This document shows, one piece after another, positions 1 to 64,000 of a DNA stretch of 64,000 nt; position 1 is the stretch's first letter, and each line of letters starts with the position of its first letter. The notes beneath the pieces were generated by a model. That model saw only the letters and a list, made by a program, of their open reading frames with translations. It had not been told where the DNA came from and ran no database searches. This stretch comes from Trebouxia sp. TZW2008 (lineage: Eukaryota; Chlorophyta; Trebouxiophyceae; Trebouxiales; Trebouxiaceae), in the NCBI GenBank assembly GCA_002118135.1, contig BDIU01000146.1, positions 432,102 through 496,101 of the forward strand. The letters run 5' to 3'. Position numbers and translations under genes: made by a program.

Positions 1-2058
1 GCAGCAGGAGCTCAGCCTCAACCAAGTGACTGCAGCAGCCATGTTGCGCAGTCTTATCCCTGTGGTGGAGTTGCGGAAATCCTGGTACAAGGATGACAAA
101 GAGAACCTTATAGCAGAGCTTTTAGGTTTGTGCTGTGGCTTGCTCTTAAGGCAAATAATGATGATGATGATGATGATAAATAGTAATAATAATAATCATC
201 ATTACACTTTCCAGCAAGAGTGCTAGGTGTATGTGGCTCCTGGAGTCAAGGCAAAGCTGATGCAACACTGTCAATGCCGCTGCATGGAGCAGTTTTCCAT
301 CAAATCTAGTCAAGTGATGTCTCAAAGGCGCAGCTGCAGGCATTCTGATGTGTACGCTCTACCAGATGACCAGATGCATATTGCACACACTGTTGCGTGG
401 ACAGAGGGATTGAATGAGTTTGCAATGCTGTAGAAAGTGCATTGCGTTCTTGTCAAGCGTCAGTGCTCCTTTGTGCTGACCTTTTGTGCTGTCCTCTGCA
501 AGCATGAACAAGCAAATGGAATGCTTTGTCATGCAGATGCGTTTTTGAGCTCAATCGAGACGCTGCAGAAGGACGAGCTCTGGGGTCCTTTATTGTTTGA
601 GGCAGCCAAGACCACAGCCTGGAGCGAAGACTCAGCCATGGACCTGAAGATGCTTGAGCACAGCTGCTTTGGCAACTTCATATACCATGGTGCTGAGCAC
701 TGCATACACAAGTGCTTGTTTGTGCGGGTAAGTCCTTCCAGCAGCGCTTGTATGAGGTGTGTTTGTTTACAAACGCCTTGCCTTTAGCTGGGTGGCCCCT
801 TGACATGTACAGACGTCGAGGCTACTGTCTGTGTGGTTTGTGCTTGTGAGCAGTGGCACAACACGTCACCTGCCTGTCTTTGACTTGCGTCGGCAACATC
901 ACCCAACAAGAGAGTATGAGATGGCTTTCCTGCGGGCAGACGGAACCAGGCATGTTGTGTGCTGAACAGGACCGTGCTGATGACAGTCCAGAGCGCAGCA
1001 ATCAGGAGCCTGGTACAACAGCCATTGAGAAATTGCTGGCTGATGAAGAGCAACGTGCTGCTGCCAAATAGTCCAAAAAGCAGAAGCAAAAGGCAAAGAA
1101 GCAGAGGCAGCAAGATCAGTTGCGGCAGCAGCAGGAAGCACAGTTGCAGCAGCAGCAGCAGCATGAAAAGCAGTTGCAGCAGCAGCATAGGAAGCAGTTG
1201 TGGAAGCAGCAAGAAGCACAACTGCAGCAGCAGCGGGAAGCGCAGTTGCAGCAGCAGCATGAAGAGCAGCTGCAACAGCAGCAGAAAGAGCAGTTGCAAC
1301 AGCAGCATGAAGAGCAGCTGCAACAGCAGCAGAAAGAGCAGTTGCAGCAGCAGCATGAGGAGGAATTGCTGCAGCAGCATACACAGCAGCAGCAGCTAGT
1401 AAAGGAGCAAGAGCAATTGCGACAACAGCAGCAAAAAGCTGACGCGCAGCAGCAACAGCAGACAGATGGGCGGAGCTTGCACCCAGCTGTGTGTAGTTTA
1501 GAGGCATCAGCGCCAGCTCAAGTCAGGTCAGATGGTGAGGCAAGCATGCTATCAGCCAGAACTGCAGATTTCATGCAGCAGGCTGTTGATGAGAGCCCTT
1601 CTAGCAGCAGCAGCAGCAGTCAGGACTTCCTCAGCAATCTTTTGTGCTGCCCATTGACACAGGTGATTGCACACGGCTCCTGCACTTTCACCATGAGTTT
1701 GCCAGCATCTGTTTGCCCTTGCAAAGTTTATCACAAAAGGTTAACAATTTTAGATTAAAGTCTTTGTCCAAGTATCTCTGCTCACTTGGCTGCATGCATA
1801 TATGCATCTGCAAGACTCATAATGGCAGCATTGACAGGCTGCAAGATGCCAGCTAAAGCTGCAGCTTCTTGTCCACAGGAAGTGATGGTGAACCCGGCTG
1901 TTGCTGCTGATGGGTACACCTATGAGAGGAGTGCCATAGAGGCCTGGCTGGCAGATCACACTGCCTCACCAATCACCGGCAAACCATTGAAGCATATGCG
2001 CATTGTGGACAACATTCTGATCAGGGGCATTCTCAACACACAGAGCAAAGACGCATAA
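1..2058 (+). CDS. U-box E3 ubiquitin ligase-like protein, polyQ/coiled-coil, 5' partial
   Basis: The last two exons are clear. One ends at 1662 (donor GTGATT) and the final one is 1879-2058 (acceptor CACAG, stop TAA). Joined in phase 0 they read CCPLTQ/EVMVNPAVAADGYTYER, then AIEAWLADH and SPITGKPL, which is a complete U-box, the E2-binding RING-like fold of ubiquitin ligases. Before it lies a long Q-rich helix (about 1075-1480, repeats of QLQQQHEEQ type), a serine run and, from about 969, a charged segment EKLLADEEQRAAAK. An in-frame TAG at 1069-1071 separates that segment from SKKQKQKAKKQRQQ. An upstream exon of unknown family is likely near 567-728 (LWGPLLFEAAKTTAWSED). The gene starts outside the window. 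Substrate is unknown. A nonsense-mutated allele is possible. Confidence 0.75.
160..206. repeat. Trinucleotide microsatellite (ATG)n/(AAT)n
   Basis: Short run of ATG then AAT triplets in a presumed intron of the U-box gene. Confidence 0.9.
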
Positions 2059-3372
2059 TGCTCATGCATTTGCACTACGCGGGCATGTTGAGTAGCACGC
2101 TTGGGATGGCTGGCTTCCAATCAGCAAGGTGACTCGACTTGCTTAGGTTTGATAGCATGCATGGAAGAGATTTTGGTACATTGCACATGGTACAGTGCAT
2201 CCTGCTGACATCGGTTACATGCACGTCAGCAATCTCGTAGAAGTAGCTGTAGAATGACCCTTGAGCATCTGTCCATGCATTTCGAAACTTGCGTGTGACC
2301 TTTGCACTGTACTGCCTGTGTTCACAAGGTCCAGCTGGCAACAAGCCGTCTAGCAGCAATCATGACTTTGTGACCCACATGCAGAGCATGGGTTTGTGGC
2401 TCTGCCCTTGGTCACCCGCTGTCAAAAGACAGATGCTTGTGATGCAAGACACTTTTTGATAGACATGTGAGCAGCCAACACAGCGTGCAATCTTGAAGCC
2501 AATAGCACCAGGTGTACAGCACATGTCTGTTGCCAAATTGCTGACTCGTTATTGCAGTTCTACCAAGCGTCAGGTTTGACGGTTTGTGAAGACAGATGCT
2601 TCCTGGCAGCTTGAGATTTAGCAGTCTCTGGCTTACAGTCAAAAATCAGACAGGATCACGTGCTGAACACCGGGCTTCAAGACAGTGATAGCTAAAGGAG
2701 TTTCAAGAGACAGCAAATCAAGGCTATGCATCTGCATCTTGAGCAGTTGATTGAAGATCTTCAATCTAGAGCAACAGACAACAAACAGGATCTGTCTTGT
2801 GGGTGGTCAGCAGCTTAATTCCAGTCAGCCGCTACATGAGAGACAGTGCAGCAGCACAATAACAGCTGTTGATGTGACCAGCAGGTCCTGCATATTTTTG
2901 TTCTGAACCATATGCGTGCTCGGTAACACACACTTGGGTCATACTCTTTCATGATTGACTCATACCCCAACTGTAATAGCTTGGTGCAAGGCATGTGAAA
3001 TACAACACTAATGCGTCAGTTCCCAATTGTATACACATCTGATGATGTACATGTCGTATGCCCGGCAGCTGTATACTATTGGTATGTATACATACTCAAC
3101 ACAACGAGAGAGAGAGAGAGGGTAATTTTAGATGCTTTAGCCAGCCAACTAGCAGGCTGATCACATGTGCCGCACTGTGGAAAATTAAATGACTGTATGT
3201 CCATGAAAATTCAGGCAGTCTATGACATAGTGAAACACCCCCAAATGATTATGTTGCGCAAATTATCTCGTCTCGACACACCTTCAAACAATTGCATGAA
3301 GCAGACCAACAGGCTCACTGCACGCAGTGCGCGAGGGTGCAGGTGTAAGGGTTTGAGGAAACCCTTACTCCC
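2059..3372. other. Intergenic, U-box 3' flank and HSP90 upstream region
   Basis: No convincing coding sequence on either strand. It holds the presumed U-box 3' UTR and a short (GA)n run at about 3108-3120. Small open frames here lack splice-consistent neighbours or family motifs. Confidence 0.6.
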
Positions 3373-3385
3373 TTCTGGAAATTTC
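3373..3385 (+). promoter_or_regulatory. Heat-shock element (three perfect alternating units)
   Basis: TTC (3373-3375), GAA (3378-3380) and TTC (3383-3385) are spaced exactly 5 bp apart in alternating orientation, the HSF trimer site. A further GAA at 3358-3360 stays in the same 5-bp register. It lies 18 bp upstream of a TATA box and 129 bp upstream of the HSP90 start codon. Confidence 0.85.
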
Positions 3386-3402
3386 TTAGTCGGCGACCGC
3401 GG

Positions 3403-3408
3403 TATAAA
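3403..3408 (+). promoter_or_regulatory. TATA box of HSP90
   Basis: TATAAA 106 bp upstream of the ATG and just downstream of the heat-shock element. Transcription would be expected to start near 3430-3440, giving a 5' leader of roughly 75-85 nt. Confidence 0.7.
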
Positions 3409-3513
3409 CCTTTGCAGTAGTCTGGCGCCATTCACGCCGGCAATCACACCTTGCGCAACGTATTGTAGACATCAGTCTTGAACGAAGGTAGATCTTTGAG
3501 CAGCTTTGCAGCC

Positions 3514-6500
3514 ATGTCTGGGGAAGTCGAAACCTTCGCCTTTCAGGCCGAGATCAACCAGCTTTTGTCTTTGATTATCAACACCTTCTACTCCAACAAG
3601 GAAATTTTCCTTCGTGAGCTGATCTCAAATGCATCAGATGCTTTGGACAAGATCCGATTTGAGAGCCTTACAAACAAGGCAGTGCTGGAGAGCAACCCAG
3701 AGCTATACATTCACATCATTCCTGACAAGACAAACAACACCATCACGATCGTGGACTCTGGCATTGGCATGACCAAGGCAGACTTGGTACGCTACGATAC
3801 GTGGCCTGCAACGATTTCACTCTTCATCGCTTGGCATCGCAGACGTTTGACAGGCCACATAAACGAATGCTGATCTCGGTGCCTCGTTTTTTCCGCAGGT
3901 CAACAACTTGGGTACGATCGCAAGATCTGGCACCAAGGCATTCATGGAGGCTTTGTCCGCCGGCGCAGACATTGCCATGATTGGTCAGTTCGGTGTCGGT
4001 TTCTACTCCGCCTACCTTGTAGCCGAGAAGGTCACAGTTATCACAAAGCACAACGATGACGAGCAGTACATTTGGGAGTCACAGGCAGGAGGCTCCTTCA
4101 CCATCGCACGTCACGATGAGGACCCTCTTGGTCGTGGAACCAAAATCATCCTCTACCTGAAGGTCAGCAAACCTGCAGACTAGTCACCTGTGTTGTAATA
4201 TGCAGCCTCGCTCATGATGCTGATCATGCCATCACTTTGTGACATCAGCCTGGGACATACAAACCTCATTGCAGCATGTGGTCAACTATCTGTGTGCAAA
4301 TTACCTGTCACACCCACAAGGGCTTCTGGTATTAGCCTTATTGCAGATTCATGTTATCATTCGCTGACATCAGCCTCGGACATGGAAAGGTCTATGCAGT
4401 ATGTGATGCACTGTTGGATGTGAGTCAAATGCCACACCCACAAAGAACTTTTGGAGTGAGCGCCTTTGTGTTGACATCATGCTTGCTGATTACAGGAGGA
4501 CCAGCTTGAGTACCTCGAGGAGCGCCGTCTGAAGGATCTTGTCAAGAAGCACAGCGAGTTCATCAGCTACCCCATCTCTCTATGGACTGAGAAGACTACT
4601 GAGAAAGAGGTTTCCGATGACGAGGTATGCATTGGCAATCAACAGACTTTTTGTTGCCTCACTTCAAGGCCCCACTTTTTGGCATGTGCCTCAGCATGGT
4701 TTGTCCTGGTCAGCTTGCTGGTCCTACTGAAGTCACGCCTCAGTGCAACTGCCTCACCTTGGCCTGGACCTCTTTGCAGCTTCTGTTGAGCGGCTGTGAG
4801 CATGGCAACAATGCTCATGCAGCACATATTTTTACTCCTGGCAGCTCTAGTCTGCACTTCGCTATGCCTGTTAGGTCACCTCTACCTTACTGTATCTCTC
4901 CTTGTGTCAGAACTACAAAGAATTGTATCCCGTACCCTTTTGGGCAAAGGCCATGTTGATGGTTACGGCATGAACAATGAGTGATCATGATACTGGGTGT
5001 GCAGGAGGAGGCACCCAAGGAAGAAGACGACGAGGAGAAGATTGAGGAGGTGAAGGATGAGGAGGAGACCAAGGAGAAAAAAAAGAAGAAGGTGCTGCTT
5101 CTTTGCCTCTGTGTGTCGCTGTTTTGGGTATTGCTGTTGTGGGTGTTGGCCTGTCTGCAGCCATCATGCCAGCACTCTTGACAGGATCTCCGCAGCTGAG
5201 TTGGAATATGTGCAGCTTTATATGGCAATTCTGGGTTGCTGTCGTCACAGCAGGCATCTTACTTTACTGTGCTTCTACCATGAGCAGTGCAACTGTATCT
5301 GTGCTGCATGCAGTCTGGCACGTGCTGTAAGCTGTCTCTTGCTGTGGCCAATTTCAGCAGAGTCTCTCTTGGAAACTGTGAGCAGCCTTCAAATAATGAT
5401 GCTCCTTGTAGGTAAAGGAGGTCAGCCATGAGTGGGCCCTGGTGAACAAGCAGAAGCCCATCTGGATGAGGAATCCAGAGGAGATCACCAAGGATGAGTA
5501 CGCTGCCTTCTACAAGTCCCTGTCCAACGACTGGGAGGACCACCTGGCAACCAAGCACTTTAGCATTGAGGGACAGCTCGAGTTCAAGAGTGTGCTGTTT
5601 GTACCCAAGTGAGTGTTTTCTGCTTACAGTCAATGACAGCGTGCAGCGTCGATGTTGGATTGAGACACTATGGCTTGCTGGACACAGCTACCACACCTTG
5701 TTTAATGTGTGGCCACTGCAGCCAGCAAGCCTCAATGGTGCTGCTTTGCAAGTCCAAATTGCAACTCAAACTACAGCCGACCATCCACTGCACAATTTGC
5801 TTCAATGGCTTGCTGGAGTCCAACTGTGCATCACTGGACACCAGCAAGCCGTTGAAGCAAAGTTGTTTGCTGTGGATTTATTTGAGTCCCCTGATCAGCA
5901 GCGTTGCTGCTTGTTACAGCTAATGTCAATCAGGTAAATCCATGTCATGCACTTTGTACTGACAGGTTACATTTGCAAAGAGCAAAGGCCTGTCTGGTCG
6001 CCTGCGCTAGTGGCTGCTCTTGTTGCTGAATGCAGTCTGTATGCAGCAGCCAGCTGCATTTTCTTCACTCAGCCAAACAGTGCATGGCATACATTTCAGT
6101 GGTCAAATGAGGCGTGTGGGTGCAATAAGCTCTTTGGTGGATTGCAGACATACTTTGCATTTGATGTTTCTTCGCAATGTGGGGAGGACAGCAAGTGTGC
6201 CTGCATCTGCTGTGGCACAAATGGCAGGCTTGCAACACCTGTGCCTTGTAGCCGACGCAGACACACCTGAATGTCCTCCCCACAGGAGCATCATGGCTGG
6301 TGTTGTCAGCTGACTTCCAATAGTTGGCAGCCAGCTGCAAACTGGCTGTCTGCCTCTGAAGTTTGCAGCAGCACACACAATTGTTTGTTCCTTTTGATGT
6401 TATTGTTAATATGCTGAAGCTGTGTGCTGCCGTCTACGAATGCTTTAGATTGCTCTGCATTAGCAAGACTCTACATTCAGATCCATCTGCAAGACTTGAC

Positions 6501-9500
6501 AGTCAACATATCTATGACAGTAGAGTATCACTGCAGCAATTAGTCACATTCTGATTCTGTGCTGGTGTTTGCAGGCGTGCACCTTTTGACTTGTTTGACA
6601 CCAAGAAGAAGCAGAACAACATCAAGCTGTACGTCAGGAGGGTGTTCATCATGGACAACTGTGATGAGCTCATCCCTGAGTACCTTGGCTTTGTCAAGGG
6701 CATTGTTGACAGTGAGGATTTGCCCCTCAACATCTCCCGTGAGATGCTGCAGCAGAACAAGATCTTGAAGGTACTGTCTGCCGCTCAATGCAGTCATTGT
6801 CTCTTGATGCTTTTTGGGCTCAGCGCAATGGTAGCACAAAGGCAACAAACTCAGACATTGTGGGCAAAGGTTATGTTCACGTGCTACACAGCACCACATC
6901 TCAATCTGGCTGCTGCACCTAGAAAATGCTGCTCATATCATCATCTACGGTGCTGCTGTGTCCTGTCTCACTTCACTGACTGTAGCGCTCACCTCAGAAC
7001 TCACCACATGATTCTGCAAAGCTGAATGCATACTGTTGTATGATTCTGCAAAGCTAAATGCATACTGTTGTATGCTCATGTCTGGTGACCATGTGCAGGT
7101 TATCCGCAAGAACATCGTCAAGAAGTGCTTGGAGATGTTCACAGAGATCGCAGAGAACAAGGATGACTACAACAAGTTCTATGAGAACTTTGGCAAGAAC
7201 TTGAAGCTGGGCATTCACGAGGACTCTCAGAACAGAGCCAAGATGGCTGAGCTGTTGAGGTGGGGACTCGCTTCTACCTGCTGATTTGCAGCTGTTGTCA
7301 TGATTTTCTTGCTACGATTTCAGCTCAGTGATATTGCTTTTGTGAATGATGCTGTTCCACAGCCTTTCTGGCTGGCATTAGCTTCTTATGGCATGTCCAA
7401 GAACGCGCCAGGTTGCAGCTAAGTGATCTCAACCAATTGGTTCAGTGCCTGTGCTGCCATTTGGTCTAGTGCCTGTGTTCTGGGAGAACATTGATGTTTT
7501 GCCGTAATCATCTGGCGTTCAGTTCATGTCAGAATGCGTACCAGCCAAGCAACAGTCATGCTCAACTGCAGCTCAGCTCATGTTGCCTGATACATTGACA
7601 CCTGTCTATCATGACTGCAGGTATCACAGCACCAAGTCTGGTGAGGAGATGACCAGCTTGAAGGACTACGTGACCCGCATGAAGGAAGGCCAGTCCAGCA
7701 TCTACTACATCACTGGTGAAAGCAGGAAGGCTGTGGAGCACTCTCCCTTCATTGAGAAACTCAGGAAGAGAAGTCTTGAGGTCAGTTTGTCATCCCTGGT
7801 CTCTTTCATGTGCCCTGTTCATACCTGCACCTTGTGTTGATTGGCGGCCAGAGTCAACTACAAAGATACTACCCTTGACCCTGTACCTCTTAATCCCAAA
7901 GGTGCAGAGCATTCCAGGGTATCATCAATTTCATGATGTTTTTTTTTGTTTCTCAAGATGACATTGAGAACCTCAGGACAAGCTTCAGGTGGGTGTTTTT
8001 GTCACACCCCCAAGTCATGTCTGCATGCTGCTTGTATCAGCAGCGCTGCCCTAACTTTGAGCAAGCCATACTGTCATCTGGCATGCACAGAAGGTTGATC
8101 ATTGCTAAAGCCTCCTGCACTCAGGCCTATGAGCCCATGAAGTTGGGGCATTGATGAGCATTCTGTGCATGCTATGTGACAATATGGCTGACTTGAGCGC
8201 TGACATCTGTATGTGCTTTGCGGTGTCAGTCTGACTCAGAACAGGTGCTCAGTTGCAAGCCCAGGACTGCTACAGTCTCAAACAGCTGGACTGCAAGTGA
8301 ATACTGTTTCGCATGTCGTGCTGGCTGGCCGTGCAGGCAACAATCAAGTCTGTTCCTTAGGTCTCCTTGTGAGTCAATCGTTGCAGCAGATTGTTGCAGT
8401 CTTCTTACCTTTTGACTGTGAGCTTTTCACGCCTAGATGACTTGAAGTCAGCTCACCCTGCTTATTCGCTTTCAGATGTCTAGTCTGTGTCCTCTGCCCA
8501 TACACACTTGCGTTGCTGCTTGTCAATTATGTTGACAGCAGCTTGAGACAGTATCATTCTGGCTTACACTGCTAGGCACTGCCATCTGTGACTTGCGCTA
8601 GGAAGTCTGCCAAGTCACATACAAGTCCCTTACTCAGGCTTGATTGCATTGACTGATGTGTCGAGTTATTAATCTACATTCCAGGGTGAGACTGATAAGG
8701 AGAGCGAAATTTTAATGTACACTTCACCAACCTAAGCTGTATGCCTGTGTTGATTGATTGGTTCCGAACGCTGTGCAGGTGCTGTACATGGTTGACCCCA
8801 TTGACGAGTACGCCGTCCAGCAGCTGAAGGAGTACGACGGCAAGAAGCTGGTGTGTGTGACCAAGGAGGGCCTGCAGCTGGATGAGACTGAGGATGAGAA
8901 GAAGAACAAGGAGGAGGTGAAGGCTCAGTTTGAGGGCCTGTGCACCTTGATGAAGGACATCCTGTCAGAGAAGGTTGAGAAGGTAGGCTTCTGACCGTGA
9001 CTGTGTCAAATGGCTGCCTGCATATCTTGTGCAGTGGTAATCGGTTTCAAGGGCTGGTCCACCTTGAAGGTTTTGTCAGAGAAGGTTGAGAAGGTAGGCT
9101 TGAGCGCAACACACAGCTGACCTGGTTGAGCATTGAGCACTGGTTAGCATGTATCATCCAGATGGTGAATGCATGATGCTTTGACTGTTTGCACAAGATT
9201 TTCCAGTCCACTGGTTGTCAAGTCAACATATTCAGTATTCAGTACCACAGCTTGGGTGCTGCATGGACAAGTCCTCTGTTGCTGCAGCTCGCTGTATCAG
9301 ATTGCATTCTTCACAGCCACAAATGTGCTGGTCATTCAATCTCCTTGAACATCTCCTCATATGGCCATTTCTGCTGCAGGTCATTGTATCAGACCGCATT
9401 GTAGACAGTCCCTGTGTGCTGGTGACTGGAGAGTATGGGTGGAGTGCAAACATGGAGCGTATCATGAAGGCACAGGCGCTTCGGGATAACAGCATGAGCG

Positions 9501-10491
9501 CTTACATGTCCTCCAAGAAGACTCTGGAGATCAACCCAGACAATGCGATCATGCAGGTCAGGCTTAGGATATTTATGCTGCTTGTTTTGCTTTACCGCCG
9601 GAACACAGGTCTAGTTTGCTCTACGTATGCTGCTTTGCTTGCCTCAGTGCTTGTGGAGGGTTTGTCACGGCATTGGCTTTGCCCCAGCGTTGTGGGACTG
9701 ATTCTAATGCTTGTGTCGGCATCTTGTCACACTGCTCTGTATCATGCAAAAATGCTGATGAAAAAATGTCTGCAACTGCATAGCTGCCCATTAATCTCGT
9801 TGCTGTTCGAAAGTAGCCCTGCAGGGTTCTGCTGTCTGTTGACTGTATGATGCAGTGGTGATTACTGCTGCTGCGTTGTTGCCGGACGTTAGCAAATGTG
9901 GTCAGATGCCTTCCAGTGCTTTCTCTGTGCGTGAGTGACTCCTGCTGATTTCTGCTGCTTTGCCTTCTGCAGGAGCTGCGCAAGCGTGCGGATGCTGACA
10001 AGAGCGACAAGACAGTGAAGGACCTGGTGTTGCTGCTGCATGAGACTGCCCTGCTTACATCTGGCTTCAGCTTGGATGAGCCAAGCACCTTTGGCACAAG
10101 AATCCACAGGTATGTCATTGCTCATATTCCGTATGTTGTGTCCTGCCTTTTGCCATGCGATGTTGCACTTGCCGTCTTGCATGCAGTTGTTCTCTCCTAA
10201 TAGTGATGTTCCAGATAACAGTGCCATCTGGCTAGCATGGGTATGTCATTGATTGCTCATTAATGATGTGTTACGCTACTCAGCAGGATTGCCAAGTGCT
10301 GAACAAGCAAGACTAGTGTCCAGTGAGTTTCAAAAGCAAGTTGTTGACATCCACTGTCTTCTGGCTGCAGGATGATCAAGTTGGGATTGAGCATTGATGA
10401 GGATGACACAGTCGGTGAGGATGCTGATGAGGACCTGCCACCACTAGAAGAGAATGTCGATGAGGGCAGCAGAATGGAGGAGGTCGACTAG
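3514..10491 (+). CDS. HSP90: Cytosolic heat shock protein 90
   Basis: Twelve exons join in phase to 701 residues, the usual length for cytosolic HSP90: 3514-3786, 3899-4162, 4496-4624, 5005-5091, 5412-5608, 6575-6770, 7099-7259, 7621-7780, 8779-8982, 9380-9556, 9973-10109, 10371-10491. The N-terminal GHKL ATPase shows [14 protein letters not shown] (catalytic Glu, Mg-binding Asn), IVDSGIGMT and GQFGVGFYS. Exon 4 encodes the acidic/lysine charged linker. The middle domain has [11 protein letters not shown] with the catalytic Arg. The protein ends in MEEVD, the docking site for TPR co-chaperones, which marks it as cytosolic rather than plastid or ER. It is an ATP-driven client-folding chaperone. 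The promoter has a perfect heat-shock element and a TATA box. Several introns contain damaged copies of neighbouring exon edges. Confidence 0.98.
4225..4470 (+). repeat. Two-copy degenerate tandem repeat in HSP90 intron 2
   Basis: Two blocks of about 130 bp, each beginning TGACATCAGCCT and ending in a CACACCCACAA motif, follow each other. They are intronic and non-coding. Confidence 0.7.
7009..7072 (+). repeat. 32-bp tandem duplication in HSP90 intron 6
   Basis: Units 7009-7040 and 7041-7072 differ at one position. The repeat ends about 26 bp before the exon 7 acceptor. Confidence 0.9.
7955..7999 (+). repeat. Decayed copy of HSP90 exon 8 3' edge
   Basis: Resembles the end of exon 8 (ATTGAGAAACTCAGGA, with the splice donor) about 210 bp downstream of the original, within intron 8. 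It has lost the reading frame. Confidence 0.6.
9035..9102 (+). repeat. Copy of HSP90 exon 9 3' edge including the splice donor
   Basis: The stretch GTCAGAGAAGGTTGAGAAGG followed by TAGGCTT is identical to the exon 9/intron 9 junction (8966-8991) and is repeated about 112 bp later. Similarity extends upstream in degenerate form. It duplicates a functional 5' splice site inside the intron. Confidence 0.85.
10226..10258 (+). repeat. Copy of HSP90 exon 11 donor region
   Basis: GGTATGTCATTG plus TTGCTCAT repeats the exon 11 donor (10110 onward) about 128 bp downstream inside intron 11. Confidence 0.6.
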
Positions 10492-11048
10492 AGCATTTCT
10501 CAGCAAGTTCTGCCAGTTACAGAGTAGATTGCCAGGTTTACCTGTCATTTACAGCAGGTCATGCAGCAGAGTTGCTGTGTCTAGTTTGAGCGGTCAGCTT
10601 GAGCGTTACTAAAGCTTTACTTGCAGACAAGTCTGTCCCACTGGTGCCTTGCTTTTGCTTCCCCGCCCCAACTTGTACTCACCTTGTCAGCTGACTTGCT
10701 GGCATGGTCATGACATTGTTCATGACAGCCCAACACTTTGAAATGAATGCTTTTCAGACCGCACTTGTTCATTTGTGTGCTTTTCTTTGTAAGGAATCAC
10801 AAGCAATAATTGATGCAGTGGTGCAAACATTGGCACGATTGCACGGGACTGGTGACGTGCTTTGCGTTGAACACAGTAACATTGCATCAGTATGTTGCAG
10901 AGCACACTGTATGCGCATGTGCTGAGGCGTGCATGCAGTTTTGGCATTGAGCTGCTTCTTCAGAAGAAGAGCTAAAAGTGTAATTTGCGAAATTTTGAAA
11001 AGGCCACTTCGTTGCAGAGCTCGCAGCAGAGCACTTTGATCCGCAAGC
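10492..11048. other. HSP90 3' flank and SKA2 upstream region
   Basis: No coding sequence recognised. A TGTAA motif at 10788-10792, the usual chlorophyte polyadenylation signal, lies about 300 bp after the HSP90 stop and is a candidate 3' end signal. Confidence 0.4.
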
Positions 11049-12391
11049 ATGACAAGCCTGTCTGAGTCTGCCGACAGCTTAGTGTTAGGCTTGGAGAAAG
11101 CAGAGGCTGATCTGCAGGCCATAGCACATCGGCTTGAGGAAGGTTTCGAGCTGCAATACGGCCGACAGCAGGTTTGATCAGTTCTTTGGGTGTATTGACT
11201 GGCCCGAATCGACGCCTCTGACGTGCATATACCACTTGCAGGTCAACCCATGCACTCTAGCTCATCGGATTAGAAAACTTGAGAAGTAAGCAGGCTCGAG
11301 TGTTCTGCTGTGAGTAACTGCAGTGCAGACAACTCAGCTCCTTCGAGCGCAGGCAATTACCAGAAGTTCAAAGAGAATGCCGAGCACTGCTCACAGTCAA
11401 GCAGGTATAATATAGCACAAGCAGAGATCAAGCTTGCCAGACATGCACCTGCAGCTGAGGTGCACCTCCATGCAGGAGCTCATAGACAGCGCAAAAACTC
11501 AGCTGATTGGCAACCGCCAGGCATTGGAGAATCTTGAGCAGAAATCAGGCAGCACAGTGTCTGGCTCAACAGAAGTCTATGACGACTTCTCTTCAGCTGT
11601 TGCAGAATGGGACAAAAGCCTGGCATTGTCACAATCACACGGTATGCATGAAGCATGTCACTATCAGGTGCCCCAGTTCTGCCCTGTGGACTTGCTGACA
11701 TCACCATGCTTTGCAAAGTGACAAATTTGGTTGCAGATGCAAGAGACAGCAGCTTGAATCAAGCCCTCCTGGACAGCGTTTTGGAGACAGGGTGAGGCAT
11801 GCACACCAACTTAGTATGCATAGTACTGCACCAACAAATTTGCAAGTCAGCAGCCTATTGAAAGTGCTTGCAACAGACGGGTTCTTGCTGAGCAGATGAT
11901 CCGTTCATGATTGATGTAAGTGCATCACAGTCTATTGCCAAAAGCAGCAGTGCCAGCAGGATGTCTGCATGCACAATCAAGATCAACTTCGCCTTTTGCA
12001 GTGCTTTGTGTTGAATAAGCTGCCGTGAAGGGGATGTGCTGTGATGCAGAAATTAAATGATGAGCACCCTAGCAGCTGCCGCTCACACGTATGACATGCT
12101 GGTTGCTTCAGGCTACATATGAGCTGCAGTTCAGCCCAGTCATCTGTCAAATTGCTTAGGCTGTGACTGACAAATTTGAGGCGTCTGACTGCCATTTTGC
12201 TCAGAAACTGCAAATTATACTTTACATGGGTGCATGCTGTGCTGGGAGACTTGTCGGGTGATGACTACTGGGATGCTGCTCTGCCAGCCATCGCACCTGC
12301 AAATCAAATCACCTCTCACAGCACGCAAGGTGAAACTGATGTCATGTTGGCAACAGGCATGAGATACCAGGCTGTGATTCAAAGTGACTGA
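11049..12391 (+). CDS. SKA2: SKA2-like spindle and kinetochore-associated protein
   Basis: Exons 11049-11171, 11242-11285, 11329-11404, 11476-11641, 11737-11791 and, less surely, 12205-12391 join in phase to about 216 residues. The N-terminus (LEKAEADLQAIAHRLEEGFE, then NPCTLAHRIRKLEKQLS) and the following RALLTVKQELIDSAKTQLIG with GNRQALENL match the short coiled-coil plan of plant and animal SKA2. SKA2 forms with SKA1 and SKA3 the complex that couples kinetochores to microtubules. The C-terminal extension (DDFSSAVAEWDK, then GDDYWDAALPAI) goes beyond the usual length of about 120 residues. The last exon is inferred from phase alone, so the stop at 12391 is tentative. Confidence 0.7.
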
Positions 12392-12433
12392 CAGATGCGA
12401 GAAAGGCAAAACCCTTGATTGCCATTGGTCGAA

Positions 12434-14216
12434 CTAACAACAAATTCGACTTGGGCAAAGGAACTTGATTGATGTTGGCCTAATAACTTGGGCCAGCTGT
12501 AGTACCTGTGCTTGTGTCTCTCGTCGAATTTGCTGCTGAACAGCCACAGGCTTTGCAGCAACTCTTTGCTGCAAGGCTAGCCGTTTGCTCAGGCTGGTGT
12601 TGCGAGCACTGCTCCCACCAGATACAGGGGTAGCAACCTGCACATCAGTGTCCAAATGCAATGTGTCATGCCCTGACATAACAGGTCTGCTTGTTTGAAT
12701 CACAAGCATGCTGGCTGCTCTGCAAGCAGTGCCTGTCAGGCATAGGTACAAGTGAGACACAGGCAGAAATTGTTGTGATAGAACGTTCAAGCGTCCTGGC
12801 TGTCAGCGTGTTCATCAGATGCTGCTTGCAAGGTCACAGAGCCCTTCAGTTTGTTGGCCGTTTGCCTAGGGCTAAGAGCGCCCGGTAAACCAGGTACATC
12901 AGGTATGGATGCAACATATAAACTTTATGATGTCAACCGGCCCAGTCATGTGACCCATGGTAAGCAGGTGCTCAGCAGTTGCCCAAAAGAAATTTGGACA
13001 ATATTGACTTCACCAAACATTATAAAAATGTTTCGAAGCCAGATTGTGACCTATAGAACCCACCTTGAACGCACTGATGCTGCAGTGGTGCCATTGCATT
13101 CATCAAGAAAAGGTACTCAATAAGAGTCCCATGGCTTCTGCACACTCTTGCATGTGCAGCGCTCACCTGAGCATGTGAGGAGCGTCGCTCAGCACGCCGC
13201 TCTGTATGTAATAGCCTGGGCGGCTGCTTGAACTTGACCGCTGTGACAGCAGCAGTGTGCAACCATGGTGCTCTGGCAGACTGTGCAATGGCTCTCAGCG
13301 GCCCACTGGGCACTCTGTAAGTCACAGGCTGCTCATCTGGATCCTGTGTCTGCTCATCTCCTATTGGCGCCTTGACCCATATTGAGGACCTTGGACGACT
13401 GGAAGGCCCTTCAATAATGAAACTCTGTCATATATCAGTAAAGGTTGCACTAAGCCAGCCTGTCAAGACAGGACTTGTGTCCCACTTTCCAAATCATGTG
13501 TGCGGGCTTGAGCGACAAGACAGATCTTACACGACAACAACAGCCAGTGATAGTTGAATAGCATGTCACTCCGCGCAGTCACAATGTAAGATCTGTCCTG
13601 TTGCTCAAACCCGCACACCTGCACACCAGATCTCAACACCCAAGCGCCTAGCACTTTTGCTGGCACTTATGATGCATTGTTACTTTTATTGCTGTGATAA
13701 ATGTCAAACATAGAAGTCACACCGGGAGCCTGTGTGAGTAGAAGCAGCTTAAGAAACGGCTCAACATTTCGTCAGCTCTGACCTGCTGGCTGCTGCCTTT
13801 CTGTTTGCATGTCAGCTGTGCTGGGCCTCAGAGCATGCAATCTGTCTCTGCCTATGTGCAATGATGATACATTGGTTGCATCATCATCGCATGGGCTGCA
13901 CACTGTGCACTGTGTTCGACTCAAGGCTATAGCCTACAGCTTTGTGCACAGGTTTTCATTCTAAATAATATGCTCAGCATCTTGTCAGCACCTCACCTGC
14001 TGGCTGCTGTCTGTCTGTGGGAAAGTCAGCAGCTGAGCTGGGCCTCAGAGCATGCAATCTGTCGGTGCCTGTACGCGCTGATGACGCATGGGCTGATGCT
14101 GCATGGGCTGCAGATTGGGAGGAAGAAGACGGGGCGGCTGAATCCTGACTGTTCTCATCGTTGGACGGCCCAAAATGCAGCTTACCGCCAACCTGTTGCA
14201 GCACAGAAGATTTCAT
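12434..14216 (-). other. Probable 3' exons of the EF-hand gene, unassigned
   Basis: Three minus-strand stretches look coding. They lie near 12500-12700 (ATPVSGGSSARNTSLSKRLA), 13150-13320 (TYRVPSGPLRAIAQSARAPW) and 13974-14216 (serine/alanine-rich). No family is recognised and splice links were not established. They lie downstream of the EF-hand exons on the same strand with no clear gene end between, so they are most simply its last exons. Confidence 0.35.
13497..13618. repeat. Imperfect inverted repeat (hairpin), arms about 36 bp
   Basis: The left arm from 13497 (TGTGCGGGCTTGAGCGACAA, then GACAGATCTTACA) is nearly the reverse complement of the right arm ending near 13618 (TGTAAGATCTGTCC, then TTGCTCAAACCCGCACA). 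The loop is about 50 bp. No clear target-site duplication was found. It could be a short MITE or a small-RNA precursor. Confidence 0.75.
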
Positions 14217-14223
14217 GACTGCT

Positions 14224-14285
14224 GGAAAGGAAAGGAAAGGAAAGGAAAGGAAAGGAAAGGAAAGGAAAGGAAAGGAAAGGAAAGG
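14224..14285. repeat. (GGAAA)n microsatellite
   Basis: About twelve perfect 5-bp units. Confidence 0.97.
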
Positions 14286-14987
14286 CCTTGAGGCAGCATG
14301 ACAGGAGCCTCTGGAACTAGAAGCAGCCCAAGCATGGTGATGGGTGTACCAGGTATTGCCGGTCTTGCCCTGACAGCCAACATGGCGTATTTACAGGCTG
14401 TTGACTGTGTCAAAGTCAGGATATTGACCTGTAAGGAGAGCCTTGGCCAATCATAGATCAAAATTATATCATAGCCTGTTTGAGATATGTCCCAAACGCT
14501 GATAAAATCCTTGTTTACCACCACCTGAGGGCCCTGATGTTGTCAACAAAGTTCATTCTCATGCGCCATGTATGTCAAACTAGATGCTGATGCTTGAGCA
14601 ACTGGTGCAATGATACTGCCTCAGAGAGCTGAAGATTTCCAGCAGATTGCCCTGCACTGAGCTTGCAAGGTACTGTGCATAAATTAATTAATGCAGCTTC
14701 ATGACCAGGCTGTAAGACATGCACCAACAGCCTGCAAATCAAGATGTGTTTCAGGCAAGACTCTGTAGCACCAGAAGGACCAGCATGACAGACATCAAAT
14801 CTGACAAGCATGCACATGACAGACCTGACAAAGGTCCAGATGATGTGGTCAGTCTGTAATATTGCTGTACAGAGAGAAATGGCAAGATGTGCTCAATGTG
14901 ACCTGCCCACGCCTATGGATGAGAGAGAAAACCTTTCTGGTGCTTCATTCAATTAAGAGGTCTGAGTGCATGTGCCATAACATGGCA

Positions 14988-16178
14988 TCAACAGTGTGAT
15001 GACTTGCATGAAGATGGGCGTACCACTCTGTGAGAAAGCACCAAACCCTGGTGGTGTCTTTCAGTCTGTAAGGCTGCAAGCTTGAGTGAGGGCACTTGCG
15101 GTTTGTCCAGACCAATAGCCCTGCAGACCACCCCCACACGGCGGGAAGCCGCTGCAGCCCGGCCAACCTCCACAGCTGTGGCCGACTCTGCTTCCAGAGC
15201 AGTGGCTGTAGTGGGCAGCTGTGCCTCCACAGCTGTGGCGGCTTCAGGGCGGGTGGCAGGCGGTGAGGTTTGGCGGGAAGACAGGGGATTGATGGAGGCA
15301 TTCCAGGGATCTGGCGGGAGGGGCTTTGGTTGGCCCAGGAATGCTGCTTGGCGCAACATGTTCCTAGGACTAGCATGCATTACATAGGGCGTGTCACCAC
15401 CAGCAGCATATGTGTTGACCTTCAATCTGCTGCTCAATGGCGGCACACTTGCAGCTTGCATGCTGGCTCCCTCTGAATGCATGACACGCTTGGTGTTCAC
15501 CCTCATCATTGAGACAGCTGTTGGAGTGCCCATTTGTGTTGCTGCCTGTTGTGCACTGCTGTCAATGTTGCATGGCTGCAAAGCGCTGCTGGCATGTCCC
15601 CTTGACCCAACCTCAGCATTATTGCCGTGCTGCATTTGCTCAATACTGCCTGACTGCTGCATCCGTGAAGCAGCTTTGCTGTGCTGCATCTGCTCACTGC
15701 AGCCTGACTGCGTCCATGAAGCATCATTGCTATTGTGCAGCTGCTCAGCACTGCCCGACTGATGCCTCCATGAAGCACCAACGCTGCTGCGCATCTGCTC
15801 AATGCCAGCAGTGCCTGACTGCTGCTTGCACAAAGCATCATGGCTGCGATGCATTGGCTGAGTGGTGCCTGATTGCTGCATCCACACGCCATTGCCTTGA
15901 TGCGCAGCTTGACCATCAATCCTTTGATGCTCAGTCACCTGTGCCTCCAGAGGGGAGGCATCCTGAGCAATGTGTGCTGCATTGCTGACTGGGTGCTGTG
16001 CAGTCCCCAACTGCATGGCTGTGTCAGGCTGCATTGCATCTGAGTTGAGGCCATGGAAGCCGGCGTCTGTGTCAGTGGCTGGCTGCAGCTGTGTGCTGAC
16101 GCAGAAGGGAGAGATGTGATGCTGGGTTTGCCAGGATGTGGGGGTCACAGCTGCTGCTGTGTCACGCAGCCATTGCAA
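14988..16178 (-). CDS. Low-complexity Q/S/A-rich exon, likely part of the EF-hand gene
   Basis: A long minus-strand open frame. Its middle has a degenerate repeat of about 22 residues of the type SGSAEQLHNSNDAS, SGCSEQMQHSKAAS and SGSIEQMQHGNNAE. It is followed by a basic/proline-rich segment (SPRNMLRQAAFLGQPKPLPP, then NASINPLSSRQTSPP). An acceptor-like TGATGCAG sits near 16181. No domain is recognised and the composition suggests disorder. The open length and protein-level repeat favour real coding. It lies between the EF-hand exons and other same-strand fragments, so it is best read as an internal exon of that gene. True boundaries are unknown. Confidence 0.45.
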   Translation of the reverse strand: MQWLRDTAAAVTPTSWQTQHHISPFCVSTQLQPATDTDAGFHGLNSDAMQPDTAMQLGTAQHPVSNAAHIAQDASPLEAQVTEHQRIDGQAAHQGNGVWMQQSGTTQPMHRSHDALCKQQSGTAGIEQMRSSVGASWRHQSGSAEQLHNSNDASWTQSGCSEQMQHSKAASRMQQSGSIEQMQHGNNAEVGSRGHASSALQPCNIDSSAQQAATQMGTPTAVSMMRVNTKRVMHSEGASMQAASVPPLSSRLKVNTYAAGGDTPYVMHASPRNMLRQAAFLGQPKPLPPDPWNASINPLSSRQTSPPATRPEAATAVEAQLPTTATALEAESATAVEVGRAAAASRRVGVVCRAIGLDKPQVPSLKLAALQTERHHQGLVLSHRVVRPSSCKSSHC

Positions 16179-16565
16179 CCTGCATCACAGAAGAAGAATG
16201 CCCACAGTAATTACCAAGGACTTCTGACTGACATCTGTACTAAGGACTGCCTATGCATTGCTAATGTGCAGCTGTGTGTTGACACAGAATGGAGAGGTAT
16301 GGTGGTGGGTCTGCCAGGCTGTGGGCGTCACTGCTGCTGCTGTAACACGCAGCCACTGCGACCTGCATGGCAGAGGAGAGCAGAACAAGGATGCACACCA
16401 AGGCGTCTTTGACTGAACCTTGTAGTGAGGACTGCCTTTGCACTTCATTTGTGAGCTGTGTGTTGATGCAAGAGGGCGAGATACCGTGATGGGTCAGCCA
16501 GGCTGTGAAAGTCAGTGCTGCTGCTGCTATACCATGTGGCCATTGCAGCCTGCATTGCAGGGTGC
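16070..16565 (-). repeat. Three copies of a 5' exon edge (about 190-bp period)
   Basis: Minus-strand blocks at about 16070-16185, 16268-16371 and 16452-16561 each encode a version of LQWLRDTAAAVTPTSWQTQH. The block attached to the long open exon is the only uninterrupted one. The other two lie upstream in the intron. Confidence 0.75.
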
Positions 16566-16769
16566 CGCACACTAATGTGCACGCTGAGGACCCTCATCAA
16601 GTGATCAGACAAAGGCATTGCGCTGAAACACACTTGAATCAGCAACGCTGTCACTTGCTGAAGATGTGTGTTCAGGGTTCAGGCTGAAGTATCACAGTGA
16701 GACATGCTGATGAGCTCATCTGCACTGCGCCGCACTGCGTACAAAGCATTCAGACAAACTGGCACCTAC

Positions 16770-17120
16770 TTGTGCATAGTGTGGGGCGTCATGCAGGTCT
16801 GTTTCATCTTGCGAACAGGCAACAGCAGGTCACTGTCTTCTGAGCGTTCAGCAGTGGCCTCTGGACGGGTGTGGCGTGCAGCGCCCCAAACGTGGTTGCT
16901 TGCTGACAGGTGTGCAACCAGGCTGCACGACAGTGAATCACACAAAGCCTTTGGGAGCTTGACTGGGCACTCACTTGTGCTTAGTGCGAGGCGTCATGGA
17001 GGTGTCTTTCTTCTCATGCACAGGCAAGGGCTGGTCACTGTCTTCTGAGCGTTCAGTGATGGCCTCTGGCCGTGTATGCCGTGCAGCGCCCCACACATGG
17101 TTGCTAGCAGACAGCTGGGG
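16770..17120 (-). repeat. Two-copy tandem duplication, about 200-bp period
   Basis: Blocks near 16775-16925 and 16975-17125 share long matching stretches (CACTGTCTTCTGAGCGTTCA, and GTGCAGCGCCCCA with flanks). On the minus strand the second encodes a peptide like TERSEDSDQPLPVHEKK. Confidence 0.75.
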
Positions 17121-17814
17121 CACCAGCGGATGCGACAGAGTTAGTTGCTCAGCTGTTGGGTGCTGCACAGGGAGTGGAGACCCGCCATTTGTATAGTGCA
17201 CAGAGCCTCTTGAGCTTGATCTGGCGTGCTCAACCAAGTCGTCCTGAACAGGAAACAAAGGTAAGCTGAGTTGCTCTGGCATGCCAGGCTTGGTCACAGG
17301 ACCTTGTGGGGCTGCACAGGGCATGGCATTGCAACTCAGAGAGTTCATGCTGATGAAGGCGCAACAGCTGCATACTGATCAGGGAATTGTGCATTGATAT
17401 TGTAGTTGCACAGCAGCATGACCCACTTGTTTGCTGTGCAGTCTGCATAGGGCAGCGCACCTAAAAGCTTGCATGCTAAGCCAGAGCAAGCCAATCTTCC
17501 AAGTCAATTGCATTACAACTCATTTCTGACATATGGCAGCAGGATCCTGTTCTCCAACTGCAAATGCACACTTGTCTTTTAGTCCAGGGAGGAAATGAGA
17601 ATGCAAATGGACGCATTCCTTTTTTCAAACCTGGCATTTGCATAGCCAGGATACTGATCCCTCACCTGGCCTGAATTTGCAGCAATAGGAGGGGATTCTG
17701 CCCTAGACCCACGCCTTGTACCAACAGGAGTGCCAGCATGAGAGCCTGCATTTGATGTTTGGCCAGCAGCATGAGAGGGCGCTGGCTGTGAAACCAGAGC
17801 TTGTGTGATGATAG

Positions 17815-18520
17815 GCAGAGCGCCTGTGCCCATCCTGATGCAAGCAGTGGGTGAACCTGTGCGCCTGCTGGTGGCTCTGGGACTGCCATTGGCTTGTGCC
17901 TGATCCACCTGCAGCAAATACTCTGACGTTGCCTGACTATGGTTTGCCGATGTACAGCGCTTCTTTCTAAGGTGATGTGTGCAAAATCTGGGTCTGTGGG
18001 ATGACAGGCAGGGCGCTTGTGCCCATCCTGATGCAAGCAGTGGGTGAGCCAGTACGCCTGCTGGTGGCTCTGGGACTGCCATTGGTTTGTGCCTGATCCA
18101 CCTGCAGCAAATACTCTGACGTTGCATGACTATGGTTTGCCGATGTACAGCGCTTCTTTTTGAGGTGATGTGTGCAAAATCTGGGTCTGTGGGATGACAG
18201 GCAGGGCGCTTGTGCCCATCCTGGTGCAAGCAGTGGGTGACCTGTGCGCCTACTGGTCGTCATGGGGCTGCCAATGGCTTCTGCCTGATTCAGCTGCAGC
18301 AAATACTCTGAAGTCGCATGACTATGGTCTGCCAATGTACAGCGCTTCTTTTTGAGGTGATGTATGCAAAACTTGGGTTTGTGTGATGATGGCAGAGCTC
18401 CTGTACCCATCCTGATGCAAGCAGTGGGTGAGCCAGTGCACCTACTGGTTGTCATGGGGCTGCCACTGGCTTGTGCCTGACCCACCTGCAGCAACACACT
18501 GGGTTTGCACGAGCTGCCAC
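17815..18520 (-). repeat. 193-bp tandem repeat, four units
   Basis: The marker CATCCTG(A/G)TGCAAGCAG starts at 17831, 18024, 18217 and 18408, giving periods of 193, 193 and 191 bp. A diverged fifth unit starts near 18718. The minus strand encodes the same peptide (QVDQAQANGSPRATSRRTG, then ACIRMGTGALP) in each unit, but 193 is not a multiple of 3, so the frame shifts from unit to unit unless part of each is an intron. Confidence 0.85.
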
Positions 18521-19029
18521 AGGCGGTATACCCATACAAATCTGCACAGCAAAACAATTTGCCTTCGGTTGCTGTGGGGCTGCCAGTGAGCTCTGCTTGA
18601 ACCACCTGCAGCATTACGTGGGGCTGGCATGAGGTGAGTGTATGATTCAGCAGCAGCATGAGGGGCCTGTGGTTCTGATGTTGGGGCTTGTGTGATGATG
18701 GGCAGGGCGCCTGTGCCAATCCTGATGCAAGCAATGGGTGAGCTAGTTTGCCTGCTGATTGCAATCGGACTGTCATTGGCTTCTGCTTGATGAGCTTGCA
18801 TCAGGCTTGCACAATCTCATCAAAGCAGCCCAGTATCAATCAAGTCCACGTGTGTCTGCCACAGCACAGCAGACCAAGCTCCAGTCTTTGCAACACACAC
18901 ACGGCTGTTCTTCAACAGCTGCCATGAGCAGTTTTACACACAAGTTTGCCAGACTTGATCTTTGTGAGGTTTCGAGAGTCTAGACAATACAAATTTCTAA
19001 CAAGTCAAGCCCAACACATGAGCAAGCTG

Positions 19030-19560
19030 CTGTCCCCTGAGCAGCAGCTTCCTGGGAGCCCTGATGGCCTTGCCTTGGCCATATATATGCTTGCCATGTC
19101 ACGACAAATGAAGCTGATGCATGAACCAATTGCAAAATGTGATCAGAATGCATGTCAAAAGCTCCGCTGATCTTTTGCTGACAGCAGCTGAGCGTAGTGC
19201 TTCTGCTCAAATAATGGAAAAGGTTTGTGATAAAACTGCCAAGTAAGTATCACCTGGTTGGCAGCTTCCTGTGAGCCCTGGTTGCTTAGGCTTGGCCTGT
19301 CAGCCATGCTGTCTGCAACTGACAGCTGCGTCGCCATTGGCATCATGGACTCTGACATCAGTCTGCACATCATACAGTGACTGTCGTTACATGTATAGCT
19401 TTTAGCAATACAAAAGGCATCATGAACTCTGACATTAGCCTGCAGCAGCTGTTGCTTATCTACTCAGCCTTGGCCTGTCTGCAACTGACAGCTGCGTCGC
19501 CACTGGCATCATGGACTCTGACATCAGCCTGCAGATCGTGCAGTAGCTGTTTCTCAAGCA
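19030..19560 (-). repeat. Degenerate repeats around a short coiled-coil exon
   Basis: The motif GACTCTGACATCAG and its surroundings occur near 19348, 19425 and 19512. GCAGCTTCCTG followed by GAGCCCTG occurs near 19043 and 19260. Near 19465-19600 the minus strand encodes VLEKQLLHDLQADVRVHDAS, a plausible exon of the EF-hand gene. The other blocks look like broken copies. Confidence 0.55.
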
Positions 19561-19965
19561 CTGCGACTTTCTGAAAACTCGCTGAATGACTCTGCTTGTG
19601 TCAACAGCAACATTCTGAGTGCACAAAGGTAAAGGTTTGGGGTTTGGCAGGACAATTGGTGAGGGACAAGCATCGCTCACAAGCGCGATAAAGCACTCAA
19701 ATCCAAAACCCACAGGCTATTCTGAGACTCTGTTCCTATATTTGTGTGACAGATGATATTTCAACACAGCAACATGCTGTACTTTCTGGACGCATAAGCA
19801 CATCTGCATGTGTGATGCCCTGTCACATCTATAGCAAATCACGATCACATTCAAGAGCATACAGATTGATGTGATCATCGTCGATGGTTTTGCCATCGTG
19901 CACACTGCACAAGTGCAATGCAATGTGCCTAGACACTCAAGGAGAGCAGTGCATGCAGGACATAC

Positions 19966-20882
19966 TTGGATTTGACGCGGTGCTCCCGCTCCTTGATACG
20001 CTCATGCATGTGCACAAATCTGCTTCGCCAGCCTCCCTCATCATTGAACACTGCCTCCATCACCTTCTTCCGCCTGCAGCAACAGTAATGCAAGTTTTGC
20101 TAACATTCTGCTAGATGAATGCACGCACTTTTGCAAAATTTACTAAATGGATGGATTGCTTCTCTTTGACAGCATCAGGGCTGACTTTGCCAGCCCAAGA
20201 TGCAAAGTTCAAAATCTATGATGTTGCAAACTTGCATATTGCGTGATGTTGCACTGTGCTAATGCAGTGTTCAGCTTGCTGTGCGTTGCAATATTGCATG
20301 TTGTCTGCAGGCAGCGATATTGCAGCACAGATCAGTACCAGTCAGGGTTGCTGCACTGTGAACATCTATCATTGCACCAACAAGACCACACCTGTATGCT
20401 CTGGCCATCAGGGCAATGTTGTAGGCTGTAGTGGCGCTACCATTTGACTTGCTATGGGAACCTTCATCAAGGTCATGGCTGTCCCTGCTCATGATGTCAA
20501 TGAAGTCGGGAAAGCCAATGCCATCAGAGCCATGGTACTTGACAGTGTCGAGCACTGAAGCCACTGCTTCCAAGGAAACATGATTGCCCAAAGCCTGCGC
20601 CATCACTGCAGGTTTAGCCTTTGCCTGTATTTGAACAGCCTGCGTCAGGATTGTAGGCAATGCTCTACACTGTACCTTGAAAACATCCTGCAGCTCGTCT
20701 GCTGTGATGGTCCCAGTGCCATCAGTGTCTATGATATCAAAGCACTCTCGCAGAGCATCCAGTTGTTTCCTGTCAAGTCTGGGCCTCACTGGCTTGCCAT
20801 GCTTGCGCAGCCAAGAGCTGATATCATCGAGCTGTAAGAGGTCGGATGCAGAGCTCGTCGTCTGAGCTGCAGCTGGTCCCAT
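19966..20882 (-). CDS. EF-hand calcium-binding protein, 5' exons
   Basis: Three exons join in phase: 20882-20676, 20594-20392 and 20073-19966. The first EF-hand loop DTDGTGTITADE is canonical, with acidic residues at positions 1 and 3 and Glu at 12. The paired second loop YHGSDGIGFPDF lacks the acidic residues at 1, 3 and 12 and should not bind calcium. The spacing (DVFK/ALGNHVSLEAVASVLDTV) is that of a calmodulin-type EF-hand pair. The third exon encodes a basic helix (RKKVMEAVFNDEGGWRSRFV, then HMHERIKERE). The protein must continue beyond the donor at 19965, probably through the repeat-rich stretch to about 12.4 kb. Function beyond calcium binding is not recognised. The start ATG at 20882 begins MGPAAAQTTSS. 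Confidence 0.8.
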
Positions 20883-21390
20883 CAGGTCAACAAAGAGTGC
20901 AGGCTGTCTCTATTACTGATGCGCGCAACCCGGATTGAACCCCGTCGCCGGGGTCTGGCACTGCTCAGCTGACATAAAATGTGTAAACATCAAAAGCGTG
21001 CGATGCATAGGTAAGCCCGCCCTGTCGCTACCGTATGCAGCATATGAACGCTGCCGAGTTGCAAGCTGCCATATTGCACCTGCAGCGAGAACAACTGGTA
21101 GTCTTGCTGAGCGTTCATGGCTGCACGCACGCAGCTTCCGCTGCTGTATACTTGTTGGAGCTGTCAATCGGCGTCAACAGTCAAAGCGCAACAATGCCAA
21201 CTTGAGGTTGGGGTTCTAAATGCCTTCAAGGCAGGGTGGTATGTGTCCTGTGTACTCACACAAATCGCTAGACATTCTGCAGCTTTCTCAGCAGGTTTGG
21301 ATCTTGTTACATCCAAGAACTTCATCAAATAGCAGGTTTCAAGACCAAACATTTGCAGCAAAATTGGACAAAGCCAAAGGCACTGCAGAC
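20883..21390. other. Intergenic
   Basis: No gene recognised. It is the upstream flank of the EF-hand gene and precedes the MITE. Confidence 0.5.
21383..21390. repeat. Left target-site duplication of the MITE (CTGCAGAC)
   Basis: Perfect 8-bp direct repeat with 21895-21902. Confidence 0.9.
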
Positions 21391-21894
21391 CATAGTTGCA
21401 CGGACACGGGACACGCGTGTCGGCGTGTCCGAAGTTTTGCCCGACACGGCCATACCGTATGGCCATACCGTATGATACTTAAGGATAACTGCAGAATAAT
21501 GCCATAAAACAGTGACTTTCAGTTTTTTGATGGTGGCAACAGTGTCAACAGTGTCAGGCAGTCCAGAAATCACCTTCACATACAAGAAATAGCTTGAAAA
21601 TGACTGCCTAGATGGCCGTACATGTCATGCGTAAGAAACCCTGAGTCAACCCTAAATGCATAAAAACAGGCAATTTGAGCCCTTTTCTGCGTTTTGAAAA
21701 TTCAGGCGCTTGCTTTCATGCGGCGATGGCTAAATATGCCTAGTTATGACAAAAACGCTTGAAAATGCATGCAGAACGGCAATGTAATGGGAACTTAGTG
21801 ATATATTACGTGATTCGCCGTACGACACGCGTGTCAGGCAGACGCGCGTGTCAGGCCGTGTCCGAAAAAAAAGTGTCGTGTCCGTGCAACTATG
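21391..21894. mobile_element. Non-autonomous hAT-like DNA transposon (MITE)
   Basis: A 504-bp element with perfect 18-bp terminal inverted repeats (left CATAGTTGCACGGACACG, right its reverse complement) and a perfect 8-bp target-site duplication CTGCAGAC. Subterminal regions are packed with CGTGTC/GACACG repeats on both strands, including palindromic GACACGCGTGTC, and there is an internal palindrome built from CCGTATGG units. No transposase frame is present. An 8-bp duplication with short inverted termini is the hAT pattern. The terminal bases do not match the usual hAT start exactly, so superfamily assignment is inferred. Confidence 0.88.
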
Positions 21895-21902
21895 CTGCAG
21901 AC
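21895..21902. repeat. Right target-site duplication of the MITE (CTGCAGAC)
   Basis: Matches 21383-21390 exactly. Confidence 0.9.
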
Positions 21903-22139
21903 CAGCTTCAGCGCATGTCATGTCAAATCAACTTGTTGATACATGTGTGGCTGCAGGGCCAGTCTGTTCTAACACTGTTTTGGAAAAAAAGCATCATCTG
22001 TTTGCAAAAGGCCCGTACCATGGGCAAATTTTCGGATACATCAGGGTTCCCGCATGCATGGGTCTCCATGCATGCTGTGTGTGATGGGCCTGCACAATCA
22101 GGGCTCACTGGTGCCGTGGCTATGTCGAATCAGCCCATT

Positions 22140-23792
22140 TCATTTTTGCTTTACGCCCCTGACCCCCGCATGCAACCTCTCTGAATGCCGCCGCACAGCA
22201 GACAAGTTGTTCTTGATCTCGTTCTCCACTCTATTTTGAATCAAGCGGATAGGCAGCCAAATCTGCAGTCATGACACAAGATGAACGCTTGTCAAACACA
22301 CTCATGGTGGCATTCACCAAGCTTACCTTTGCTTGGAGTGCAAGTTGCCTGTGAAGTAGTGCAATTTTCAAAGCAGACTCTGTCCAGTTGTGTATACAGC
22401 ATGGCATTACAGCACTTTTTTGGGCCAAGCAATTGTTGCACTCAGGACCATTGTCAATGAGCTTATGGCTGAAGTCAACTGGAAAATGCTTGCCTGTGGC
22501 CTGACAAACAGAGCGTATGACAGTCGGCAGGAGTTGTTGCCTTGGGAGCCCTCCTGCATGCGCCATATGCCCCTGAATGCCTGCAACACACCCATCACCG
22601 CCTGAGGATCAAAAATGCATGCTACACAGGCAAAAGGAGCAGCATAAACATTGCCAGCAGCACAGCATCTGCAACCCCGGCATTGCCTGCATTGCCCAGG
22701 TGACGAAGCTCAGGTTGAACCAAACAGGCTCACCTGAAAGTCGCCTTCCACAAGACTGAAGCAGATGTCTTTGCATTGGCCAGCAGGGCATCTTGGTGAA
22801 GGGTATAGCTGCTCTTCTGCTGGGCTGCTGCTCTTGCCACCGCTGTGATTACTGCAGAGCCTGCTGGGTGTGCCAGCGCCGTGTTCCTGGATGTCTAGCA
22901 CTACTTTGGCTCTGAATTTGGCCCCAAAAGCTACATCCTGCTCGCCCACTTGCAGCAGCTTTGCGCCGTCTGCCTTTCTCGACAGGCAGCGATTCTCTGT
23001 CAGGCCTGAGTGGAACAAGCTTTCAGCATGCATGGAGGTTAGGTCAGGGGTTTAGCGTGCAGAGGGTGTTGTTCAAGCTTTCAGCATGCATAGAGTGCTA
23101 TTCAAGCTTTCAGCATGCAAAGAGCTGTGTTAAGCTTTTCAGCATGCAAAGAGTGCTGTTCAACCTTTTGACATGCATGCAGTGCTGTTCATGCTTTCGG
23201 CATGTATAGACTCTTGTCTCAATGATTACTGTCAGTTGTAGTCAATCACAACCTGCCACAGTGTGCGTTGTTTGCTCACTGAGGCGTGGTTGTAGTAGCT
23301 GCACTTGTATGCTAGCAAACGCATTGTTGATAGACAATTGACACTCACCAGGGATGAATGTGTTCAGCCTTTCATAGTCAGTTAAAGCTCCCCACACAAT
23401 GTGCACAGGCGCAGCGATCTGCACTGCTGCATACAAGCGCCTGCTGTTGCGTGCTCCTCGCTCAACAGTGACATCAACTGACTCAGGACCAGCGCCGTTC
23501 CCTGATGCACCACATGTGCTCAGTCATGCATGCAGCTTGCATTGCTTGCTTGCGTAGCAATGTCAGGCCCTGAGCGCTGCTCACCTGCGTTCCAAAATGC
23601 TAGTGTTCTGGTTGGATGTCTCTGGCTGACTTTGTACCTGACAGCGTTGTCTTTGTGTGCAATGCGTGTGTAGTCGCGGGTCGAAGGCGATGGCCTCTGA
23701 GATTGGTATTTTTGTCTGGGTAATGAGCGGCGTTGTGACCCGTATGCAGCAAAGGAAGACTGAGTCACGTTTGCATGTTGCAGATCAAGCAT
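22140..23792 (-). CDS. Polyketide cyclase/START (COQ10-like) lipid-binding protein, probably plastid
   Basis: Five exons join in phase to 280 residues: 23792-23585, 23501-23349, 23005-22734, 22580-22494 and 22262-22140 (stop TGA). The first exon is basic and Ser/Arg/Gln-rich with few acidic residues, a plausible plastid leader. The domain then reads RRLYAAVQIAAPVHIVWGAL, TDYERLNTFIPG/LTENRCL, LLQVGEQDVAFGAKFRAKVV, FRGIWRMQEG, LSYALFVRPQ and a C-terminal helix LPIRLIQNRVENEIKNNLSA. This matches the plant family of START-like proteins, which bind hydrophobic ligands, and the order is complete. Intron 4 appears to use a GC donor (CAG/GCAAGC). A C-rich insert in exon 3 (about residues 165-195) lengthens the domain. 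The ligand is unknown. Confidence 0.85.
23013..23215. repeat. About 29-bp minisatellite, six units, in intron 2 of the START gene
   Basis: Units of the form TTCAAGCTTTCAGCATGCA(T/A)AGAG start near 23017, 23071, 23101, 23130, 23159 and 23188. The first adjoins exon 3, so the array grew out from the exon edge. Confidence 0.85.
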
Positions 23793-24123
23793 ATCCAGCG
23801 CTTACACATCCACTTGCCGAGCACTTGTGTCAAGTCATCGCAACATCATCCACAGGCGCGCACGCGCAAGCAGCAAGGTCGGGTTATTGCCAACGGATGT
23901 TGCGCTCGTGCTTTTGGTCAACGCAAAGCGGATATCACTTAGCTCGTTCGTTCAGTGGCATCTGCACTGAACTCAACGCCTGACGTTCTTCTTCATCTGT
24001 CAAAAGCCAAAATGAGACTGTTACCAAACTGTCAGAGACAAGCAGGAGCTTTTGTACATCGTTGAAGATTCAGTAATTGTGGGTGCTCGCTTCCCCATGA
24101 CCTCCCTTGAGTATCAATGTTGC
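23793..24123. other. Intergenic, START promoter and PPOX 3' flank
   Basis: 331 bp between two same-strand genes. No further gene seen. Confidence 0.6.
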
Positions 24124-27100
24124 TCACTTGAAGGCACTAGGGACTGGAATTTCGCCCTCGTAGAAAGCATCATCTTGTGTCTTCTGTGGGCCTGATATCT
24201 GCCCAGCTGCACCATTGCTGCTGAGATACTTTGCCACATCGTTTGCCATGGTGTACCCATGCTCTATACACTTGCCCAAGGCCACACCTGCACAGCGTGT
24301 GCACATGTTGCAGCCTTCAAGCATCATATGAGATGCAATGCAGCTATGCACAGCATTATGGCTTGGGATTGAACAGGGTGCTTTGCCAATGCACTCAGTA
24401 TGCAGGTGGTGCTCCCCACATGTGGTTCAGAAATCAGGTGCATGCAAGAAAGTCAACAGTGCTGCACATCTGGCTATCTGCTGCCTCAGGCACACCTGGA
24501 ACAGCTTGTGGCATGAATGGTCTGAAAACTGCTTACCAGATACATAGTTGCCTCCAAGGTAGAAGCCATTCCAGCCTTGCTGCGCTAGATCTTGCTTCAG
24601 TGCCTGCAGGGCCAAAGCTCCATACATTGAGCATCCAGACCCGCGTGTGCATTATACTCAAGTCTTCATGGAGGGCCACAAAACAATCTATGCACTAAGC
24701 ATTGAAACTTCACAATTCATGTCCATCAGACATCAAGTCTTCACAAAACATTGCGCTGCCATTCTCATCATGATGCTGAGCTAGAAGGCAGCAGCTGGTC
24801 TGCCGTTCTTTTCATTCCTTCATCAATTCATTCATTCTGAACATGTGCTAGACAGGCTCAGCAGATCCAGCTAGGTAAGCACAGTCAACTGTCACCAGCC
24901 AGTTTGATCCTGTGCTATTTCAAACCTGGTCTGCCTTGCTGAGCTGTTGTGCACTATGTCACAGACACAGACAGGACACAGGAAAGGCAGGACACAAGAA
25001 AAGCACTACAGTGAGTTCTCATTGTAATGGCGCTTGATGTAGGACATTCTTGATGTAAGGACAATGGAATTAGGAACCAATCACTGTGTTCTGACTGCAA
25101 TGGTACCTCTCAATAAGGACAATTCAGTGTAAGGACTATTTTGGTACCCAAAGCAGTGGTTCCAAAGAAAAGTCACTATCAACTTCACCTGTACATCTTC
25201 AAGGTGATGGATGTTGAATTGTGGAATAGCTCTTTGCCATACTGTGACATCGATAGTTTTGGGTGCTGGTGCATCTGGCTTCACCAGCATTACTCTCAGA
25301 TCTCTATCTACCTGCACACAGGCAGACAAATGATGCACACATTGCCTTGTGACCCAACAAGTGCATGGACCTTTACAGTCTGTAAACGGAGAGGCCCCTT
25401 CACAGGGCACAAGCTGTCCATCGCTCAGAGCGGCAACGCCGCGCTGGGAGGCAAGCTGTTGGTAGGGGACGGCTCTGTCACTCTGCCCATAAACGATTTT
25501 GCCAGTGACAACAACAACGACACAGGTTTTCACCAGATCACAAGACGCTTTGTCGAGTACTTGACTGACACACCATGCTGCAAATGCTTGCAATGTCAAA
25601 GGCAACCTATCAGTGCAACCTGGAGTTTCTTCCTGTTTGCAGACCCTAAAAGCTTGTTGGTAAACAATGAAAAGCACAAGGAGATGAACAGGCAGAGGAG
25701 ATAAGACAGAAAATGAAAAGGAAAGTTGATGATTGCATGACTGAGGCATCAGTGCATAAGCAGTGAGCTGATGCAGAGTGTTGCGCTTGATGTTAAGGTA
25801 GCAAGCATCAGGGTTTGAATCAGCAAAGACCTCACAGGCAAAGCTGTAACCTGTCACAATGCAAAACAGCCGCCTACACAACGACATTAAGACCCTACCT
25901 GTGACACAAGCTCTGCTGAAGATTGGTCTACAATGCCTCACTTTGGGGCGCCATCTTTCATGTCACGCACAATGATGTGGAACAGAGCTTAAACAGCAGA
26001 GTGCAAAAGCTACCTGTGACACAAGCTCTGCTGAGGATTGGTCTACGATGCCTCTGTTTGTGGCACCACCAATGAAGTTGAGCACTAGATGTTGTCCCTG
26101 AGGCGCTCTGCCTTCAAAGACAGAACTGCTGTAAATGGTGCCTAGAGTGGTAATGCCTTGACTCCTTGGATGCAACTGACCAAACCCTGCAACACAGCAG
26201 TATCTTTGCCTGATTTTCTGCATGATGACCAGGGATCAGAAACGTGTCTATTTATCAAATGTGAGCACAGTTCACAACTCCTGAGAGCAAAGCCAAAACT
26301 GCTGTAGCAGGTGCCTCAGTTTGTAATACCTTGGCTGCTTGGATGCAACTGACCAAACCCTGTAACACAGCATCATGGTTGACGACTTTGTTGCCCTTGT
26401 GTTGCTCGACTGGCAAAGACAGAACCAGTACAGATGGTGCCTCGAGTGGTAATGCCTTGACTCCTTGGATGCAGCTGACCAAAGCCTGTAACACAGCACT
26501 GCAGTTGACAGCTTCTAGGAGCAGGGTCGGCAATCTGCACAAAAGCATTACAACTCTGTGGCGCCAACAATGTAATTGAGCCAAAGGCATCGCCCTGTTC
26601 ATGCTCTGCCAGCAAAGACAGAAGTGCTGTAGATGGTGCCAAAAGAGACAATGCCTTGGCTCCTCAGATGCAACAGACCGACGCCTGCAACCACACCATC
26701 ACTGTTGACATCTTCCTGATGAGATCAAAACCTGCAAATACTTGACACCTGCTATCAAGCATGATAGATGAGAGTTCCTCAAAGGTGATTGACCAAATCC
26801 TGCAAACGCAGCACCACGGTTGATGACTTTATCAAAGCAAAGGATCAAAACCTGTGTCTGAAGTATCACAGTCATGTGGCGCCACAGATGAAGTTGAGCA
26901 CCCATGTATTGTCCTTGTGACGCTCTGCCAGCAAAGACAGAACTGCCGTTTAAATGGTGCCTAGTGTTGTAATGCCTTGGCTCCTTGAATGCAACTGGAT
27001 GCAACTGACAAAACCCTAGAACACAGCATCACAACTTAGCTCAATATGCTGTTCTTGTGGTGCTTGACGTGCAAAACAGACTGGAGTGGGTTGTGCCTAG

Positions 27101-30100
27101 GGCTGCAACGCCTTGACTGCTCGCATGCAACTGGTTAGACCCTGCAATACAGCATCTTGGTAGCCTTGCATAGGAGCGGGTATGCCAGGGGTACAGCACC
27201 CACAAGGGGATTGCCAAACGATTTTGCAGGGCACAAAGAAGCGCATCGTCGCCCAAAAGCATTTGAATTTGATGCACAGGTCCGATACCTGGCACTTGTC
27301 CTTCTTTGTCCTTACTGCCATCCCTGATAGATAACAAGGGGCAGGGCAGGGTGACAGAACCCAACTCAACTTGCCCAAGTAAGCTGATGACTCAGTGGAA
27401 TGTTGCAGGACCCAAACAATGGCTTGTTGCATCCACTGGTGAACATGGCGCAACTGCTAAAATGAAGCTGATATAAAGACCTGGTACCTGTCCCTCTTTG
27501 TCCTTCCTATCATCTGTAATGGATCAGAGGGAGTAGGCGCGTTGCTGCTATATCACATCATCTTACTGCATCAACTTGTTCAAGCATGTTAGTGCAGTTG
27601 CCACAGACAAAGAGGCAAAACAAGGCCAACATACCTGGCACTTGCCCTTCTTTGTCCTTCCTATATGTCTGAAAGGGGGTAGGCCAGGGTGACAGCACCC
27701 ACCAGGGCTTGTTCCAACCCCCTCAGCTTGTCAGCAACATGTAACAAGGCACCAACAACAAGCAACTGAGGCTTGCAAACAATCACAGTCATTACATACA
27801 AAGCGTCTCACATACCTGGTACTTGTCCTTCTTTGTCCTTTCTGTCATCTCTAATAGACGAAAGGGGGTAGGCCAGGGTGACAGCACCCACAGGGGGGTA
27901 GTCAAACCCCCTCAGCTTCTCAGCAACTGCCATCGAAGCTTCTTGCAACAGGTCTGCTGCGATGTATGCTGGGACTGTCAGCACCACCGTTTTCGTCTTG
28001 AGCTTTTTTTGACCGTCTGGGGTGTCGTATGTCAATGCAAAGGTGTCGTCTGTGTTCTTGCTGACTGCTTTTAGTTTCCAGCTGGTCCTGTACAAACAAT
28101 CAGAAAAGTGAGCGACAGACTTGACTGTTGATCTGTCAAGCTAAACACAGCAAAAGTATCACTATGTTTTTGCTGACTGCTTTTGCTTGCAAACTGATTC
28201 GACTTGGCATACTGATACAAGTGGCAACAGACGTTTAAGCTGACTAAACAGGATAGCAGGTTTTGCTCAACACAGCGATGCAAGTCAGCAACAATTTTGA
28301 CAGGTTTCAAGGCCAACAAGATGCATCAAATATTTGTCACTTGATATGTGGTCTACGCATGAGGTAGACATGCTGCGTTTGACGTGCAGTGTACACCTGA
28401 GCAAGGCATGCTGTACTGCTGGTGTGACCCAAGCATTGCATGAGCTCCAGCAACAAAACAGCTCAGGCTTATACCCGATTGGACGCTGAGAATCTTTTAC
28501 CAAGCGCTGGCCTTTGCAGGCGTCAAAAGTTGACACTGCTATTGCATACTGATTCATCTTGAACTGATGTGCACCTCATTAAAAGTGGAGAGTCTCAGAT
28601 GCTGTATGGCAAAAATTGTAACAAGGACAACTCCATTTTAAGCGCTCAGCCTGTCATGCACAGTGTACGACTTTGTCCTGGTGGCGTGACGACACAAGCT
28701 CTACGTCTACTGCTCAATCAGGACTTCTTATGCGGCATGAACTGCTCAAACAAGGCTGACCTGACTTTGTCCTGCAACTTGCGGGCAATAGCTTCAGGCA
28801 GAACCCTAAGGCCACCCTTGAAGGAACCCACAGTCTGCCCCTTGGGCTTAGGGGGTAGGGAGGGATCCCTGGGGGGCCCTGGATTCTTCTTCCTGTCCCT
28901 GAACAGCTTGATGGCACCGCCTAAGATGGTGCCGCCTGATTGCTCCAATGCAACAATCTGCAAGACGCAGACACTGTCAGACACATTGTCCAAGTTGCTA
29001 GAGGCACTAAGCACTCCAGGCTGCCTCTTTAGACAGAGGCTCTGAAATGATGCCAAACGGCGCAGACTTCTTCCCCACACTAAGCAGCATACTCCATCTG
29101 CTTTGAACAGCTTGATAGCACCTCCTGGGATAGTCCTGCCTGACTGCTCCAATGCAACAATCTGTAGAAAGCACACAATGTCAGGGCCCTTGGAAATTCA
29201 AGTCACCACTTGCCCTCTCTTCTGTAGTACACAGAATACAGTTGGTGTACAGACTTCGGCTGCTTGGCATACTGTGACATTACAGACTGTCAGAGGTACT
29301 GTGAGTTGCCTGCATCTTGCTAAGTAAAATCTACAACCATGAATGGGCAAGTGCTGCTTGCATTGAGGCTCGTGGCTTCAAAACATGTTGACAGATGGCA
29401 TATTGATTGACATGAATTAGAGATGCATTTGCAAATCACTACGATTGCTGCACGGGCAAGTTAATAATTGTAATAATAACTACATATTCCAGCATATACT
29501 GGTAGGTATGTGTGGCACAGGTCCTATCTCGCCAGGCAGGCTTGTCTTGAGCGTCGCGATATGGACGCCTGATGTTCAAGTGTTGAAAGTCAGACAAAAC
29601 AATGTCATTCCAGATCTTCCTTGGGCAACCTGGAGGATTTGATCCCGTGACTTGACCAAACAACATGAGCCTCAGGCAAGTTGCCAATGCAAATACTGTG
29701 ACAAGTTGCTTCCAGCTTGATGATGAAGAACAGGTGAACATGGGCAGGGATTCACCTTGCCGAAGGCAGCTTGCATGGACAGCTTGGAGGGGTCTCCAGC
29801 ATACACCCCCGAGCAGAAGGGCTCGATCAGGCGCTCAAACACCTCCTTGCCTAGGTTACGCCGCACAAACTGCTCCACTGATTCCTCCTGCTCTGCAAAC
29901 ATGCAAGCATTATCAGTATGATAGAAGGGTTTGACACAAGAATAATGTGACAAGATGTCCTCAGGAGCAGCAGGCGCTCGAGCACCTCCTTGCCTAGATT
30001 GCGTCGCATAAACTGCTCCACTGACTCCTCCTGCTCTGCAAACATGCAAGCAATGTCAGTGTGGTAGAAGGCTTTGACACAAGGGTAATGTGACAAGATG

Positions 30101-31944
30101 CCCTCAGGAGCAGCAGGCTCTCGAGCGCCTCCTTGCCTAGATTGCGCAGCACCCACTGCTCCACTGACTCCTGCTGCTCTGCAAACATGCATTGATTGTA
30201 AGCAGGATTGCAGGGTCTTGCCAAAGGCTGTGCCAACACAGATCCCTAAGCAGAAGGGTTGAATCAGGCGCTCAATCACCTCCTTGCCCAGATTGACTGC
30301 ACACATTGCTCCACAGGATGTTTCTGCTCTACAGCCTTGCAACATTGGCAAGCATACTGCTGCTGCTGTATCTTTCATCTGCAATCTTCCAAGGATGCGA
30401 CGACCAATTGTGAGCATCAACATCACGATGCCAGCCACAGGCAGTGCCAGTGTAGGGTACATTTGCACGGTCGTATGATTGAGCAGTATCATTGCTAGGC
30501 AACTCATATGGCTTGTAACATGACTGATATGTGCAAGATGTGACTGTTATGCATGACTGACCTGGCTTGTGTGGCCTGAGTCCAACGAGTCCCAGGCCAG
30601 CTCTCATTGCTTGTGTCAGATAATTGTCATGACCTGATGACTGATATGGCTCGTGAGACGACTAAGAGGTGAGGGAAATGGCTGTGATGCATGACTGACC
30701 TGGTTTTTGGCGCCTGAGCCCTACAAGCCTAAGGCCAGCTCTCATTGCTTGTGTTGGGTGAGCGTTGTCATCAGGTGACTGATACGGCTTGTAAGATGAC
30801 TAAGAGGTGAGTGATATGGCTGGTGTGCATGACTGACCTGGCTTTTTAGGCCTGAGGCCAACGAGCCCTAGGCCAGCCCTCAATTTGCCTCCAATGCTCA
30901 GCAGGTCAAAGGTCAGGACATCAGGCCCTGAAGGTGTTGGCCTCAGCTTGTTCTCCCAGAACACAAAGCGTGGAGCCTTTGGGTTACCCAATTGGATGTC
31001 ATCAGCAATGCCAACATCAACCTGCATGACTCGTGCACCATGGCTTGTGTATCTTTGAGTGTGCAACTTTAAGATTGCGCATGTGCAACACTGCTTGGGG
31101 CAGGCCTCTTTGCATGCTTCGCAACAATAGATCTGATGTCGTAAACACAAAGCATGAAGCTTTTGCATTGCCACATGCAATGTCATCAGCAAAGCGACCA
31201 TTGACCTGCATGAGTTGTGCGCATAGCATCCAATGTACACTGCTTGATGTAGGCATTCTTGCATGCTGTGCAACAAAAATCCTTTAAGTCACGGACCCAA
31301 CTTGTGCAGCTTTTGGGTTGCCAAGTTGTATGCAATCAGCAATGCCAGCAGTGCCCTATGTGAATTGTGAGGGCATCATCATAATTACTGCATTGGAGTT
31401 TGAGCAGTGGCGACATGGCTTGCTGCATGTGACTCTGCATGCAATGCATTGCTAGCACGTTGAACAGGAATCGTACTGCTAGCTTCAGGACAGCATCACT
31501 TGGCTGGTAGCTGTTTGGGCCAGTCTCATAGGTGAAACCATCATCTGTCTTTTTGGTGGTGATGTTTCCTCCAACACGATTTTGCGCTTCTGTGACGACC
31601 ACTTTGCCGACAGCGTCAGCGTGCTCGGATGAAAACGCTTGTGCCAGCGTCAGGCCTGATATGCCGGCTCCAACGATCACGCAGTCAAGCACATCGCTCT
31701 CTGAGGCCGCACTGGCCTTCGGAGGGCGAGGTGCAACCTTTGCAGATGCGGTCGACGCGAACAAAACGAATGCGTGCTGATTGTTACGTATCTGTCTCGG
31801 AAACCCGTGCCGCAAGTTGTGCGCACTAGCTGCAGCTCCTGCTTGCAGATACCGTGCCCACTGTCGGTTGACCGGCTTGCCCGGCCTGGGCATGCTGGGC
31901 TGCTGACCTCCATTGAGCATCGAGTGGCATTTGAAGTTCGACAT
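24124..31944 (-). CDS. PPOX: Protoporphyrinogen IX oxidase, plant plastid type
   Basis: Nine exons join in phase to 594 residues: 31944-31477, 31021-30838, 29892-29756, 28957-28761, 28087-27816, 26186-26014, 25311-25189, 24603-24537 and 24287-24124. The enzyme oxidises protoporphyrinogen IX to protoporphyrin IX, the last step shared by haem and chlorophyll synthesis. After a leader of about 85 residues without acidic residues at its start comes the FAD dinucleotide fold [14 protein letters not shown] (about 89-102). Then follow [104 protein letters not shown] and the C-terminal FAD motif [21 protein letters not shown]. All family landmarks are present in order. Every long intron holds broken copies of its flanking exons. 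A C-terminal tail of about 25 residues exceeds the plant enzymes. Confidence 0.96.
25009..25138 (+). mobile_element. Terminal fragment of a dispersed DNA transposon-like repeat (pogo/Tigger-like end)
   Basis: Starts at a TA dinucleotide then CAGTGAGTTCTCATTGTAAT. It contains repeated subterminal motifs (GATGTAAGGACAAT, CAATAAGGACAATT, AGTGTAAGGACT). A related copy lies in opposite orientation at 34960-35093. It sits in PPOX intron 7. Superfamily is inferred from the CAGT start, the TA flank and the subterminal repeats. Confidence 0.5.
25893..25953 (-). repeat. Broken copy of PPOX exon 6 3' edge with its splice donor
   Basis: The minus strand repeats the end of exon 6 ([11 protein letters not shown], then a GT donor) about 115 bp downstream of the original, inside intron 6. 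Confidence 0.85.
26290..27165 (-). repeat. Five broken copies of PPOX exon 6 5' edge
   Basis: Blocks near 26290-26415, 26420-26530, 26590-26690, 26925-27015 and 27070-27165 each resemble the start of exon 6 with its acceptor ([14 protein letters not shown], then GTIYSSSVF and RAPQGQ). All carry frameshifts or changed key residues. They are in intron 5, upstream of the intact exon at 26014-26186. Confidence 0.88.
27220..27725 (-). repeat. Three broken copies of PPOX exon 5 3' edge
   Basis: Blocks near 27220-27370, 27475-27545 and 27625-27725 repeat the end of exon 5 ([20 protein letters not shown] plus donor), downstream of the intact exon end at 27816 and in the same intron as the exon 6 copies. 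Confidence 0.88.
28148..28215 (-). repeat. Broken copy of PPOX exon 5 5' edge
   Basis: The plus-strand sequence TTGCTGACTGCTTTT with flanks repeats the start of exon 5 (about 28030-28085), upstream of that exon in intron 4. Confidence 0.7.
29095..29190 (-). repeat. Broken copy of PPOX exon 4 5' edge
   Basis: Minus strand encodes [19 protein letters not shown], almost identical to the exon 4 start [19 protein letters not shown], with a matching upstream acceptor-like stretch. It continues into intron sequence. Confidence 0.88.
29960..30320 (-). repeat. Three copies of PPOX exon 3 5' edge
   Basis: Minus-strand blocks near 29965-30050, 30095-30190 and 30255-30320 encode [40 protein letters not shown] and a shorter [18 protein letters not shown]. 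Acceptors are partly kept. The intact exon is 29756-29892. Confidence 0.9.
30540..30765 (-). repeat. Two copies of PPOX exon 2 3' edge
   Basis: Blocks near 30545-30612 and 30675-30760 encode [16 protein letters not shown] and a close relative with the same donor (GTCAGTCATG). They lie downstream of the intact exon end at 30838 in intron 2. Confidence 0.88.
31150..31355 (-). repeat. Two copies of PPOX exon 2 5' edge
   Basis: Blocks near 31155-31220 and 31305-31350 resemble the exon 2 start ([19 protein letters not shown]). The first keeps the CATGCAG acceptor. Both are in intron 1. Confidence 0.8.
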
Positions 31945-32781
31945 GGAGCCAGTGCAAGCGATGATGGCGAGTGAACCTGGCTTGCTATCTCCTCCGATCT
32001 TGGCTGGCCGTAACGCATGGTTGCACGTGACATTATGAAGCTGCCAGCATGGGACATGTCATGCATGAGCTGAAGAAGACGGTTTCAGGCGTAACGCGTG
32101 GTTGGGCTCAGACATGCTGAACTTGCAGGGTTAGGTGACTCAGTGCTATGTAAAACATTTGATACTGGAATTCCCTGCAGACGACTTGCAGCGCCTGAAA
32201 GAGCCATCAGAATTGGATTTGCTTCAAGCAGTTCAGTTGAGTTCGAGTTCAGGAGTTCAAGGAGTGGACCCATGAGACTTTCGAAATGCGAAACATGACG
32301 CCAAAATGTATCGCTTTCAAAAGGCGACCTCAAACAGAAGCATGGTAGGTGAAGCGCGAACCGTCTACAGCACAACTGCTCAACCAGCTGATTTTTGTGT
32401 TGCTTTTGTGACAGAGTCTGTGCGGCGCTGGTGCAACTGCTCCGCAATGCAAAAGCTGAGATCATGATTTGTTGCCACGGTGGACAACTCAAGCCTGCTT
32501 TGCCTGATAGCACCACCGATGGGAATCAGACAGACTTATGAGTGGTTCAATGCGCCACCAACCTGCAGTAATTGCGCCTAATTCCTCAGAGCTGTCGTTG
32601 TACTGCTCGAGCCGGCAAAGCCTCAAAAGGCAGGACTCAACACATGACAGCTTGTCATTGATCACAGACAAGGCCAATAAAGGTTCTGATAGCTCTAGGT
32701 ATGCTGGCAGGCAGTTACACAGTTCCAATGCTTTGTTGCAAGTTTTGCTTGTCATGCGTGCTTACTTCATTGGTTGCTGCA
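31945..32781. other. Intergenic, PPOX promoter and sphingomyelinase 3' flank
   Basis: No gene assigned. A minus-strand open stretch near 32110-32320 (MGPLLELLNSNSTELLEANP) might be coding but has no family match or splice partners. A block near 32565-32650 resembles the last sphingomyelinase exon in decayed form (GCGCCTAATTCCTCAGAGCT against GCGCCTCATCTCTGAGAGCT). Confidence 0.45.
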
Positions 32782-35700
32782 CTAATTGATTGGCAAACAC
32801 ATTCGCATTGACTGCGCCTCATCTCTGAGAGCTGCTTCCACGCTGCCAAACCCAGCAAAGCCTAAAATGAACAGGATAGGCGCAAGCACAGAGCAGCAGA
32901 AGAGACCAATCACAAGGACTGGCAAAACAGGACTTGCGTACAGCCACCAAGGGTATGCAAGAACAACTGCAAGTGCTGGCAGTGCTAAGAAGCTCAAGAG
33001 GATAGACTGCAGCACCAAGCGCTTCTTGAACATGGAGTATGTGTGGGCACCTACACGTCAGCACAAATCTGAAGCAGTCAGAAGCATCGCTTTTACTGTC
33101 AACAGACTCAGTAATGTTGATGAGACAGCAGCATGCCATTTTCCTTCAACAAGGCTCTGCTTGCACAACAATCATGTGGGCGTAGCTACAAGACGTTCTG
33201 CTTCATTGTCAACGGCCCACAAGCAGTCAACTTTCACATCACTGCAAACAGCACCTCATTGGCAAGCATGCTGCAGCATGTCACACTGCTACACATGGTT
33301 TTGTCAGCATTGTAAGCGCCAGAACTTTTGAGTGCAAGACGAGGGCGTGGATAGAACCAGTGGCCTAAAGACTTGCCTTGCTGTAGCATCTGGTGTGCCA
33401 GGTTGAACAAGGCAGGACGCTGGCTGATGAGTTTGCGATTGCTTGCATGGACTGGCCTGCAAAAGCAGCTTGGACCAATCAAGTAAGGAAAAGGTTGCAA
33501 GTGTGGGTTTTCTCGAATACAAGCTTGCAGAACGATATTTGCCAAACAGAAAAGGTTTCTGCAGAGGTACACCTTGCTTGCAACATGGACCCTCTCTACG
33601 AAATGTGACAAATTATGTTGCAGCAAGAAGTCCAATGAATTGCCCGTGACTCCAGTACAGGTCCTTCCACGCGCTCTGCACAAAAATGGTTTTGCATTCA
33701 ATGATGACATGAGTGCTGTAAGGCATACCTTTCTTTGCTTGCATGGTCAAAGGCACAGACAGCTTCCAGCCCAAGATGATCTGAGTAGGAGCAGGTAGAG
33801 TTGGCTCGCTGCATTGTCAGGGATGCCTTGAAAGGCGTTCCTGACACCCAGATGTGGTCTATGCGGCACGGAGGATCCCTGCCTGGGCATGAAAATGGAA
33901 AGTTTGTTTGATGAGTGCAGGTGTTCATGCTTGAATGCTGTGTGGCTCATCATACAGAAGCAGTGTGAACATATGTGGATGCACCTGAAGAATATGACAG
34001 GCAGCACACAAGATGTGTATCGGTCCACCTATCGTGGAAGACAACATGTGTGTCAACAGTGGCGACGAAGTTTGCATCAGATCAGCTGCCTTGCAGATAG
34101 GTGCCAAGATGTGTCTGCAGGGGCATTACTTTGCTTACTGATGAGAGCAAACCGTCCATCAAAGCAACTATGCTAACTCAACCAGCAAGCCTCGTCAGCA
34201 TGACGTAGCATTTGCAAGGAAAATGATTACAACCTCTGCACATGACCCTTATCCTATCTTTATGCTGTTCAGTTGCTTCTAGAGAGCAGTAAAAACAGCC
34301 TAGCCGAGGGAATGCATCTTACCAGGTTTGGTATATGTGTTGTCAGGTGCATTGGAAGTGAAGCCAGGTTCTTTTGGGTGCACATGGCTCCAACAATCAT
34401 GCAGCTGTGGCAGCAGTGCTTTGAACATACACATTTCTAGAGTGTCAGGGGGACAGTTGAGGTCTCCTGCTACAATGATGTTTTGGTAGCCCTGCACATT
34501 GTAATCTTGTTTAGCATGCACAGTCCACAAACACAGCTTCAACAACAGACAAGATGCTTTGTGGCTACATGACATGTTGCAAGCAATAGAGACGTCAGCT
34601 AGTCTGATGCTGTCAAATGCTGTTACGAGTAGTGTCATACAATACTCCATTTGTAGTGTACTGGGACATTGGGCCACTCTGCAACCAGCACAAGCTTAAC
34701 TTTTGCTCAAAAGACTGTGCCAATAAATGGCGTGACTACTTGTACAGACACTCTGTTGTGCCAGACATGTGGCCAGCACAAGCTTTGAACTTCTGCTGAT
34801 GTCAACACATGGAGCTTGTCATACATCCGGGTCAGAGCTGACACAAGCGCATAAGCCCAAGACCAGTCTTGATGTGATGCTGACGGCAAGTTGGCCTGGC
34901 CTTAGCACAGAAACAGCTGCAGTGGCTTCTGTTTGTAACAACTGCTTTGACTTCAACGTAAGCTGTCCTTACAACAAATTGCCCTTGCTCAGAGGTATCA
35001 CTGCAGTCACAGTGCAGAGATTGGTTCCAAGTTGCATGGTCCTTAACTCAGGAAAGCCTTTACATCGAGTGTACTTACAAAGACAAGCCACTGTATCACC
35101 TTGAGCTAGACTGAGTGCTTAATCATGGGCATAATCATCTTTGCAAGCCCACCTGCAAATGTGCTGCCTGCACCAATCTTGCAAGCTGCAGCATCTGCGA
35201 GATACGAATGGCTGCATCTGCATCTGCTGGAATCCTGCACTGCAGTTTTGGGTCTGGCCCTGCAGACAGCAAGCACAAGTCAGTCAGGACCCGCTTCAAT
35301 TGGCGTTTAACGCAAAATGGCACATGCAAGCTGCCAGCAGTGGGTGTGGTGAATCCTATGACGGCAATGACTTGAGGGACTAGTGAGCTCTGCTACACAT
35401 CGAAGGCTTGGCTTGCTTGTCATTTGAATAACTGGCTGCTGTCATGTCACTGTTGTTGCTGTTGCATGCAAGTGACTGGTCTGCAGTGAGAAACCCTCTT
35501 CTGATTCTGCAATTATGCTTCTACCATCTGCTTTGAGACTTCCAGAATGAAGTAGTGAACAAGTGCTCACAATGATTGCACACGAGATCATGCAGGCAGT
35601 ACGCACCTTCATATCTATGAGAGTAATTGGCACAGGTGTGTGTGTTGAACACAGCTACCCGGCCTTCTGATGTCTGTAGTATAGCATGGCCAATGCCCTT

Positions 35701-36294
35701 GCCGGCATAATAGTCCCCATGTGTCAATTTTGAGGGATCGCCTGCAACAGCATATCCATGAAAGTGTGCCTGCACCAAAGCCATGCTGGCTGAGCAAGAT
35801 TACATCAAGTAACAGCACAAGTGTGCTCAGGCGAAGCTGTATGGGCTCATAAGGGGAAAGAATACCTCCAATATTGGATGTTGTGAGAGTATCAAAAGCT
35901 CTCCGTGCAGCATGCCGCCATGAAAGAAATGTGCGTGTGTCAGACTTCCTATGCCAGCTGAAGCAATCAGCATTGACACGTCTGATCTGACAAAGACTTC
36001 TTGCAACAGCACAATGTCCTGCAAGACCAGCATGAGCATGACCAGGATACATCTCTGCTTGCTGAACTCTGCAAGTAGGCAGACCGCTTACCGCTGAGCA
36101 TGATTTCAAGAACTCGGCCAGCCACCTGCTAAAGACAGAGTCTGCTCAAGCTCGGTGTGGTGGTCAATCAAGACACCGGTCCCACAAACAGCATGCATAT
36201 GCACGCAAAACACTGCATACCTTAGACGCTCTTCACGCCTTTTCGCCACCAGCCACAAGCCCCAGCAGTTCAAAGTCAGAACTCTCAGTTGCAT
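32782..36294 (-). CDS. Neutral sphingomyelinase-like phosphodiesterase (SMPD2 type)
   Basis: Nine exons join in phase to 389 residues: 36294-36221, 36125-36092, 36018-35866, 35769-35607, 35226-35153, 34491-34323, 33882-33729, 33456-33377 and 33050-32782. The DNase I-like fold has its catalytic set: LTLNCWG (Asn), VLLQEVF (metal-binding Glu), the neutral-sphingomyelinase signature HGDYYAGKGIG, VAGDLN (Asp and Asn), RIDHIW and CSYSDHLG (Asp-His). The C-terminus has two hydrophobic segments, roughly residues 310-355 (LLSFLALPALAVVLAYPWWL, then PVLPVLVIGLFCCSVLAPIL), as in membrane-bound SMPD2. In algae the substrate may be an inositol phosphosphingolipid rather than sphingomyelin. Intron 8 appears to use a GC donor (AAG/GCAAGT). 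Exon 8 is the least certain, placed by phase and its ALFNLAHQMLQQG helix. Confidence 0.9.
34960..35093 (-). mobile_element. Second copy of the pogo-like terminal repeat
   Basis: Read on the minus strand it begins TACAGTGGCTTGTC and follows the 25009-25138 sequence with many substitutions. It lies in intron 5 of the sphingomyelinase gene and ends at a TA. Confidence 0.5.
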
Positions 36295-36665
36295 GACGTC
36301 AAAGTGCGCTGATGTCTAAACTTAGCAGATGCGGCACTACAGCAGCAGAAAGGGCTGATCTGTGTGCTTGCAGCACGCGTGAAGACTGGTAGTCGCGAAG
36401 GGCGAGGTTAAGGCCTTGACGTCAAAGTCATTTTGAACGGCATTTACTGAGGTTTAGCTGTTGCAGGCTGCAACTTGCAGCTCGATCGCTTGCCATCTAT
36501 TACGTCCACACCACGATCTGCGCAAGATCGCTCAATAATAGCGCTCTGCGCGTCGTCTGCCATCCGCTTGCCGGCTAAGCCTTGACGCCCCTCCCGACTG
36601 ATCAGCATGCACAGCATATGCTAAACGCGTAACACGCCTGAGACACCGTCGTTGCGGTCTGCCGC
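36295..36665. promoter_or_regulatory. Divergent promoter, sphingomyelinase/SFT2
   Basis: 371 bp between two head-to-head start codons. No TATA box is obvious. The stretch holds ACGTCAAAG motifs at 36295-36303 and 36419-36427 and is richer in CpG than its surroundings. Confidence 0.5.
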
Positions 36666-37612
36666 ATGGCCGCGCAATGGGAGAGACTAAAGATGGGCTT
36701 GGGCATCGGTCCAGAACCTCCTGCCGAGCCAGAAAGTCTGCCTAGTCAGCTGCTGCATCAGCTTGATGAAGCCACTACTCTGTCCAAAACACAGGTCAAA
36801 TGCTGCGTCTGCTAACGCTTTGAAAGGCATTGCAGTCTTTCTTTCACGCAGTCAAGCCACTAAGCACATGCTGTCAAACGCAGAGAGTCTATGGATTTGC
36901 AATATGCTTGGGTCTAGGTCTGCTGTTTGGCTTTCTGGTATGCGATTTGACATGTCCTGGCAGTTTTGCAACCAACAATTCAAGCAGCATTCTGAACACA
37001 CTATTCTATGCAGTCCAGCGTCTTCTTTTTGATGCCTGTCAAATTTGCAATACTATATACACTTGCAAATCTGTTATTCGTGGCAAGGTGAGGGGCTTTC
37101 CTGTAGTCACATCGTTTCTGTTCTTGCCATCCATGACTTCAAATATGACATCTATCATTGATGTGCAGTACATGCTTTTTGATGGGACCACTAGCGCAAT
37201 TCAAGAAAATGTTTGAGAAAGGGCGCATCATTGCCACCTGCCTATATTTTGGTGCTATGTTTCTGACGCTATGGATGGCGATCAAGGTGAGTTTGCTTTT
37301 GCACTCATGCTATTTGTACTGACGCTCATCAAACAAGAAGAAGAAATCTTTCCTACTGCTTACTAACAAGCTGATGGACAAGACACTGACCTTCTGCTCA
37401 CCTGCAGCTGCATAGCTTCCCAGGAACAATCTTAGCTCTACTTGTTCAGATGGCTGCACTCGTATGGTAAGCAGCTCTTGCTTAAGCACTTTGCCAGCCA
37501 ACAGGCCATCCGACATTATTGATATGCATGTCCACGCAGGTACTGCATGAGCTATATCCCCTTTGCAAGAGCGATGGCGAGCAAAATATTTTCATCTTTC
37601 ATATCTGGTTGA
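36666..37612 (+). CDS. SFT2-family Golgi vesicle transport protein
   Basis: Six exons join in phase to 184 residues: 36666-36794, 36836-36937, 37014-37087, 37169-37286, 37408-37466 and 37540-37612. The order is that of the SFT2 domain: a soluble N-terminus, then four hydrophobic segments, namely VYGFAICLGLGLLFGFL, MPVKFAILYTLANLLFV, GRIIATCLYFGAMFLTLWMA and FPGTILALLVQMAALVWYCM. The family-typical GPLAQFKKMF lies before the third and YIPFARAM after the fourth. SFT2 proteins act at the Golgi in fusion of retrograde vesicles. Introns are short (41-121 bp), unlike the neighbours. Confidence 0.9.
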
Positions 37613-37898
37613 GGGTTTGTCAGAGCCAGTTATTGGCATATGCACTTTGTTGTATGCAGAGGCGGTTGACCTCCGTTGCCTGGATTTATGGATGCAGTGC
37701 TGAAGTATATCTGCATGTCCAAAAGATTCCAAAATTGATGAACAAATGATGAGCGGCAATGACAACATAGTATAGCATCACTTGACACAAGAGCGTTCTC
37801 AACTCAAAAAAATGACAGGACAAAACACCAGACACCTCTGTTGGGTGCCTTTCACCAGACAGAAGTATTGCTGACTCAACACAATGTCACATAACAAA

Positions 37899-40800
37899 TC
37901 ACATACTGGTCAACCATGCTTCTGTTTCGCTTGTGTGATTCCTGAGCAGGTCGACCTGGGCATGCAACCCCAGTAACTGACTCTCTTTGCTTTCAAGCAC
38001 ATTGGCCAAGGAGTTGCGCTCCGCTAACAAATGTTCAACTTGCTTCTGCAACTGCTGCAGCCGGATCTTGGCCTGCACGCAAACAGCACTGACTTCGTGA
38101 CACAATTGTGTCTATGAATCTATTTCTTTACTAAACATGGCTCGCAATGGTCTGCACATTGCTGCCTGGGCTGCATTGGCACAATCTATGTCGGCAGAGC
38201 AAGGCTGTCATCAGACTACCCTTTGCATCGGTCTTTTGCAAAGCAAAGGAGTAAGCAGTCCTACAGGAGCATCAGCAACCAAGCCTGCAGTAACGAATGT
38301 GCAGCAAATGAGGTGACAACATACCTCTTGTAACTCAGCCTCTGTGTGCGCTTGATTATGATGCTGCGCAGAGCAGACAGAAAGCTGTTGTGTGGCTTCT
38401 GTTGCTCTTTTGATGGCTTCAGCCTCGGACGCTTGAGCCTGAGACAACAGTGTCTGCAGATGCAACCTCTCCTCCTCGTCTGCAGCCTGCACCAACAACA
38501 TAGCCTCAGAGGATGTTGCCACATTAGCATCATGAAGTCACGTAGCACAAAGCTCAGCAGGAAGTGCAGCAGTTGCTTTTGACATCAAAGCACACATTTG
38601 TATGCTGCTTGGACATGTGACCTATGCATATGCCCCATACTGCCAGCCTTGGCATGTGCAGTTTGTATGTAAGAAGGAAAAGGTAATAGGATGGGGCAAT
38701 TGATGCAGTAGTGCTTGTGACAACACAAGTTAGATGAAAGCGTTCAATATAGCAATATGGCGACAAATCTGAGCTATGCCCGATGATCCACTCAGAAGTA
38801 GAAGTATGGCATCATTGCTCACAGACATCTCAGCAGAACATACCAACCCATGTCTTGGGGCACTCGATGACCAATGCATAGACGCATGCTTGTGAATCAC
38901 AGACCTGCATGAGCAGTTGGCGCTCCAAGTCATCAATCTGCTGCTGGTCTATGTCAGACTGGCGCTGGCATTCAGCCAAGTGGTCATCCCGCATCCGCAC
39001 TGCCAGCTGCAGATCCCGCACCTCTTGCTGCAGGTGTGCAGAGGCTTCGGCCTTGCGTTCAGCTCTGTGCAGTGCCTGGTCCAGCACCTTGCAGCGTGTC
39101 TCAGCCTGCTGGCTGGACCTGGCATGAGCATTGGCCTGCTCAAAAGCTTCATGAGCTGTGCTTTGCTGTTCCTGCAGTCGCCCCTCTGCCTTGTCAGCCC
39201 TTGCTTTGTGCTCCTGTAGCATAATGACAAGGATGAGCTCTGAACATGAATACCTCCAATCACCACTGTATGACATTAGCATCACCGTGCAACCCTGATG
39301 GACTGCGGCTGCCAGAGATATAAGGCTGTATGACTGAAAGTGGTTTTCTCACAAAATGTCACTTTCCAAGCATGTAGGGCGTCATAGCTGTGGTTGAGGG
39401 GGAAAGGAATTGCCGGGCGAAGGGGGGGGGGGGGGGGGTTTCAGGGTTTTAAGGGACAGCACAATACCTGAAGTGCACTTTGCAGATCTGCTAGCTGTTG
39501 CTGCAGCCCGGGACTCCCGGCAACAGTCCCAGGGCTGCTGCCCTCATCCTGGGGCTGGAGTCTGTTGCCCTGGGCGTCCACAGCTTTCAAGGCACATTGG
39601 AGCTGGTCATTCTCAGTTTGCAAGACTGCCAGCTGGTCAGACTGCAGGCTGGTCACAGTCTTACTGTCAGCCAGCTGGGACTGTAGCAACGCCACTTCAT
39701 CTGAGCACCGCTGCAAGGCGCCAGCTTTGTCAGTAAGATCAGCCGCTGCCTGTGACAGCCTGCTTGCCTGCTGCCTGAGCTTGTCTGACTGCTCAGTGGC
39801 GGTGCTCTGGTGCTGCTTCCACTCGTGCTGCAGTCTGCCAAGCTGGTGACAAAACGCCTCCTGGTTGTGAGAAGCTAGCTGGTGCCACAAAGCAGGCACA
39901 GATTCAAGCGGCCAGCCTTGGCTTAGCAGCCTGTCCATGGTGTCTGCTGAGCCTGACTCCTGCCGCTGATCCAAACCAGATGCAAAGTTCCCGCCATCCT
40001 TTGAATTCGAATTTGAATTGTCACAGGGCACAGCAGGCTTAGCAGCTGAAGCGGCCTGAGCCTTGGCAAGAGCTGCTTGAAGAGTGGACACTTCAGCCTT
40101 CAAGACGTCAATCTGCTCATCTCTGCTGCCGTAGCTCGTGCTGACGTCAAGAGAATCAAGCTGCCGCCTAAGAGCATCCACCTCAGCCTGCTGGTCACGC
40201 TGTGCACGCTTTTTATCGGCAGCCTTGTCAGTGTTCTGCTCACCATCTGTGCCAGCTTGGCCAGCCTCTATCTGCTGTTTGAGCGTTTGAATCTCCAGCT
40301 GCTGTGCATGCTGCACACGCTGTGCTTCTGCGAGCTGATCTGTACACTTGGACTGTGCAGGGATGCCTTGTTGGCTGGCAAGCTGAGCCTGGAGCTGGTT
40401 CACATGCTCATTGGCTCGCTCAAGTCGCAAGTGAAGCCTTCTCAGCTCCTCAGCCTCTTGCTGCTCGCCCTTCAGCAGCAATCATATCTCAAAGAAGTGG
40501 GAAGTCACAGCGTATATGGTTCTTGTTGACAGACGCTGAAACTCAAACTGAGAACTGTTGCTGACCTGGCTTTTGCGAACAGGTTGTTGACGCAATCATC
40601 TTGCCTTTGTCTGTGGCAGTCCTCAAAAGCAAGCGCTTGAGCTGTAGGACCTTTCACCCTGCCAAGATGTGTATCAGTCCTTGTAAGTTACGCCTTTTGC
40701 TCTCTGACAATGAACAAAGTCAACTTGATCGCTTGTAAGAGGGCTTTTCCTCAAATTTGTTGGTGACAGCTGTGTTCTTTCTCACACTTCTATGTCCTGT

Positions 40801-43800
40801 GCATGTCCCAGCATATGCACCATGGTGCAGACTGCCAAGAATGATATAGACAACAATGATCTAGACAACAAACAGTCTAGACAGCAGACAGGTTCACATG
40901 ACCTTGCAGAAACGAGATGGACAAGCATGTTGACTGTGTCCAACTAGAGCAGACAGCAACCAAGCCAGCATCAGTCATCATGACTCACCTGCAGCTGCTG
41001 CCCCTGCTGCTTGAGGCTGTCCTCAGTGTCTTGCAACTGCTGCGTCAACAGCTGCACAGCAGCTTCCCTGGCAGCAGCAGCCTCCTGAAGAAGAGTGACT
41101 TGCAGGCGCTCAGCATCATTCAGAGCGTTGGCCTGCTGTAGCTCAGCTCGTGTGGCTTGCAGCGTGCTCTGCAACTGACTGTGTTTCTGATGCCAGCTGT
41201 CTTGAGACTCTTGCCATTCACTGAGCTTAGCAGCTTGTTCCTGAGTCTCAGCCTGCAAAGCACCACGCAAGTGATGATAGCAAAATGCGCCGCATTTGCC
41301 TGTTGCAGCTCAGCCTGTGTGGCTTGCATTGTGCTTTGCAGCCGCTTGTGCTTCTGGTCCCAGCTGACCTGTGAGCTTTCCCATTCACTATGCCTAACAG
41401 CTGGCTTGTGTGTCTTAGCCTGCAAATTGTGAGGTGAGTCATGAGAGCATCACTCAAGATGTTAGCCTGCTGCAGCTCAGCCTGTGTGGCTTGCAATGTG
41501 CTCTATTTTTGCCTGTGTTTCTGATGCCGGCTGTCTTGAATAACTTCCCATTCACTAAGCTTGGCAGCTTGCTCCTGAGTCTCAGCCTGCAAAGCATGAA
41601 GCGAGTGATGATAGCTTCAGCTTTTGCATTGGCCTGTTGCAGCTCAGCTTGTGTGGCTTGCAGCGTGCTCTGCAATTGACTGTGTTTCTGTTGCCGGCTG
41701 TCTTTGAGACTCTTCCCGTTCACCAAGTTTAGCAGCTTGTTCTTGAGTCTCAGCCTGCAAAGCATGAAGCGAATGATGATAGCCTCCGCTTTTGCATTGA
41801 CCTGTTGCAGCTCAGCCTGTGTGGCTTGCAGCATGCTCTGCAATTGACTGTGTTTCTGATGCCGACTGTCGTGAGACTCTTCCCATTCACTAAGCTTAGC
41901 AGCTGGCTCCTGAGTCGCAGCCTGCAAAGCATTAGGCGAGTGATGACAGCATCATTCAAGGCATTGACCTGTTGCAGCTGAGCCTGTGTGGCTTGCAGCG
42001 TGCTCTGCAATTGACTGTGTTTCTGATGCCGGCTGTCGTGAGACTCTTCCCATTCACTAAGCCTGACAGCTTGCTCCTGTGTCTTAGCCTGCAAAGCATC
42101 AAGGTGCATAGGCATCAACAATCAAGTCAGCGTGGCAAACTAGCAAGGTCAGTGGCCATCAAGAGCCAGCATGGTGAAGACAGGCTTGTCTTGACAGTCA
42201 GAGTGAAGCTTCTGTCAAGTGGGCAGTGAGTGATTTCATGCTGCTGCAGTGCCTGTCTGTTAGGCTGAGCTAAGTCGTTTTGCAGCTATTGCACTGCAGC
42301 AGCACGGCAAAAAGGGCAGCGCTTGGTTGGGAATTGCCGGCAAAGTGACTCACCTGTGATGTGGCGAGCTGAGCTTGGGTGTCTTGCAGCTGCTGAGTCA
42401 GCTGCTCCAGCCGGCTTTGTTGAGTTGGTGAAGAGCTTTGCTGATGCTGCACCAGCTGCAGCTGAGCTGCTGTGTCCTCACGAGCCTACAGCAATAGCAA
42501 GCATGGAGCATAGCAAACTTTAATGCTGAGGGTTGTACTGTTGCTGGCGGCTGTACTGGGCTGCCCCTCTGTGTGCACCTGAGCCAACACTTCCTTGCGA
42601 GCCTGCAACAACAAGCAGGCCAAAATTGATCAAGCCTCACCAGTAATGTGCCCTGCTGTTGCTTCAACTGCAGCTGAGCTGCTGTGTTATCACGAGTTCT
42701 GCAACAACAAGCAAGCATGAGACACGTACCCCTCTAAGCATGGAGGATCAAGTGTTGCGCAAGGTAGTGCTACTGCTCGTGAAGAATAGTCGCATTACAA
42801 GCAGCATCAGCATGCTGTGCCACTCAAGACTGTGCAGTGGTGCAGAGTTTGCTGTCAGTGAGATGACTCATTATTATTGCTGCATTGGCAGCAACTTAGA
42901 GACTCAAACCCATATACGTCTTCCATTGTGAGCAGGCATACTTTGCATCATTCTATGGCTGTTGTGACGTTGACAATTGCGCATTTTAAGAAGAGGCAAG
43001 AAGGTTGCTCATGCTGCTGTTGCTTGTTCATGCGCCATCTGCTGCGTGAGCATGCTTTTGACAGCGGGATGTAACATTCATTCTGACCTGCATTTCAGCT
43101 TGCAGGTTCTGGATGGTGACCTCAGCAGTGCGCAGCCGCCGCTGAGCTTCACCATACCGCTCGTCTGCATTGTGGTGCCGCTGCAATTGATTGGCGTTGA
43201 GTTGCAGCTGGCGCTCTTGGCGGTCACACACCGCCCGCTGTGCTTCTAAAGCTGCCTCCAACTGCCATACCTGTTACAGCAACTTGTTACTACTACAAAG
43301 AGCTTTTCGTATGCACAAAAGCTTACATGGAAGACACCATAAACTATTGGTGACATACTATATGGATGCAGCCCAATTACTACGACTTCAGTATAGACCT
43401 GTGCGCCATGCTTGGATGACAGCGGACGGAATTGGAGGCCATCCTTCCAGAACTTGTACAAGAGAGGCTCATGGTCAATGCAAATAATTGGTGTTGACTC
43501 ACGGCAACAACCTCCAAAAGAGACAATCATGCAAACCAGCCTTGACAAGTATAGCCATCGCACAATTTGAGCGTCTCTTTTGCAATGCCTGTAGTCTTGG
43601 AAGTAGTGGGAGTTACATCAGCATCTAGACTCATGATGCAGCTGCAGCAGATTGCACAGATCCTTTGTACACATTTATCTTGCTTGAAAATATGGGATGC
43701 TTCTGGACAGAACTCTGCCAGGCAATGCCAGACCACAACATATGCACAGCAGATCCTTTGCACACATGCTGATCAGCTGAACATACAGCATTACCTTGGA

Positions 43801-46800
43801 CCGAAGTTTATGCTCTGCTGAGGGACTCTGTGAAGCTTCAGCATTCGCAAAGGGCACCAGAGTGCTGCTTTTTGTCCTGTTTACTAAGGCACTGCCGGTC
43901 TGGCCCCTGTCAACAGCCCCAGCTTGACCATCATCAGACATTGCAGGCGCAGCATCATAGCCACTTGATCTCATGTTTGGCATTGTGGCTGACAGGTCAC
44001 TGACAGCTGCCCTCAAGGCCAGGCTGTTATCTCTACTGGTTGCTGAATGCCTCCTGTTGGTTGGCAGCCCATATGAGGTGCTAGCCTGCCAATCAGCTTG
44101 CCTATCAGCACGCCTATCGGCCTGCCTGTCAGCATGCCTATCAGCAGGTCTAGGAGGGTTGCTTGTGGCAATGACAGCAGGTGAGTTGATTCGCCAGTCG
44201 GCCAGAGGCTTTGAGGGATTATGGTGTAGGCTAGACCCTGGCCGGCTGGCTGTGCTGGGGTGGGCTTGGGGGGATGGTGGGTCAGGGGCAGCCTTGGAGG
44301 GCCTGTGGGTGGGACTGCTGCCATTCCTGTGTAGGGCTGCATCAGGCTTGGCTGGCGCTTGCTCGGGCATGCCCTTGCGGTTGGTCCAAGCACGCTGAGC
44401 CAACCTATCTAGGGCTTGTCGCATTGGGGATGCCCCAGAATTGTCCCTGCCCTGCCCCTGCACGATTCCATCCTGAGGTCAATGAGAGTCACATGAAAGG
44501 TTTTACACCCATTTGACAACAGCAAGTAGGTCAACTGTTGGTCAACAGGTCAAGCAGAGCCTGCAATCCACTGATCAGAAACAGCCCAAAATGGGGGCAA
44601 ACTTGCACCCCATGCAGCCGTTTCTCTCTTTTGCTGCCGGGCATTTTCTGCTCTGCACAGCTCATGCATATCTGCTTGCACATAATGACATGTTGACTGC
44701 CTGGAGATGTGGCAAACAAGCTCTCTTTGATGCTGTCAGAGCCATTCAATGCGCAAAACTTTCATTGTTTCGACAGGATGTGCTGCGGTTGCTTTCTGAC
44801 AAGTCAGCTCATGCTCAGCTTCAGCAAAGACCCAACATCCAGCTTGCATCTTGCCATGACGCATACTTCACAACTTGCATGCTTCACTGTGCTCAAGGCA
44901 AGGCCTAGAGACATGGCATGACAAGATCAAACCAGTCGCAAAGCTTCTGACAACATCAGAAGCAGCACAAAGTCATACAAGGAAAATCTGCTGATATACA
45001 GACCTGATCCACCTCTTGCATGGAGTGCTGCAGCTGCAAGCCTGTGCTGTAGCTATGCTCCAGGGCCTGGGGGGTGACTAAGCCAGATGAAGGAGCACTC
45101 AACTGCCCATGCACTCCAGGACTAGACAGACTACTCTGTAAGCTGAAAGCCTGCACAAACACACCTGCTTCGTGACTTGATTTCACGCTTGTGCTCATGA
45201 CTTGTGGCCACCTACATCATTGGTCTTATAGTATGCAGTCTTGTAACAGAACAGATGATTGCATTGCAATGAACTGCGCATACACAAGCTGAAAGCTTAT
45301 GCAAGCAAGAATGGCAGGCTGAGACCCAAAGCACATCATAGCTTGCTCAACACAAAGGAGCTGACGACTGTACTGCTGCTGCGCCTGGTGCTCACCTGCA
45401 AGCTGTTGTCCATTGCTCCCATACGGCGCTGTCCCTGCTGCGCGTGCTGGGCCTGCTGAGGTGGCCTCAGTGACAGAGGGTCAAGCTCAGCAGTCTCTGC
45501 GAAGCGGCTTTCATGCCAATCAAAGGTAAGACGCTGCCTCACATCCCCTGCTGCAGCATCTGCTGTACTGTGCGGTGACGATGAGTCTGGCGATGAGCTG
45601 TCAATTGTCGCAGCATGCCTGCAGCCAAGCACTGATGTTGCATCAGCATGTCATGCTTGATGGTGGTCTAGCTTGCATATGGTGGGGCGTGCAAGTGCTG
45701 TTGCTGGAAGGTGGAAGAGGGGTGGTGAAAGCTTGACTGCCATCTGTATGACACACGGGCATAGATGTTGCGTTCAGTCAAAGTCGAGCATTGATGACCA
45801 TCAGCATGTCATGGGTGAAAGTGGACTTGCTCTTGGGTGATTTGCTTGCAGGTGATTCTATTTGGGAGGGGCAATAAACCAGGTTGTAAAAATTTGTCTG
45901 CAAGCTGCATACATGGTCGGCTTTTGCTACGTTCAGCAAAAGCCAACCACTGGTGCAGCATCAGCATGTCATCGTGGTTTTGCTATTGGGTGATTCCTTT
46001 ATCTGCAAGGTTATCCTGTTTCAGAGGGATGATGAGCAGGGTTGTGAAAGCTTGCCTGCAAGGTGCATCACACACAGGCACAGACACAGATGCTGCGTGC
46101 ACTGTGCAATGTGCAACACCAGCATCTTATGTCTGAGGTGATTTTGCTTGAAGGTGGTGAGCAGGGTCATAAAACTGCTCAATTGCAAGCTGCAGCGCAG
46201 ACCGGCATAGGTACTCTGTCCATCGAAAGCCACTGCTACTTGTATTGCTTTGTCTTTTGGTGTCTTCACATTTTTTGGTGTGTTTCAGTCTTGAATCTTG
46301 TTCAGTTTCAAAATGACCCCACCACATGCTATGGAGTAGTCAAGATAAGTGTAGAGACATGAGCCAAATGCAGGTCCAGCCAAGGCCTTTTGAGACAGGG
46401 CGTTTTGTCAAACAGAGCTTGGTCAGTCTGTCATCAGTCAACAATGGACAGCTCACACAATTAACATGTTGACAAAACATCAACAGTACATTGTGTACAG
46501 CTTGTGATGCATCAGTGGAAGGCAGCCAAAGGAACAGTTTGCTGCGGCATCACCTGCTTGCGCAGGAAAGCATCCCACTGAGACTGCCAAAATCTTGTGC
46601 AATGGTGTGCTGCTGAGCATGATTGGCTGGCGTCTGCTAATGATGCCTGTGATGCAAATGTGGTTGCAACTGAAGCAACAGTAACCAGACCTGAGGCGGG
46701 TCGTGGGGATGTGAGACCCAGCTGCTTGCTCTCTTGGGCTCAGACCAGGCATGCTGAACTGGTTGAGCTGAGCGCTCTTGTCTGATGCTAAGCGGCGCAA

Positions 46801-48406
46801 ATGCTGCACTGAGTCCTGCATGGTGCGTTTGCGCTTTAACGCTACGCTTTCAGCTCCATTGCCACCTGCCACAGCATACTCAATGAGCAAAACATAGTAA
46901 GAGAGAAATAAATCGGCATGACATGATGCTGGGCTGCACTGAGTCGTGCATGGTGCATTGACATGTAAGTGGTGTGCCATAGACAATTATTTCAATTTGA
47001 TGCGTGCCTTGCTGACATGCATCCCTCTGACACAACAAGCTGTACAAACATGCAAGCATGATGCATGCAACCATGTCTGGCTTACACAATATGCAACACC
47101 TGCTGTCTGCTGAAGAACAGGCACTCATGCTTCTTGCAGTGAAAGCGCAATCTGGCATTCTGGCTTCACACGACGGCTAGACAAGATTGGGGCTGTTGAC
47201 ACCTAGCACTTGTGCTAGCACATTCAAAATCATCAGCAATATCATCATCATTACAGTTGTCACCATACATGTCATGACCAGCATCATCAACATTTATTGC
47301 AGCATTCCTGAAACACCTGTAGCCAAGACATGACTCCCAGCATGGCCAGAGGTATGTAACAATCATACGTACTGCTGTTAATATCAAGATTTTACTTTGC
47401 AAGCTGTATGAGGTACTTGCAGGTGAGTCATGACTCCCAGCGTAGTCAAGCACTTTGGCAGGCCTTAATCTTCTCGCTAAGTGTATGGCTGGGCACTACA
47501 CATACTACGGAAGTGACCGATACTTTGCAAGGCGTGTGCAGTACCTGCAGGCGAGTCATGACTGCCAGCGTAGCCAGGCACCTTGGCAGCCCTCAGCCTC
47601 TCTGCCAGGTTTTGGTGTATTGCTGAGCCCATTGGATTCAGTGCAGCAGCTGATGCAGGGGCAGGGCTGTCTCCAGCAGCCCCATCTGCACCCCTTGCAG
47701 CTGCTGTGTGTATTAATTGCTCTGTTCCTTGCCTAAATTGCTCTGAATCTTGCTGAGGCCCAACATCCTCAGCTGGGCCTGCTTGTGCTGGCAGACTGCT
47801 GCCTCTTGGGATGTACAGGCCGCTCTCCATGGTTTTCACCTTGAAAAATGACCAGAGCACTTGAGAGTGACGTCAAGAATAGTGCAGTAAGTTGCAAGTG
47901 GCCTGAATAGCCTGCTGTTTGTGCGAAGAGCCATGAATGCATTTGTTTGGTGCAAATGTCCTGTCAGTCAGCATACTGTAGCTCCAGACTTGTGTGTTCA
48001 AGCAGGATAGGGATCGCAGTGACATTGACAGCATTATACAACTTTGTGACTTGACTTGCTACATGGTTGTCAAGCTACGCGTGTCTCATGCAGCATGCAC
48101 GAAGCACTTAAAAGGGATCATGCTGTGAGCATAAGCGATGATGACCTTTTTGTGGGGATATGTTGTGTTTACCTGGTTCAGCAGGGTTGCAAGCTCTGCT
48201 TTGCGTGCAGACAACTCAGCAGTGCGCGAGGTGCGGCCTGAGGCTGAAGATGGAGTCATGCTGCTTCGGTGCTGCAGCAAGGCAATTGCTTTGCTGATTG
48301 GGGTCACTCCAGGAGCAGCCCTCTGCTGAGGGGTTGTGGGCCTGTCAATTGCAAAGCCGATGTCTTCACTTGCATGTGTTGGAGTGCTTGGCAAGTCTGC
48401 TGCCAT
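37899..48406 (-). CDS. Large multi-exon coiled-coil protein (golgin/centrosomal-like)
   Basis: The first exon 48406-48173 starts MAADLPSTPTHASEDIGFAI. Further exons (approximate) lie at 47839-47550, about 46860-46690, 45610-45400, 45150-45003, 44470-43830, 43261-43090, 42490-42360, 42088-40989 (see repeat), about 40475-39468, 39215-38905, 38510-38330 and a last one ending at stop TGA 37901-37899. The N-terminal third is Ser/Pro/Gln-rich and probably disordered, with a run of HADRQADRRADRQ type near 44100-44150. The rest is heptad-rich coiled coil, for example QLAEAQRVQHAQQLEIQTLK and VEHLLAERNSLANVLESKES. The composition is like golgins or basal-body/centrosome scaffolds, but no diagnostic GRIP, GRAB or PACT domain was seen, so the role is open. 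Total length is above 1000 residues. Confidence 0.75.
39422..39438 (+). repeat. Homopolymer G17
   Basis: Seventeen consecutive G (C on the sense strand of the coiled-coil gene), about 30 bp into the intron after the exon ending at 39468. Confidence 0.97.
40989..42088 (-). repeat. Six-copy exon array, 167-bp period, in the coiled-coil gene
   Basis: On the minus strand: 42088-41969, 41921-41802, 41754-41634, 41586 to about 41468, 41419-41300 and 41252-40989. Each begins after GCAG with AKTQEQAVRLSEWEES or a variant and ends LQATQAELQQ. The first two are 120-bp open exons followed by 47-bp introns starting GTCAAT. The third has a 1-bp insertion, the fourth an in-frame TAG, the fifth is open but followed by GCAAAT. 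The last runs on without a break through ANALNDAERLQVTLLQE to a normal donor at 40988 and is 264 bp long. Confidence 0.9.
45640..46220. repeat. Degenerate tandem repeat, about 165-180 bp, four units
   Basis: Blocks sharing CATCAGCATGTCAT followed by TTGCTT, GGTTGTGAAAGCTTG-like and GCTGCAT(A/C)ACA motifs recur near 45650, 45790, 45955 and 46125 in an intron of the coiled-coil gene. Confidence 0.65.
47400..47470 (-). repeat. Broken copy of an exon 3' edge in the coiled-coil gene
   Basis: Repeats the nearby exon end (AKVPGYAGSHDSPAG plus donor, 47540-47600) as a close relative about 130 bp downstream on the sense strand. A fragment near 47320-47345 looks like a third copy. Confidence 0.75.
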
Positions 48407-49018
48407 GATATCAAGAATTAAACAACGCTGCCGTCAGTGCTAAAGCTTCATCTTGCCATGCAGCCTGCTGTCAAGTTTGCTTTGCAGTTTGACTCAGCAC
48501 TCAAGCCAGTCACTGCCAGCGGCTGTGGATGCTGCTGCATCCAAAATCACATGCTAAGATCTGCAAGATGTCAGGCGCACGGCCATGGTCTCTGGTTCGT
48601 CACGCTCAAACATGAGGCCATCACAACGCACTTTTGATAGTGGGCTGACCGACGGCATGCCTGACGTCTGTTGATGGCGGTGGCCCGCATGTGCTGACGA
48701 GGTCACGATGACCTCTGCCCGTTTAATGCGTCTCATTCGCGCAAGCATTGGTCAAAGCACAGCTGTCAGTAGCAGCTGAAGGATTCTGAAAAAGCAGTCC
48801 CGAAGTTTATCAGAAAGGTTCCCGCAAGGTGAAGCGTACGCAGTTGGCGGTCTTCGAGTGATTGATCCTGTCGCGCGAGGCTCTGTGTCTTGCGTCTTAA
48901 GCATCACATCCTCCGTCTCAATCCTCAGCTTGTAAAGACTCGCTAACTCGACAGCAGATCTTAAGTGATTGCATCTGACTAGACGCGTTGCCAAGCAGCC
49001 GCAGCTAAAGCAGCAGTC
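48407..49018. promoter_or_regulatory. Divergent promoter, coiled-coil gene/VAP
   Basis: 612 bp between head-to-head starts. A minus-strand open stretch 48748-48554 (MLARMRRIKRAEVIVTSSAH) could be a 5' exon of the coiled-coil gene, but no matching donor was found. Confidence 0.45.
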
Positions 49019-49705
49019 ATGGCAAGTGCGGGCTTGCAGATTGACCCCACAGAGCTGACATTCCGCTTCGAGCTGAGGAAAATCATCCCTGTGACCCTTT
49101 CTTTGCACAATCCTACTGGAGAAAGAATAGCCTTCAAAGTCAAGACCACCAACCCCAAAAAGTATTGCGTTAGGCCTAGCTCAGGCGTGGTGGAGCCAGA
49201 AACCACACGCGATGTGCAAGTCATCATGCAAGCTCAGAGGGAATATCCAACCAACATGGCAGATTGCAAAGACAAGTTTCTAGTCCAGTGGTCAGCGCTT
49301 CCACCTCACATCCAAGAAGTCACCCCAGACCTCTTTGACACCACCATCAACAGAGATGTGCGACAAGCTCGCCTACGGGTCAATCTTGTTGGTCCTCCAA
49401 AACCCCCCTCACCAGTCCCTGAAGGCACAGAAGAGGAAGCTTCTCCAGTCAAAGAAGCTTTCAGAACTACTCCAGCTGTGCAAGGTGGTGCCGGCGCTGT
49501 ACCACAGTATGGCGATGATCGTGCTAGGCTGCAACAGCAGGTCGCAAGGCTTGAGAAGGAAAACCGTGATATAAATAGAAGGCTGCAGTCTTACCAATCA
49601 GGGCCTGCCAAATCTGGAGGTCAGCAGCTAATGAAAGGTGGCTTCAGCTTGGTACACATCATCATTGCCATTGTTGTGGCTTTCCTCATAGGCAGGTTTC
49701 TATAG
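49019..49705 (+). CDS. VAP: VAMP-associated protein (VAP27/VAP33 type)
   Basis: Intronless, 228 residues. Residues 1-125 form an MSP domain: LQIDPTELTFRFELRKIIPV, LHNPTGERIAFKVKTTNPKK, YCVRPSSGVVEP and DKFLVQW. This includes the KVKTT-PKKYCVRP block that binds FFAT motifs. A Pro/Glu linker follows (about 126-170), then a coiled coil (DDRARLQQQVARLEKENRDI) and a C-terminal anchor (FSLVHIIIAIVVAFLIGRFL), so the protein is tail-anchored in the ER. It tethers lipid-transfer proteins and plasma-membrane or organelle contacts. It is one of only two intronless genes here and shows no exon-copy debris. Confidence 0.96.
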   Translation: MASAGLQIDPTELTFRFELRKIIPVTLSLHNPTGERIAFKVKTTNPKKYCVRPSSGVVEPETTRDVQVIMQAQREYPTNMADCKDKFLVQWSALPPHIQEVTPDLFDTTINRDVRQARLRVNLVGPPKPPSPVPEGTEEEASPVKEAFRTTPAVQGGAGAVPQYGDDRARLQQQVARLEKENRDINRRLQSYQSGPAKSGGQQLMKGGFSLVHIIIAIVVAFLIGRFL

Positions 49706-50371
49706 ACAAAACAATTTTGGCTGTAGAGGCAATGCTGATTGCTAGAGTCTGCCGCTAAACATGCTAGAGGGCGTGTGGCATTGCGTACATTTGTTTCTTG
49801 CACCCTTGTAGCCTGACTTTCAATGCCATAGACCGAGTTTCACAGTGACTGTGCAAACCTGCAAGACTGGTACAAGTACGCGCCAGCTGTGTTCAAGCTG
49901 TGAGGTCATGATGGACAAAACAGAAATAGCATTTTGCTCTGTCCAAGGTATATAGCTTGATCACCTAGTCTTGCTCATTACGTGGATGCAGTGCTGCAGT
50001 CATGGACCATACTGTGACTTGTCACTCGAGGTGCAGCCTTGATGAACGATTGTCTGTCATTTGATGTTTGCTTCGAACAGCAGCTGACCACTCAACCAGC
50101 GTAAATGTGTGCATCAGCATAACTCTTTGTTCGAAGTGTTGTTACCGCCATGTGACTTTCCTACATCAGGTCCAACAATGAGGCAAAAGGCACGCTATGC
50201 ATGGCTGCAACAGCATTGCACGCCTCAGTGAAATCGAAGCAAAGGGCGAAGTACTGCAGGTGAGCTCAATGACATCCTATGACATCTGGATTCAACGACA
50301 ACAGCAAGCAGTCAGCTTCTCGGAAAGATGACTTGACAAATACATGGCATTCAGATGAATAAAGTCCCACA
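49706..50371. other. Intergenic between convergent 3' ends (VAP and LRR)
   Basis: 666 bp. No coding sequence recognised. Confidence 0.6.
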
Positions 50372-51757
50372 TCAGTACGGCCAACCCAGAAAGCCAGCAT
50401 ACTGCTCACCAGAGGTATGGCAATCCGCATAAAGCTTTCTTAACAAGGGCAGGCGTTCCTTCAAAATCCTATGCATAGATGCTGTTGTGCTGGGGCAATC
50501 TGTCAAGTTCAAACGAGTCAGATTCCTGCAGGCAGTAAGCTGAATGACATCTTGATCCCGCCAATTGCCTACAGACATGTCAAGGTCGCAAAGAGCATTC
50601 AATCCTGTCAACAGAGTCACCCAACTGCTGCTGAAAGCACAGCAATGCATATCCAACGTGCTCAACTTCTTGAGTGATGACAAAACCTGAACACCCCATG
50701 TCTGTATATTGATACATTTCGCAAAGCGCAAGACCTGCAAATTGGTCAGGTGCTGCAATGGAAACAGTGTCTGAATACCACTTAGATCAGTCAAGTCCAA
50801 AACTTCGAGAGCCATCAGATGGTTCAGACCTTCTATGGAAGTCATACGCCCTACAGCACGCAGATCCAGGGCAATCAGGCTGGTCAGTGAGCTGACTTCC
50901 TGAATGGACGTCAGATAAGGTAGAGAATCCGACATGTTTAACTCAATGAGTTGTCCCAGCTTGCAAATCGCTGCAAAAGCATCCCGAGATGCCGTGCTGT
51001 GCAAAACAATGTTTGCTTTGTGGCCTGCAGGCTGTATGTAGTCTGTGTGCATAACCTCGCAAAGTTCAAGTGTACGGAGTTGCGTTAGCTTCGTCAGAGC
51101 CTCCCAAGCTGGCTCACTGACTGCTAAACGAGACAGGCTAAGTGTGTATAGAAGTGGCATGTTTGCGGCTTGGCGCAATACATGCATGGCTGCAGTCTCG
51201 TCCTCATAGCAGTGTGGTCCATCTGGCACTGTATAGACCTCAGGACCCCGGACGTACAAGGTTTGAAGCCTTTGAAGCTGACTTAGTCTGAAATGACCCA
51301 AATCTCCAAGAGGACATAGACTGAGCCACTTCAGATTGTACAGCTGCTGTACCGCTTGGCTCGAGGGTGATGGGACGGTCACACCATAGTTGCCGGCGTG
51401 AAGAATCTCTATGCTCGTCAAATTGAGTAGCGGCTGCAGGTTGACCGCTGATCGCGGACGGCAGGAAGACAAGTCGACGTGTGTGAGGTTGGCAAAAGTC
51501 CGGGCAATTTGACTAAGTTTTTGCTCAGAATGAGCATACTGTGGATGCAAGACCTGCCTAGCGTCATTTGCGGCCAGAAGCCAAGCCTTGCAGACTAAAC
51601 GTATGCTTTTCAACACGGCATGTTGACCTTCGCTTTCGCTGGCAGCTAGAATATGCTGCAGGAAACAGCTCACAATGTCTGTCCAGTCTGCGCTGCTTGC
51701 ATCGGCGTTCATCGGCAAAGGTGAGCTCCGCAACGCAGTCGATCGCAGTAACAGCAT
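50372..51757 (-). CDS. Leucine-rich repeat protein with F-box-like N-terminus
   Basis: Intronless, 461 residues. The N-terminus (WTDIVSCFLQHILAASESEG, then LVCKAWLLAANDAR) resembles the helical start of F-box/plant LRR proteins, but a full F-box is not clear. From about residue 85 come roughly a dozen LRRs of the type LTHVDLSSC, LKWLSLCPL, LRTLELCEV, LIELNMSDSL, LIALDLRAVG, LEVLDLTDL, LSTLDMHCC and LTRLNLTDC. The pattern suits a substrate-recognition subunit of an SCF ligase or an algal LRR of unknown target. A second in-frame ATG at codon 16 is an alternative start. No signal peptide or membrane segment. Confidence 0.85.
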   Translation of the reverse strand: MLLLRSTALRSSPLPMNADASSADWTDIVSCFLQHILAASESEGQHAVLKSIRLVCKAWLLAANDARQVLHPQYAHSEQKLSQIARTFANLTHVDLSSCRPRSAVNLQPLLNLTSIEILHAGNYGVTVPSPSSQAVQQLYNLKWLSLCPLGDLGHFRLSQLQRLQTLYVRGPEVYTVPDGPHCYEDETAAMHVLRQAANMPLLYTLSLSRLAVSEPAWEALTKLTQLRTLELCEVMHTDYIQPAGHKANIVLHSTASRDAFAAICKLGQLIELNMSDSLPYLTSIQEVSSLTSLIALDLRAVGRMTSIEGLNHLMALEVLDLTDLSGIQTLFPLQHLTNLQVLRFAKCINIQTWGVQVLSSLKKLSTLDMHCCAFSSSWVTLLTGLNALCDLDMSVGNWRDQDVIQLTACRNLTRLNLTDCPSTTASMHRILKERLPLLRKLYADCHTSGEQYAGFLGWPY

Positions 51758-52741
51758 GGTCGCAGTGTCACTTGATTAGTCATAACACACCTGGCTGAGC
51801 AGTGGCATGCAGGCTGCATGATGCAGCAGTGCTGCAGCAGCACCAGGCCTTTACACCCCCTGCTTTCCCTGGGGGGGAGCATCCAAAACCGCGCACGGCT
51901 GAAGGGCGCCCCACACACATTTGCATCAATATCAGTACATCACTTGTGTAGCCCACACAAACTGCCCTAACATGCCTGCACCCCCCGCAAACCTGCACAC
52001 ACGGTATGGGCCAACCCGAGATCTTCAGAGGCCCTGTAGAGGCCTGTGCAGCACTGTGACTGTGCTTGCAACTTGGAACGCCTGCTTCAGGCGTCAGAAC
52101 TGCCCAACAGAAGCTCCTACAGCGCTGACGCGACACGCATTGCGCTTTGCTACATACCTTAACATGTGCACCAACACCTGCAGTCTCAGAGAGCTCACTT
52201 GGGAATAAGGATGGACATGCACGTGTTTTAAACATTGTTTGATCACGCAGGCGGCTCATGGCATCAAGCATCAGCAACACTAGCGCCACTTGATCGTCAG
52301 CACAACCTGTGCTGTGCCTCTGTGCAGCATGCACAGCCAGGTGCATGATCAAACAAAGTCAACGCTTGATGCTATTTGACTTACTTGTTGCTGATCTCGT
52401 GTTGAGCGTCGAGGTTCCGGCTTGCCGCCCTAAGCCCGCGCTTTACATCGTCAGCATCACTTGATTGTGTTGCACTGTTTGCATTCGATCAGACAACACC
52501 CTTGTTGGCGTTCTTGTCTAGACCTAAGCATGCACGCCTGTCCAGCCCGCGCAGCAGGCGCTTTAGGATCGATCCGTTTGAGCTGTGATTGAGCCAGGCC
52601 GTGATAAGCTCAAAGCGCGTGCTCGAGCGCAAAATGGGTCCAGGCCACCACAACCGTGGGAAAGCCTTCAGGATCTGTGTAAACGGACTTGATCACCGTG
52701 TGGCGGTGCAGTCGTCGGCGTGAAAGGCTGAGTCCAACAAG
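51758..52741. promoter_or_regulatory. Divergent intergenic region, LRR/transporter
   Basis: 984 bp between head-to-head starts. A minus-strand open frame of 190 codons at 51780-52352 is Cys/Ser-rich with no domain or splice support, and I treat it as chance. Confidence 0.45.
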
Positions 52742-55700
52742 ATGCACGCTGAAAGACGTACAACCAAATCAGGCGGACCGAACAAGCGTCTGGTGCAGCC
52801 GCGTCACCTTATCGTCCTGGCTTGTTTCTTGGCAACATTGTCAGCCTATGTTGAGCGTGTGGGATTCAGTATTGCATATACAGCGATGGCAAAGAGTGCT
52901 GAGGTCGATGAAGCTACAAAGGGCACTGTCCTGTCAGCATTCTATTGGGGCTATGGGTTATCACAGGTTAGCGTGCATATGCATGCCTACAGCTAAGCAC
53001 CCGCGTATGGTGTCCCTGCTTTGTTCATAGCGCTCAACAAATCTTTGCTTGTCTCCTTAGCTACAAAACTCCATGCCGATGCAACACAGAAATCTCATAA
53101 TGCTTTAGCAGCTTCCTTTCCGTTGCATCTCCCCAATAGCAACAAAGGGACAGCAATGGCAAGCTGCTGTGTCGAGTCATGTTAATCATGCTGTTGCATC
53201 ATTGCATATTGCTCAAGCCGTTATTTCACAACAGAAACTTGTTGATGCAGGTTCCAGGAGGATGGGCAGCACAGCGATGGGGAGGCCGGCGAATGCTCAT
53301 GGTGTCTTTTGGGCTCTGGTCAACTGCCTCAATTCTTACTCCAGGGTCTGCTTCCAGCAACTCAGCTATCATTTCAGCAAGGGTGGCAGTGGGAGTGGCT
53401 CAGGGCTTTTTGATACCCTCTGTCCATACTGTCTTGTCGCAGGTGCGTGCTGTAAGCTTGCTTGGCAATATCATTGTGTGACTATGCTGGGAACACAGTG
53501 CTTCTGTCATGTACTGAAACCAACAAGTTGGCAAATTCACTGCATGAGTTGTCTATTTAGTCCCTGCACAGATGCACCGAAGTAATTCCACAGCCCACCA
53601 CAAGCTGTATGCAGCTTGCCGTCCCGTACATCCCATCACACTACCTCGAGTTCAAGACATAAACAAGCATGGGGGAGGGGGTTGCTGAAGTCACTGTATC
53701 AATCTCATATCATAAGCACAATTTATGTGATGGGCTTTTGCAATGGATCCCACTGCATCAGAGAACCAAAGCAGTGTCTCTCAGCACATCTGTCTTGTGA
53801 CTACATTTGTGACTTCTCCACTGTACTGATCTGACGGCACTCACATGCGGTGGGCTGTTGAGGTAGATTCCGCCGCATGAAAGGGCCAAGGCAGTGTCTC
53901 TCAGCACTTCTGGCATGTACCTAGGCTCATTCTGCACAGATCAGCAGCAAGGGTAGGCCACATGTACAATGCTTGTCAAGTCTCCACTGCATCCAGTCCA
54001 GCTGTCCAACAAACATGTGGTGGGTTTCTGCAGTGAATTTTGCCGCACAAGAGGGCCAAAGCAGTGTCTCTCAGCACTTCCGGCATGTACCTAGGCTCAG
54101 CCGCCGGGGTATTCATTCTGCAAAGCATAATAGCAAGGATAGGCCACATGTACAATGCTTGTCAAGTCTCTACTGCACTCAGTCCAGCTGTCCAATAAAC
54201 ATGTGGTGAATTTCTGCAGTGGATACCACCGCATGAGAGGGCCAAAGCAGTCTCTCTCAGCACTTCTGGCATGTACCTAGGCTCAGCCGCCGGCATGCTG
54301 GTTCTGCCAAGCATAGCAGCAAGGGCAGGACCTGGAACCCTGTTGAAGGTTGTGGGAGGCCTAGGGTTTGCTTGGCTGGCTTTCTGGCTCTTGGTCGGCA
54401 AAGAGGTCCCTCACAGGTAACACTTGACGACAGCAGTGTGTCTGTTTGTGTGAACAAGCACAGCAGTAAGGGCAGGACCTGCAGCCCTGCTGAAGGTTGT
54501 GGGGGGCGCAGGGTTTGCCTGGCTAGCTTTCTGGCTCCTTGTTGGCAAGAAAGTCCCTCACAGGTGACTGTTTGAGATGTCTGATACAGTGCAGACTCTA
54601 AGCAAGAATGTCTTTTATCACAAGTCTTGCTAGTGATAATTGGTGAAAGGATTCCTCAATATGTGACATTGCATGGCAAAATATCTGTGACTCTGCACAA
54701 GGCTCTCTGCTACTTGACACACCAGGTTCATATAGATGATGCTGCAAGGCAGAGTCACTATTTTGCCACAATTCCTGCCGTATGAATTGTTAGGCAGATG
54801 CATGTCTCTCATGATTGAGCATGGTTGTGTCCTTTCATCTTGAACAGAACTCGCAGCAAACAAGCACATGCCCTGTGCTGAAGTGACAGCTGTCATCATG
54901 TCATGCAGGCTGACCACCATACCACTGGCAGCTGGCGAGAAGCAGAAGGGCCGCATCCCAGCTACCCCTTGGCTGCGCATGATGACTCACCCTGCAGTGT
55001 GGGCCATCATCATCAACAACTTTGCCTTTCACTACGCCTTCTACGTCGTGATGAACTGGCTACCAACCTATACTGACAAGGTACATACTACTCTCAAAAG
55101 CAACACACATGGCTTGCTTGAGTTGCTGTCATGTTTTGCTTGTGATGCATCATAAGCATGTCATGCTTCACATGGCTCTGACGCCCAAGCTTGAGCAGGA
55201 CGCTTGCGCTCATTTCTGCATATGCGTGCTATTTCCTCTGGAGTGGAGGATCTTGATGGCTGCAATCAGTGAGATTCAACCATGCCTCATACTGGTGTAT
55301 GCTGTTGCATTGAGTGCTGTTGTTGCAGCCCTGTGCTGCATTTGGTTTATGTATGCTATTGCATTGGATGCTATCTCTGCAGCCCTCTACCACCACCATC
55401 ACTATACCTTCTTGAGTGGAAGTCTCTGAACAAGTGACATGCCTAGCTGCAAAGTTTGAGATTGCTACTGCACATGTTGTACTTGTATTATTAATTTGTA
55501 CATTGTGCATGATTGTTGAAGGCATCGGGTGCCCTTTTCTAGGTGTTGCATGCTGATCTGGCTGACTTGGGACTGGCCAAAACGCTGCCTTACCTGGCCA
55601 TGTTTGCAAGCTCCAATTTGGGCGGCTGGGCAGGTGACGACTTGATACACAGCCGTAGGTTGCCAACAGCCAGAGCTCGCAAGATTGTAAACACATCTGG

Positions 55701-57051
55701 TGAGCTCTGCTTTGCCCTCTCAATTGTGTACTTGATCTTGAGAGCTGCATGTATGGCTATAGAAACCTTGCTCGTCTAAGCTTGAGGGTGCCGGGTGCAA
55801 GATTGTTGATTGCATGATGAAATCAGCCTGGATCATCTCACAGGCGCCGAGCAAGCTCGCTGATCACAGAACTAAGCAAGCATGCATTGCAGCATCATGA
55901 CTAGCTCTTGCCACTTTCACCACAATGATCATCACTTCAATCACATGCGTACACTTTGCTAATACACTCACTTTGCAGCACTTGAAATCGCTGTTCTGCA
56001 GGCTTTATTGGAGCTGCCATCTCACTGATGTTTATGCCACAAGCAAGCAGTGTGGCCAGTGGCGTGACTGCCACCACCAGTGCCTTGGCTTTGGCAGGCT
56101 TTGCCAGAGGAGGCTTCTCAGTGAACCATATGGACATTGCACCCAGATATGCCGGCATACTGATGGGCATATCAAACACAGCTGGAACCTTGGCAGGTAC
56201 GCATTGTGACTGCGTCATGCATGGGTATTGCACCCAAATTTGCTGGCATACTGATCGGCATCTCAAACTCAGCTGGAAACTTGGCAGGTGTGAATTGTGA
56301 CTGCGTCATACACTTCGATACAAGCTTGCAAAAAGGTGGACGCAGGGCCTTGGCTTGCTGTGCACCCTATACTGGGTTTGTAGCTAGATAGGCAAATGTG
56401 ATTGCAAAAGTGATTTGTGTCATTTTGTCATTGGGAGCCAACACAAAACCTTTTTTGTTGTCTCTCGAAAACTGCAAGCTTGGCTTCGAGGGGTGATTCA
56501 TGTTACAAAAGTCAGAATCGTCCTCCATTTCGGCAGCGAAAGCACAAACTCCTTGATTCCGTCTTCGCGCTATATATAGCACTGAAATGCCCTTCACAAC
56601 ATCCGAACATAGCTCAGATGGCTAGAGCGGCCGACTGTAGATGTTAAAACAGAGATCGGCAGGTCCCTGGTTCGACTCCGGGTGTTCGGACATCCTACTT
56701 TTGTTTTTTGATAGAACAGAAGGGGTTGCCCTTGGTGTTCGCAGCTCCGTAATTTTTGCAGCAATGCGACATAGTTTTTGGAACAATGCCAGCACATTGC
56801 CGCTACATTTTAGCAATGTCCAGTAGCAATTGATTCTTGGGTGATTATATTCCAGCAACACATTTTGCAATGCAGGTGTCATTGGAGTAGCAGTAACAGG
56901 AGTGATGCTCAACACAGCACCCAGTGATGTCAAGTCCAGTGGTTGGTTTCAGGCGTTTGCGACATGTGCAGTCCAATGCATAGTTGGCAGCATCATCTTT
57001 GTACTGTTTGCTCAGGGCAACAGGTTGTTTGGCAATGATCCAGACAGCTGA
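52742..57051 (+). CDS. SLC17/PHT4-type anion transporter (major facilitator superfamily)
   Basis: Seven exons join in phase to 437 residues: 52742-52966, 53251-53442, 54220-54416, 54909-55080, 55543-55699, 56002-56196 and 56876-57051. Family motifs occur in order: [96 protein letters not shown] and [20 protein letters not shown] with [12 protein letters not shown]. These are the hallmarks of phosphate/organic-anion carriers of the PHT4 (ANTR) and vesicular SLC17 group. The short N-terminus has no obvious plastid leader, so the membrane is uncertain. Exon 3 is the last and only intact member of a four-copy exon array. Exon 6 has a broken partial copy, and intron 6 carries tRNA-Tyr. Confidence 0.93.
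53738..54165 (+). pseudogene. Three dead copies of transporter exon 3
   Basis: Copies begin at 53744 (TGG, but acceptor AG changed to AA and a stop at 53798-53800), 53864 (first codon TAG instead of TGG, followed by a deletion) and 54034 (acceptor intact, first codon TGA instead of TGG). All keep the stretch [13 protein letters not shown] or a variant. The intact exon begins TGG at 54220. Offsets are 120, 170 and 186 bp. Confidence 0.95.
54457..54563 (+). repeat. Open copy of the 3' half of transporter exon 3
   Basis: Repeats the exon 3 end 147 bp downstream, encoding [20 protein letters not shown] then [13 protein letters not shown] with a GT donor, still open and with mainly conservative changes. 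An acceptor-like CAG precedes it, but the resulting length (97 or 100 bp) would shift the frame if simply included. Confidence 0.9.
56205..56300 (+). repeat. Copy of transporter exon 6 3' edge with donor
   Basis: The last part of exon 6 (from ATG 56130) is repeated with a 91-bp offset, encoding [20 protein letters not shown], followed by LAG and a GT donor, plus the intron start ATTGTGACTGCGTCAT. No acceptor precedes it. Confidence 0.93.
56603..56690 (+). tRNA. trnY: tRNA-Tyr (GTA) with intron
   Basis: The acceptor stem CCGAACA/TGTTCGG gives the eukaryotic tyrosine identity pair C1-G72 with discriminator A at 56690. The D arm is GCTC/GAGC, the anticodon stem GCCGA/TCGGC, the loop CTGTAGA with anticodon GTA (56637-56639), and the T arm CCTGG-TTCGACT-CCGGG. 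A 14-nt intron (56641-56654) sits one base 3' of the anticodon, the standard place. Mature length is 74 nt before CCA. The A and B boxes are present. TTTTGTTTTTT at 56699-56709 is a Pol III terminator. The gene lies in the sense orientation inside the last transporter intron. Confidence 0.97.
56699..56709 (+). terminator. Pol III T-run terminator of tRNA-Tyr
   Basis: TTTTGTTTTTT begins 9 bp after the discriminator base. Confidence 0.8.
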
Positions 57052-57718
57052 CACATATATTATGTTTATACAAATTGTAACAACACATTTACTGTATGAA
57101 GCATATGCGTGGTGGCACTGCTGCATGTCATAGATCAATGGTACATTGTACAATGGCAACAGTGTTCCAACAACAATGCACATCTACAACTGCCCTATGT
57201 ACAGAAGTCAAGCCTGAGTGCATCAACTCAATGAGTTGTATGGTGATGGGCTAGAGGCAATGGTCATGGCTACACATGCAAATATACAAAGATAAACCAA
57301 ATCAATGCATCCAACAGCAGACTCCGCCCTTCATCCAGACTGCTGTATCTCATAACAGGTCCTGCAGGTCACATTCAGTGTCATTCAAGCATTCAGCACA
57401 ACAATGCTTGTTTCCACGTGTGGATGAATCACATTGATGCAAAAACAGCTGTGCAAACAGTCACATGTGCAATGCAGTATGCTGGACGATTTAAAAGCTA
57501 GTCACAAGTCAGATGCGTCTATGTGTATGCTACAGAGCTGAAGTTTGTAGCAGCAAGGATACATTTAGTCTTGAGCAAATATCGAGCGCATTTTGGCTCT
57601 GCAGTGGAAAAGTGAAAGCAAGCACACGTGGCTCTGAGCTCTCAACATGCGTTGACAAGACAGATGACAGACTTGCTGTATGTGAGCCACGCAGTGACTC
57701 ATGACCTACCTTGAGCGT
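57052..57718. other. Intergenic between convergent 3' ends
   Basis: 667 bp between the transporter stop and the pseudokinase stop. No coding sequence recognised. Confidence 0.6.
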
Positions 57719-60700
57719 TCAGCCTTGCAGGAAACCATGCCGTACAGCTTCTGCAGCACTCATGCTCCTTGCTGCAGATGGATTCAGCATGCGGCAGAAG
57801 AACTCTGCTGCTTGCCTCCTTGCTGATGCAGGCACTGCTTGCAGCAGAGGAACGAGTCTCGCTCTGAACTCCTCACCATGCTTGTCTCTGCTGGCATCCT
57901 CCTTGGTCTGTGACATGTGCAGAGATCAGCTTGTTGTAGAGCTCACAATACTATTGCATGAAGTTGTGCAATAATTGTGCACTGCATTGTTTACTGCACA
58001 ATTTTATACCATGTGGGTCACTGCAAGCTGTCTGCAGCCCAGCAATGGACCGCGCAGATGCACAGTGCTTGCCTGACAGCACAACCCACAAGCACCCTAC
58101 ATCTGCCATAATGCTGTACAGTACCGTATCCATCAACAGGACCGTATTCAAGGGACTACAGCACACACAGGAGGCAAAAGCCAGCTTACCATAGGGTTTA
58201 GCAGCTCCTTCACATGGCTGGAAGCTGCCTCAAAGCCTGATACACTCAGCCCCTCATGAGTGCCCTCCACAGCCTGTCCCTCCTTCTTCTGAGAAGGTGG
58301 CTTTGACCTGAACTGCTTGCGGTTGAGCCACAGCAGGCCCATCACACCAACAGCGTACAAGTCTGCTGCCTTGCCAACCTCACCTGCAAGTCATGATGAT
58401 CAGATTGCCTGCTGAACCTTGTCATGCTAGAGTAGCCAGTAATGCTCAAATGGGTCTGCCGGTCAAGCTATACAAATACAAAACCTGATTCAGTGACTTT
58501 GAGTCTGCCACTCAAAATCACTGAAAAAGGTGAAATGATTGATACTGCAAGCTCAGAAGTATGTCTGCTTGCTGAACCAGAAGGAATGAGCACATGATCA
58601 CAGGTGCAGTGTTGCTTTTGCCGTTCAGCACATGATGACAAGGTGTCAGCTGACTTGCTCAGTGAGGCTGACATTCATCCTGGCTTACACCAGAACCCAA
58701 GTCCATGAAGGTGACAGCCTTCTTTGGGTCCATCACCATCACACTGTCAGGCGTCAAGTGGCCAATCGCAATCCCATATTCCCCATGCAGACTGGCCAAG
58801 CCCTGCAGCATGCTCATGCTCAGCTATAAGTACAACATGCAACACTGCACCACAAGTGCACCATGCAACACTGCACAGGCCTAACAGGCCTGGTAAGGCT
58901 TCATCAAAAGCAAGTTGCAGCAGGCTGCAGTACTGAACACATCAGCTACTCCATCCGGCATCTGAGCGCAGCGCAGGTGGACATGACAGACCCACACCAC
59001 TGCATTTGGCACTTTGATGCAGCGGCAGTGCTGTGTTTCATGTTGGACATATGACCACATACATAGTACCCACACATTTATATGCATGCATGCAAACACA
59101 CAGACAGACAGACAGATAGATGACTATAAACACACATGTTTACATATACTTACATATACGTAAGAATGTGCCTCAGTGAGTCAGTATGGACGTACCTGCA
59201 GCACCTTCCTAAGGCCTGAGACCACCTCCTGCACCAGCTTTGTCCCCTTGTTCTGAGCAGTGACCAGAGCCATGTGCTTTGTCAAGCTCACACCCTCCAA
59301 GCAGCTGCTCAACAGCACAATCAACTTGTCAGTATGGTGAAGTTCACAAGTAGAAAGCATGCAGCATCTGTGTCATGGCACAAAGCCTGGCATCAGCTTC
59401 GTGCCCTTCTTCTGGCTGGTGGTATTTGTCATGTGCTCCGTTAAAGTCAGCCGCACCAAACGGCTGTTCAACAGATATAGGAAAGATGTTAGCATCGTAT
59501 CAAGCTCAAACAACAGAGGATGAATGCTGCGTAATAACTGCATGCTGCATTGATGTATTGCAATGAATTAGCTGCAGCAAGTGTTCAAAGTATGTTTCAG
59601 CATACTAAGCTAAGCATGCTGTCAGGATGGAACCCCAAAATACGGTTGCCTTTGAGCCCATGTGCCTGCTACATCATTCACACAACATTGCTGCTACATG
59701 TTGATCAGCTCAATCCAGAAGCCTATGTTCATGCAGCACTTATTCTGTGAAGCTGGCCATCTGGCAAAATCCAGACACCTCATTCAAAAACAGAACACTC
59801 TCTTGCAATGTCCCCTTGTTGCAGGATTTTGGTGCAAATGCACATGATACTGTGCTGCAAATTGCAACATCTGAGCAGTTTGCAACCCAACTTCATACTG
59901 AAATGCCCACACCCACAAAGCAAATGTCAAGGGGAACTCAGTGCATGTGTAGTCTTACTTGAATGAAAGGCAGGACTGCATCTGTCCCTGCTCAGTGGTT
60001 GCCAACCAAGACTTTTGCACCACAGGGCAAAGGCTGCTACTGCCAGATCCCAGCAGCTTTAACCTGGCTATCTCCTTGGATGCTGACAGCGCATCAGCTG
60101 GCGTGTTAAATGATGTAACCTTCAATGTCACAGCAGTTCTCCTCAGAGTGTCCTTGCCACTAGCCACCCACTCTTCAGCGCTGCACAGCATAAGAAGATG
60201 TTAACTGCAGATCCAGTGCACATAGTGCCTTCAGATGAGCCTGACTTGAACTGCCTCCTGCTGCCCTCACAAGCGCATCCGGTATAAAACAATGTTGACT
60301 GCGGGTCCAGTGCATTGTAGTGTCTTGAGAAAGTGCTGACTTTGAGTGGCGCATGCTGCCCCAGCACAAGAGTAATGCATGTATACAGGCTTGCACATGC
60401 GTGGGTGCTTGTGCTGCACATCATGATGTCACGAATCAGGCAACTGCTCATAGGCTGGTGGCCAAGGCAGCCTCACAAAGCTGAAACATGAGGCCAAGAT
60501 CCGATTTGTGGCAAAGAAGCTTACTAGTGCACGGCCGCCATGCCACAACAGATGACTATCTTGGCATTGACGTCAGTGAGCCAAACCGCTCTTGCTGAGT
60601 GTACGAGCTTGCAAGCATGTACATGCATAGCTGTGCTTGCTCGTACAGGGCGATGCCATAGCCCCAAACCAGACACTTGCTCAGTTGCTGGTAGCATGAC

Positions 60701-63700
60701 ACCCAAACAAGGCTGAAGCATGAGTCTATAACCTCATGGACATATAGTTGTTGCCACTGTGTGGCACATGCAATCAGCCTTGTTGGCTGGCTAAAGCATG
60801 TAAAACGATTCTCTCTCTGAGACCAAGATGTGACAGTATGACAAGGGCAATGGTAGTGCAGAGGCACACTAGAAAGATTACAGGTTCCAAAAGTGTCCTG
60901 GCAGAAGACAACAGATGGCCAGAATGACTCATGGCATTGGTGCATTTGCTGGTGACAGGCAAACGCATGACACCACAACAAGACCAAAGCATGGGATCAA
61001 AACAAGATTGGTTGATAGTACAGTTGCAGCAATGGGGCTTACTAGTTGAGGGTTGATCTTCCTGAAAAGGCAACCATTCTGGCATTTGGGTCAGATGGCC
61101 AGAAGTGACCAGGGCAGCCAGGAATGCTCTCAAAAGCCAGTTCCATGGGCTTCTTGGACTTCTTGCCACCAGTCACCCTGTCAGACCACCACTGAGACAC
61201 CGGCTGCACCAAACAGAAGAAACTGTGAGTTTGCTTGCGCACCATTGACATCTTGTCAGCCTGAACTGTTTCAAAGAGCTTGTTGGACTTTTTGGCCCCA
61301 GCTATCCTGTCAGACCACCACTGAGACACCGGCTGCATCAACGAGAAGAAAGTGTGGGTTTGTTTGCACATCAACTGCAGATTGCCAGCCTTAGCGCATT
61401 TTCAGAGGCGTCTTGGACTTCTTGGCTCCAGCTGTCCTGTCAGACATCACTGAGACACCGGCTGCAGCAAAGACAAGAAGACTGAGTTTGCTTGCACACC
61501 ACTTGCAGCTTGTTCATCCAAATCAATCAACTGCTGCCCTAGGCAGATATGCAGACAGAGTCAAGAGCAATCTGCACAGCTGCTACAAGGAAACATTGGC
61601 TGCATCAAACAGAAATCTCAGATTGCTTGCACACCATTTGCAGATGCTAGCTGAATGTAAACAGACAAGCATGGCTGCTGGCTATGCTGATGTTGTCAGA
61701 GCCAACATGTCCCACAACACTGCTGAAGCTATGGGTTGTACTGGCCAAGCCTCAATATAAAATGATGTGCAGATGTGGTGTATGCCAACTGTTGCCTCAC
61801 AATGCAGGCAGCTGACGGACGCAAATATGATTGTACAGCTTGGAACAAGTAATGAGGTTTGTACCTTGTGGGGTCTTGAGAGGAAGCCAAACAATCTTGA
61901 GGTTGCAGCGGGCACGGTCGAGGCAGAGGGGGTGAGGGGGGTGGCAGCAGACCCTCCCTGGGTGGTCTTGGCTGCACCAAGGAACTGGCCCTGCAACAAG
62001 CAACACATATGAGGTCAGCTTGATAGGCTTGTGCATCAGTAGATCAGGGTGAGGATTTTTTGAGAAAGTAAAGTGGTGAATGCAGCGGCCGGTACGGTTG
62101 ATGCAGAGGGGTCACAGAGGGGTGCCAGCAGACCCTGCATGGGTGATATTGAATGCACCACTGGTCCCTCCCTGCAACATGCAAAACATGTGAAGTCAAC
62201 TCAACAGGAATGTGCATCTGTGGATCAGTGTGGAGATGAACAGGAAGCTACAATGGAGGATGTCGGGGGCAGTGCAGTTCATGCAGGGTGGGTAAGAGCG
62301 TTGCCAGCAGACCCTCCCTTGGTGGTCTTGGCTGCACCAAGGAACTGACCCTGCAACAAGCAACACATATGAGGTCAGTTTGACAGGCTTGTGCATCAGT
62401 GGATTAGGGTGAGGATTTGTCAGGAAGCTACAAGTGATGAATGCAGCGGCCGGTGGGTTGATGCAGAGAGTCACAGGGGGGTGCCAGCAGCCCGTGCATT
62501 GGGGTTAGTCATGGGTGATGCTGAGTGCACCGCTGGTCCCTTCCTGCAAGATGCAAAACATGTGAAGTCAATTCAACAGGAATGTGCATCAGTGCGGGGA
62601 TTTGACAGGAAGCTGAACCAAGTGGTGAGTGCGACGGCTGGTTGATGCAGATCCTCCCTGGGTGGTGTCGAACGTACCAAACACCTGTCCACGTAACATG
62701 CAATAGGCAATGCTAATGAGGTCAGCCCAATAGAAGCTTGCAAAGTTGGGCTTATCATGTCTCCAAGGCATCAGAATCAACTGTTCATAAACTCCGCACA
62801 AAAGGCATAGGCTTTTGTTCAGTTCTTTCCTGGCGCATAGTCAGCAGCTGAGCAGAGAAGCTCTGGAGGCTGTCTCTGATTGTTTCAGATCATGAGGAGG
62901 TTAGACACATCATTTGGCATGCCTCCACATCAGGTCTGCAGACATAAGCTTCCGTTCTAATTCTTACCTGGCGCACGGTCAGCAGCTGGGCACAAAAGCT
63001 GTGAAGGCTGTCCCTCTCATGCTCCACAGCCCTGTTCAGGCGCGCCTGCTCAGCCTGAGCTGCATGCCTTGTGGTCATCTCCCGCTTGGCCAACAAAAGC
63101 TTCTCCACTTTCTTTGTCTCCTGGGCCAACTGCTTTCCCGCCAGCTCATTTTCCTGCAAGCCGTCCAAACCAGGTAATTTGTTGGCACATTGTTTGTCAG
63201 GAATGTGTGCATACGACAGCAATCAATAGCAGCATGGTTCATGAATTCATATGCTCAATGTGCAGTGCAAAGCTCAATTTGGCCTGGCAAGACAGAACTT
63301 TGATCACACACTTCTAGCACCCATGCTAGCATGTGTACGTGACTGATACTATTTCCTATTGTCATTGATGTTACTACATGCAGAAGTGGATTCAGGCCAT
63401 GTTGTGAAGGGCCAGATAGGTTGCTTTGCTGTGCCGCTGACTGCAACATAAACCTTTATGGTCATGAGAGGCCACTGACAACGAAGGTGTCAGCAAATTC
63501 ACCTGCAACGGAATGTGACTGAGTATTTCATGGTCATGAGGATATGCTGACAATGGAATCAAAGGCAAAGCCACCAATTACTTATTGATTGACTCATTGA
63601 TAGAGGGATTGATTGATTCAGTCATTGATGCATTGATCAGAGCTCACCTGCATGGCGACTAAGGCAGTCTTGTCTGCCAGTCTCCTGGCTTCTGACAACT

Positions 63701-63755
63701 CCATTGTCACCCTGGCAATCCCTTCCTCTAGTGACCTGTTAAAGTCCACCACTAC
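57719..63755 (-). CDS. Coiled-coil protein with a degenerate protein kinase domain (pseudokinase), 5' partial
   Basis: Nine exons in the window join in phase to 475 residues: 63755-63648, 63153-62968, 61990-61865, 61203-61043, 60180-59959, 59304-59196, 58823-58691, 58383-58190 and 57907-57719 (stop TGA). Residues 1-98 are coiled coil (SLEEGIARVTMELSEARRLA; LAQETKKVEKLLLAKREM). A Ser/Thr/Ala-rich linker follows. Then comes a kinase fold: RTAVTLKVTSFN (beta-3 Lys kept), SKEIARLKLL (helix-C Glu), SLHGEYGIAIGHLTPDSVMV in place of the catalytic loop, TFMDLGSG in place of DFG, KAADLYAVGVMGLLW (F-helix Asp) and FFCRMLNPSAARSMSAAEAV (C-lobe end). The HRD Asp is His, and the catalytic-loop Lys and Asn are Thr and Ser, so phosphotransfer is unlikely. 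Family not recognised. Confidence 0.82.
59370..59485 (-). repeat. Broken copy of pseudokinase exon 6
   Basis: The plus strand repeats the exon (59196-59304) with changes (CACCAGCTTTGTCCCCTTGT against CATCAGCTTCGTGCCCTTCT; GCCATGTGCTTTGTCAA against GTCATGTGCTCCGTTAA), about 175 bp upstream in the intron, no longer open. Confidence 0.8.
60186..60330 (-). repeat. Two-copy repeat at a pseudokinase exon acceptor
   Basis: Blocks 60186-60229 and 60280-60325 share ATGTT(A/G)ACTGC, TCCAGTGCA and TAGTG. They lie immediately upstream of the exon starting at 60180. Confidence 0.7.
60541..60595 (-). repeat. Decayed copy of pseudokinase exon 4 3' part
   Basis: Minus strand WLTDVNAKIVICCGMAA against the exon's WPSDPNARMVAFSGRS, about 500 bp downstream in the intron. 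Confidence 0.6.
61217..61500 (-). repeat. Two further copies of pseudokinase exon 4 5' edge
   Basis: Blocks near 61255-61345 and 61405-61475 repeat the exon start (PVSQWWSDRIAGAKKSNK and a frameshifted relative), each with GCATCA/GCAGCA in place of the intact acceptor context. The intact exon is 61043-61203. Confidence 0.85.
61890..62640 (-). repeat. About 360-bp higher-order tandem duplication of pseudokinase exon 3
   Basis: GCAGCGGCCGGT recurs at 62082 and 62443 (361 bp). The exon-like block CCCTCCCT(G/T)GGTGGTCTTGG recurs near 61947 and 62307. Each 360-bp unit holds two related subunits of about 180 bp, derived from the exon GQFLGAAKTTQGGSAATPLT at 61865-61990. Only that first copy is open with both splice sites. 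Confidence 0.85.
62815..62900 (-). repeat. Copy of the coiled-coil exon 3' edge
   Basis: TTCTTTCCTGGCGCATAGTCAGCAGCTGAGC with a downstream AAGCT(C/G)TG-AGGCTGTC repeats 62962-63015 (TTCTTACCTGGCGCACGGTCAGCAGCTGGGC in part). The donor is lost (TTTCC for TTACC). Confidence 0.8.
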
Positions 63756-63930
63756 CTACAGGTCAAACCATAAACCTTGCCCTTGCAGCGTCAAGAACAG
63801 CAGTTTGGCAAGACAGTTGCACTTGGAAACGTGAAGGACTTGGAACCAGGTGCACAGCTTCTGCCTGTTGGCTGCAAGTCAACAGGCCCCTTCCAGTACA
63901 AGTGATAGCTTGTCTGGCACGACTGCCTTG

Positions 63931-63990
63931 AGGGAAGGGAAGGGAAGGGAAGGGAAGGGAAGGGAAGGGAAGGGAAGGGAAGGGAAGGGA
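63931..63990. repeat. (GGGAA)n microsatellite
   Basis: About twelve perfect 5-bp units near the right edge of the window, in the presumed next intron of the pseudokinase gene. Confidence 0.97.
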
Positions 63991-64000
63991 GCAGCGCGTC

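Follow-up and report, generated by a model that had tools for sequence, protein, structure and literature searches.

Why should the introns of unrelated genes at one locus be filled with decayed copies of the edges of their own exons? The initial annotation of the window (the whole stretch of 64,000 nucleotides analysed here) had named six genes with such copies. It had proposed a genome-wide habit of tandem duplication across exon-intron boundaries, which would lengthen introns and could supply alternative exons.

Local direct duplications in the window and beyond

Self-alignment of the window at E ≤ 1e-5 gave 63 pairs, 60 direct and three inverted, and the partners of every direct pair are at most 1 kb apart. 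The window is part of a 68.5-Mb, Trebouxia-like genome, and we added 17 other stretches of that genome. These are a partly chosen sample: L013-L015 were picked for HSP90 genes, and L019 comes from the window's own contig. In the window and the 17 stretches together (225,699 bases), 255 direct and four inverted pairs were found at E ≤ 1e-3 and at most 1.5 kb apart, against none under the same settings after a single shuffle of each stretch. At E ≤ 1e-5 the 161,699 bases outside the window contain 129 direct pairs and no inverted one. Spacing is mostly about 60-220 bp, and the primary spacing is 40-219 bp in 94 of 108 clusters. The histogram peaks at 80-99 and 140-179 bp, and a period of nucleosome size is one conceivable reading of it. 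Stretches without gene models also have numerous duplication clusters. Thus, local direct duplications occur at high density both in modelled genes and in other stretches.

Exon-edge copies in the genes of the window

Three genes of the window were modelled by spliced alignment to homologous proteins. HSP90, which had been listed among the affected genes, turned out to be a weak case with copies at 2 of 22 splice junctions:

3514-10488, plus strand: HSP90 gene, 12 exons (CDS), modelled over the full 701 aa on two HSP90 proteins from Trebouxia
8933-8990, plus strand: 3' edge of exon 9 (exon end 8982), parent of the next feature
9050-9101, plus strand: downstream copy of the exon 9 3' edge, GT kept, 81% over 58 columns
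9280-9332, plus strand: upstream copy of the exon 10 5' edge, AG kept, weak (75%, 35 bits)

PPOX and the transporter bear out what had been claimed for them. The PPOX gene has copies at 7 of 16 junctions, several of them in arrays:

24127-31944, minus strand: PPOX (protoporphyrinogen oxidase) gene, 9 exons, aligned to Trebouxia PPOX proteins P0121 and P0122
31144-31220, minus strand: upstream copy of the exon 2 5' edge, 77%, distance 184
30502-30882, minus strand: tandem array running from the 3' edge of exon 2, which ends at 30838, into intron 2; two copies with a period of 138 bp
29796-30346, minus strand: tandem array at the 5' edge of exon 3, which starts at 29892, with copies at distances of 143, 286 and 436 bp
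29104-29184, minus strand: upstream copy of the exon 4 5' edge, 83% over 81 nt
27175-27738, minus strand: four downstream copies of the exon 5 3' part, 82-85% (27629-27738, 27479-27538, 27285-27363, and 27175-27219, which stops short of the junction)
26288-27154, minus strand: five upstream copies of the exon 6 5' edge, 71-88% (26288-26372, 26414-26498, 26557-26691, 26875-27028, 27038-27154)
25895-25953, minus strand: downstream copy of the exon 6 3' edge, 90% over 59 nt

In the PHT4-type transporter, copies were found at 3 of 12 junctions:

52742-57048, plus strand: PHT4/anion-transporter-like MFS gene, 7 exons, aligned to Trebouxia P0241 and P0242
53725-54200, plus strand: 5' edge of exon 3 (which starts at 54220) copied three times upstream, distances 186, 356 and 476
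54455-54568, plus strand: downstream copy of the exon 3 3' edge, GT kept, 85% over 114 nt, distance 147
56221-56312, plus strand: head-to-tail copy of the exon 6 3' edge (parent 56130-56221, exon end 56196), 86% over 92 nt, distance 91

The remaining minus-strand arrays are:

41125-42103, minus strand: acceptor-edge array of the coiled-coil gene, six units of 167 bp
61141-62703, minus strand: two more tandem arrays of coding-like units, periods 129 and 181 bp

The coiled-coil array was read by eye rather than from a homologue-based model. Each unit has an acceptor-like tttgcag followed by the same exon start; the final unit continues into an open exon and the other five lie upstream of it, as had been described for this gene. 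For the other genes named at the locus, an EF-hand domain was detected in the EF-hand gene, while neither of two pieces taken for the pseudokinase nor one candidate piece for SFT2 had a Pfam match. The VAP (MSP domain) and LRR genes are single open frames and there is no duplication cluster between 47.6 and 53.7 kb of the window, in line with the observation that intronless genes lack copies.

Exon-edge copies in ten modelled genes

Ten gene models (81 introns, 162 splice junctions) were built with our own spliced aligner from homologous proteins. They comprise the three window genes, two HSP90 paralogues, CCT1, CCT4, CCT5, CCT6 and CCT7. Copies in the adjoining intron were found at 29 of the 162 junctions, a total that retains the uncertain junctions of HSP90_C47 (donor 7, acceptor 8, GC donors) and the uncertain first exons of HSP90_C269. 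Nine of the ten genes are affected, including six of the seven outside the window (both HSP90 paralogues, CCT1, CCT4, CCT5 and CCT6), and only CCT7 has no junction copy. The repeats are thus present well beyond the window, as had been proposed.

All 46 junction alignments span the splice junction in direct orientation and on the predicted side: copies of exon ends lie downstream of the parent and copies of exon starts upstream. This side rule is not separate evidence, since a tandem duplication across a boundary forces it by geometry. The distance between copy and parent is 82-955 bp, within the 1 kb claimed, and at most 230 bp for 31 of the 46 mapped copies. None of the seven inverted alignments in the ten genes touches an exon, and in no direct pair do both copies exceed 10 exonic nt. 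The six aligned Trebouxia proteins, which come from relatives, have a single copy of each exon. Where the unit crosses a junction, the functional exon remains intact, and the intron contains a cut-off piece of the exon edge together with the splice site.

Decay and splice sites of the copies

The exon parts of 45 copies were compared with their parents by codon position; six further rows had been removed for overlap, although at least one of these was a separate copy. Mismatch was 14.4, 10.6 and 26.1% at positions 1, 2 and 3, a pattern consistent with an unconstrained copy paired with a constrained exon. On this pattern we reject the reading of the copies as alternative exons under selection. 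The copies contain seven stops in 892 codons and 39 gaps. Counted by hand, 22 of the 45 copies carry a stop or a gap whose length is no multiple of three, and the number rises to 25 when dead splice sites are included. The initial annotation had described most copies as having stops, frameshifts or dead splice sites; about half are disabled in this way, but the splice sites are mostly not dead, since GT or AG is retained in 38 of the 46 copies mapped. For two of the 46, the copied site would add an open, in-frame stretch to the exon, which bears on the suggestion that copies could supply alternative exons. The copies show no coding constraint.

Many copied splice sites still resemble true ones. 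They were scored with a matrix derived from 25 introns of the three window genes, and these introns also count among the 81 true introns compared. Scores no lower than the tenth percentile of true sites were obtained for 17 of 21 donor copies and 16 of 25 acceptor copies, whereas 6% of background GT and 9% of background AG reach that level. Mismatch per base is 9.5% at the copied GT and 8.0% at the copied AG, compared with 10.6-14.4% at exon codon positions 1 and 2. In this informal comparison there is no clear difference at this sample size, and selection for or against the copied sites is not indicated.

Origin of the copies

An assembly artefact, in which repeats were collapsed or expanded, is extremely improbable. 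The copies are mostly 70-90% identical to their parents, with many differences that assembly errors would not create, and the pattern recurs on many contigs. We judge misassembly unlikely from this divergence.

Mobile elements are another potential source. Introners are repeated DNA that has supplied intron sequence in algae; they are dispersed and carry both splice sites, whereas the Trebouxia copies are local and carry one. It is very improbable that introner-like or other mobile elements, or dispersed templated insertions of exon pieces, produced the copies. Some pairs consist of short copies with a spacer in between, and five of the 39 cluster footprints of the ten genes do have matches elsewhere: a simple repeat, an exon shared by homology between HSP90 paralogues, a CCT1 intron with a dispersed repeat family, a piece of about 54 nt in the spacer between the PPOX exon 4 copy and its parent that is found in other stretches too, and a C47 intron that weakly matches one of CCT6, which makes the CCT6 footprint a hit as well. 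However, these matches do not involve the exon-edge copies, and 33-34 of the 39 footprints have no match beyond their own locus in the 255 kb searched. Confinement of every direct pair of the window to 1 kb, and the kept orientation and side of the copies in the ten genes, also argue against dispersal. Moreover, two copy-rich introns (upstream of PPOX exon 6 and of transporter exon 3) matched only their own locus in a whole-genome search that skips very common words. A dispersed element as the source of the exon-edge copies is thus not supported by either search.

Probable blind duplication and a possible preference for exon edges

The best explanation is probably a genome-wide, boundary-blind tandem duplication followed by neutral decay. 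Duplications would land blindly along the DNA, and could arise from staggered breaks repaired by fill-in synthesis and end joining, or from replication slippage. Units within exons would be purged by selection, whereas units in introns or across exon edges would be tolerated because the original splice site remains; these would lengthen the intron and later decay. Since one partner of an exon-edge pair is conserved, such copies would stay recognisable longer and, mainly for this reason, would dominate what is seen. Of the 39 clusters in the ten genes, 11 lie clear of any exon, and five of the ten genes have intron-only clusters. Among these 11, one belongs to a family of dispersed repeats, another is a simple repeat, and a third weakly matches a different gene.

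The other 28 clusters contact an exon, more than the 36% expected from blind placement (p 5e-6), where the null requires 20 exonic nt and the observed count takes any. Simulated blind duplication with one-sided constraint (uniform ages, indel rate taken from the copies, and single events whereas observed clusters merge several) raised the expected exon contact to 47-56% and gave 41-42% gapped exon-edge pairs. The observed 28 of 39 still exceeds both 47% (p 0.0015) and 56% (p 0.034). For the three window genes, which had been picked by the initial annotation, contact is 11 of 12 (p 0.002 and 0.010 against the two values), and for the seven genes not chosen for repeats it is 17 of 27 (p 0.07 and 0.31). 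Without the simple-repeat and dispersed-repeat clusters, the figures become 28 of 37 for all ten genes (p 0.0004 and 0.012) and 17 of 25 for the seven (p 0.03 and 0.16). When the cluster with a weak match elsewhere is also removed, they are 28 of 36 and 17 of 24, the latter with p 0.016 and 0.11.

This excess might reflect duplication targeted to boundaries, by a process tied to exon edges that prefers junctions, for example through transcription or splicing intermediates that provoke breaks. Exon contact above both the blind and the visibility-corrected expectations speaks for it, and the excess grows when non-local clusters are dropped. However, in the seven genes not picked for repeats it hinges on the null and on the exclusions (p 0.016 to 0.31), intron-only clusters are present in half of the genes, unmodelled stretches, whose clusters may or may not touch exons, are cluster-rich too, and intron decay faster than simulated would erase it. 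We regard targeting as unlikely. Of the habit aimed at exon-intron boundaries that had been proposed, the widespread local duplication stands, while the aim is neither established nor excluded by the seven genes that were not picked for repeats.

Gapped copies and possible gene conversion

In nine of the 29 junction events the copies abut head to tail or almost do (spacer 0-10 nt), and the intron part of each of these is 68-91% identical. The spacer is longer in the other 20. In 16 of these it shows no clear homology, as its strongest match elsewhere in the intron was also attained by at least 4 of 60 shuffles. Such gapped events are commoner than simulated (20/29 vs 115/271 or 94/230; Fisher p about 0.01), where the simulation uses the best-scoring pair and the observed spacer the nearest pair. 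In the gapped pair at donor 10 of HSP90_C47 the exon part is 91% and the intron part 50% identical, and at the 3' edge of PPOX exon 6 the values are 89% and 55%. Judged by the exon part, some gapped pairs are thus young, and faster intron turnover, later insertions or gene conversion may be needed; the dispersed piece in the PPOX exon 4 spacer is one candidate for such an insertion. As a separate observation, CCT6 has a perfect 29-nt pair 90 bp apart that looks more like a templated insertion.

If old tandem copies were refreshed by gene conversion, the parent would overwrite the exon part but not the non-homologous intron flank, and this could act alongside blind duplication. In most of the gapped events similarity drops directly beyond the splice site, with exon parts up to 91% identical beside near-background intron parts; this and the surplus over simulation point in this direction. 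Simple one-sided decay by itself, however, already yields 41-42% gapped pairs, and stronger constraint on the parent or quicker intron turnover could cover the remainder. We consider such refreshing quite unlikely.

Blind duplication as simulated falls short of a full fit, since exon contact and gapped copies are both above simulation. There is a modest chance, well below even, that exon edges are preferred duplication sites or that edge copies are kept parent-like by ongoing gene conversion. Introns would then grow inward from both ends as exon-edge arrays with intact-looking decoy splice sites, in a lineage-specific, continuous intron growth.

Intron length

Intron lengthening is usually credited to mobile elements. 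In the ten genes, duplication footprints make up 11.5 of 42.1 kb of intron, about a quarter, and the median intron is 640 nt with a duplication event (n=32) versus 320 nt without (n=49). This is a correlation only, because long introns are a larger target. The proposal that tandem duplication drives lengthening is thus supported as far as the association goes: duplication is widespread in the genome and associated with longer introns.

Relation to known duplications

Introns can be gained by tandem duplication, and as in such gains the duplicated stretch crosses the exon-intron boundary at the 29 Trebouxia junctions. In potato RdRp (PMC4974935), one duplication runs over an intron-exon boundary, and a second one, of 83 bp, is located within an intron. 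A short tandem duplication is common to the Rogers model, the ATP2A1 case of Hellsten et al., potato RdRp and Trebouxia, but one or a few events made a new intron in those cases, whereas many events per gene fall within existing introns in Trebouxia. Small tandem duplications at staggered breaks (PMC8355091) are likewise local and direct and are described as under 100 bp, compared with a spacing mostly of 60-220 bp here. Internal gene duplication (Gao and Lynch 2009, as cited in PMC4974935) is commonly observed and can include introns; according to that citation the segments carry entire introns, while the Trebouxia copies are truncated exon edges within introns. The kind of event is thus known from potato RdRp, and we found no report of such density in the literature.

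In this lichen-partner alga, duplications of graded similarity lie in the introns of conserved genes, so that their birth, decay and loss become measurable. In addition, the exon-edge copies provide a natural collection of decoy splice sites, on which splice-site choice is testable by RNA sequencing.

Gene models and setting

Spliced alignment of full-length Trebouxia proteins gave models for three window genes, HSP90 (12 exons), PPOX (9 exons), and a PHT4-type anion transporter (7 exons). Seven genes were picked without regard to repeats from a family search elsewhere in the genome (the HSP90 paralogues HSP90_C47 and HSP90_C269, and the CCT subunits CCT1, CCT4, CCT5, CCT6, and CCT7), and their models are less exact because the proteins aligned were more distant. 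The ten genes contain 81 introns and 162 junctions. The window reaches the end of its contig (496,101 bases; assembly 68.5 Mb, 527 contigs), and its G+C content is about 50% (published range for Trebouxia, 49.6–51.1%). Window HSP90 is 93–94% identical to five Trebouxia proteins and 95% identical to one further protein, which places the genome in Trebouxia or near it. Its top match by bits is an odd record, P0001, filed under Vigna unguiculata (79% identity, 854 aa), which outranks the 93–95% matches.

Local direct duplications

Self-alignment of the window (E ≤ 1e-5) found 60 direct and 3 inverted pairs. All 60 direct pairs were spaced by 1 kb or less, in agreement with the initial annotation, which placed copies within about 1 kb of their parents. 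Seventeen other stretches of the genome (161,699 bases) gave 129 direct and 0 inverted pairs at the same threshold. When the window and these stretches were compared with dinucleotide-shuffled versions (one shuffle each), a strong excess of direct pairs was found: at E ≤ 1e-3 and within 1.5 kb, there were 255 direct versus 4 inverted pairs, and the shuffles had none of either kind. Relaxing the threshold to E ≤ 0.1 gave 302 direct and 12 inverted pairs (2 and 2 in the shuffles).

At E ≤ 0.01, the direct pairs formed 108 clusters whose footprints covered 18% of bases, and the primary spacing was 40–219 bp in 94 of them. Cluster density was very uneven, with footprints of 2% or less in three of the 17 stretches and 58% in one. 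Among 10-kb stretches, L017, L023, and L024 had 0, 1, and 2 clusters, and L010, L015, and L021 had 8, 13, and 10. Other repeats in the window are:

1100–1466, 24/48-bp coding-like repeat, glutamine-rich, in an open frame
14224–14285, perfect GGAAA run, about 12 copies
17764–18791, tandem array with a 193-bp period, units about 90% identical, next to more diverged relatives
63931–63990, perfect AGGGA run, about 12 copies, at the contig end

Copies at splice junctions

Partial copies of an exon edge with its splice site were found in the adjoining intron at 15/81 donors and 14/81 acceptors. Such copies had been proposed to occur in many unrelated genes, and this held outside the window as well: they were present in 9 of the 10 genes (all but CCT7), at 12/50 junctions of the window genes and 17/112 junctions of the seven others. 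The proposed side rule and kept orientation were obeyed by all 46 junction alignments, copies of exon 3' edges lying downstream and those of 5' edges upstream. In the ten genes, none of the 7 inverted alignments contacted an exon and no direct pair had both copies exonic. The side rule needs no added process, because it is fixed by the geometry of tandem duplication: when an exon end and intron start are duplicated the truncated copy always lies downstream, and when an intron end and exon start are duplicated it always lies upstream.

Clusters contacted an exon in 28/39 cases, versus 36% under blind placement (p 5e-6). However, pairs with one conserved partner stay visible longer. Blind duplications were simulated on the ten gene structures with one-sided constraint and identical detection, which gave exon contact of 56% or 47%, depending on the strength of exon constraint. 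The ten genes still exceeded both values (p 0.034 and 0.0015, respectively), and the three window genes did so strongly (11/12; p 0.010 and 0.002), but these three had been chosen for their copies. In the seven other genes, the excess was not significant (17/27; p 0.31 and 0.07). Two intron-only clusters of this set are not local duplications (the one in HSP90_C47 is a simple repeat, the one in CCT1 belongs to a dispersed family), and a third weakly matches another gene; without the two the values were 17/25 (p 0.16 and 0.03), and without all three 17/24 (p 0.11 and 0.016). Because the window genes were selected and the remainder depends on the null, the excess does not prove targeting, although duplication may occur preferentially at exon–intron boundaries, a reading of low probability.

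Spacers and dispersed sequences

Nine of the 29 junction events were head to tail or almost so, while 20 were separated by a spacer. In 16 of these 20, the spacer did not clearly resemble the remaining intron, where some resemblance is expected after a simple tandem duplication. Gapped pairs made up 115/271 or 94/230 of the simulated visible exon-edge events, fewer than observed (p ~0.01); thus, loss of the faster-decaying intron half accounts for part of the gapped pairs, not all. A striking case is donor 10 of HSP90_C47, where the exon part of the copy is 91% and the intron part 50% identical to the parent. The PPOX exon 4 spacer contains a piece present in other stretches, indicating that later insertion lies behind some spacers. 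Gapped pairs may also reflect more rapid turnover of introns, gene conversion of the copy by its exon, or templated insertion in a fraction of cases. CCT6 has a perfect 29-nt direct pair (gene coordinates 2184–2212 and 2274–2302) 90 bp apart; being far shorter than its spacing, it resembles a templated insertion more than a tandem duplication.

In a comparison covering 255,399 bases, 33 of the 39 footprints from the ten genes had no match beyond their own locus. The other six were HSP90 exon homology, a simple repeat, a dispersed family, two members of a weak mutual pair, and the PPOX spacer piece. The weak pair (70% over 99 nt) joins introns of two unrelated genes, HSP90_C47 and CCT6, and is possibly another dispersed piece. 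A whole-genome search, which skipped very common words, found two copy-rich window introns at their own locus only.

The dispersed family (about 115 nt, 74–81% identical) includes CCT1 gene coordinates 911–1027, and the CCT1 intron footprint had seven matches, in the window, L012, L014, L017, L024, and L029. Window 25007–25177 and 34921–35095, an inverted pair 10 kb apart (72% over 175 columns), are members. Inverted pairs are rare; another lies in CCT1 introns (424–601 and 882–1061, 180 nt, 84%), its second arm overlapping the family, and a distant one (window 3113–3206 and 60734–60818, 76% over 94 columns) spans most of the window.

Decay of the copies and intron length

In 45 junction copies, mismatch to the parent at codon positions 1, 2, and 3 was 14.4, 10.6, and 26.1%, with 39 gaps and 7 stops in 892 codons. 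Mismatch at positions 1 and 2 mostly reflects drift of the copy itself, and that at position 3 drift of copy and parent; the position-3 ratio near 2 matches the expectation for a neutral copy paired with a constrained exon. Most copies retain their splice site: GT or AG was present in 38/46, and 17/21 copied donors and 16/25 copied acceptors reached at least the tenth-percentile score for true sites. Per-base mismatch at the copied GT (9.5%) and AG (8.0%) did not clearly differ from the copy's own drift. An open in-frame exon extension was possible for just 2/46 copies.

Footprints occupied 11,496 of 42,097 intron bases in the ten genes. Median intron length was 640 nt where a cluster was present (n=32) and 320 nt where none was (n=49); with footprints removed, the median of the former group falls to 290 nt. 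The medians agree with the suggestion that duplication lengthens introns, but longer introns are also a larger target.

Relation to known duplications

In the main text of two Trebouxia genome papers (PMC12712428, PMC11523091), a term search did not find the word "tandem", and among titles and abstract openings, with few subscription papers covered, no alga was described with such a density of duplications. A potato RdRp gene has one tandem duplication across an intron–exon boundary and another of 83 bp within an intron (PMC4974935). Small tandem duplications are described as the commonest short insertions in human DNA and originate by fill-in at staggered breaks (PMC8355091). Thus, events of this kind are already known, and it is their density in this genome that appears to be new.
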